Assembly (NCBI GenBank): GCA_902790495.1
Contig: CADASK010000034.1
Span: 1-33,798 of the forward strand
Reading direction: 5' to 3'
DNA length: 33,798 nt
Source of the DNA: an uncultured Eubacteriales bacterium
GTDB lineage: Bacteria > Bacillota > Clostridia > Christensenellales > Aristaeellaceae
Shown: one piece after another, positions 1-33,798 of the stretch
Position numbering within the stretch: position 1 is the stretch's first letter
Layout: each line of letters begins with the position of its first letter
The notes under the pieces: model-generated
Told to the model about the DNA's origin: nothing
Databases searched by the model: none
The model's input: the letters and a program-made list of their open reading frames with translations, nothing else
Made by a program: the position numbers and the translations under genes

Positions 1-479
1 TGGAGCCAGGTGTCCAGGTCGGCGATGGCGTAATAGCACACGAAGGGGTCGCTGTACAGGCCGATCTCGCTGTTCTCCTCAAAGACCGCCATGTCCACGG
101 TGATCTCGCCGGCGTTGGCGTCCGTGAAGTACAGCAGGCGCTTGTGGTCTTCCAGCCACTGGTAGGCGTAAGTGCCCGGCTGGGCGTGGAAGGCCGCGTG
201 CGGCGTGTTGTCAAAGGCGCTGTCCGCGATGGCGTTCAGGGACGGCGGCAGGTTGATATGGGTGAGCGACGAGTCCGCGAAGGCGCGGGAGCCGATGCTT
301 TCGATCCCCTCGGGCAGCACGACCTCGTCCAGGCTCATATCGCCCTCGAAGGCGCTCTCCCCGATGGTCTTCAGGGACGCCGGGAGCACCAGGTCGTCGG
401 CCAGGGCCGGAACGCAGCCGGTCACGAAAAGACAGATCGCCAAAAGCACGGATGCCGCTCTTGTCACGCGCGTTTTCAT
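1..479 (-). CDS. Leucine-rich-repeat (BspA/LRR_5-like) exported protein, 3' end cut by window
   Basis: Reading leftward from ATG at 477-479, preceded by a good AGGAGG-type ribosome site, the frame stays open to the window edge (159 codons seen). The N-terminus is a signal sequence: MKTRVTR followed by a hydrophobic run ending VTGC. VTGC matches a lipobox with Cys22, although cleavage after ALA a few residues later is also possible. After it come LRR_5-type repeats with the signature LPASLKTIGESAFEG, then EGIESIGSRAFADS and SLNAIADSAFDN. The part past residue ~100 (AYQWLEDHKRLLYF) resembles the usual cap after BspA-type repeats. Such proteins are surface-exposed and bind host or polymer ligands in some species; the ligand here is unknown. 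It is divergent from the regulator-kinase operon. A weak extended -10 (TGCTATCAT on the minus strand, 549-557) may be its promoter. Confidence 0.8.
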   Translation of the reverse strand, partial: MKTRVTRAASVLLAICLFVTGCVPALADDLVLPASLKTIGESAFEGDMSLDEVVLPEGIESIGSRAFADSSLTHINLPPSLNAIADSAFDNTPHAAFHAQPGTYAYQWLEDHKRLLYFTDANAGEITVDMAVFEENSEIGLYSDPFVCYYAIADLDTWL

Positions 480-607
480 GCAAGCCTCCTCGCCGCGCCT
501 CGCGCCGAAGCGCAGAGCACTTATGAAAAAAATCTGATTTCTACCCGGATGATAGCATGTTTGGCGCGGCCTTTGGTGTCCCGGCAGACGATTTTTTCGC
601 TCCCTCA

Positions 608-637
608 TTGCCCCGGCGGCGGGGCCTGTGCTATACT
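608..637 (+). promoter_or_regulatory. Promoter of the regulator-kinase operon
   Basis: TTGCCC (608-613), an 18-bp spacer and TATACT (632-637). A TG one base upstream of the -10 makes it an extended -10 element. It lies 33 bases before the ATG at 670, so the leader is short. Confidence 0.6.
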
Positions 638-669
638 CACCCCAGAGAAAACAGGGGGATGATAGGGCG

Positions 670-1116
670 ATGCGATTCCTGGAAAAGATCTCCACCAGCC
701 AGCTGCTGACGATCATCCGCGGCGCGTCCTCCTTCCGGGAGGCGACGGCCTATCACGCCGCATCGCCGGAGCCCCGCTTCCACGAGCATGTCTACGAAGC
801 CATGAAAAAGAAGGGCCTGTCCACCCTGGACATGATCCGCAAGACCGGGATCGAGCGCTCCTATTTCTACCACTTAGTGAACGGGGAAAAGCGTCCGGGG
901 CGGAACATGGTGCTGCGCATCGGGCTGTGCCTGGACTGCAGCCTCACGGAGATGAACCGGCTGCTCCGCCTGGCGGGGCTGTCCGAGCTGTACGCCCGCC
1001 GGCGGTGGGACGCGGTGATGATCTACGCCATCACCCACCGCTGCACCATGGAGCAGGCGAACGACCTGCTGATCGAAGCCGGGGAGGACCCCCTGTACAC
1101 GGAGAGACACCCATGA
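670..1116 (+). CDS. XRE-like helix-turn-helix regulator paired with a kinase
   Basis: 148 residues. The ATG at 670 was chosen because a G-rich ribosome site (654-658) lies 11 bases upstream and the promoter at 608-637 excludes earlier starts. Residues ~45-110 look like a lambda-repressor/XRE fold: STLDMIRKTGIERSYFYHLV is a helix-turn-helix with the turn at KTGI, followed by NGEKRPGRNMVLRIGLCLDC, typical of XRE helices 4-5. The C-terminal ~35 residues (WDAVMIYAITHRCTMEQAND) form a second helical part. The stop overlaps the kinase start as ATGA, indicating translational coupling. Genes of this type next to membrane Ser/Thr kinases recur in Clostridia. By context it may bind DNA under control of the kinase, or be its substrate; neither is shown by the sequence. 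Confidence 0.75.
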   Translation: MRFLEKISTSQLLTIIRGASSFREATAYHAASPEPRFHEHVYEAMKKKGLSTLDMIRKTGIERSYFYHLVNGEKRPGRNMVLRIGLCLDCSLTEMNRLLRLAGLSELYARRRWDAVMIYAITHRCTMEQANDLLIEAGEDPLYTERHP

Positions 1117-2906
1117 CAGCCACAGCAGCCCCAAAAGACAAGCCTGAGATCCCAGTGGATCGGTCCGCCTTTCCGGCCTTTCTCGCGGACAGGTTTGACC
1201 CCGAATCCTGCCTGAAATGGAGCGGCACGGAATCCACCTGGCTCTGCCGCGCGAAGCAGGCAGACGCGCAGGTGCTGGTCAAGACCGCCTCCGAGCCCAC
1301 CGCCATGCGCTGCCTGCGCAATGAGGACGCCCTGCTCCGCGCCATCGCCGCGTCGGATCAGCCCGCTGCGTCCCTTTTTCCGCGCTCTCTCGGGCTGATC
1401 GGAGCCGAGGAGGCGCCGCCGCTGGCCTTGGTGCGCACCTACATCCCGGGCCGCACCCTCGAGTCCCTGGCGGAGGCCGGCTATTCCCGTCCAGGCCTGC
1501 CAGAGGAGGAGGCGGTCGGCTACATCCTGCAGGTGCTGGAGCAGCTCGACTTCCTGCACCATCTCCGGCCGCCGGTGATTCACCGGGATATCAAGCCCCA
1601 GAACGTGATCGTGGACCCGGAGGGCCGCTGCCACCTGATCGACCTGGGCGCTGCCCGCGCCGACCACGGCCCCGCCGATGCGGACACGGTCATCCTGGGC
1701 ACCCGCCTGACCTCCCCGCCGGAGCAGTACGGCTTCCGCTCGACCGACGTCCGCAGCGACCTCTACTCCGTGGGCGTGCTGCTGCGCTACTGCCTGACCG
1801 GCAGCTACGAGGAGAGCGCGGACACCGCCCTGCCGCCGGGGCTTCACCGCATCGTGCGGAAGGCTGTTCGCTTCGACCCGGAAAAGCGCTACCGGCAGGC
1901 CGCCGCCCTGCAGCGGGATCTGCGGGCTTACCGGCGGCGGCACATCCGTCAGACGGGCGGCCGCGGCATCCGGACACCCCTGGCCGCCCTGCTGTGCGCC
2001 GCGGCGCTGGCGCTGGGCTTCGGCCTCGGCAGAGTCACCGCGCCGGGCCTTCCGACCCAAACAAAAACCGCCTCCCGCGGCGCGGAAAGCGTGGTGATTA
2101 CGGAGGCGATGTTCGGCGGGGACCGGGAGCTGTACGAGGCCTACCTGCGGGAGGAATTCCTCGACTGCACGGTGGCCATCCTCCCGGACGGCCTGCACTT
2201 CATCCGCTATCTGGATTTCATTGAAAACTGGACGCCCGGCGGCGTGACCGTCCGCACGCCGCTGACGGCGGAGGAGCTGTCCGCTTATCTGACGGCGCTG
2301 CAGCGCAGCCCGCTGTGGGCCAACGGGCTGAACCTGCTGATCGTCGACCGGGAGGTAGCCTCCCTGGAGCCCTTCCGCATCCGGTACCTGAGCCACCTGA
2401 TCTGCGTGGAGTTCCGCAACTGCTCCCTGCCGGACGACCCGTCTCCCCTGGAGGCGCTGATGCCTTACTGCAACAACCTCGCCTGCTACGACTGCGTGCC
2501 CGTCTCCTGGACGGATCTCGGCTTTTTGCGCAGCGTGAACACGATGGAGTGGCTGGTGCTGAGCTTTGACGGCGTCCGGCCCGTGGATCTCTCCGCCCTG
2601 GCGGCCATCGGCAATCCCGGCGTGCTGAGCCTGGCCAACGTCACAGTGGACGCGGACATCCTGCGGGTCATCGGCGGGATGCAGAACCTCGAGGTGCTCA
2701 GCCTGGTCAATTGCGGCATCACGGATGTCACGGCCCTGTCCGGGCTGACCGGGCTGCGGGAGCTGTACCTGGACAGCAACCGGATCACCGATCTGTCGCC
2801 GGTGGAGGGTCTTCCCGCGCTCGAGCGTCTGTCGGCGGAGTGGAATCCGGCAGCAGGGGGTTCCGCGCCTGCGGGCGCGGGTCAGGGGCTTTGCGATCGC
2901 CCCTGA
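1113..2906 (+). CDS. Membrane Ser/Thr protein kinase with extracytoplasmic leucine-rich repeats
   Basis: 597 residues. The start ATG overlaps the regulator's stop. Kinase domain, residues ~30-275: candidate ATP-binding Lys57 (VLVK), Glu71, catalytic loop HRDIKPQN (157-164, Asp159), a DLG triplet (177-179) in place of DFG, and activation-segment PPEQYG in place of APE. Then a basic stretch, one membrane segment (~288-306), and an ectodomain whose last part has LRRs (LEVLSLVNCGITDVTAL, LRELYLDSNRITDLSPV). The topology is therefore cytoplasmic kinase and external sensor. DLG is common in bacterial eukaryotic-like kinases, so activity is plausible. Oddity: the LRR series stops abruptly after LERLSAEWNP and the last ~18 codons (ending GQGLCDRP) lie in an interspersed palindromic repeat, with the stop codon inside a repeat hairpin arm. 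The original C-terminus has probably been lost. Confidence 0.88.
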   Translation: MTATAAPKDKPEIPVDRSAFPAFLADRFDPESCLKWSGTESTWLCRAKQADAQVLVKTASEPTAMRCLRNEDALLRAIAASDQPAASLFPRSLGLIGAEEAPPLALVRTYIPGRTLESLAEAGYSRPGLPEEEAVGYILQVLEQLDFLHHLRPPVIHRDIKPQNVIVDPEGRCHLIDLGAARADHGPADADTVILGTRLTSPPEQYGFRSTDVRSDLYSVGVLLRYCLTGSYEESADTALPPGLHRIVRKAVRFDPEKRYRQAAALQRDLRAYRRRHIRQTGGRGIRTPLAALLCAAALALGFGLGRVTAPGLPTQTKTASRGAESVVITEAMFGGDRELYEAYLREEFLDCTVAILPDGLHFIRYLDFIENWTPGGVTVRTPLTAEELSAYLTALQRSPLWANGLNLLIVDREVASLEPFRIRYLSHLICVEFRNCSLPDDPSPLEALMPYCNNLACYDCVPVSWTDLGFLRSVNTMEWLVLSFDGVRPVDLSALAAIGNPGVLSLANVTVDADILRVIGGMQNLEVLSLVNCGITDVTALSGLTGLRELYLDSNRITDLSPVEGLPALERLSAEWNPAAGGSAPAGAGQGLCDRP

Positions 2907-2920
2907 CAACCCTTCGCCCG
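2851..2920 (+). repeat. Palindromic repeat family A, simple copy at kinase 3' end
   Basis: Two adjacent hairpins. Hairpin X is CCGCGCC-TGCG-GGCGCGG (2863-2880). Hairpin Y is GTCAGGGG (2881-2888), loop CTTTGCGATCG, CCCCTGAC (2900-2907). AACCCTTCGC follows, as in other copies. It fills the space between two convergent genes and overlaps the kinase reading frame through its stop at 2904-2906. Confidence 0.85.
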
Positions 2921-3541
2921 TCACTTTGCGCAGGCTTTCCGTAACAGCGGAATCAGCACCCCGCCCACGCTGTTGCCCAGGGTCATCACCAGCAGGAGCA
3001 GCAGCGTCCGGCCGCTCCAGACCCCGGCCATGGAGAAATAGTACATATCCGCCACGCAGTGCTCGAAGCCGCAGAGGATGAACACCGTCACCCCGAAGAA
3101 GATGGCGAGGTATTTGCCCACCGGGTGCGGGTTGTTCTTGTAGCCCTCCACGGCGATATAGATCAGCATGTCGCAGAGCACCGCCAGGAAGAACAGGCTC
3201 AGCGGGCTGTCCGCCAGCTTGGCCGCGCTGACGGCCTGGGCGCGCTCCATGAGGGCCGGGCCGACGCGGGTCAGGCTCTCGGCGGCCGCGGTCAGCCAGG
3301 TGCCGGCAAGGTTCCCCAGCCAGATGACGGGCAGGGCCGCGGCGTAGGACGCGCCGTTGTCGAAGACGTAGCACACCTTGCCCGTGAAGAGGCTGAAGCC
3401 GAAGGTGCACACGGCGAACAGGCCCACCGTGAAGAACAGCGCGCCCAGCACCTTGTTCTCCAGCGAGAGGAACACGGTGCCGCCCAGGGCGATGCTGATG
3501 CCGGCGAGCACGCCGCTCACAAAGGTTTTGATCCATTTCAT
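2921..3541 (-). CDS. Formate/nitrite transporter (FNT) family channel
   Basis: 206 residues and strongly hydrophobic, with about six membrane segments (~9-27, 33-53, 66-86, 112-132, 143-163, 177-199). The motif GFEHCVADMYYF carries the central His161 expected in FNT channels (family pattern EHxxANM), and GKVCYVFDN and KYLAIFFG also fit the fold. FNT proteins form pentamers in the cytoplasmic membrane and pass small monovalent anions such as formate, nitrite, hydrosulfide or lactate. It is shorter than classical FocA/NirC (~270-285 residues) and the substrate cannot be read from the sequence. The ATG at 3539-3541 overlaps the stop of the upstream Nudix gene by 4 bases, so the two are co-translated. 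The stop abuts a family A repeat. Confidence 0.85.
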   Translation of the reverse strand: MKWIKTFVSGVLAGISIALGGTVFLSLENKVLGALFFTVGLFAVCTFGFSLFTGKVCYVFDNGASYAAALPVIWLGNLAGTWLTAAAESLTRVGPALMERAQAVSAAKLADSPLSLFFLAVLCDMLIYIAVEGYKNNPHPVGKYLAIFFGVTVFILCGFEHCVADMYYFSMAGVWSGRTLLLLLVMTLGNSVGGVLIPLLRKACAK

Positions 3542-4041
3542 AGCGTTTCCTCCATCCATGCGAGCAGGAATCTCCGGGCCAGGCTGTTGGGTTTGATGTT
3601 CTCCCGCGCCTCCTCCGGCGTGAACCAGGCGAAGGCGTCCACCTCGCCATTGGTGTGCAGCTCGGCGTCGTCCTTCACCCAGACCGTGAAGTTGCACATC
3701 AGGGTGTTGGACGGCTCGAAGAAGGAGGTGCGGTTGAAGCGCAGGCGGGTGGCCGTCATGCCGGTCTCCTCGCGGAGCTCCCGCGCGGCCGCGTGCTCCA
3801 GCTCCTCGCCGCGGGAGACGTAGCCCGCCACGAGGATGTAGGCGTCCCGGCCGTACTGCTTGATGAGCAGCACCTTGCCGGTGGCCTCGCTGATCACGAT
3901 CATGCTGACGGCGACGGAGTAGGCCGGGAAGCGGTACTGCCCGCAGGCCGGGCACCAGGGGGTGATGCCCTCGCCCGGGAGTTCCTTTTCTTCCAGCAAG
4001 GCCCCGCAAGCGGGGCAGTGCGTCTGTCCTTGGACAAGCAT
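3538..4041 (-). CDS. Nudix hydrolase with N-terminal zinc ribbon
   Basis: 167 residues; ATG at 4039-4041 with GGAGAG upstream. The N-terminal ribbon has CPAC (Cys9, Cys12) and CPAC (Cys30, Cys33), which probably hold one zinc. The Nudix box, residues 73-95, is complete: GYVSRGEE, then LEHAAARELREETGM, matching Gx5Ex7REUxEExGU. The ribbon plus Nudix layout resembles the C-terminal half of NudC-type NADH/NAD-cap pyrophosphatases, but the protein is much shorter and the NudC signature SQPWPFPxS is not seen, so I call only a nucleoside-diphosphate-linked hydrolase. It is translationally coupled to the FNT channel. A housecleaning or nucleotide-sugar substrate is equally possible. Confidence 0.88.
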   Translation of the reverse strand: MLVQGQTHCPACGALLEEKELPGEGITPWCPACGQYRFPAYSVAVSMIVISEATGKVLLIKQYGRDAYILVAGYVSRGEELEHAAARELREETGMTATRLRFNRTSFFEPSNTLMCNFTVWVKDDAELHTNGEVDAFAWFTPEEARENIKPNSLARRFLLAWMEETL

Positions 4042-4080
4042 AAGATCTCTCCTTACAGATCAAATAAATTCTTTTTTTGT

Positions 4081-4262
4081 TTGCAGAGAGTTCCGCGCCT
4101 GCAGGCGCGGGCAGGGGGCTTTGCGATCGCCCCCTGCACCCCTTCGCCCCTTCGCTCGCCGCCATATATATTTTACCCTTTCAAAGATGCGGCCCGAAGG
4201 TTTCCAAAGGGCGACCGGAAAGCCCTTTGGTCGCCGCCCGCAGGCGGCGAAATCTCTCTGCT
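4081..4262 (+). repeat. Palindromic repeat family A, composite copy
   Basis: First half 4089-4147: hairpin X (CCGCGCC-TGCA-GGCGCGG), then hairpin Y with GCAGGGGG (4111-4118), loop CTTTGCGATCG and CCCCCTGC (4130-4137). After a short AT-rich link comes an inverted half. Y' is CCAAAGGGC (4204-4212), loop GACCGGAAA, GCCCTTTGG (4222-4230). X' is CGCCGCC-CGCA-GGCGGCG (4232-4249). The loops match those of other copies while the stems differ on both arms. It fills the gap between the peptidase-E and Nudix genes. Confidence 0.85.
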
Positions 4263-4270
4263 GCTGACAA

Positions 4271-5005
4271 TCAGACAACAGCCTCTTCGAGGCTGATGCA
4301 CTCCCCCTCAGCACACAAGGGCACCATCACCCCATCTTGGACGCTGTAGGCTTCCCCGCGCAGCTCCTGGCTGCCATCCTCCCGGACGAGCAGGTAGGTG
4401 CCGTCCACCATCACCGTGAAGCAGTGGCCGTGGCTGTCGCCGAAGGTGATGTCCTCAAACAGCCGCAGGCCGTCCAGCACATTGTCCTTCACCATCTGAT
4501 AGTGCGGGAGGATCATCGCCCGCGTGAGCCCCAGGCCCGGCGCAAACCGCACAAAGTCCGGGTCCACCGCCTCGCCCGGCTCCTCGGGCTGCACGTAGAC
4601 CGTCTCGGCGGCATTCATGCTGCCCGCGCTGATGCCCATCAGCACGCCGGGATAGCCCCGCAGCATCTCGCGCAGGCCGATCTCCCGGAAGAAGCGGTTC
4701 TGGGTCGGCACGTGGCCGCCCGCCAGGATGATGAAATCGGACGCGGCGATCAGCGCCTCGGCCTCGGCCCGGTTCCGGTCGTCCAGGGTGCGGAAGGCCG
4801 CGAAGCGGAACCCGCTGCGCTCGAAGATGTGCTTCATGGAGCCGCCGAAAAGGTCCATCTTGTCCGGGCTGGCCGGATCGGAGGCCACGAAGAGGGCGCG
4901 GACGGGATCGGGCAGGCAGCCGCGGATGGCATCGATGAAGCCGTTGGCGGGGTTCAGGTCGTCCGTGCCGGGAATGACGGGGCTGCTGGTCAGGAAGGCG
5001 ATCAT
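4271..5005 (-). CDS. Peptidase E-like serine hydrolase (family S51, class-I amidotransferase fold)
   Basis: 244 residues; ATG at 5003-5005, preceded by GAGGAGAG. The nucleophile elbow is GISAGSMN with Ser126, following LAGGHVPTQNRFF (95-107), the usual S51 layout. PHY with His168 is the likely catalytic His. The family's known member, dipeptidase E (PepE), cleaves Asp-X dipeptides in the cytoplasm; cyanophycinase is a longer relative. Length and motifs fit peptidase-E-like proteins of Firmicutes, whose substrates are mostly untested. There is no signal peptide. It is divergent from cysK, with about 200 bases between them, and is flanked downstream by a composite family A repeat. Confidence 0.85.
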   Translation of the reverse strand: MIAFLTSSPVIPGTDDLNPANGFIDAIRGCLPDPVRALFVASDPASPDKMDLFGGSMKHIFERSGFRFAAFRTLDDRNRAEAEALIAASDFIILAGGHVPTQNRFFREIGLREMLRGYPGVLMGISAGSMNAAETVYVQPEEPGEAVDPDFVRFAPGLGLTRAMILPHYQMVKDNVLDGLRLFEDITFGDSHGHCFTVMVDGTYLLVREDGSQELRGEAYSVQDGVMVPLCAEGECISLEEAVV

Positions 5006-5119
5006 GGCGGTTTCTCTCCTCTGCGGATGCGCGCCGGCGCAGGCACGTTATAGGTAAAAGCTTCTTCCAGTTATCGGATTTTCCTGCCTCGCCCGCGGCA
5101 AAACAGGCTTGTTTTTGTC

Positions 5120-5148
5120 TTGACAAGCGGGGCGGCAAAATCTACAAT
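5120..5148 (+). promoter_or_regulatory. cysK promoter
   Basis: TTGACA (5120-5125), 17-bp spacer, TACAAT (5143-5148), near consensus for the housekeeping sigma factor. A small inverted repeat, GGCGG-CGAGA-CCGCC (5159-5173), follows just after the expected transcription start. No T-box or SAM-riboswitch motif is visible in the short leader. Confidence 0.8.
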
Positions 5149-5204
5149 AGCGCAAACGGGCGGCGAGACCGCCTGTGCAGATGAGATGACAAGGAGGCTT
5201 TCTG

Positions 5205-6134
5205 ATGGCGAAGATTTATCAAAGCGCGGAGGAGCTGATCGGCCGCACGCCGCTGCTGGAGCTGAAGCACATCCAGGAGGCGGAGGGCCTGCAGGCGACG
5301 ATCCTGGCCAAGCTGGAGTATTTCAACCCCGCCGGCAGCGTGAAGGACCGCGTGGCCAAGGCCATGATCGAGGACGCGGAGGCCCGGGGCGCGCTGAAGC
5401 CCGGCTCGGTCATCATTGAGCCGACCTCCGGCAACACGGGCATCGGCCTGGCGATGGTGGGCACCGTGAAGGGCTACCGGGTCATCATCGTGATGCCGGA
5501 CAGCATGAGCGAGGAGCGCCGCCGCATCATCCGCGCCTACGGGGCAGAGCTGGTGCTGACCGAGGGCGCGAAGGGCATGAAGGGCGCCATCGCCAAGGCG
5601 GAGGAGCTGGCCGCGGAGATCCCCGGCAGCTTCATCCCGATGCAGTTTGAGAATCCCGCGAACCCCGCCGCCCACCGCGCGGCCACCGGCCCCGAGATCG
5701 AGGCCGACACGGACGGCCGGGTGGACATCTTCGTGGCGGGCGTCGGCACCGGCGGCACCATCACAGGCACGGGCGAGTACCTGAAGGCGCACATCCCCGG
5801 CGTGAAGGTGGTGGCGGTGGAGCCGGACGCGAGCCCCGTGCTCTCCGGCGGCAAACCCGGCCCCCACGGCCTGCAGGGCATCGGCGCGGGCTTTGTGCCC
5901 AAGGCGCTGAACACCGGTGTCTACGACGAGGTGATTCGGGTGACGAACGAGGACGCCTACGCCACCGGGCGGATGATCGGCCGCACGGAGGGTGTGCTGG
6001 TGGGCATCACCTCCGCCGCGGCGGTGTGGGCGGCGATGCAGCTGGCGAAGCGGCCGGAGAATGTGGGCAAGACGATTGTCGCCTTGTTGCCGGATGGCGG
6101 CGACAAGTATCTGTCGACTCCGATGTTTGCGTAA
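5205..6134 (+). CDS. cysK: Cysteine synthase A (O-acetylserine sulfhydrylase)
   Basis: 309 residues, the normal length. AAGGAGG sits 7 bases before the ATG. It makes L-cysteine from O-acetylserine and sulfide using pyridoxal phosphate, in the cytoplasm. NPAGSVKDR carries the Schiff-base lysine (Lys47). TSGNTG (74-79) is the substrate/PLP loop, [10 protein letters not shown] binds the cofactor phosphate, and [11 protein letters not shown] is the usual loop before it. The C-terminal [15 protein letters not shown] is typical of CysK. There is no cysE (serine acetyltransferase) beside it, so O-acetylserine must come from an unlinked gene. It is monocistronic, with its own promoter and a hairpin terminator ~160 bases downstream. 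Confidence 0.95.
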
Positions 6135-6150
6135 GGTTTCTTCTGTTTTT

Positions 6151-6212
6151 GCAGGGGTTTCGGCCTGCGGGCCGACCCGGGGGCTTTGCGATCGGTCCTT
6201 GCAACCCTTCGC
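6151..6212 (+). repeat. Palindromic repeat family A, degenerate copy
   Basis: Hairpin X is shortened to CGGCC-TGCG-GGCCG (6161-6174). Hairpin Y keeps its loop core CTTTGCGATCG, but its stem arms (ACCCGGGGG / GGTCCTTGC) no longer pair well. The flank GCAACCCTTCGC is as in other copies. Confidence 0.7.
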
Positions 6213-6219
6213 AGCGCCG

Positions 6220-6282
6220 TCTTGATAACTTGGCTCTCCCTCTGGGAGAGCTGTCGAGCGAAGCGAGACTGAGAGGGCCTCG
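6220..6282 (+). repeat. Short repeat family B
   Basis: GGCTCTCCCTCTGGGAGAGC is a hairpin, followed by a small second stem around GCGAAGC and then ACTGAGAGGGC. The same layout recurs at 28277-28321 and, inverted, at 9535-9583. Confidence 0.75.
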
Positions 6283-6293
6283 CAGGTGCTTGA

Positions 6294-6328
6294 AAGGGCC
6301 GTTCCCAATGACGGGAACAGCCCTTTTT
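6294..6328. terminator. Intrinsic terminator between convergent cysK and LRR gene
   Basis: AAGGGC (6294-6299) and GTTCCC (6301-6306), loop AATGAC, then GGGAAC (6313-6318) and GCCCTT (6320-6325), with one C/A mismatch, followed by T's on the plus strand. It serves cysK best. The minus-strand T run is poor, but the stem may also stop the LRR transcript ending at 6344. Confidence 0.75.
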
Positions 6329-6343
6329 GTCTGGTGTCATGGT

Positions 6344-8284
6344 TTAATCAGCAGGGACGAATACAACGTTGGCGATGGCGGCGCAGCTGGCTTCGGTCGT
6401 GCCGCCGGCGGGGGCGAAGATGAACACCGTGTCGCAGCCGGTGAAGGCGGTGACGTCGATCTTGCAGGCGGCGGGCAGGAGGAGCTGCGTCAGCGCCGTG
6501 CAGCCCCGGAAGGCATTCGCGCCGATGGCGGTCACATGGCCCGCGTCCACCACGGTCATGGCAGTCATGCCCTCGAAGGCGCTCTCCCCGATGGTGGCGA
6601 GGTTCGCGGGCAGGGTGAAGGCTGCCGGGCCGAAGGTGGGCTTGGGGATCACGAAGGCAACCGTGCCGTACCGATCTTTGGGGCCGGAAAAGGCGAAGGC
6701 AAATTCACCAAAGGCGGCGCAGGCGGGAAGCCTGGTCAGGTTCACGCAATAGGCTTCGTCGTCAAAGGCGATGAGCAGGTCAGGCTTGCGGTCGCGGTTC
6801 ACGTCCAGGGCTTGCGTAGCGGTGGCTTCGTCATACCAGATCAGGGGCGGCTCTCCCTCCATAAACTGGATCTGCATCCAGGCGTCTCTGGGCAGCGCCA
6901 GGGTTTGGTTCGGCGCGAAGGAGAGCGCCATGGCTTCCCGCGCCGCCTGCACCGCGCCGATGGTCACATCCTCGCGGGGCATGGTGAAGCCGGTCACGGG
7001 CCAGGAGATCAGCCCGTCCACGCTGGTCTTGCGGCCCAGGCTCACCCCGTTCACGGTGAATTCGCCGGTGAAGTAGTTCCCTTCTTCCGGCTCGGCATCC
7101 TCCCGGAGCCACAGGGACAGCTCCGTCCCCTCCTCCGCCTCGGTGGGGAACACCTTCTCAAAGCTATCGTCGTAGTAGTAAGCCAGCGCTGCGCCGTCGG
7201 TTTTGATGATGTGAGGGTGCTCCGGCACCACCAGTGTCAAAGGGATTGTATAATCTGCATTGAACCCAATACCACCTGCTTTCCAGCTTACATTGATTCC
7301 CAATGCTCCTGTATAGGTTCCAGGTATAGCTGCTTCAAAACTTTCGGGATCCAGGTAAATAAACAGGTCGAGCTTCTGCCCCTGTGACGTGATTGTTTCC
7401 ATAGTCGGCCATTCTGGGTCATATGTTTGATCTGCGTGACAGGGAATACATGAAAGGCTGTTGCCATTTCCGTCGCTTAGTTCGCCAAGGAAAAGATTCA
7501 CCCCAAGCTGCTCGGCCACAGCATAATTGCCATTCTCTTGAACATACTTGCCGAGAACCAGCGTTTCCGCCATGATAGTAAACGGCGTATATCCCGGCCC
7601 CTGAAGCGTGACCGGCTGGAAAGACAGCTTGTGGCTGGCGTCAGGACCCGCATCCCAATCGAGCAGCCACTTAGCGGTAAAGGTGGTTTGCTCTGCGGTC
7701 AGCTTGTTATATTGTACGTTCCCCTCCCAGCCATCGAATGCGTAAAAAGCGGTTGGCCTGGCGAAGGTACCAGGGCAATATTCGTCTTTCAGCCGGAAGG
7801 CCAGCGACCCGTCATCCTCATAGTAGAACTGGCAGTTGCCCACTGTTTGACAGCTCTCCGTGGAAATGCCGTTCTTGGTGCTGAAGGTGATGGGCTCGCC
7901 CGTGCCCAAGCCGGGGTCGAGGGTGACGGTGTAAATGACGGTATTCTCGACGAAGACGGCCTCATAGCTGCGGTTTTCATGGATGGCAAAGGAGAAGGCG
8001 GCATCCTGCAGGGTCGTGCCGTCATCGCGCTTCCAGTGATCAAACCGATAACCCGTAAAGGCGGTCGCGGTGATCGTGACCTGGTTTCCGTCAGAATAGC
8101 TGCCCCCTCCACCGACGGCGCCGCCTGCGGAAGGGTTGGCAGACAAGGTGACGGTGTAGGTGGGCGGGTCGTTAAAGTCTTCGTACCTTCTGTTTTCTGT
8201 TGCGTCATGAACCGCCAGCGCCGGCGCCGTCAACAGCACCGCGAGCAGTAAAGCGCACACCAGCGCCATCCACAGCCTTTTCAT
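6344..8284 (-). CDS. Secreted protein with an InlB-type B-repeat and C-terminal leucine-rich repeats
   Basis: 646 residues. The start ATG at 8282-8284 has GGAGG 8 bases upstream. An upstream in-frame extension is rejected because the signal peptide begins here (MKRLWMAL, hydrophobic core, APALA cleavage). Residues ~38-110 form a B-repeat/Flg_new module (TVTLSANPSAGG, then GYRFDHW). Other beta-rich modules follow: KDEYCPGTF..AFDGWEGN (~175-205) and TFTAKW, then VNGVSLGRKTSVDG. Residues ~545-646 are LRR_5-like (LPANLATIGESAFEGM, HVTAIGANAFRGC). There is no LPXTG motif or C-terminal membrane anchor, so it is probably released or held by unseen means. The central coding stretch (about 7200-7770) is clearly less GC-rich than either end, suggesting recombination. 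Its function is unknown; an adhesin or glycan-binding role is only inferred. Confidence 0.85.
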   Translation of the reverse strand: MKRLWMALVCALLLAVLLTAPALAVHDATENRRYEDFNDPPTYTVTLSANPSAGGAVGGGGSYSDGNQVTITATAFTGYRFDHWKRDDGTTLQDAAFSFAIHENRSYEAVFVENTVIYTVTLDPGLGTGEPITFSTKNGISTESCQTVGNCQFYYEDDGSLAFRLKDEYCPGTFARPTAFYAFDGWEGNVQYNKLTAEQTTFTAKWLLDWDAGPDASHKLSFQPVTLQGPGYTPFTIMAETLVLGKYVQENGNYAVAEQLGVNLFLGELSDGNGNSLSCIPCHADQTYDPEWPTMETITSQGQKLDLFIYLDPESFEAAIPGTYTGALGINVSWKAGGIGFNADYTIPLTLVVPEHPHIIKTDGAALAYYYDDSFEKVFPTEAEEGTELSLWLREDAEPEEGNYFTGEFTVNGVSLGRKTSVDGLISWPVTGFTMPREDVTIGAVQAAREAMALSFAPNQTLALPRDAWMQIQFMEGEPPLIWYDEATATQALDVNRDRKPDLLIAFDDEAYCVNLTRLPACAAFGEFAFAFSGPKDRYGTVAFVIPKPTFGPAAFTLPANLATIGESAFEGMTAMTVVDAGHVTAIGANAFRGCTALTQLLLPAACKIDVTAFTGCDTVFIFAPAGGTTEASCAAIANVVFVPAD

Positions 8285-8407
8285 CCGGCACACCTCCATT
8301 CCTGCCTGCTGGCCTTCTATGAATGATCCCAAAAACGCCGCGCTCAGTTCAACCCGGCGCGGCTTTGGCCCATTGCCCGGACAAAGCTGCGGCGGGTCTC
8401 TGGTTCC

Positions 8408-8436
8408 ATTCTATGGGATTGGGGAACATCTGTCAA
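8408..8436 (-). promoter_or_regulatory. Promoter of the 8284 LRR gene
   Basis: On the minus strand, TTGACA (8431-8436), 17-bp spacer, TAGAAT (8408-8413). The leader to the ATG at 8284 is about 117 bases. Confidence 0.75.
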
Positions 8437-8494
8437 TTGCCTTTCCGGGAAAAAACTCCCCGGCCCCGTTTTCCCGGCAAAAAGGGCGAAACGA

Positions 8495-8524
8495 AAAGCC
8501 ATCCCGCGCTTTCGGGATGGCTTT
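8495..8524 (-). terminator. yebC terminator
   Basis: A perfect 11-bp stem, AAAGCCATCCC (8495-8505) with GGGATGGCTTT (8514-8524), and an 8-base loop. Read on the minus strand it is followed by a T-rich tail. It sits ~30 bases past the yebC stop. Confidence 0.85.
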
Positions 8525-8553
8525 GCAACCGGCGTCCTGCCGCTGGGGAAGAC

Positions 8554-9300
8554 TTACTCGTCCTCCTCCTCGTCCGGCAGGTCGGCGTTGTGGAACACAT
8601 TCTGCACGTCGTCGCTCTCGTCGAGGAGGTCGAGCATCTTCTGCACCTTCTCCAGGGTCTCGGGGTCGGAGATCGTCACCAGGTTCTGGGGGATCTTCTG
8701 CACCTCGGCGGAGAGGAAGGTCAGGCCCTGCTGCTCCAGGGCTTCGCGCACGTTGTGGAAATCGGCGGGCGAGGTGTAGATCTCGAACACGTCGTCCAGC
8801 GCCTTCATATCCTCCGCGCCGGCGTCGAGGGCCTGCATCATCAGCTCGTCCTCGTCCATGCCGGGCGCGCGCTCGACGACCAGCACGCCCTTCTCGTCAA
8901 ACATGAAGCTGACGGAGCCGGTGGTGCCCATGTTGCCGTCGTACTTGGCGAAGCAGTGGCGCACGTCGCTGGCGGTGCGGTTGCGGTTGTCCGTGATGGT
9001 CTCGACGATCACGGCCACGCCGCCGGGGGCATAGCCCTCGTAGGTGATCTGCTCGTACACCACGTTGCTCAGCTCGCCGCTGGCCTTCTTGATGGAGCGC
9101 TGGATGTTATCGTTGGGCATATTGTTGGCCTTCGCCTTGGCGATGACATCGCGCAGCTTGCCGTTGGAATCGGGGTTCGCGCCGCCCTCGCGCACGGCGA
9201 TGGCGATCTCACGGCCGATCTTGGTGAAGATCGCGCCGCGGGCCGCGTCCGCCTTGCCCTTTTTAGCCTGAATGTTATGCCACTTGGAATGACCGGACAT
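8554..9300 (-). CDS. yebC: YebC/PmpR/TACO1-family regulatory protein
   Basis: 248 residues, the normal length. ATG at 9298-9300 with GGAGGG 7 bases upstream. The N-terminus [18 protein letters not shown] is the family hallmark, followed by IFTKIGREI and [19 protein letters not shown]. Mid-protein [14 protein letters not shown] and [11 protein letters not shown] are highly conserved family segments. The acidic tail (DLPDEEEDE) is common in Firmicutes. Family members act as DNA-binding regulators in some species, and recent work ties YebC-type proteins to translation through difficult motifs such as polyproline. Which applies here cannot be told. It is a single gene with its own promoter and terminator. 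Confidence 0.95.
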
Positions 9301-9356
9301 GGATAATCCCTCCTGTGATGGATCAATCGGAAATCTTCGTTATGATCGAACGATGC

Positions 9357-9386
9357 ATTATACCATTGACAGCGCTTGCGCGTCAA
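9357..9386 (-). promoter_or_regulatory. yebC promoter
   Basis: Minus strand TTGACG (9381-9386), 18-bp spacer, consensus TATAAT (9357-9362), 57 bases before the start codon. Confidence 0.8.
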
Positions 9387-9402
9387 GGTTTTTTTTCAAA
9401 GC

Positions 9403-9590
9403 AGGGGGCGAAATGCTCCTGCACCCCTTTGCACGTCGGCTCGCAACGTGATTTGCCTTCCCCCTCTGGGGGAAGGTGTCAGCCCATCGGGCTGACGGAT
9501 GAGGGTTCCTGCCTCATTCTTCAGAGCAGCTAAGGCCCTCTCCGTCAGCGCTTTGCGCTGCCACCTCTCCCAGAGGGAGAGGCAAGATTT
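9403..9590. repeat. Repeat cluster: family A remnant plus two family B copies
   Basis: 9403-9432 looks like a decayed family A hairpin (GCAGGGGG ... CTCCTGCACCCC). 9455-9514 is a family B variant, CCTTCCCCCTCTGGGGGAAGG, then a GTCAGCCC/GGGCTGAC stem and GGATGAGGGT. 9535-9583 is the other variant in inverted orientation (GCCCTCTCCGTCAGCG ... CTCTCCCAGAGGGAGAG). I see no coding sequence in 9387-10077. Confidence 0.75.
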
Positions 9591-9624
9591 ACCACTCCAG
9601 ATTCCTTATTATAGCTGCCAAAAC

Positions 9625-9772
9625 AAGAGTGGCCGCGCGAAGGGTTGTCAGGGGCGACCGCAAAGCCCCTGACCCGCGCCCGCAGGCGCGGAACCGCCTG
9701 TGCAGGGGGATTTCGCCGCCTGCGGGCGGCGACCAGAGGCTTTCCGATCGCCTCTGGACTCTTCGGGCCGCA
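9625..9772 (-). repeat. Palindromic repeat family A, composite copy
   Basis: This is the inverted counterpart of the 28030 copy, including the shared flank reading GCTGCCAAAACAAGAGTGGC just before it. On the minus strand: Y' CCAGAGGC/GCCTCTGG with loop GATCGGAAA, X' CGCCGCC/GGCGGCG, a link, X CCGCGCC/GGCGCGG, and Y GTCAGGGG/CCCCTGAC. The Y loop here reads CTTTGCGGTCG, a one-base variant. Confidence 0.85.
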
Positions 9773-9924
9773 TGTTTTTACGGCAGCTTCCATGATATGG
9801 CAGCATACAAAGGCGTGTCAGGATCTGATGCGCGACTTCCATAAACGCCCCCCTTCTTACATATGTAACCATCCAGATGGTCTCACCGTGAACAAAACCC
9901 GCCAGATTCTCCCGCATGCCTCGG

Positions 9925-9944
9925 CAGGCGCGAATTTGCGCCTG
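9925..9944. promoter_or_regulatory. Perfect inverted repeat upstream of the glgP promoter
   Basis: CAGGCGC (9925-9931), GAATTT, GCGCCTG (9938-9944), ending 28 bases before the glgP -35. It has no T-tract, so it is not an obvious terminator. It is a possible binding site for a sugar regulator, or a remnant of a repeat. Confidence 0.35.
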
Positions 9945-9972
9945 AAAATCCGCCTAAACCCATGAAAAATGC

Positions 9973-10001
9973 TTGTCAAGCGCGTAAAAATGCATTATAA
10001 T
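9973..10001 (+). promoter_or_regulatory. glgP promoter
   Basis: TTGTCA (9973-9978), 17-bp spacer, TATAAT (9996-10001). The start codon is 77 bases downstream of the -10. Confidence 0.8.
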
Positions 10002-10077
10002 CACAACTTGCGAGTGTCTGCGCGCCTTTTCAGCGTCCGAAGTGGCGGCGCGCGACACGGCAGAATGGAGGAACCTC

Positions 10078-12534
10078 ATGCCCACCACGCGTTTTGACAA
10101 GGATTCGATCAAAGAAGCGATTATCGGCAAGCTGCAGCGTTACAACGGCCGCTCCGTGGAGGAGGCGACCCCGCAGCAGATCTATAAAGCCGTGGCGTCC
10201 ACCGTCCGCGACCAGATCATGCAGAAATACACGATTGCCCGCAACGAGCGCAAGGCCAGCAAGTCCAAGCGCCTGTATTATCTCTCCGTCGAATTCCTGA
10301 CCGGCCGCAGCATGTACTGCAACATGCTCAACCTGGTCTCCACCGACGTCTACCGCCAGGCCCTCAGCGAGCTGGGCATCAACCTGGAGGACGTGCTGAA
10401 GGAAGAGCCGGAACCCGCCCTGGGCAACGGCGGCCTGGGCCGTCTGGCCGCGTGCTTCATGGACTCCCTGGCCAGCCTGGACCTGCCCGCCATGGGCTGC
10501 ACCATCCGCTATGAGTACGGCCTGTTCCGCCAGAAGATCGTGGACGGCCAGCAGGTGGAGCTGCCCGACAGCTGGCTGGACAACGGCAACGTGTGGGAAA
10601 TGCCCGTGATGGAGGACACCTGCGAGGTGCACTTCGGCGGCCACGTGGAGGTCGAGGAGGATGCCCAGGGCAGACAGCGCTTCGTCCTCAAGGACTACCA
10701 GACCGTGGAGGCCGTGCCCTACGACATGCCCATCGTCGGCTATGACACCGCCACCGTCAACAGCCTGCGCATGTGGAGCGCCCGCAGCCCCAAGCGCATC
10801 GACCTGTACTCCTTCGGCCAGGGCCGCTATGCCCAGGCCTCCGAGGAGATCGAGCTGGCCGAGGTCATCTCCAAGGTGCTCTACCCCGAGGATAACCACT
10901 ACGAGGGCAAGATGCTGCGCCTCAAGCAGCACTACTTCTTCGTCTCCGCCACCCTGCAGTATATCATCAAGGACTTCAAGAAGCTGCACGGCAACAACTT
11001 CGCCCTGCTGCCGGACAAGGTGGCCATCCACATCAACGACACCCATCCCGGCATGGCCATCCCCGAGCTGATGCGCATCCTCATGGACGAGGAAGGCCTG
11101 GGCTGGGACGAGGCCGCCGCCCTGGTGCAGCGCACCACGGCCTACACCAACCACACCATCATGGCCGAGGCCCTGGAGAAGTGGCCCGAGGCGATGGTGA
11201 AGCAGCAGCTGCCCCGCATCTACCAGATCCTGGAGGAGATGAACCGCCGCCTCTGCGCCCGCCTGTGGAACGAGTTCCCCGGCGAGTGGGACCGCATCGG
11301 CCACATGGCCATCATCTCCTACGGCCAGGTGCACATGGCCAACCTCTGCGTGGCGATGACCCACTCCGTCAACGGCGTGAGCCAGCTGCACGGCGACATC
11401 CTGCGCGAGGATACCTTCCACGATTACAACCAGGTGATGCCTGAGAAGTTCAGCGCCATCACCAACGGCATCACCCATCGCCGCTGGCTGATGAGCTGCA
11501 ACCCCGGCCTGACCAACCTGATCTGCGAGAGCATCGGCACCGACTGGATCCGCCAGCCCGAGCTGCTCAGCGACCTGCGCCCCTTCGCCGACGACGCGGC
11601 CTTCCGCGAGAAGTTCGATCAGGTGAAGAAGGCGAACAAAGAGCGCCTGGCCCGCTTCCTCAAGGACCGCCAGGGCGCGGTGATCGATCCTACCTTCATG
11701 ATCGACGTGCAGTCCAAGCGCATGCATGAGTACAAGCGGCAGATGCTCAACGCCCTGCACATCCTGGTGCTCTACAACCGCATCGTGGCCGATCCCGGCT
11801 TCACCATGCAGCCCCGCGTGTTTATCTTCGGCGCGAAGGCGTCCCCCGGCTACTACCGCGCGAAGCAGACCATCCGCTTCATCAACGCCATCGCGGCCCT
11901 GGTGGCCAGCCATCCCCGCGCCAGCAAGATGCTGCAGGTCGTGTTCCTGGAGAACTACGACGTGTCCTCCGCCGAGGTGCTGATCCCCGCGGCCGAGGTC
12001 TCCGAGCAGCTGTCCACCGCCTCCAAGGAGGCCAGCGGCACCGGCAACATGAAGTTCATGATGAACGGCGCGGTGACCATCGGCACCATGGACGGCGCGA
12101 ACGTGGAGATCTGCCAGCAGGTGGGCGAGGAGAACATCTACATCTTCGGCATGCGCGCCGACACCGTGCGCGACATGTACCGCGAGCACACCTACAACCC
12201 GATGAGCATCTTCGAGACCAACGCGGAGCTCCGCCAGGCCATGACGCAGATGATCGACGGCACCCTGTTCCCGAACAACGCCTCCGTGCTGCAGGATCTG
12301 TACCACAGCCTGCTGCTGGGCGAGAACGGCAGCATGGCCGATCCCTACTTCGTGCTCAAGGATTACGGCTCCTACTCGATGGCCCAGCGCCGTCTCAGCA
12401 ACGATTACCAGAACCGCGACAAGTGGCTGAAGATGGCCGTGGTGAACACCGCCATGAGCGGCATCTTCTCCTCCGACCGCACCATCCGGGAGTACAATGA
12501 TCTGATCTGGCATCTGGATGCCCTGAAGCAGTAA
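10078..12534 (+). CDS. glgP: Glycogen/maltodextrin phosphorylase (GT35)
   Basis: 818 residues, within the usual range. The ATG at 10078 has GGAGG 6 bases upstream; the upstream in-frame extension lacks a ribosome site. It releases glucose-1-phosphate from the non-reducing ends of alpha-1,4-glucans using phosphate and pyridoxal phosphate. EASGTGNMKFMMNGA carries the PLP-binding lysine (Lys659). Other GT35 blocks are YYLSVEFLTGRSM near the N-terminus, ALGNGGLGRLAACF, IHINDTHPGMAIPELMR, AITNGITHRRWL and KRMHEYKRQ. It heads a glucan cluster with two GH13 enzymes. Glycogen versus maltodextrin preference cannot be decided from sequence. A hairpin terminator follows 30 bases after the stop, so downstream expression depends on read-through or an unseen promoter. 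Confidence 0.96.
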   Translation: MPTTRFDKDSIKEAIIGKLQRYNGRSVEEATPQQIYKAVASTVRDQIMQKYTIARNERKASKSKRLYYLSVEFLTGRSMYCNMLNLVSTDVYRQALSELGINLEDVLKEEPEPALGNGGLGRLAACFMDSLASLDLPAMGCTIRYEYGLFRQKIVDGQQVELPDSWLDNGNVWEMPVMEDTCEVHFGGHVEVEEDAQGRQRFVLKDYQTVEAVPYDMPIVGYDTATVNSLRMWSARSPKRIDLYSFGQGRYAQASEEIELAEVISKVLYPEDNHYEGKMLRLKQHYFFVSATLQYIIKDFKKLHGNNFALLPDKVAIHINDTHPGMAIPELMRILMDEEGLGWDEAAALVQRTTAYTNHTIMAEALEKWPEAMVKQQLPRIYQILEEMNRRLCARLWNEFPGEWDRIGHMAIISYGQVHMANLCVAMTHSVNGVSQLHGDILREDTFHDYNQVMPEKFSAITNGITHRRWLMSCNPGLTNLICESIGTDWIRQPELLSDLRPFADDAAFREKFDQVKKANKERLARFLKDRQGAVIDPTFMIDVQSKRMHEYKRQMLNALHILVLYNRIVADPGFTMQPRVFIFGAKASPGYYRAKQTIRFINAIAALVASHPRASKMLQVVFLENYDVSSAEVLIPAAEVSEQLSTASKEASGTGNMKFMMNGAVTIGTMDGANVEICQQVGEENIYIFGMRADTVRDMYREHTYNPMSIFETNAELRQAMTQMIDGTLFPNNASVLQDLYHSLLLGENGSMADPYFVLKDYGSYSMAQRRLSNDYQNRDKWLKMAVVNTAMSGIFSSDRTIREYNDLIWHLDALKQ

Positions 12535-12565
12535 GCCTCACGGCCTCCGAAAATAGCTCTGTAGC

Positions 12566-12600
12566 ATCGGCATGGGGCACAGACGCCTCATGCCGATTTT
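12566..12600 (+). terminator. glgP terminator
   Basis: ATCGGCATG (12566-12574) pairs with CATGCCGAT (12589-12597), with a 14-base loop and a TTTT run. The T run is short, so partial read-through into the GH13 gene is plausible. Confidence 0.65.
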
Positions 12601-12631
12601 CCTGCCATTCCCCCGAAAGGATGTCGCGCCC

Positions 12632-14392
12632 ATGTATCTGCACAATTCCCATGATCACCTCTACCGCGAACCCGAAGGCCCTGCGAAGGCGGGCGAGAAC
12701 GTCATCTTCCGCTTCCGCGCGGACGCCGCGGAGGAGGTCGTGCTCCGCACCTGGATGGGCGAAGAGCGCGGCTTCCCGATGGAGCGCGCCGGGCACGGCT
12801 TCTGGCATGTGCAGGTGGAGATGCCCAAGACGCCCGGCCTGTACTGGTACGATTTCATCATCTACCAGGCGGGCGGGCAGATCCTGCGCTACGGCGCGCC
12901 GGAGGACGGTCTGGGCGGCGAGGGACATCTGTACAATCACGATCTGCACTCCTTCCAGCTGACCATCTATGACCCGGCCTTCACCACGCCTGCGTGGATG
13001 CACGGGGCGAACATCTATCAGATTTTCCCGGACCGCTTCTGCAAGGCCGAGACCGCCTCGGTGGATCCGCGCACGGACCGGCCGATGCACGAGAGCTGGG
13101 ACGAGGATTTCTTCCCCAACGACCCCAAGGTCAACGGCAGCCGGGAGTGCTGGGGCGGCAACCTGAACGGCATCCGCGAAAAGCTGCCCTACCTGAAGGA
13201 CCTGGGCACGGACGTGCTCTACCTGAACCCGGTCTTCGAGGCCTTCTCCAACCATCGCTACGACACGGGCGACTACACCAAGGTGGACGCCCTGCTGGGC
13301 ACCGAGGAGGAGCTGAAGGCCCTGTTCGAGGAGGCCCGGGCCATGGGCATCCATGTGATGCTGGACGGCGTGTTCAGCCACACGGGCGACGACAGCATCT
13401 ACTTCAACGCCTTCGGGCACTATTCGTCCCTGGGCGCGGCCCAGAGCCGCCGCAGCCGCTATTACAAGTGGTACACCTTCGAGCACTGGCCGGACAAGTA
13501 CCGCTGCTGGTGGGGCGTGAAGTGCATGCCCGAGCTGCGCAAGGACGAGCCGACCTACCGCAAGTTCATGTTCGACCCCAAGAACGGCATCGTGCCGCGC
13601 TGGCTGCGGGCCGGCGCCTCGGCCTGGCGGCTGGACGTGGCGGACGAGCTGACGATGGATTTCCTGCGGGAGCTGCGCCGCTCCGCCAAGGCGGAAAAGC
13701 CGGATTCCGTGGTGCTGGGCGAGGTGTGGGAGGACGCGAGCAACAAGATCGCCTACGATGAGCTGCGCTGCTACTGCACCGGCGACACCCTGGACAGCGT
13801 GATGAACTACCCCCTGCGGGAGGCCGTGCTGGCCTTCGTCTCCGGCGAGATGAAGGCGGACGCTTTTGTGCGCGCGGTGTACCACCAGGCGGAGGTCTAC
13901 CCGGTGCCCTTCCTCTATTCGCTGATGAACATGCTCGGCAGCCACGACCGCGCCCGCGCCCTCAACGTGCTGTGCGGCAAGGAGTGCAAGGATATGCCCA
14001 AGGCCGAGGCCGCCAAGGTGCGCCTCAGCCACAGCGAGTATGACCTGGCCGTGAAGCGCTACAAGGCCGCCCTCGACCTGCTGTGCGCCCTGCCCGGCTG
14101 CCCGATGATCTACTACGGCGATGAGGCGGGCCTGACCGGCACGCCCGACCCCTACTGCCGCCGGCCCTTCCCCTGGGGGAAGGAGGACAAAGCGCTGCAG
14201 AGCTACGTCCGCGCGAAGCTGAATCATCGCCGCGCCTCGCCGGTGCTGCAGACCGGTCTGTGCGAGATCGAGGCGGTGGGCAGCCACTCCGTGCGCATCC
14301 GCCGCTACATGCAGGACGGCGTCGACGCCTTTGGCGAGGCCGCGGCCGTCAGCGGCGAGGAGGTTTTCACCGTCAGCGCGGTGCTGGAATAA
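12632..14392 (+). CDS. GH13 alpha-glucan hydrolase, neopullulanase/cyclomaltodextrinase-like
   Basis: 586 residues. The ATG at 12632 was chosen because the next in-frame start upstream lies inside the glgP terminator; AAAGGA is 10 bases upstream, a loose spacing. Residues ~1-115 form a beta-sandwich N-domain (CBM34-like: FRFRADAAEEVVLRTW, WYDFIIY). The TIM barrel follows, with GANIYQIFPDRFC and the four GH13 motifs: DGVFSHTG, WRLDVADE with nucleophile Asp335, GEVWED with acid/base Glu364, and GSHDRAR with Asp439. WGGNLNGIREKLPYL and CPMIYYGDEAGLTG are also typical of subfamily 20. There is no signal peptide, so it probably works in the cytoplasm on imported maltodextrins or cyclodextrins together with the phosphorylase. 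Exact specificity is not readable. Confidence 0.92.
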   Translation: MYLHNSHDHLYREPEGPAKAGENVIFRFRADAAEEVVLRTWMGEERGFPMERAGHGFWHVQVEMPKTPGLYWYDFIIYQAGGQILRYGAPEDGLGGEGHLYNHDLHSFQLTIYDPAFTTPAWMHGANIYQIFPDRFCKAETASVDPRTDRPMHESWDEDFFPNDPKVNGSRECWGGNLNGIREKLPYLKDLGTDVLYLNPVFEAFSNHRYDTGDYTKVDALLGTEEELKALFEEARAMGIHVMLDGVFSHTGDDSIYFNAFGHYSSLGAAQSRRSRYYKWYTFEHWPDKYRCWWGVKCMPELRKDEPTYRKFMFDPKNGIVPRWLRAGASAWRLDVADELTMDFLRELRRSAKAEKPDSVVLGEVWEDASNKIAYDELRCYCTGDTLDSVMNYPLREAVLAFVSGEMKADAFVRAVYHQAEVYPVPFLYSLMNMLGSHDRARALNVLCGKECKDMPKAEAAKVRLSHSEYDLAVKRYKAALDLLCALPGCPMIYYGDEAGLTGTPDPYCRRPFPWGKEDKALQSYVRAKLNHRRASPVLQTGLCEIEAVGSHSVRIRRYMQDGVDAFGEAAAVSGEEVFTVSAVLE

Positions 14393-14396
14393 CGCC

Positions 14397-14426
14397 AAAA
14401 GGGAAGCCCGCCCGGCTTCCCTTTTT
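14397..14426 (+). terminator. Terminator after the GH13 gene
   Basis: A perfect 12-bp stem, AAAAGGGAAGCC (14397-14408) with GGCTTCCCTTTT (14414-14425), a CGCCC loop, and the T's of the right arm plus one more. Confidence 0.85.
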
Positions 14427-14451
14427 CGCTTGATAATCGGAGGTTGATCTT

Positions 14452-14973
14452 ATGTCCCACAAACAGGAGGTGCTCTCGCGCCTCTCCACCCTCGGCGTGA
14501 CCTTTGAACACTACGAGCACGCGGCGGCGCACACCATGGCGGACTGCCTGGCCCTGCCCTACGCCGCGCCGGACGTCGCGTTCTGCAAAAACATCCTGCT
14601 GTGCAACCGCACCAAGACGGACTATTACCTCTACGTGACGCCGCCCGAAAAGCCCTTCCGCACGGCGGATGTCAGCAAGGCCCTGGGCGTCAGCCGCCTG
14701 AGCTTTGCCCCGGCGGAGGATCTGCCGCGGCTGCTCGGGCTGGAGAGCGGGAGCCTCAGCCCCTTCGCGCTCTGGTTCGACCCGGAGAAGACCATCCGCC
14801 TGGTGATTGACGAGGATGTGAGGGCGGAGGGCCGCATCGCGTTTCACCCGTGCGACAACACCGCGACGGTGATCTTCCACCAGGAGGATTTCTGGGCGCA
14901 GGTGCTGCCCCAGCTCGGGCATGAGCCTACGTTTTTGAAGACCCCGTGGGTGAAGCGGGAGGAGTCTGTTTGA
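14452..14973 (+). CDS. YbaK/ProX-type aminoacyl-tRNA deacylase
   Basis: 173 residues. GGAGG lies 8 bases before the ATG. This free-standing editing domain resembles ProX/PrdX and YbaK, which hydrolyse mischarged tRNAs (Ala-tRNAPro or Cys-tRNAPro) in the cytoplasm. Supporting motifs are YEHAAAHTMADC, FCKNILLCNR with the conserved Lys46, KPFRTADVSKALGVSRLSF, and FHPCDNTATVIF, where the family usually has HPLDNTATV (a Cys for Leu here). Clostridial PrdX proteins of this length lie near proline reductase genes, but none are here. It is convergent with the alpha-amylase gene, with only 22 bases between stops. Choice of tRNA substrate is not certain. Confidence 0.87.
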   Translation: MSHKQEVLSRLSTLGVTFEHYEHAAAHTMADCLALPYAAPDVAFCKNILLCNRTKTDYYLYVTPPEKPFRTADVSKALGVSRLSFAPAEDLPRLLGLESGSLSPFALWFDPEKTIRLVIDEDVRAEGRIAFHPCDNTATVIFHQEDFWAQVLPQLGHEPTFLKTPWVKREESV

Positions 14974-14995
14974 TGGCTGGTCAGCAGCCGCTCCC

Positions 14996-16525
14996 TCACC
15001 CGAGGACCTTCACCCTGACCCCATGCACCGCGCCGGCCAGGCGCTTCCTGGCCGTCGTCCACGCGCGCCAGAGGTGCACCCGCAGGGTCTCCTGCGGCAC
15101 ATAGACGCTGCAGCCGCCGTCCGCCACGGCGAAATCCGCCCAGCCATCCTCGCCGATCCGCACGCTGGCCTGCCCGCCGACGGCGCAGCGGAAGGTCTGG
15201 CCGGCAAAGTCCTGGCCGACCTCCACGTGGCAGACGCCGCCCCGGGCGTTGGTGCACAGGAACACCAGGCCGCTGCCCGGCACCGCCGAAGTGCCGCCGC
15301 GCACAAAACCGAAGAGGTGGCTGTCCTCCACCGCCGGGGTCTGCTCGCCCCAGGCGCACCAGCGGCGGATGCGCATCAGCTCCGGCAGCTCGCTCACGGC
15401 GCCGATGCCCCGCGACGGAATGCCGAACAGATCGCCCCAGAAGACGCAGGGATAGCCCTCCTTCTGCAGCAGGATGATGCCATAGGCCGCGGCCTTGAAC
15501 CAGCCGTCCACCCAGCTCTCCAGCGACTGGCCGGGCTGGGTGTCGTGGTTGTCCACAAAGGTGACGGCGCACATGGGCGCGCGCTGGGTAAGCGTGGCCT
15601 GCATCAGCTGGCGCATGTCGTAGGCGCCGCCGGAGGCCGAGGCCTCCCGCAGGTGGAAGTGCAGCGGCACGTCGAACAGATCCATGCCGTGATCCACCTG
15701 GTCGAGGTAGCGCAGCAGGGCTTCGACGTCGGGCTGCCAGTACTCGCCCACGGCATAGACCTCGCGGCGGGAGGCGCGGCGCAGGGCCTTGAGCCAGTCC
15801 CTGTAGAAGGCGGCGCTGATGTGCTTCACCGCGTCCAGCCGGAAGCCGTCCACCCGCGTGTGCAGCAGGTACCAGCGGCCCCAGCGGTTCAGTTCGCGCT
15901 TCACCCGCGGGTCGTTCACGTCCACGTCCGCGCCCATCAGGTAGTCGTAGTTGCCGTGCTCGCCGTCCACGTCCGTCGCCCACTGTTTGCCCTCCAGCAG
16001 CCAGAGGCAGCGGCGCGGGTCGAGGCCGTTCCAGTCCACCGCGGTGAAGCAGGAGGCGTTCCACTCAAAGCCTGAGTAGCGCTTGCCGCGCCCCGGAAAG
16101 CCGAAGCGCGTGTAGACCTCCGCCTCCACAGGCTCCTGGCCGATGTCCAGGCGGTTGTCCGGATTCACCGGCACAGCCCGGACGCGCTCGGTGCCGTCCG
16201 CGCCGAGGCGGTGGTTGAGCACCGCGTCCGCCAGCGTCTGGATGCCCGCCGCGCGCAGGGCCTTCACGCAGGCCCGGTATTCCGCCGCCGTGCCGTACTT
16301 GGTGCGGACGCTGCCCTTCTGGTCGAACTCGCCCAGGTCATACAGATCATAAACCCCATAGCCCACGTCGTTTGCGCCGCCGGAGCCCTTGGTCGCCGGG
16401 GGAAGCCACAGGGAGGTGATCCCCATGCGCGCAAACTGCCGGGCTTGTTTTTTTAGTAAGCTCCAGTGCCGTCCATCCGCGGGAAGCTCCCACTGGAAGC
16501 CCTGGAGCATCACACCGTTTCTCAT
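14996..16525 (-). CDS. Cytoplasmic alpha-amylase (GH13, liquefying type)
   Basis: 509 residues. ATG at 16523-16525 with GAGAAAGG upstream, giving the family N-terminus MRNGVMLQGFQWELPADGRHW. It hydrolyses internal alpha-1,4 bonds of starch or maltodextrin. Motifs: ADAVLNH (99-105), GFRLDAVKH with nucleophile Asp231, VGEYW with acid/base Glu261, and VDNHDTQPGQ with Asp328. LPPATKGSGGANDVGYGVYDLYDLGEFDQKG is the diagnostic block of GH13_5 enzymes such as bacillus AmyS and E. coli AmyA (residues 41-71). It has no signal peptide, unlike secreted bacillus enzymes, so it acts on internal glucans with the nearby phosphorylase and neopullulanase-like enzyme. The C-terminal ~100 residues form a beta domain. 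It has its own promoter on the minus strand. Confidence 0.94.
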   Translation of the reverse strand: MRNGVMLQGFQWELPADGRHWSLLKKQARQFARMGITSLWLPPATKGSGGANDVGYGVYDLYDLGEFDQKGSVRTKYGTAAEYRACVKALRAAGIQTLADAVLNHRLGADGTERVRAVPVNPDNRLDIGQEPVEAEVYTRFGFPGRGKRYSGFEWNASCFTAVDWNGLDPRRCLWLLEGKQWATDVDGEHGNYDYLMGADVDVNDPRVKRELNRWGRWYLLHTRVDGFRLDAVKHISAAFYRDWLKALRRASRREVYAVGEYWQPDVEALLRYLDQVDHGMDLFDVPLHFHLREASASGGAYDMRQLMQATLTQRAPMCAVTFVDNHDTQPGQSLESWVDGWFKAAAYGIILLQKEGYPCVFWGDLFGIPSRGIGAVSELPELMRIRRWCAWGEQTPAVEDSHLFGFVRGGTSAVPGSGLVFLCTNARGGVCHVEVGQDFAGQTFRCAVGGQASVRIGEDGWADFAVADGGCSVYVPQETLRVHLWRAWTTARKRLAGAVHGVRVKVLG

Positions 16526-16589
16526 GATCGCCTTTCTCCGGAACGCGCCGGGCGTTCCGGCCCCACCGGGTTTCCCCGATGTTCGGCGC

Positions 16590-16619
16590 AGTATAGCACA
16601 CAAGCGGCGAATATGGCAA
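16590..16619 (-). promoter_or_regulatory. Alpha-amylase promoter
   Basis: Minus strand TTGCCA (16614-16619), 18-bp spacer, TATACT (16590-16595), about 65 bases before the start codon. Confidence 0.7.
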
Positions 16620-16695
16620 GCATTTCACCCATTCTTCAGGCAAATGTGTGCCATCTGGCCATCCTCCGCCCGGAACGGCGGGCCCGCGGGCACAG

Positions 16696-16719
16696 AAAAA
16701 CCCGGGCATGGCGCCCGGG
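16696..16719 (-). terminator. Terminator of the metallo-beta-lactamase-fold gene
   Basis: CCCGGGC (16701-16707), loop ATGGC, GCCCGGG (16713-16719). The A5 tract at 16696-16700 reads as U5 on the minus strand. It lies 20 bases after the stop at 16740. Confidence 0.85.
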
Positions 16720-16739
16720 CTTCGGCGGGAAACACGCGC

Positions 16740-17633
16740 TCACCACAGCGCGCCCTTGGTCTGGTGGATGTACCAGTCGGTGCCGTCGGTCACCATGGTG
16801 ATCGGCCCGATGGTGGTGTGGTTGAAGGGGATCTTCCGCCGCTTCAGCTGCTTGTTGGTGTCCGGGGTCTTGTCCTTCTTGTTGGTGATGTAGACGTAGT
16901 CCGGATCGATCTTCTCCAGCAGCTCGTTGAGCATGAAGTTGTAGGCGTGGTGCGGGTACTTCAGGATGTCCGCCTTGAGCAGGGCGGCGTCCGTGTTTTT
17001 GTAGTAATACTCCTGGGCGATGCGGGTAGCGTCGGCCATCATCAGCACGGAGCGCTCGCCGAAGGTGATCTTCAGCTGGCAGCTGCGGGCGTTGGCGTCC
17101 TTCGCCTGGGGATACCAGAAGAACTCCAGCTTCGCGCCGCCGAAGTCCCGGGTCTCGCCGTTCTCCAGCTGCACATAGGGCACGCCGGCCATGCCCAGGT
17201 AGTGCACGGTATCCTGCTGCCAGTTGTCCTCGCCGGAGTAGTTTTTCGAGAAGCAGGAGATGAACTCATCCGCCGTCAGCCAGCCGTAGCGCAGCATATA
17301 GGCCACCGCGCCGATGTGGTCTTCGTGGGGATGGGTGTTGAACAGCACGTCCACGTGGCCGGGATGGCCCAGGCGGGTCAGCTCGTCCCGCAGGTCGTAG
17401 CAGCGCCCGCAGAAGCCGCCGTCGATCAGCATGGACTTGCCGCCGACCTCCAGCAGGGCCGCGTCGTTGTAGGGGATCGGGATGGCCGTCAGCTTCAGCA
17501 CGTCCTTCTCCGCCCAGGACGCGGGCGGATCCTGGCCCACATAGGTGGTCGCAAGGGCGCTGACGGCCATACACAGCATCACAGCCAGCAGGCCCGCCAC
17601 CACCGCCAGCCTGGCAATTCTTTTCAGTTTCAT
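16740..17633 (-). CDS. Exported metallo-beta-lactamase-fold hydrolase (ComEC-like domain)
   Basis: 297 residues from ATG at 17631-17633, with GGAGG 10 bases upstream. It has a signal peptide (MKLKRIARLA, hydrophobic core, SALA cleavage near residue 28). The metal-binding motif THPHEDHIG gives His101, His103, Asp105 and His106, preceded by MLIDGGF (the usual strand-Asp). MMADAT and KYPHHAYN supply the later metal ligands. The order resembles the stand-alone ComEC/Rec2-type beta-lactamase domains that Clostridia export, for which nuclease or phosphodiesterase roles have been proposed. The substrate is unknown. An earlier in-frame start would add 18 residues before the signal peptide and lacks support. 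It is followed by a strong terminator and preceded by the HEPN/MNT pair on the same strand. Confidence 0.85.
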   Translation of the reverse strand: MKLKRIARLAVVAGLLAVMLCMAVSALATTYVGQDPPASWAEKDVLKLTAIPIPYNDAALLEVGGKSMLIDGGFCGRCYDLRDELTRLGHPGHVDVLFNTHPHEDHIGAVAYMLRYGWLTADEFISCFSKNYSGEDNWQQDTVHYLGMAGVPYVQLENGETRDFGGAKLEFFWYPQAKDANARSCQLKITFGERSVLMMADATRIAQEYYYKNTDAALLKADILKYPHHAYNFMLNELLEKIDPDYVYITNKKDKTPDTNKQLKRRKIPFNHTTIGPITMVTDGTDWYIHQTKGALW

Positions 17634-17709
17634 CTCCGGAATGCCTCCATCAAATTGGGATATGGGTTTCCCGTCAGCCTGCCCCAAGCAGCCTGTGCAA
17701 GGAGGGGAA

Positions 17710-18120
17710 TCAGGTCACAGATGCCAGCTGCTGCTGAACATAAGCCTCCACATCGCCGAGAAAGTGTTCCGCCCCGTCCACCAGCCGACAGGTATCCTCC
17801 ACCGAGCAGATATAGAAATCCTCATAATCGCTTCGATTGCGTATGAGCGAAGCATTCGCAATCAGCGAGCCATAGGTTCGGGGAAGGATGTCCGTTTTCA
17901 GATACAGCATCGAAAAGCGGGCGATGACGGCGGAGTGCTTCTTATAGTCCTCCTGCCGCAGGGCAAGCACCGCGCGCATCGCGTGAAAGACGCAGTAATA
18001 GGCGCGGTTGTTTGCGGATGCGTAATCGCACTCCCGAAGATCCCGCTTGGCCGCAGTCAGCATCTCCTTCGCCTTGGCCAGGCGGTACAGGGACAGATCC
18101 CGCACGCCTTCCTCAATCAC
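17710..18120 (-). CDS. HEPN-domain protein, putative partner of the MNT protein
   Basis: 136 residues starting at GTG (18118-18120), with GGAGTGAGG just upstream. The start overlaps the MNT stop by 8 bases (GTGATTGA). The sequence is all-helical. NNRAYYCVFHAMRAVLAL, DYKKHSAVIARF and SLIRNRSDYEDFY are the conserved blocks of the HEPN (UPF0332/PF05168-like) family. Some HEPN proteins are RNases that use an Rx4-6H motif and are toxins neutralised by an MNT partner. Here the corresponding site is R94-N-R-S-D-Y-E-D with no histidine, so RNase activity by that mechanism is doubtful. The pair could be a toxin-antitoxin module or a non-toxic nucleotide-binding complex. Confidence 0.8.
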   Translation of the reverse strand: MIEEGVRDLSLYRLAKAKEMLTAAKRDLRECDYASANNRAYYCVFHAMRAVLALRQEDYKKHSAVIARFSMLYLKTDILPRTYGSLIANASLIRNRSDYEDFYICSVEDTCRLVDGAEHFLGDVEAYVQQQLASVT

Positions 18121-18454
18121 GAAGCCTCACTCCTTCCCGCTGTACGTTTTGGAAGAAGGGCAGCGTGCGCGCGTGCGCCCGGAAATAATCGCGGTTTTCC
18201 ACCACGGGCGAGAGAACAACGCCATATTCGAGCAGCAGATCCGCCGCCGCGCTGCCGACCTGCCAGCTGCGCTGGGCGATGACGCTACGGGGCGCGTCCA
18301 CAAGATACATGATATCCACGTCCGAGCCGTCCTCCGCCTCGTTGCGGGCATAGGAACCGTACAGGACGACATCGGAAATGCCTTCCGGGAATAACTGCGC
18401 CATGCGGGCGCTCATCTCAGCCACCATGGGCTTGACTTGATCCAGCGTATACAC
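18113..18454 (-). CDS. MNT-type nucleotidyltransferase, putative antitoxin
   Basis: 113 residues if it starts at GTG 18452-18454 (VYTLDQVKPMV). GTG at 18463 or ATG at 18427 are alternatives. A TATACT -10-like box at 18508-18513 argues against a start further upstream, though its -35 is poor. Motif: YGSYARNEAEDGSDVDIMY contains GSx10DxD (Gly33-Ser34, Asp45, Asp47), the metal-binding signature of polymerase-beta-fold nucleotidyltransferases. In MntA/HepT-type systems the MNT protein AMPylates the HEPN partner to silence it. The catalytic residues needed for that appear intact here. It is overlapping and co-translated with the HEPN gene. Confidence 0.78.
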   Translation of the reverse strand: MYTLDQVKPMVAEMSARMAQLFPEGISDVVLYGSYARNEAEDGSDVDIMYLVDAPRSVIAQRSWQVGSAAADLLLEYGVVLSPVVENRDYFRAHARTLPFFQNVQREGVRLRD

Positions 18455-18563
18455 AGGCTTCACCTTGCCTTCCGCCGCAGCGTGTCGTTGTGTCCCGCTA
18501 TACAAACAGTATACCACATTTGCACGGTCTTTGGGATGACACACATGCAAAAATAACAGGCTG

Positions 18564-18593
18564 AAAACCATCGGGCGCTTCCCTGTCCGATGG
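18564..18593 (-). terminator. Terminator of thiamine pyrophosphokinase gene
   Basis: CCATCGG (18568-18574) pairs with CCGATGG (18587-18593), with a 12-base loop. On the minus strand TTTT follows the stem (18564-18567). It is 32 bases after the stop codon. Confidence 0.6.
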
Positions 18594-18624
18594 GCACGGC
18601 CGGCAGCAAAGCCCGCCCATCCCC

Positions 18625-19272
18625 CTACCCCAGCACCCGCACCAGCAGCAGCCGGCCTTCCCGCAGGGAGATCTCCGCGGTGTGGCCCGGCAGCGGCTCG
18701 TTGCTCACGCCGAGGGCGCTCTCCGGGGCGAGGGATGCGTCCCGCAGCGGAAACTTCGCGCCGGTGACCGTGATGCCCCGCGCGACGCCGTCCACGCTCA
18801 GCAGGGAGAAGTAGGGATAGCGATCCGATACCCTAGCAGCGTGGCGCGGGGAGACGATCTCCAGTTCCGTCAGGCCGTCGGCCATCAGGGCCGATGCTCC
18901 GGCGCTGTCCAGCTGCTGCAGCAGAGCCAGGTTGCCGAGGGTGTGGTCGATCCGACCGCCCACGCAGCCCAGCAGCAGAAAGTCGCGGAAGCCGCGCCGC
19001 AGGGCCTCCTTCGCGGCGAAGACCGTGTCGGTGTCATCCTTCACGTGGGGCAGGACGATGGTCTCCACGTCCATGTGCGGGTTTTCGTGGGAGTCGAAGT
19101 CCCCGACGATCAGATCGGGCCGGCGGCCGAGGGCCTCCATGTGCCGCAGTCCGCCGTCGCAGTAGACGGCGAAGTCGTCCGGCCGCAACAGGGCGCGCGC
19201 ACGGGCCGCGTCCCCGAGATCCGCCGCGCCCACGATCAGGCAGCGGGGCAGAGCAGTGTCCGTTTTCAGCAT
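18625..19272 (-). CDS. Thiamine pyrophosphokinase
   Basis: 215 residues from ATG at 19270-19272. A further in-frame ATG (19299) lies only about 10 bases past the expected transcription start, leaving no room for a ribosome site, so the inner start is preferred. The enzyme transfers pyrophosphate from ATP to thiamine to give TPP. Motifs: VYCDGGL (37-42), LIVGDFDSHE (54-63), HVKDDTDT (76-83) and CVGGRIDHTLGN (103-114), all typical of TPK catalytic and thiamine-binding segments. Length is normal. In many Firmicutes this gene follows rsgA-rpe; here it stands alone with its own promoter and terminator, and no TPP riboswitch is visible. Confidence 0.92.
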   Translation of the reverse strand: MLKTDTALPRCLIVGAADLGDAARARALLRPDDFAVYCDGGLRHMEALGRRPDLIVGDFDSHENPHMDVETIVLPHVKDDTDTVFAAKEALRRGFRDFLLLGCVGGRIDHTLGNLALLQQLDSAGASALMADGLTELEIVSPRHAARVSDRYPYFSLLSVDGVARGITVTGAKFPLRDASLAPESALGVSNEPLPGHTAEISLREGRLLLVRVLG

Positions 19273-19316
19273 GTCGATGGTCTCACCCAACCTTTGCATT
19301 CTGGTTTTCCGCCCTG

Positions 19317-19345
19317 ATGGTATCACCGCCCGCGCCCCGTGTCAA
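19317..19345 (-). promoter_or_regulatory. Promoter of thiamine pyrophosphokinase gene
   Basis: Minus strand TTGACA (19340-19345), 17-bp spacer, TACCAT (19317-19322), with TG one base upstream of the -10. Confidence 0.7.
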
Positions 19346-19390
19346 CACACGCGTTTCGCTCACTCCCGCACGGCTTCACCGCCCGCTGTT

Positions 19391-19435
19391 TTTTGCGGCA
19401 GGGGACTTTTCACCCGCCGCAAAATATGGTAAAAT
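19391..19435 (+). promoter_or_regulatory. Inverted repeat overlapping a likely promoter of the DUF4097 gene
   Basis: TTTTGCGGC (19391-19399) and GCCGCAAAA (19416-19424) form a perfect 9-base inverted repeat with a 16-base centre. It spans a weak -35, TTTTCA (19407-19412), and abuts the -10, TAAAAT (19430-19435, spacer 17). This position suits a repressor site. No T-tract follows, so a terminator is unlikely. Confidence 0.5.
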
Positions 19436-19455
19436 GCCCGTTGGAGGTGCAGGTC

Positions 19456-20205
19456 ATGAATCGCAATGAAACCTTCAACGCCATGGACATCCACACCCTG
19501 GCGGCGCGTACGGTTTGGGCGACCCTCGAGGTCGTGGTGGACGATGTGGACAACCTGCAGGTCCTCGTCGCGGGTGACGACGACCATGTGGAGGATCTCA
19601 AGGCGGCCGTGGAGGACGGCAAGCTGGTAGTGGAGCAGCCGGCCCGCAGCTTCACCCCGAAGCTGACCACCGTGCGGTGGATGCAGGTGACCATCCGCGT
19701 GCCGAAGGACTGGAAGGGCGCCGTGGAGGCCGAGACGGTCAGCGGCCCGCTGAAGGCCCGGGGCCTGGACGGCAGCGATCTGGCGCTGGAGACCATCTCC
19801 GGCGACATCCGCGCCACCAGCCTGCGCGGCATCTCCGTCAAGATGAGCACGGTCACCGGGCAGATCAGCGCCAGCGGCGTGCGCACAGCAAAGCTGAACC
19901 TGCGCACCATCTCCGGAGGTGTGCGCCTGGAGGCCTCGCAGGCCAAGGAGGTGCGCCTCAACAGCGTCAGCGGCGCCATCCACCTGGAGCTGACCGAACC
20001 CTTTGAGCGGATCGAGGGCAACGCTGTCTCCGGCGACGTCCGCATCAGCGTGCCGATGAGGAAGGCCCACGTCGGCTTCCGCTCGGTCACAGGCCCTCTG
20101 CGCACCAGCGGCGTGTCCATCGTGGACGAAGCCCCGCCGGTGAGCATCACCTCCGTCAGCGGCGGTCTCTACCTGAGCACCAGCCTGGAGGAACCGGCCG
20201 ACTAA
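19456..20205 (+). CDS. DUF4097-family beta-helical protein
   Basis: 249 residues. GGAGG at 19443-19447 sits 8 bases before ATG 19456. Residues ~25-240 are a series of short beta rungs with the repeating pattern (V/T)SG(x)(I/V): VSGPLKARGL, TISGDIRATSL, VTGQISASGV, TISGGVRLEAS, VSGAIHLELT, VSGDVRISVP, VTGPLRTSGV, VSGGLYLSTS. This is the DUF4097/adhesin-like solenoid often found beside PspC or two-component genes in Firmicutes. There is no signal peptide or membrane segment, so it appears cytoplasmic. Its function is not established. It stands alone, under the promoter with the inverted repeat. Confidence 0.85.
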   Translation: MNRNETFNAMDIHTLAARTVWATLEVVVDDVDNLQVLVAGDDDHVEDLKAAVEDGKLVVEQPARSFTPKLTTVRWMQVTIRVPKDWKGAVEAETVSGPLKARGLDGSDLALETISGDIRATSLRGISVKMSTVTGQISASGVRTAKLNLRTISGGVRLEASQAKEVRLNSVSGAIHLELTEPFERIEGNAVSGDVRISVPMRKAHVGFRSVTGPLRTSGVSIVDEAPPVSITSVSGGLYLSTSLEEPAD

Positions 20206-20235
20206 AATCTCTTCTGCTGCCCAAAGATCTGTTAG

Positions 20236-20355
20236 GGCGAGCGGCGAAGGGTTCCAAGGGGCTCGGAGCGCCCGGAAAACTCCATGTTATGGAGTTTTCA
20301 GCGGAGAGCGGGCGGCAGCCCCGGACCGATCGCAAAGCCCCTTGCCCGCGCCCCT
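20236..20355 (-). repeat. Palindromic repeat family A with module C
   Basis: The family A flank (GCGAAGGGTT) and the conserved loop (CGATCGCAAAG) surround module C, a perfect 11-base inverted repeat: GAAAACTCCAT (20275-20285), GTT, ATGGAGTTTTC (20289-20299). Compared with the copies at 22839 and 28177, one stem base pair has changed on both arms (G-C to T-A). Confidence 0.85.
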
Positions 20356-20425
20356 CTGTATAAGAACACGATAGATGCTATTATCCATCATACAACCCCT
20401 ATCGGGGAGAAAGCGAGAGTTCCCT

Positions 20426-20779
20426 ATGGCAAGACAGAATTTCGGCGGTTTCGGCGGCGGCGCCAACATGCAGCAGCTCATGCGCCAGGCCCAAAAAATG
20501 CAGCAGCAGATGGCAGAGGCCCAGGAAAAGCTGGACGCGATGGAGTACGAAGCCAGCGCGGGCGGCGGCAAGGTGACCGCCAAGGTCAACGGCAAGCGTG
20601 AGCTGGTCGAGCTGCACATCGACCCCGAGGTCGTGGATCCCGACGACGTGGAAATGCTGGAGGATCTGGTGAAGGCCGCCGTGGGCGAAGCGCTGCGTAC
20701 CGGCGAAACCGCCCGCGAGGAAGCCATGACAAAGATGGCCCCCGGCCTGGGCTCCATGGGCATGGGCGGTCTGTTCTGA
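20426..20779 (+). CDS. ybaB: YbaB/EbfC-family nucleoid-associated protein
   Basis: 117 residues starting [18 protein letters not shown]. The ATG at 20426 gives the family N-terminus, although the ribosome site is poor (GAGAG, 5 bases away). The Gly-rich start is followed by a long glutamine/methionine-rich helix ([18 protein letters not shown], 19-36). The conserved core is [20 protein letters not shown] and [20 protein letters not shown]. YbaB proteins form dimers that bind DNA and are encoded upstream of recR. The stop is one base before the recR start, so they are co-translated. The dnaX gene that usually precedes this pair is absent; a family A repeat is there instead. Confidence 0.94.
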
Positions 20780-20780
20780 T

Positions 20781-21377
20781 ATGGCGCAGATAGAACCCAT
20801 CGCCCGCATGGTCACGGAGCTGTCGCGCCTGCCGGGCATCGGCCAGAAGACCGCCCAGCGCCTGGCCTATCATATCGTGAGCATGCCGCTGGAGGACGTG
20901 CGCAACCTGGCCACCGCCCTGTGGCAGGGGCGCAAGGCCATCCGCTACTGCTCCTGCTGCGGCAACTACGCGGTGGACGAGCTGTGCGAGGTCTGCGCGA
21001 ACCCCCAGCGCCACACGGGCGAGATCTGCGTGGTGCGCGACCCGCGCGACGTGGCCGCCATGGAGCGCATGCACGATTACCGCGGGCTGTACCACGTGCT
21101 GCACGGCACCCTCTCCCCCATGGACGGCGTCGGCCCGGATGACATCCGCATCCGGGAGCTGATGGAGCGCCTGCGCGCCGGGGACGTGCACGAGGTGATC
21201 CTCGCCACCAACCCGGACATCGAGGGCGAGGCGACGGCGACCTACATCGCCCGGCTGATCAAGCCCCTGGGCATCCGCGTCACCCGCATCGCCCACGGCA
21301 TCCCCGTCGGCGCCGACCTGGAATACGCCGACGACGTGACCCTCTCCAAGGCCATGGAGGGCAGGCGGGAAATGTAA
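20781..21377 (+). CDS. recR: Recombination mediator RecR
   Basis: 198 residues, the normal length. It starts one base after the ybaB stop. With RecF and RecO it loads RecA at gapped DNA. In order: helix-hairpin-helix [18 protein letters not shown] (14-31), C4 zinc finger with Cys57, Cys60, Cys69 and Cys72, then a Toprim domain ([32 protein letters not shown] with the acidic residues), and the C-terminal Walker-B-like [16 protein letters not shown]. All expected residues are present. A hairpin terminator follows. Confidence 0.96.
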
Positions 21378-21398
21378 TCCCTGCATTCGCACATCCCC

Positions 21399-21424
21399 GG
21401 CGGGGAACCTCCCCGCCATTTCTT
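21399..21424 (+). terminator. ybaB-recR terminator
   Basis: GGCGGGGA (21399-21406), loop ACC, TCCCCGCC (21410-21417), then ATTTCTTT. Confidence 0.7.
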
Positions 21425-21447
21425 TATATGAGGAAGGAAGCACCCCT

Positions 21448-22419
21448 ATGCGCACCATCGAAGAAATCCTTTCCTCCGGCGACTACATCTCCGGCGAAGC
21501 CATCAGCCGGGAGCTGGGCATCACCCGCGCCGCGGTGTGGAAGCGCATCGAAGCCCTGCGCGCCGACGGCTGGGAGATCGAGAGCGCCGGAAAGCGGGGC
21601 TATCGCCTCATCGCGGGGGACGGCCTGCACAGCGCCCTCTGGCAGGGCGGGCTGCGCACCCAGACCCTCGGCCGGGGCGAGGTGCGCTGCCTGCAGTCCG
21701 TGGATTCCACCAACAGCGAGGTCAAGCGCATGGCGGCCCAAGGCGCTCCCTCCGGCAGCCTGTGCGTGTGCGAGGAGCAGACCGCGGGCCGCGGCCGCCT
21801 GGGCCGCACCTGGGTCTCACCGCCCGGCGTGGGCCTGTGGCAGAGCCTGCTGCTCCGGCCGCAGCTCTCCCCCGAGCAGGCCCCGCTGATCACCCTGGCG
21901 GCGGCCATGGCCATGGCCCAGGCCGTGCGGGAAACCTCCGGCGCGGACGCGGGCATCAAGTGGCCCAACGACCTGGTCTGCGGCGGCAAAAAGATCTGCG
22001 GCATTCTGCTGGAGATGAGCGCCGACCCGGACACCATTGAGTACGTGGTGGTGGGCATCGGGCTGAACGTGCGCCGAGGCTCCATCCCGCCGGGCCTGGA
22101 GGCCCAGGCCGCCTGCGTGGAGGACATCGGGCAGCGTCTGCCGAAGCGGCGGGAGATCCTCTGCGCCTACCTGGAGGCCATGGAGCGGCTGATGCAGCGC
22201 CTGGAGGCTGGCGGCTGGCCCGCCATCGCGGAGGACTACCGGGCCATGAGCCTGACCCTCGGCCAGGCGGTGCAGGTCATCGGCGCCCAGAGCTTCACCG
22301 GCACAGCGGAGGACATCGACGGCCGCGGCGCGCTGGTGGTGCGGGACAGCGCGACGGGCGAGAGGCGCACCGTCTATTCCGGGGACGTGTCCGTGCGCGG
22401 ACTGATGGGGTACGTATGA
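21448..22419 (+). CDS. birA: Bifunctional biotin-protein ligase / biotin repressor
   Basis: 323 residues. AGGAAGG lies upstream of ATG 21448. Residues 1-60 are a winged helix (ISGEAISRELGITRAAVWKRI), so this is the regulator-type BirA. The ligase domain has STNSEVK, QTAGRGRLGRTW (111-122; the GRGRxGR adenylate loop), KWPNDLVCGGKKICGILLE (catalytic Lys in the family pattern), then VVVGIGLNV and the C-terminal SH3-like VQVIGAQSFTGTAEDIDGRGALVV. It activates biotin to biotinyl-AMP, transfers it to carboxylase carrier proteins, and represses biotin genes when carriers are saturated. The acpS start overlaps its stop (ATGA). Confidence 0.95.
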   Translation: MRTIEEILSSGDYISGEAISRELGITRAAVWKRIEALRADGWEIESAGKRGYRLIAGDGLHSALWQGGLRTQTLGRGEVRCLQSVDSTNSEVKRMAAQGAPSGSLCVCEEQTAGRGRLGRTWVSPPGVGLWQSLLLRPQLSPEQAPLITLAAAMAMAQAVRETSGADAGIKWPNDLVCGGKKICGILLEMSADPDTIEYVVVGIGLNVRRGSIPPGLEAQAACVEDIGQRLPKRREILCAYLEAMERLMQRLEAGGWPAIAEDYRAMSLTLGQAVQVIGAQSFTGTAEDIDGRGALVVRDSATGERRTVYSGDVSVRGLMGYV

Positions 22420-22787
22420 GCGGCATCCTGGGCATCGGCGTCGATCTGTGCGGGATCGAACGCATGAGTAAGCTGGCGGATGATCCGCGCTTCCTCGATC
22501 GTTATTTCACCGAGGGCGAGCGCGCCTACGTCTGCTCCAAGGGCCAGGGCGCGGCCCAGACCCTGGCGGGGCTGTTCGCCGCCAAGGAGGCCGTCTGCAA
22601 GGCGCTGGGCACCGGCATCGCCTTCTCCCTGCGGGACATCGAGGTATTCCACACGGAGCTGGGCCAGCCGCAGATCCGCCTGACCGGCGCGGCCCTGGCA
22701 AAAGCCGCCGGCGGCGAAATGCACCTCAGCATCACCCACGAGCTGGACACCGCCGCAGCCTTTGTCGTCTGGTCAACATCAAACTAA
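22416..22787 (+). CDS. acpS: Holo-[acyl-carrier-protein] synthase
   Basis: 123 residues, the normal length. The ATG overlaps the birA stop by 4 bases. It transfers 4'-phosphopantetheine from CoA to acyl carrier protein. GIGVDLCGIER carries Mg-binding Asp10, and FAAKEAVCKALGTGI carries Glu58 with Lys57, the AcpS hallmark. LSITHELDTAAAFVV is the conserved C-terminal SxSHxxxxAxA segment, here with Thr in place of the usual Ser. Pairing with birA puts two cofactor-attachment enzymes for fatty-acid synthesis in one operon. Confidence 0.95.
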   Translation: MSGILGIGVDLCGIERMSKLADDPRFLDRYFTEGERAYVCSKGQGAAQTLAGLFAAKEAVCKALGTGIAFSLRDIEVFHTELGQPQIRLTGAALAKAAGGEMHLSITHELDTAAAFVVWSTSN

Positions 22788-22799
22788 ATGCATCTCACA

Positions 22800-22944
22800 G
22801 GCGAAGGGCGAAGGGTTGGAGGGGGCTCGGAGCGCCCGGAAAACGCCATGTTATGGCGTTTTCAGCGGAGAGCGGGCGGCAGCCCCGGACCGATCGCAAA
22901 GCCAGCCCCTGACCCGCGCCCGCAGGCGCGGAACCCTGTTTGCA
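22800..22944 (-). repeat. Palindromic repeat family A with module C
   Basis: Flank GCGAAGGGTT, then module C GAAAACGCCAT (22839-22849), GTT, ATGGCGTTTTC (22853-22863), GGACCGATCGCAAAG and hairpin X (CCGCGCC-CGCA-GGCGCGG). It occupies nearly all the space between acpS and the methyltransferase gene and lies just upstream of the latter's ribosome site. Confidence 0.85.
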
Positions 22945-22968
22945 AAAGAGTATGAGGAGAACACACCC

Positions 22969-23862
22969 ATGGATGAGCGCATCCCGGATTACCTGGCCCA
23001 GCGCCTGATATCTGCCTACGGCGACATCGTCGCGGAGGACATCGCCGCGGGCTATGTCCGCAAACCCTCCACCCTCCGGGCCAACACGCTGAAAACCACA
23101 GCAGCTCAGGTCGCCGCCGCCCTGGCGGAGGCCGGTATCGCCGCCGAGCGCGTCCCGTGGTACGGCGACGCCTTCATTCTGCCCGGCGCGCAGGAGAAGG
23201 CCCTGCCCGCCCCGCTCTACGACGGGGGCCTCATCTACCTGCAGTCCCTCTCGGCCATGCTCCCAGCCCTGCTGATGGAGCTGAAGCCGGGCTCCTCCGT
23301 GCTGGACATGTGCGCGGCCCCCGGCGGCAAAACCACCCAGATCGCGGCCCTCTCCGGCGGCCAGGTGAGCCTGACGGCCTGCGAGCGCGACGCGGCCCGG
23401 GCGGAGCGGCTGCGCTTCAACCTCGAGCGCCAGGGCGTGCGGCAGGTCAGCGTGATGCAGACCGACGCCCGCCAGCTGGACGATTTCTTCCGCTTCGACG
23501 AGATCCTGCTGGACGCCCCCTGCACCGGCAGCGGCACCCTCGTGCTGGAGGGCGAGCCGCCGCGCCGCATGACGCCTGCCTGGGTGGACAAGACCGTCCG
23601 CGCCCAGAAAGCCCTGCTCAAAAAGGCCATGACCCTCCTCCGGCCCGGCGGTACCCTGGTCTACGCGACCTGCTCCATTCTCCCGGAGGAGAACCAGGAC
23701 GTTGTCGCCACCGCCCTGGCGGCCGGCATGGAGCTGGTGCCCGCCCCGGAGGCCCTGGCCGCGGCCCTGCCCACCCTGCCCGCACCGGAGGGCATGATCT
23801 GCGTCAGGCCCACCGCCCTGACCGAGGGCTTCTTCGCGGCGAAGATGAGGAAAAAGAGATAA
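22969..23862 (+). CDS. RsmB/NOP2-Sun-family RNA cytosine-5 methyltransferase
   Basis: 297 residues. The ATG at 22969 has AGGAG 9 bases upstream; the frame is open further upstream only because it reads through the repeat. The SAM site is LDMCAAPGGKT (112-121). DAPCTGSG supplies Cys185 (motif IV) and ATCS supplies Cys235 (motif VI), the two-cysteine pair of m5C RNA methyltransferases. YDGGLIYLQSLSAMLPALL is the conserved lead-in. It lacks the NusB-like N-domain of RsmB (~430 residues) and the extra C-domain of RsmF, so the target (rRNA or tRNA) is uncertain. No terminator with a T-run is visible; an imperfect inverted repeat (AAAGCACGGCC ... GGCCATGCTTT, 23883-23929) follows. Confidence 0.88.
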   Translation: MDERIPDYLAQRLISAYGDIVAEDIAAGYVRKPSTLRANTLKTTAAQVAAALAEAGIAAERVPWYGDAFILPGAQEKALPAPLYDGGLIYLQSLSAMLPALLMELKPGSSVLDMCAAPGGKTTQIAALSGGQVSLTACERDAARAERLRFNLERQGVRQVSVMQTDARQLDDFFRFDEILLDAPCTGSGTLVLEGEPPRRMTPAWVDKTVRAQKALLKKAMTLLRPGGTLVYATCSILPEENQDVVATALAAGMELVPAPEALAAALPTLPAPEGMICVRPTALTEGFFAAKMRKKR

Positions 23863-23933
23863 CACGGACATGAAGGCGCGGGAAAGCACGGCCTCTGGTG
23901 CCGATCTGTTCTGCCCGCGGCCATGCTTTGCAG

Positions 23934-23964
23934 TTGACAAATGATAACGTTAGCGTTATCATTT
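23934..23964 (+). promoter_or_regulatory. Promoter and palindromic operator of the toxin-antitoxin operon
   Basis: TTGACA (23934-23939), 17-bp spacer, TATCAT (23957-23962). A perfect inverted repeat, AAATGATAACG (23939-23949), TTAG, CGTTATCATTT (23954-23964), covers the whole spacer and the -10. This is the expected layout for autorepression by the HTH antitoxin. Confidence 0.88.
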
Positions 23965-23983
23965 GATAGATGGAGGAGGGCTC

Positions 23984-24343
23984 ATGCACCCGATTATCTT
24001 CTATGTGGATCGCAACGGTCGGTCATCATTACTGGATTACATCGAGGAACTGGAGAAAAGCGGAAGCAAGGACAGCCGCATCAAGCTGACGAAAATCCGT
24101 GAATACGTCAAGGCGCTCTCCCTCAATGGCACCTATCTGCCGGAAAAATACCTGAAGCATCTGGACGGGGAGATCTGGGAGCTGCGTCCCATCGCGGACA
24201 GAATCCTTTTTGCCGCATGGATCGACGGCGCGTTTGTGCTTCTTCACTGTTTTCCCAAGAAGACTCAGAAGACCCCCAAGAGGGAGATCGATAAGGCCAA
24301 GCGTGAACTGGCTGATTTCAAGGAACGGGAGGGCGGCACATGA
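23984..24343 (+). CDS. higB: HigB/RelE-superfamily toxin (Gp49-like)
   Basis: 119 residues. GGAGGAGGG precedes ATG 23984. Family features of Gp49/HigB-like ribosome-dependent mRNA interferases: [18 protein letters not shown] at the N-terminus, [29 protein letters not shown], then the central strand block [19 protein letters not shown] (catalytic-type Arg residues) and [20 protein letters not shown], with the characteristic FxKKTxKTPxxEI. The gene order toxin before antitoxin is the HigBA arrangement. The antitoxin start overlaps its stop (ATGA). No catalytic position is obviously broken, so it may be active. Confidence 0.9.
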
Positions 24344-24657
24344 ACACAACCAAGGGCGGATTCCCTATCTGGGATGAGGCGTTCGACATGGAACACTTTA
24401 CCTCCGAGGAAATTGCCGAGAGCGATCTTCGCGCGGCGCTGATCACGTCGCTGGTGCAGGCGCGGCGCGAGCAGGGCCTCAGTCAGCGCGACCTGGAAGC
24501 CATCAGCGGCGTCAAGCAGCCGCAGATCGCGCGGCTGGAAAGCGGCAACGCCAACCCGAAAATGGACACGATGCTCAAGCTGCTGGCAGCCATGGGCAAG
24601 ACCCTCACCATCGTCCCCCTGCAGGAGCAGGGCAACCCCGCGGCCGCCAACGGCTGA
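24340..24657 (+). CDS. higA: HigA-like XRE antitoxin
   Basis: 105 residues, starting inside the last codons of the toxin gene. Residues ~33-90 are an XRE helix-turn-helix: [35 protein letters not shown], with recognition around QPQIARLE. The N-terminal ~30 residues ([14 protein letters not shown]) form an acidic extension that could contact the toxin. It should neutralise the toxin and repress the operon at the palindrome 23939-23964. The ABC transporter operon starts 57 bases later with no clear promoter or terminator between, so read-through is possible. Confidence 0.9.
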
Positions 24658-24714
24658 CCTGGTAAGAAACCAGGCGTCCATCCCTGATTCTTCCCTGAAA
24701 GGGGCTTATCGCTG

Positions 24715-25674
24715 ATGATAGAATTACGTGATGTCAGCAAGCGCTACGGCACAGTCGAGGCGCTGCGGGACGTCTCCTTCACTGCCCCGGACAAGCATAT
24801 CATCGGCCTGCTGGGCATCAACGGCGCGGGCAAATCCACCGCGCTGAACGTCCTCACGGGCTATTTTCCGCCGACCTCCGGCCAGGTGCTGGTGGGCGGC
24901 GTCGATATGCTGCGCGATCCCCGCGCCTGCAAGCGGCAGATCGGCTACCTGCCGGAAAAGCCGCCGCTCTACGACGAGATGACCGTGCGGGACTACCTGC
25001 GCTTCGCCTGTGAGCTCAAGGACGTGAAGCGCGCCTCCGTCTCGGCCCACGTGGACGAGATCATCGGCCTGACCGGGCTGAAGGAGGTGCGCGGCCGCGT
25101 GATCGGCCACCTCTCCAAGGGCTACCGCCAGCGCGTCGGCTTCGCCCAGGCCCTGTGCGGCAGCCCGGAGACCCTCGTGCTGGACGAGCCCACCGTGGGC
25201 CTCGACCCGCGCCAGGTCAGCGAGATCCGCACGCTGATGCAGCAGCTGAGCCTGGAGCACACCATCATCTTCTCCTCGCATATGCTCTCGGAGATCCAGC
25301 AGATGTGCGACCGCGTGGTGATCCTCCACCGGGGCCGCGTAGTCCGCGAGGCGGATCTGGCCGACCTGACGGACACCGACGGCCGCACCCACCTGCGGGT
25401 CTCCATCGCCATGGATGAGAGCCAGCTCCTGCCCGCGCTGAAGGGACTGCCCTTCGTGCGCCGGGTGCGGCAGCACACCTCCGCCCTGCCCCACGTGACC
25501 GAGGTAACCCTCGACTGCGACGCGGACGGCGCGGGCCGCGGCGATCCCCGCGTGCAGCTGTTCCGCCTGCTGGCGGGCCTGGACGCGCCGATCCTGCACC
25601 TGGCCCAGGAGCGGGACAGTCTGGAGGACGTCTTCCTCCGGGTGACCAGCGGAGAGGAGGCGGCAGCGGTATGA
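24715..25674 (+). CDS. ABC transporter ATP-binding protein (GldA-like)
   Basis: 319 residues. Walker A GINGAGKST (34-42), Q-loop IGYLPEKPPLYDEMT, signature LSKGYRQR (133-140, a common variant of LSGGQ in this family), Walker B LVLDEPTVGLD (154-164), and H-loop SSHMLSEI. The C-terminal ~90 residues form an extra domain, as in long GldA/NatA-type subunits. AAAGGGG lies 12 bases before the ATG. The next two genes overlap or follow closely and encode a membrane subunit and a GldG-like protein, so this is an export-type ABC system. Gld names come from gliding-motility genes of Bacteroidetes, but the cluster is widespread in non-gliding Firmicutes and its cargo is unknown. Confidence 0.92.
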   Translation: MIELRDVSKRYGTVEALRDVSFTAPDKHIIGLLGINGAGKSTALNVLTGYFPPTSGQVLVGGVDMLRDPRACKRQIGYLPEKPPLYDEMTVRDYLRFACELKDVKRASVSAHVDEIIGLTGLKEVRGRVIGHLSKGYRQRVGFAQALCGSPETLVLDEPTVGLDPRQVSEIRTLMQQLSLEHTIIFSSHMLSEIQQMCDRVVILHRGRVVREADLADLTDTDGRTHLRVSIAMDESQLLPALKGLPFVRRVRQHTSALPHVTEVTLDCDADGAGRGDPRVQLFRLLAGLDAPILHLAQERDSLEDVFLRVTSGEEAAAV

Positions 25675-26384
25675 TCGCGGTGTGGAAACGCGAGATGCAG
25701 AGCTATTTCTACACGCCGGTGGGCTACGTGTTCATGGGCGTGTTCCTCACGCTCTCGTCGGTCATCTTTTTCCTGCAGATCATGAGCCAGCGCTCCAGCG
25801 ACCTGCTCACCTTCATCGGCAACATGAGCTACCTGTGGATGCTGCTGTGCCCGGTGCTGACCATGCGCCTGCTGGCCGAGGAGCGGCAGAAGGCCACCGA
25901 CCAGCTGCTCTTTACCAGCCCGGTCTCCATCATCGGCGTCGTGCTGGGCAAGTACCTGGCGGCCATCACCCTAACGCTGATCACCGTGGCGCTGACCCTG
26001 GTCTACGTGCTGGTCGTGATGCTCTACGGTCAGGTCTTCGCCGGGGAGCTGCTGTGCGGCTACCTGGGCTTTGTGCTGCAGGGCTTCGCCTTCATCGCGG
26101 TGGATCTGTTCGTCTCCGGCCTGTGCCGCGCGCCCGTCACCGCCGCCATCCTCGCCTTCGGGCTGAACTTCGCGCTGTGGATGATGGACCTGCTGGTCTC
26201 CGCCGTGCCCGCGCAGCTGGGCCGGGCGCTGTCCTTCCTCAGCCTCTACAGCCGCAACGAGCCCTTCCTCATGGGACAGCTCTCCTACGCCAGCATCCTC
26301 TACGACGTGGCGGTCATCATCATCTTCCTCGCGTCGGCCATCTGCACCCTGGATGCCCGGCGCTACCGCGGAAAGGGGGCGTGA
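25671..26384 (+). CDS. ABC transporter membrane subunit (GldF-like, ABC-2 type)
   Basis: 237 residues. The ATG overlaps the ATPase stop (ATGA). The N-terminal WKREMQSYFYTPVGYVFMG is the ABC-2/GldF signature, followed by about six membrane helices (~16-36, 50-66, 95-118, 125-150, 153-180, 202-225). EERQKATDQLLFTSPVS (71-87) is the cytoplasmic coupling segment typical of this family. It forms the channel part of the system with the upstream ATPase. Confidence 0.9.
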   Translation: MIAVWKREMQSYFYTPVGYVFMGVFLTLSSVIFFLQIMSQRSSDLLTFIGNMSYLWMLLCPVLTMRLLAEERQKATDQLLFTSPVSIIGVVLGKYLAAITLTLITVALTLVYVLVVMLYGQVFAGELLCGYLGFVLQGFAFIAVDLFVSGLCRAPVTAAILAFGLNFALWMMDLLVSAVPAQLGRALSFLSLYSRNEPFLMGQLSYASILYDVAVIIIFLASAICTLDARRYRGKGA

Positions 26385-26387
26385 CGG

Positions 26388-27878
26388 ATGAACGGCAATC
26401 AGCAAAACAGCGCCCACAGGAAGGCCAAGCCCGTCCAGCGCACGCAGATGCGGGCCGGCGCCATCTCCCTCGCCCTGCTGCTGGTGATCACCCTGGCCCT
26501 GATGACCCTGTGCGCCATGGCGGATCACCTGGAGAAGAAGAACGGCTGGCGCAGGGACATGTCCTTCAACGAGCTGACCACCCAGAGCGAGACCACCCTG
26601 CAGGTGATCTCGGAGCTGAAATACCCCGTGCACATCTACGCCCTGTTCAGCAAGGGCCAGGAGGATCAGCCGCTGCTGGAGCTGCTCGCGCGCTACGCCG
26701 CCGCCAGCGACATGATCACCTGGGAGCAGACCGACATCGGCCTCAACCCGCTGCTGCTGGAGCGCTACCGCACCAGCTCCTCCGAGGACGTGATCACCAA
26801 CGACTCCCTGATCGTGACCTGCGACGACACGGCCCGCTTCCGCGTGCTGGGGCCTCAGGACTTCATCAGCTACAGCTATGACATGGATCAGGGCATGTAC
26901 ACCCTGGGCGGCCTGACCTACGAGAGCAGCATCACCTCCGCCATCCGCTACGTGACCCAGGAGTCCATCCCGCGGGCTATGATCCTGCAGGGCCACGGCG
27001 AGCTGGACGCGGACAGCACCGCCGCCTTCGTCTCCCTGGTGGAGAGCAACGACATCGAGGTGGATTACTACAACATCCGCTCCCAGGAGGTTGTGCTGTT
27101 CCCGGAGGATCTGCTGGTGATCCTCAGCCCCCAGAAGGATCTGGGCGACGACGAGCTGGTCATCATCCAGGACTTTTTGAGCCAGGGCGGCAGCCTGCTG
27201 ATGACCTGCGACTTCACAGACCCCGTGGAGGAGATGCCCAACTGGCAGGCGCTGATGCGCTACTACGGCTTCCTGCCCAAGAACGGCCTGGTGGTCGGCA
27301 GCGATCAGGAGCCCTACACCTTCTACGACGAGAACCGCATCTACCTCCTGCCCACCATGCAGTCCACCGAGATCACGGCGGATCTGGTGGCGGCCGGAGC
27401 CTCCTCCATCCTCTTGGCGGGCAGCCGCGGCTTCGCGATGCCCGAGGAGAGCGACCGCGACCTGAGCACCAGCGCCGTGCTCACCAGCGGCGCGCGGGCC
27501 TACCTGCGCGTCGTGACCGACAACACCACCACCCTCGCCCAGCAGGAGGGCGACGAGATGGGGCCCTTCGCCCTGGCCCTGCAGGCCCGCCGGGTCACCA
27601 CCGACGGCTACGTCAGCCGCGCCTTCATCTGCGGCTGCTCCACCCTGCTGACCTCCGCCACCATCTGGAGCCTCACGGACGCCCAGGAGCTGATCGTGCG
27701 GGTGCTGGAATACCTGCTCAACATGGAGCCGGTGGATCTGGAGATCATCCCCAAGGTCGCCGTGCGGCCTCAGCTCTCGCCGCGCAGCGCGGCCCTGGGC
27801 ACCGCCATCACAGTGGCCCTCCCGGTCATCGTGTTCGCCGTGGCGGCTGTGGTGCTGGTGAAGAGAAAGAATATGTAA
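26388..27878 (+). CDS. GldG-like ABC-associated membrane protein
   Basis: 496 residues, starting 3 bases after the permease stop. One N-terminal membrane helix (~23-46), a large external domain, and one C-terminal helix (~468-491) ending VKRKNM. SELKYPVHIYALFSKGQEDQ and AMILQGHGELD match the GldG/ABC_transp_aux (IFT52-like) domain, whose glutamine-amidotransferase-like fold lacks an obvious nucleophile. ILSPQKDLGDDELVIIQDFL and GGSLLMTCDF are further conserved blocks. In related operons a DUF4340 gene usually follows; here a repeat cluster follows instead. The role is probably accessory to the exporter. Confidence 0.88.
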   Translation: MNGNQQNSAHRKAKPVQRTQMRAGAISLALLLVITLALMTLCAMADHLEKKNGWRRDMSFNELTTQSETTLQVISELKYPVHIYALFSKGQEDQPLLELLARYAAASDMITWEQTDIGLNPLLLERYRTSSSEDVITNDSLIVTCDDTARFRVLGPQDFISYSYDMDQGMYTLGGLTYESSITSAIRYVTQESIPRAMILQGHGELDADSTAAFVSLVESNDIEVDYYNIRSQEVVLFPEDLLVILSPQKDLGDDELVIIQDFLSQGGSLLMTCDFTDPVEEMPNWQALMRYYGFLPKNGLVVGSDQEPYTFYDENRIYLLPTMQSTEITADLVAAGASSILLAGSRGFAMPEESDRDLSTSAVLTSGARAYLRVVTDNTTTLAQQEGDEMGPFALALQARRVTTDGYVSRAFICGCSTLLTSATIWSLTDAQELIVRVLEYLLNMEPVDLEIIPKVAVRPQLSPRSAALGTAITVALPVIVFAVAAVVLVKRKNM

Positions 27879-27888
27879 AAGAAAAGAG

Positions 27889-27990
27889 CCTTCCCCCTCC
27901 GGGGGAAGGTGGCATCGGGCCAACGGCCCGATGACGGATGAGGGTCTGCCCGCCAGGCAAGGAACAAGCCTGGCAGCAGACCCTCATTTA
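27889..27990 (+). repeat. Short repeat family B, long variant
   Basis: CCTTCCCCCTCCGGGGGAAGG hairpin, then CATCGGGCC/GGCCCGATG-type stem, GGATGAGGGTCTGC, and an inverted GCAGACCCTCATT at the end. It may also end the ABC operon transcript, but no clear T-run is present. Confidence 0.7.
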
Positions 27991-28029
27991 TGCTATTGTG
28001 CTATAAACAGCAGGGATTTATCAAGAACG

Positions 28030-28231
28030 GCTGCCCGAAGAGTCCAGAGGCGATCGGAAAGCCTCTGGTCGCCGCCCGCAGGCGGCGAAATCTTCCTGCA
28101 GGAGCAGAGATTCCGCGCCTGCGGGCGCGGGTCAGGGGCTTTGCGATCGGTCCGGGGCTGCCGCCCGCTCTCCGCTGAAAACGCCATAACATGGCGTTTT
28201 CCGGGCGCTCCCTGCACCCCTTCGCGCGGCC
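28030..28231 (+). repeat. Palindromic repeat family A, full composite copy with module C
   Basis: In order: Y' CCAGAGGC (28044-28051), loop GATCGGAAA, GCCTCTGG (28061-28068); X' CGCCGCC-CGCA-GGCGGCG; a link; X CCGCGCC-TGCG-GGCGCGG; the start of Y with GCTTTGCGATCG. Then, in place of a plain Y right arm, module C GAAAACGCCAT (28177-28187), AAC, ATGGCGTTTTC (28191-28201), and the CCCTTCGCGCGGC flank. It is the inverted equivalent of 9625-9772 plus module C. No gene is visible in 27879-28335. Confidence 0.88.
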
Positions 28232-28276
28232 GCTCTTGTTTTGGCAGCTATTCAGGTGCTGCGAGCGTTCAATCTC

Positions 28277-28321
28277 GGCTCTCCCTCTGGGAGAGCTGTC
28301 GGCGAAGCCGACTGAGAGGGC
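28277..28321 (+). repeat. Short repeat family B
   Basis: GCTCTCCCTCTGGGAGAGC hairpin, GTCGGC-GAA-GCCGAC second stem, then TGAGAGGGC. It sits just past the stop of the zincin-like gene. Confidence 0.75.
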
Positions 28322-28335
28322 TTCTTAACCCTGCT

Positions 28336-28920
28336 TCACTTCCCCGAAAACACCGTCATCTCCACACCCGTATCCCTCACATAAATCCCCTCCGGCTCGC
28401 GCAGGAGGCGCAGGGTCACCCAGATGTCCCCGATGCAGCCGGAGACGTGCATCACCAGAAGCACCCACATCGGCCAGAACCAGTCCTGCGGCACGGCGAA
28501 GCAGATCGGCGTGAGGATCAGCGTCCAGAGCACCAGCGGCGCGAGGGCGATGACGCGGTAGGGCTTCTTGGCGAAATAGTCCACCTCGCTGCCGGCGTAG
28601 GCATACATCCCCGTGAAGCCGAAGCGCACCTTCGTGGAGCCGTAATACTTCATCGCGGCGGCGTGGGTCAGCTCGTGCATCACCAGGTAGACCAGCATGG
28701 AGACGATGACCACGCCCCAGTGCAGCAGGAAGGCGCTCAGGCCTTCATCCCGGTCGAGGATCAGGCTGATCGGCTTGATCAGCGCGCCGATGAGAAAGAG
28801 AACCACCATGATCGCCACGCCCCAGAGGTTGACCTTGAGGGCGGTCTTTTTGTCGTGCTGCAGGTCGATGGTCAGGTATTGCCTGTATCCGGCGGGGAGT
28901 TCGGTGACGCGCTGACGCAT
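28336..28920 (-). CDS. DUF3267-family membrane zincin-like protein
   Basis: 194 residues. ATG at 28918-28920 with AAGGAAG upstream. Four or so membrane helices (~33-55, 66-84, 122-142, 147-165). MHELTHAAAMKYYGS holds the HExxH motif (His82, Glu83, His86) at a membrane helix end, and HVSGCIGDIWV supplies a candidate third metal ligand (Asp), as in site-2-protease-like and DUF3267 proteins. A membrane metalloprotease role is inferred from family only. The C-terminus (EGIYVRDTGVEMTVF) matches the usual cytoplasmic tail. It lies 33 bases after nth on the same strand, so they probably share a transcript. Confidence 0.85.
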   Translation of the reverse strand: MRQRVTELPAGYRQYLTIDLQHDKKTALKVNLWGVAIMVVLFLIGALIKPISLILDRDEGLSAFLLHWGVVIVSMLVYLVMHELTHAAAMKYYGSTKVRFGFTGMYAYAGSEVDYFAKKPYRVIALAPLVLWTLILTPICFAVPQDWFWPMWVLLVMHVSGCIGDIWVTLRLLREPEGIYVRDTGVEMTVFSGK

Positions 28921-28953
28921 GATGACGCTTCCTTTCGTTCTTCGCGGCTGCTT

Positions 28954-29586
28954 TCACAGGTGCTTTTCGCAGATATCCGCCAGGCAGCAGGCTTCGCAGC
29001 GCGGACGCGTGCGCGCGGTGCACACGGCGCGGCCGTGCTCCACCAGGCGGTGACAGAAGTCGTTGCCCTCCTCCGGCGGAATCAGCTGCCAGAGCGCCTT
29101 TTCGACCTTCGCAGGCTCCTTCACGCCGTCCACCAGGCCGATGCGGTTGCACAGGCGGATGCAGTGCGTGTCCGTCACGATGGCGGGCTTGCCGAACACG
29201 TCGCCCATGATGAGGTTGGCGCTCTTGCGGCCCACGCCGGGGAGCGCCAGCAGGGCGTCGAAGTCCTGCGGCACATGGCCATCGTACCGGGTGAGCAGCA
29301 CGCGCATGCACGCGCTGATGTCCCGGGCCTTGCTGTTGCCCAGGCCGCAGGGATGGACGATCGCCTCGATGTCGCGGACGTCGGCCTCGGCCAGGGCCTT
29401 CACGGACGGATAGCGCGCGAAGAGCTCCTGCGTCACGACGTTGACCCGCGCGTCTGTGCACTGCGCCGCGAGGCGCACGCTGACGAGGAGCTTCCACGCC
29501 TCGTCGTAGTCGAGGGTGCATTCGGTCTGCGGATAGGCGGCTTTGAGCCGCTCGACGGCGGCGAGAGCCAGGGCTGCTTTTTCCAT
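28954..29586 (-). CDS. nth: Endonuclease III (DNA glycosylase/AP lyase)
   Basis: 210 residues. ATG at 29584-29586, with AGGAGG 6 bases upstream; longer in-frame starts lack support. It removes oxidised pyrimidines and nicks the abasic site. Helix-hairpin-helix LPGVGRKSAN carries catalytic Lys121, and VTDTHCIRL carries Asp139. LLVSVRLAAQCTDARVN is the conserved N-terminal block (LSAQTTD in most relatives). The C-terminal [4Fe-4S] cluster cysteines are 189, 197, 200 and 206, a C-x7-C-x2-C-x5-C spacing, whereas the usual spacing is C-x6-C-x2-C-x5-C; there is also an extra Cys201. The function call is secure; the cluster spacing is unusual. Confidence 0.94.
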   Translation of the reverse strand: MEKAALALAAVERLKAAYPQTECTLDYDEAWKLLVSVRLAAQCTDARVNVVTQELFARYPSVKALAEADVRDIEAIVHPCGLGNSKARDISACMRVLLTRYDGHVPQDFDALLALPGVGRKSANLIMGDVFGKPAIVTDTHCIRLCNRIGLVDGVKEPAKVEKALWQLIPPEEGNDFCHRLVEHGRAVCTARTRPRCEACCLADICEKHL

Positions 29587-29650
29587 GGGCTGCCTCCTGG
29601 GAGATGGATGATGGATCACAGACAACGGACAGTTCATTCGCAACGGATGC

Positions 29651-29679
29651 ATCATAGCACATTTTGGGCGGCCGCGCCA
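29651..29679 (-). promoter_or_regulatory. Possible nth promoter
   Basis: Minus strand extended -10 TGCTATGAT (-10 hexamer 29651-29656), with a poor -35 TGGCGC (29674-29679) at 17 bp spacing. The transcript start would lie ~60 bases before the nth ATG. Confidence 0.45.
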
Positions 29680-29776
29680 GCCCCAGGGGCCATCACGGGG
29701 CGCTTCGGAGCCGCGCCCGGGGCTCGACGGCGGCGCGGAATCCTGCGAGAGAGACATGTATTTCCAGAAATTCCGC

Positions 29777-29805
29777 TTGTCATCCGCCGCCTTTTCCATT
29801 ATAAT
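29777..29805 (+). promoter_or_regulatory. Promoter of the 30006 LRR gene
   Basis: TTGTCA (29777-29782), 17-bp spacer, TATAAT (29800-29805). This leaves a ~190-base leader before the ATG at 30006. The leader carries a small ORF (29863-30009). Confidence 0.8.
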
Positions 29806-29862
29806 AGTCGTGGCTTTTTCTGTGAATTTTAGCAAATAACGCGAACGGAAGAGGCGTGACAG

Positions 29863-30009
29863 ATGCTGACGCGGACGGAAGAATCCCGCAAGGACGCAGG
29901 CTCCCATCGTCTGCTCCTTTCTGCGGCTGCGGGTGGACCGTCGGCGCGGTGTTTTTTGCGGCGTTATGCTGTTTGGAGACAACATGGCAACGGGAGGAGA
30001 ATGATATGA
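29863..30009 (+). CDS. Candidate leader ORF overlapping the LRR gene start
   Basis: 48 codons from ATG 29863, with GAGGCG 8 bases upstream. Its stop TGA (30007-30009) overlaps the ATG of the LRR gene as ATGA, the geometry of translational coupling. The product (MLTRTEESRKDAG..., ending RRMI) is Arg-rich and matches no family I know. The LRR gene has its own good ribosome site, and an Arg-rich frame is easily produced by chance in GC-rich DNA. This is a weak call, listed because of the promoter, ribosome site and overlap together. Confidence 0.25.
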   Translation: MLTRTEESRKDAGSHRLLLSAAAGGPSARCFLRRYAVWRQHGNGRRMI

Positions 30010-32159
30010 AACGCAAACTGTGGCTCACCCTGGCGCTGGCGGCGCTGATGGCAGCGCTGGTCTGCGGCGCGGCGCTCGCGGACAACAACAGCGGCACCTG
30101 CGGCATTGGCCTGACCTGGCAATTCAGCTCTGGCAAGCTGACCATCAGCGGCACGGGCGATATGGGCGATTATACGGACTACGAAAGCACGATGCCGTGG
30201 CGCGACATACATGACCAAATCACGTCCGTCGAGATCGGAAGCGGCGTGACGAGCATCGGAAACAACGCTTTCTTTGACTGCTACAAGCTGACCAGCGTGT
30301 CCATCCCGGACACTGTGACAAGCATCGGAAACGAGGCTTTCCAATACACCGCCCTGACCAGTGTGACCATCCCGACCAGCGTGACGAGCATCGGCGTTCA
30401 GGCTTTCACCGGCTGCGAGGGACTGGACAGCATCCAGGTGAGCAGCGCGAACCCGGCCTATATGTCGGCAAACGGGGTGCTCTATAACAAGCAGCAGACC
30501 CAGCTGATTGAATGTCCGGCCGGAAAGGCGGGCCCCTTCACAATCCCGGCCGGTGTGACCAGCATTGAGCCCTGTGCTTTCAAGGAATGCCACAGCCTGA
30601 CGAGGATCACGATCACGGACAGTGTGACTGAAATCAAGCAATATGCTTTCGCTCTCATCAACGGCCTGACCAGCGTCATCATTCCGGACAGCGTGACGAG
30701 CATCGGGGAATGCGCCTTCCTTGATTGCTGCTATATGTACAACGCGACGATTCCGGCCAGCGTGACGAGCATCGGGTCCAACGCCTTTGCGGGCTGCACC
30801 GATTGGTTCACGATTTACGGCTTTTCACCCTCTGCCGCAGAAACCTATGCCAAGGCTGAGGATATCCGTTTTGTCGCCATCTCCGGCAAGTGCGGCGACA
30901 ACCTGACCTGGCGGTTTGACAGAACCGGCTACGAAGACCTTGCCACCACAACGGATCTTTTTGTCGGCACGCTGACCATCAGCGGAACGGGCGATATGTG
31001 GGATTATTCATTTGAGGACGATGACACGGCACCGCCATGGTGCGCGATGGGCAGCATTCCACCCGTTTCGACCATCTATATTGACAGCGGCGTGACGAGC
31101 ATCGGGGCGCTTGCTTTCGACGCCTGTGAAAGCGCGACCAGCGTAACCATTCCGAACAGCGTATCGTCCATAGGCCAAGGCGCATTCTGGGACTGTATCA
31201 GTCTGCCGAGCATAACGATTCCAGCCAGCGTGACAAGTATCGGCGAATCTGCCTTTGGCTATTGCAACAGCATGACGGGGATTGAGGTCAGCGACGGCAA
31301 CACGGCTTTTGTATCCGTGGACGGCGTGCTGTATAACAAGCAAAAAACGGAGCTGATGGCCTGCCCGGGCGGAAAAACAGGCTCCTTCACAATTCCGGGC
31401 AGCGTGACAAACATTTGGCCTTACGCTTTCGTTTTCTGCGATAAGCTGACCAGCGTGACAATTCCCGGCAGTGTAACAACCATCGGGGACTTCGCTTTCT
31501 CTGAATGCTACGGTCTGACCAGCCTGGAGATTCCGGCCAGTGTGACAAGCATCGGGGACGGTACTTTCCGCACTTGCACCAAACTGACCAGCGTGGTGAT
31601 TCCGGCCGGTGTGACAAGCATCGGGGAGTCTGCTTTCTCTGAATGCTACAGTCTGACAAGCCTGGAGATTCCGGCCAGTGTGACGAGTATCGGGCACTAT
31701 GCTTTCAGTGCTTGCTACGGTCTGACCAGCCTGGAGATTCCGGCCAGCGTGACGAGTATCGGGCACTATGCTTTCGGTAGCTGCGATGGACTGACCAGCG
31801 CAAAGGTCTACAACCCGGACACGATTTTCAGCGATGAAGTTTTCGCATTTTCCGCCAGCGGCTTTACCATCACCGGCTGGAGAGGTTCCACCGCCGAGGC
31901 CTATGCCAGCCGCGCCGGCCATCTCTTCGCGCCGCTGCTGCCCGCGCCGGACTTCTTCCTGCCCCGCGACCTGACCACCATCGGGAGCGAGGCCTTCTCC
32001 AACATCACGGCGAAGGCGGTCGTCTTCCCCATCGGCCTGACCTCCATCGACGGCAATCCCTTTGCGGGCAGCGGCGTCACCACCATCTACGGTTATGACG
32101 ACCACTGGAAGCAATGGGCGGAGACCAACGGATTTGACTTTGGTCAGCTGGGCAATTAA
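30006..32159 (+). CDS. BspA-like leucine-rich-repeat surface protein
   Basis: 717 residues. ATG 30006 with GGGAGGAG 8 bases upstream. Signal peptide: MKRKLWLTLALAALMAALVC, cleavage near GAALA. The body is made of ~23-residue LRR_5 units of the form SLEIPASVTSIGHYAFSAC, about 15 in all, in two blocks, each opened by a related module: LTWQFSSGKLTISGTGDMGD near residue 35 and LTWRFDRTGYEDL...LTISGTGDMWD near residue 300. Two matching interruptions (DSIQVSSANPAYMSANGVLYNKQ and TGIEVSDGNTAFVSVDGVLYNKQ) show that the whole block was duplicated. No LPXTG or membrane anchor is seen. BspA proteins bind fibronectin or other cells in oral species; the target here is unknown. Base composition is lower in GC than that of neighbouring genes. 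Confidence 0.9.
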   Translation: MKRKLWLTLALAALMAALVCGAALADNNSGTCGIGLTWQFSSGKLTISGTGDMGDYTDYESTMPWRDIHDQITSVEIGSGVTSIGNNAFFDCYKLTSVSIPDTVTSIGNEAFQYTALTSVTIPTSVTSIGVQAFTGCEGLDSIQVSSANPAYMSANGVLYNKQQTQLIECPAGKAGPFTIPAGVTSIEPCAFKECHSLTRITITDSVTEIKQYAFALINGLTSVIIPDSVTSIGECAFLDCCYMYNATIPASVTSIGSNAFAGCTDWFTIYGFSPSAAETYAKAEDIRFVAISGKCGDNLTWRFDRTGYEDLATTTDLFVGTLTISGTGDMWDYSFEDDDTAPPWCAMGSIPPVSTIYIDSGVTSIGALAFDACESATSVTIPNSVSSIGQGAFWDCISLPSITIPASVTSIGESAFGYCNSMTGIEVSDGNTAFVSVDGVLYNKQKTELMACPGGKTGSFTIPGSVTNIWPYAFVFCDKLTSVTIPGSVTTIGDFAFSECYGLTSLEIPASVTSIGDGTFRTCTKLTSVVIPAGVTSIGESAFSECYSLTSLEIPASVTSIGHYAFSACYGLTSLEIPASVTSIGHYAFGSCDGLTSAKVYNPDTIFSDEVFAFSASGFTITGWRGSTAEAYASRAGHLFAPLLPAPDFFLPRDLTTIGSEAFSNITAKAVVFPIGLTSIDGNPFAGSGVTTIYGYDDHWKQWAETNGFDFGQLGN
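31513..31788 (+). repeat. Four tandem 69-bp units inside the LRR gene
   Basis: Units begin at 31513, 31582, 31651 and 31720. Units 3 and 4 are nearly identical over their first ~56 bases (CTGGAGATTCCGGCCAG ... GGGCACTATGCTTTC), which points to recent duplication. The 23-codon period keeps frame. Confidence 0.85.
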
Positions 32160-32180
32160 ACAGACCCGTTCATGACCTGT

Positions 32181-32219
32181 CTCTCAGCCGCGGCACGAGC
32201 CGTGGCTGAGAGTTTTTTT
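32181..32219 (+). terminator. Terminator of the LRR gene
   Basis: A 14-bp stem, CTCTCAGCCGCGGC (32181-32194) with GCCGTGGCTGAGAG (32199-32212), one G-U pair, ACGA loop, followed by T7. Confidence 0.95.
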
Positions 32220-32340
32220 CTGCAGGCCTTCCCTTTGGAAAAGGCAGCCCTCGCAGGCAGGCCGGATAAAGTTTCCCTGTCCAGGCTTCCGGGAAGCGTC
32301 CGCAAGCAGCCCGAAGCAGCGTAACATTTCCGCAAAACTC

Positions 32341-32369
32341 TTGACATTTATTCTTCGCAACCGTATAAT
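32341..32369 (+). promoter_or_regulatory. Consensus promoter of the 32413 gene
   Basis: Perfect TTGACA (32341-32346), 17-bp spacer, perfect TATAAT (32364-32369). Strong constitutive expression is expected. Confidence 0.9.
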
Positions 32370-32412
32370 GAAAGCGGTCTATCCCTACCTCTTGTGAAAA
32401 GGAGCGAGAGCT

Positions 32413-33270
32413 GTGAAGAAGCGTTTCTGTCTGATTCTGAGCCTGCTGATGCTGTGCTCTGCTCTGCCGCTGAGCGTGCAGGCGTCAGGCCTATCCTTTG
32501 CCTATATCCCCAATCAGCTGAAGAATATCAAGGATCAGCTGCCGCCGATGGAAACCCTGCCCAGCATCAAGCTGAAGAACGACGAGGGCGAGGTGCTGCC
32601 CATCGTCTACGGCGATTATGACAACATCACCGCCGTGCACCTGCTGGAGTACGACAGCAACCTCGACAAGCGCGAGGACTACATCGACATCAACGGCAAG
32701 GGCTACATGGCCGGCGAGGCCTATGACTACTACCCCGAGTGGGGCACCAGCGCCTTCGCCTTCATCGTGGACATGGGCGCGTGGAAGGTTGCGTTCAACA
32801 GCCAGGGCACGCTGACCCAGGCCACCAAGGTGGAGAGCAACACCGACTACTTCCTCACCGGCATGCCTGGCAACGAGGGCTATGTGCGCTTCACCTACCG
32901 CCGCGGCAACAACGGCAAGGTGATCACCTACATCAGCGAGATCTGCGAGAAGATCAACTCCGGCAGCATCTTAGAGTACGCGGCCTTCTACAAGCAGAAC
33001 GGCGATCTGGACTGCTACACCATCAAGTACCGCGTGACCGAGGAGACCACCTACAAGATTCGCTACAATCCGAAGAACAAGCCCGAGTTCGGCTGGTACG
33101 AGGGCACCGACGCCTTCGGCGACTACGGCGTGGCCTACACCAACTCCATGACCACCTGGCGCGACGTGAAGACCGGCAAGCTGACCAGCCAGCAGGGTCT
33201 GGAATGGGATCTGTACGCGCTGAACGACGCCATCTTCTCCGTGCCGCCGCGCATGTCGAGGCTGCGCTGA
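32413..33270 (+). CDS. Secreted protein of unknown function
   Basis: 285 residues starting at GTG 32413; AAGGAG at 32399-32404 is well spaced and no ATG fits. Signal peptide: MKKRFCLILSLLMLCSALPL, cleavage near VQA-SG. The mature part is rich in Tyr, Asp and Lys with alternating polar/aromatic residues suggesting beta structure (ITYISEICEKINSG, YTIKYRVTEETTYKIRYN, FGWYEGTDAFGDYGVAY). It has no metal-binding, catalytic or repeat signature and no anchor that I recognise. The perfect promoter, good ribosome site and strong terminator suggest an abundant monocistronic product. I do not recognise the family. Confidence 0.8.
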   Translation: MKKRFCLILSLLMLCSALPLSVQASGLSFAYIPNQLKNIKDQLPPMETLPSIKLKNDEGEVLPIVYGDYDNITAVHLLEYDSNLDKREDYIDINGKGYMAGEAYDYYPEWGTSAFAFIVDMGAWKVAFNSQGTLTQATKVESNTDYFLTGMPGNEGYVRFTYRRGNNGKVITYISEICEKINSGSILEYAAFYKQNGDLDCYTIKYRVTEETTYKIRYNPKNKPEFGWYEGTDAFGDYGVAYTNSMTTWRDVKTGKLTSQQGLEWDLYALNDAIFSVPPRMSRLR

Positions 33271-33291
33271 GGTTTCCGCCGCACAACATCC

Positions 33292-33335
33292 GCTGGCATG
33301 CTTCTCTATCATGAGAGAGCATGCCGGCTTTTTTT
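33292..33335 (+). terminator. Terminator of the 32413 gene
   Basis: GGCATGCT (33295-33302) with AGCATGCC (33318-33325), flanked by further pairs on both sides (CTCT/AGAG inside, GC/GC outside), then T7 (33329-33335). Confidence 0.92.
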
Positions 33336-33408
33336 GTGCGATGATCCATGACGTATGTAACAATACTGCAAAAAAACATAATTCCTTTACATATCGGGGA
33401 AAAACATC

Positions 33409-33437
33409 TTGACAGACGGTAACGATTCCATTACAAT
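33409..33437 (+). promoter_or_regulatory. Strong promoter with AT-rich upstream region
   Basis: TTGACA (33409-33414), 17-bp spacer, TACAAT (33432-33437). The ~55 bases upstream are A/T-rich with an A7 run (33370-33376), like an UP element. It drives the structured stretch at the right end of the window. Confidence 0.85.
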
Positions 33438-33594
33438 TATTTTGATCGGCTGCGGGGCGGCGGTGCCGCCTTCATGGCTGTTTTCGATAGAAGTATCGCG
33501 GTTTTTCTGGTCCGTGCGGGCGGCTGGCCGTCCGTGCGCTTTCGACCCCGCTGCGTCTGGGGCCGTATAGTATCTTCATCGGGGGTTCCCCGTG

Positions 33595-33626
33595 CTCGCA
33601 CCCATGCCTTGGGCGCGAGGGTTTTT
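33595..33626 (+). terminator. First terminator-like hairpin of the right-end RNA
   Basis: CTCGCACCCA (33595-33604), loop TGCCT, TGGGCGCGAG (33610-33619), one A/C mismatch, then GG and T5 (33622-33626). Confidence 0.75.
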
Positions 33627-33704
33627 ATGGGCTTGATATCGGGTATCACCAGGCCTAAAAATCAACAAGATCAGACCGTGTCCCTATACCGAGGGCAGTC
33701 GCGG

Positions 33705-33730
33705 CCGTGCGGAGCATCTGCACGGTTTTT
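33705..33730 (+). terminator. Second terminator-like hairpin of the right-end RNA
   Basis: CCGTGC (33705-33710), 9-base loop, GCACGG (33720-33725), directly followed by T5. Confidence 0.6.
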
Positions 33731-33798
33731 AGCCGTTCAACGACAAGTGTGAGCCGGACGCCGGCAGCCGCCCTTTGCGGCGGTACCGGGCTCCGGAA

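What the first reader, a model, noticed from the sequence alone, without database searches (positions are those of the whole stretch)
2851..28231. Interspersed composite palindromic repeats with compensatory stem changes
At least seven intergenic copies share a modular plan: hairpin X (arms around TGCG/CGCA) next to hairpin Y (loop CTTTNCGATC), often followed by an inverted Y'-X' pair, and sometimes module C. The loops are constant while the stems differ on both arms. Hairpin Y is GTCAGGGG/CCCCTGAC at 2881 but GCAGGGGG/CCCCCTGC at 4111, three paired changes. Y' is CCAAAGGGC/GCCCTTTGG at 4204 but CCAGAGGC/GCCTCTGG at 28044. This pattern is hard to explain by drift and argues for selection on pairing, as RNA or as cruciform DNA recognised by a mobilising enzyme (REP/BIME-like). 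No REP-associated tyrosine transposase is in the window.
Basis: seen in the sequence. Interest (0 to 1): 0.75.

Follow-up and report, generated by a model that had tools for sequence, protein, structure and literature searches.

The report
Mobile repeats encoding DNA triple helices
A gut bacterium carries hundreds of scattered short repeats whose sequences vary, but vary together in the way needed to keep a hairpin, a small knot and probably a third DNA strand lying along the hairpin, which would be unusually direct evolutionary evidence that DNA triple helices are maintained in living cells.

Summary
In detail: seven intergenic loci carry ten X-Y units of a genome-wide family (129 units in 433 kb sampled). 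Stems covary beyond controls. Y is more than a hairpin: its loop pairs with the downstream tail (free pair complementary in 229 of 232 copies), an H-type pseudoknot. The short segment between stem and tail (L3) tracks the stem base by base at one offset: 256 of 266 cells over 56 haplotypes, permutation maximum 236. Read on the opposite strand, this is the antiparallel purine-motif triplex code: 238 of 250 cells, against 185 for the pyrimidine motif. Copy number is 0-439 within one genus; 11 of 12 comparable units are missing at that place in a relative. Y1/RAYT, reverse transcriptase and IS110 families were not found in the own genome nor in G010, G002 (66% complete) and G035. So: a REP-like, apparently mobile family of a new intrastrand-triplex type, mobiliser unknown. 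Against it: wobble pairs favour the other strand, orientation differs between genera, and triplex formation was not tested physically.

The parts
2861..2917 (+). Unit 1, short form: X hairpin 2863-2880, Y stem 2881-2889/2899-2907, loop 2890-2898, L3 (third-strand segment) AACCC 2908-2912, clamp tail TTCGC 2913-2917
4091..4147 (+). Unit 2, short form: X 4093-4110, Y stem 4111-4119/4129-4137, loop 4120-4128, L3 ACCCC 4138-4142, tail TTCGC 4143-4147
4194..4253 (-). Unit 3, short form, inverted partner of unit 2: tail TTCGG 4194-4198, L3 AAACC 4199-4203, Y stem 4204-4212/4222-4230, X 4231-4250
6158..6212 (+). Unit 4, mosaic: X 6160-6175, 5' arm CCCGGGGGC 6176-6184, loop 6185-6193, non-matching 3' arm 6194-6202, L3 AACCC 6203-6207, tail TTCGC 6208-6212
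9637..9693 (-). Unit 5, short form: tail 9637-9641, L3 AACCC 9642-9646, Y stem 9647-9655/9665-9673, X 9674-9691
9711..9766 (+). Unit 6, short form with 8-bp stem: X 9713-9732, Y stem 9733-9740/9750-9757, L3 ACTC 9758-9761, tail TTCGG 9762-9766
20244..20350 (-). Unit 7, long form, X truncated: tail 20244-20248, L3 20249-20253, 3' arm 20254-20262, module C 20263-20327, loop 20328-20336, 5' arm 20337-20345 (one basal mismatch); no unit in the matching interval of L051
22808..22935 (-). Unit 8, long form, mismatched arms: tail 22808-22812, L3 22813-22817, 3' arm 22818-22826, module C 22827-22891, loop 22892-22900, X 22914-22931; no unit in the matching interval of L051
28035..28091 (-). Unit 9, short form with 8-bp stem: tail TTCGG 28035-28039, L3 ACTC 28040-28043, Y stem 28044-28051/28061-28068, X 28069-28088
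28111..28225 (+). Unit 10, long form, mismatched arms: X 28113-28130, 5' arm 28131-28139, loop 28140-28148, module C 28149-28206 with hairpin 28177-28201, 3' arm 28207-28215, L3 ACCCC 28216-28220, tail 28221-28225

Best explanation
Each unit is a short non-coding mobile (or rapidly gained and lost) DNA element whose conserved product is a folded single strand, not a sequence. Shown by sequence: a hairpin Y, mostly 7-9 bp; a 4-bp clamp in which the Y loop pairs with the downstream tail; a segment (L3) between stem and tail whose bases follow the stem pairs; in the window's species nearly always a second hairpin X; and sometimes a structured insert C. Inferred: on the strand reading tail-L3-purine arm-loop-pyrimidine arm, L3 folds back into the major groove of the stem as an antiparallel purine-motif (reverse-Hoogsteen) third strand, G over G-C and A or T over A-T, and the loop-tail clamp pins its end. 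That is a class I intrastrand triplex in single-stranded DNA. Inferred: it forms when that strand is exposed, in replication or transcription, and something that recognises, copies or stalls on the folded form keeps the fold while letting the sequence drift through matched triple changes. The enzyme that spreads the units is not identified and is not a Y1/RAYT transposase that the Pfam model can detect.
For: Stem and clamp covariation: 97.4% of 611 cells paired; the free clamp pair is GC in 27 and CG in 18 of 47 haplotypes and complementary in 229 of 232 copies. Stem/L3 coupling: 256 of 266 cells at offset 2, at most 72.5% at the other offsets tried (-1 to 5), permutation mean 217 and maximum 236 in 2000; first data set 143 of 146 cells, maximum 131 in 10000. 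Haplotypes first met in genus g52 obey it too (90 of 93 cells). Code: purine motif 238 of 250 cells, pyrimidine motif 185 of 250. Length: stem arm plus L3 is 10, 12 or 14 nt in 188 of 190 copies. L3 is not coupled to the upstream flank in 120 units (0.769 against 0.772 shuffled). Two other repeat families in this genome show the same mirror relation (21 of 30 stems better than 95% of shuffles). Turnover: 0-439 copies among 12 genomes of one genus and missing sites in G005. Purine-motif triplexes form in DNA and not RNA (PMC4666352, passage).
Against: Wobble changes favour the other strand: of 12 single non-Watson-Crick stem pairs, 9 are G.T or T.G on the + strand and 1 is A.C, and one clamp pair is A-T in 33 and G.T in 11 of 47 haplotypes. 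On the triplex strand these would be A.C mismatches; RNA folding of the + strand, or strand-biased C-to-T mutation, would explain them. The triplex covers only a few base triples. The purine code is the more permissive one. Permutations do not preserve relatedness, and the haplotypes are recombining subfamilies. 10 of 266 cells deviate; 17 of 56 haplotypes do not have the exact stem-minus-four L3 length; many long forms have mismatched arms. RNA folding scores are about equal on both strands. Orientation preference differs between genera. In E. coli the related TM_ECO motif folded in vitro, but footprinting did not support stable formation in vivo (PMC4666352, passages). Triplex formation was not tested physically.
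Confidence: 0.55

Rival explanations
1. The + strand works as an RNA: an X hairpin plus an H-type pseudoknot whose loop 3 lies in the minor groove of stem 1 and makes base-specific triples there. The units would be mobile RNA modules that act near gene 3' ends.
For: The order S1a-L1-S2a-S1b-L3-S2b is H-type, and L3 runs parallel to S1a as loop 3 must. Wobble bias 9:1 on this strand and G.T in the clamp. In g52 genomes several units sit roughly 10-50 nt after a sense stop codon.
Against: In the window's species units are mostly antisense to tandem flanking genes (64 opposite, 26 same). No Rfam family. The strict G-to-C, A-to-A-or-T code is the purine-motif DNA code; a minor-groove code of that strictness is not known to me (recalled, not tested).
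Confidence: 0.2
2. REP/BIME proper: hairpins mobilised as single-stranded DNA by a diverged or missing RAYT-type transposase, with L3 and tail as a cleavage site chosen by base contacts like IS200/IS605 guides.
For: Intergenic location, copy number, inverted pairs, sharp ends about 5 nt before X and about 12 nt after the tail. IS200/IS605 cleavage sites are chosen by base interactions with guide tetranucleotides, including triples (PMC6006769, PMC8266576, passages).
Against: PF01797 was not found in G000, G001, G002, G005, G010, G019, G025 and G035 (41-439 copies). Of the 15 other genomes searched, which have 0-32 copies, 7 have it (G006 with 32 copies among them) and 8 do not. No GTAG tag. 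Guides are tetranucleotides 5' of the hairpin, not the stem itself.
Confidence: 0.15
3. Hairpins conserved only as terminators or mRNA 3' stabilisers, with L3 linked to stems by common descent and recombination rather than by structure.
For: Preference for convergent and 3' positions: 22 units in 9.4 kb convergent, 90 in 57.6 kb tandem, 10 in 18.4 kb divergent intergenic DNA. Few stem haplotypes, with visible mosaics.
Against: No T-run directly after either hairpin; only a weak T preference (52-67%) some 9-11 nt after the tail. The code holds for haplotypes first met in other genera. Arm changes recombine with different basal pairs while L3 follows only the middle of the arm.
Confidence: 0.1

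Closest known systems
Intrastrand triplex motifs (ITx), TM_ECO / BoxC / PIT elements (Holder et al. 2015, PMC4666352: abstract, sections 15 and 16, passages)
   Same: Intergenic, many copies, patchy between relatives; three consecutive triplex-forming blocks on one strand; G/C-rich purine motif.
   Different: Here class I order (third strand first) rather than class II; loop-tail clamp; attached X hairpin and module C; stems differ between subfamilies with the third strand following. The TM_ECO consensus has no match in the window.
REP / BIME / REPIN with RAYT (PMC8266576 passages; PMC3116915 and PMC2817692 search listing only)
   Same: Hundreds of intergenic palindromic units, inverted pairs, high copy in some species and none in sisters.
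   Different: No RAYT found, no GTAG tag, pseudoknot plus third-strand coupling, larger composite unit.
Pneumococcal BOX and RUP elements (PMC3049150, search listing only; details recalled)
   Same: Modular small interspersed repeats, mobiliser unclear or in trans.
   Different: No sequence comparison made; no triplex or pseudoknot coupling recalled for BOX.
IS200/IS605 ends (PMC6006769, passages)
   Same: Single-strand hairpins with a tail whose identity is set by base contacts, triples included.
   Different: Guide is a tetranucleotide 5' of the hairpin; no TnpA found here.

Membership tests
REP/BIME (RAYT-associated) | High-copy intergenic palindromes | tested here: met
   125 of 129 units outside gene calls, about 0.3 per kb
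REP/BIME (RAYT-associated) | Conserved tetranucleotide tag (GTAG) at the 5' foot | tested here: not met
   Logo upstream of X is purine-rich (about RGGGR) then TT, no GTAG, n=111. Definition from PMC8266576 passages
REP/BIME (RAYT-associated) | Y1 HUH transposase (PF01797) in the genome | tested here: not met
   0 matches in G000, positive control in 5 of 14 genomes; 0 in seven other genomes with 41-439 copies. The genome is 94.5% complete
Intrastrand triplex repeat, class I/III | Three consecutive blocks obeying a triplex code | tested here: met
   238 of 250 purine cells obey the purine-motif code, but L3 is mostly 3-5 nt, under the 6-15 used by ITxF
Intrastrand triplex repeat, class I/III | Triplex forms physically | not testable with these tools
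   Needs CD, NMR or footprinting
TM_ECO / BoxC | Consensus CCCTCNCCC N3-6 GGGNGAGGG N3 GGGNGAGGG | tested here: not met
   0 exact matches in the window (consensus); its first two blocks have 0 exact matches in the 246 loci held. The one mismatch the paper allows was not searched
Structured RNA family in Rfam | Covariance-model match at the gathering score | tested here: not met
   0 matches in the whole window
Intrinsic terminator | Hairpin directly followed by a T-run | tested here: not met
   Flank logos: no T-run directly after either hairpin on either strand; weak T preference 9-11 nt after the tail
MITE | Terminal inverted repeats and target-site duplication | tested here: inconclusive
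   Ends are sharp, but flanks of empty sites are too diverged to read a duplication

The most novel reading that the evidence does not exclude
A natural repeat family in which evolutionary covariation between a duplex and a third strand shows that an intramolecular DNA triple helix, clamped by a pseudoknot, is the selected unit, and this folded single strand is the transposition substrate of an unidentified, non-RAYT mobilising enzyme.
Probability: 0.3. Interest if true: 0.9.

Novelty: new variant of a known kind. Interest (0 to 1): 0.72.

Why it matters
Whether DNA triplexes form and matter inside cells is an old open question. In E. coli the TM_ECO repeats fold in vitro, but footprinting did not support stable formation in vivo (PMC4666352, passages). 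A family with hundreds of copies whose third strand follows the stem through many changes supplies matched natural variants: each predicts which mutants should fold. It also points to a mobiliser outside the three protein families tested.

Tried and rejected
L3 pairing with the upstream flank (an outer helix suggested by one RNA fold): rejected by permutation. Antiparallel pairing of L3 with the purine arm: rejected by reading the ACTCC, AATCC and AAACC haplotypes. Pyrimidine-motif triplex on the + strand: fits less well (185 against 238 of 250). RAYT, reverse transcriptase and IS110: not found in G000, G010, G002, G035, G001 and G005; RVT_1 is present in 6 of 12 tested carriers (G088, G127, G019, G025, G087, G069) and 4 of 12 low-copy genomes, IS110 in 2 and 4. 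A gene flanked by units as autonomous partner: 41 single genes bracketed by units, 36 of them from G000; only two similar pairs, both within G000; housekeeping-looking by eye; recurrence between genomes was hardly testable with five from relatives. Rfam at low threshold on 471 bases gave 9 hits, all below gathering scores. One wobble tally for X is not meaningful (the outer pair was counted as a mismatch) and is not used. One search stopped on a script error and was repeated. One search stopped after the family-1 results and one part of family 2/3; that part was rerun. Passages of PMC8040213 (structured RNAs in human microbiomes) and a term search of PMC3733652 (no occurrences) gave nothing on this family.

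Rows dropped: 3 of 235 short sites without the tail anchor, 41 sites with more than one mismatch set aside; 2 odd-length haplotypes and 1 unpaired core left out of the association test.
Full report
What is in the window. The window is contig C34 of a 2.47 Mb, 78-contig genome, 94.5% complete. A RecR search, which kept the best 80 of 521 relatives, found gut and rumen Clostridia MAGs with names such as Limiplasma, Ventricola and Christensenellaceae; the species itself is unnamed. Ten X-Y units lie at seven intergenic loci. A unit reads, 5' to 3' on its + strand: purine-rich lead, TT, hairpin X (mostly 6-8 bp; loop TGCG in 127 of 147 parsed, 14 of 161 units giving no hairpin), Y 5' arm, loop TTTNCGNTC, Y 3' arm, L3, TTCG(C/G). 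Long forms carry module C between loop and 3' arm.

The family. In 433 kb of this genome read contiguously there are 129 units, 85 short and 44 long. With up to one mismatch the short-core pattern matches 313 times genome-wide; with up to two, the module-C pattern matches 135 times. Of 308 genomes of the taxonomic family, 128 have a short-core match, many of them a single one; the reversed-pattern control matches in 6 by my count of the table. Within the own genus the counts are 313, 439, 288, 57, 48, 32, 6, 6, 4, 2, 1 and 0. Conservation stops about 5 nt before TT and about 12 nt after the tail, and the flanks beyond are near random, as for independently inserted units.

Turnover. G005 is a congener with 97% identity in glycogen phosphorylase. 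I compared 161 G000 units with 460 kb of G005 in 23 pieces. Twelve units had both flanks aligned: one is shared, and eleven lie in seven intervals where G005 has no such unit, one of these intervals holding a different copy (six of the seven read in full). In the named relative L051 the intervals matching window units 7 and 8 have no unit. The flanks are too diverged to read target duplications.

Structure, first layer. On 47 distinct 37-nt haplotypes of the 9-bp form, stem plus clamp give 97.4% paired cells (shuffled 82.9%), 91 double-change cells (33) and covariation score 0.424 (0.169); no shuffle of 500 reached these three. Further pair types are 18 against 13.9 (3 of 500 reach it), and pairs with any double change 6 against 5.6 (304 of 500 reach it). 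Sliding by 1-3 columns gives 39-53%. The clamp (loop GCGA or CCGA with tail TCGC or TCGG) makes Y an H-type pseudoknot. Two of its four pairs cannot vary because their letters anchored the scan. Its free end pair is complementary in 229 of 232 copies.

Structure, second layer. L3 tracks the stem. Numbering arm bases from the loop (p1, p2 ...) and L3 bases back from TTCG (t1, t2 ...), t_k follows p_(k+2): C when p is G, otherwise mostly A or T. Over 56 haplotypes 256 of 266 cells agree at offset 2; the other offsets from -1 to 5 give 37-73%; permuting L3 among haplotypes of equal length gives mean 217 and maximum 236 in 2000. On the first data set mutual information peaks at that diagonal for t2 to t4 (0.26, 0.91, 0.82 bits); t1 does not vary. 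Arm plus L3 total 10, 12 or 14 nt in 188 of 190 copies. In the larger set 39 of 56 haplotypes have L3 exactly four shorter than the stem (7/3, 8/4, 9/5); 17 deviate. Haplotypes first met in genus g52 obey the rule in 90 of 93 cells.

Reading the code. On the opposite strand L3 becomes G over each G-C pair and T or A over each A-T pair, antiparallel to the purine arm. That is the purine-motif code as given in PMC4666352 (GGC and A(T)AT). 238 of 250 purine cells fit, against 185 for the pyrimidine motif on the + strand. The purine code is the more permissive one (two letters over A-T), but of 66 A-T cells 63 carry A or T in L3 (cell table). Because purine-motif triplexes cannot form in RNA, the code argues for a DNA fold. 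L3 and stem are mirror images, neither direct nor inverted repeats, so template copying would not create the relation (inference).

Against this. Single stem mismatches are 9 G.T/T.G to 1 A.C on the + strand, with 2 others (two-sided p 0.02), and one clamp pair is A-T in 33 and G.T in 11 of 47 haplotypes; both favour folding of the + strand or a C-to-T bias on it. Predicted RNA folds are about equally stable on both strands. Units are mostly antisense to tandem neighbours in the own genome (64 to 26, p 8e-5), but in five g52 genomes all 25 counted lie on the GC-skew-positive strand, while G087 of that genus is 5 to 4 and G000 is 54 same to 75 opposite. I cannot explain the difference. Gene calls were home-made.

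Mobiliser. PF01797 was not found in any of the eight searched genomes with 41 or more copies; among 15 with fewer copies 7 have it. Carriers such as G088 and G127 were not searched for it. PF00078 and PF02371 were not found in G000, G010, G002, G035, G001 and G005 but are present in some other carriers. The mobiliser is open.

Same genome, same trick. Two other dispersed families show a hairpin, usually a second hairpin (stem of 5 or more in 26 of 30), and then a mirror-image purine block. Of 30 such stems examined, 24 fall in four subtypes (stems CTCTCCC, CCTCTCCC, CCTTCCCCC, CCTTCCCC) with third blocks GAGAGGG, GGAGAGGG, GGATGAGGG and GGATGAGG, of equal length and 7/7, 8/8, 8/9 and 7/8 code matches; 21 of 30 beat 95% of shuffles. 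These are class II order, like TM_ECO, with a longer, usually hairpin-forming second loop. In them a Watson-Crick alternative (tail with arm end plus loop) is not excluded.

Print status. In the listings of ten literature searches in the open-licence library I saw no description of this family and none of third-strand covariation in bacterial repeats; most subscription papers are not covered.

Noticed in passing
window 6230-6276, 9456-9505, 9556-9590, 27886-27944, 28276-28320: Other dispersed repeats (CTCTCCC..GGGAGAG..GAGAGGG and CCTTCCCCC..GGGGGAAGG..GGATGAGGG) look like class II intrastrand triplex motifs with a longer, usually hairpin-forming second loop; third-block length equals stem length in four subtypes.
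   Followed up: partly
G079, G085, G088, G091, G092 (L227-L242, L245) versus G000: Unit orientation is 25 of 25 on the GC-skew-positive strand in these g52 genomes but 54 same to 75 opposite in G000; polarity seems to differ between genera.
   Followed up: partly
window 927-2906: The open frame of what looks by eye like a kinase with a leucine-rich C-terminal part runs into unit 1, so the unit supplies the last codons of this ORF.
   Followed up: no
window 30241-31800: Protein with 69-base coding repeats, leucine-rich-repeat type by eye.
   Followed up: no
G025, e.g. C21:23382-23945 and C31:3892-4127: Core motif (one mismatch) in tandem arrays spaced about 109 nt, in places with inverted copies some 600-750 nt away; a masked stretch lies between two inverted copies in L132.
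   Followed up: partly
G019 units in L131 and L150; G035 units in L146 and L246: By eye all 5 printed G019 units and at least 4 of 7 printed G035 units lack hairpin X, so Y with L3 and clamp looks like the core and X an add-on.
   Followed up: partly
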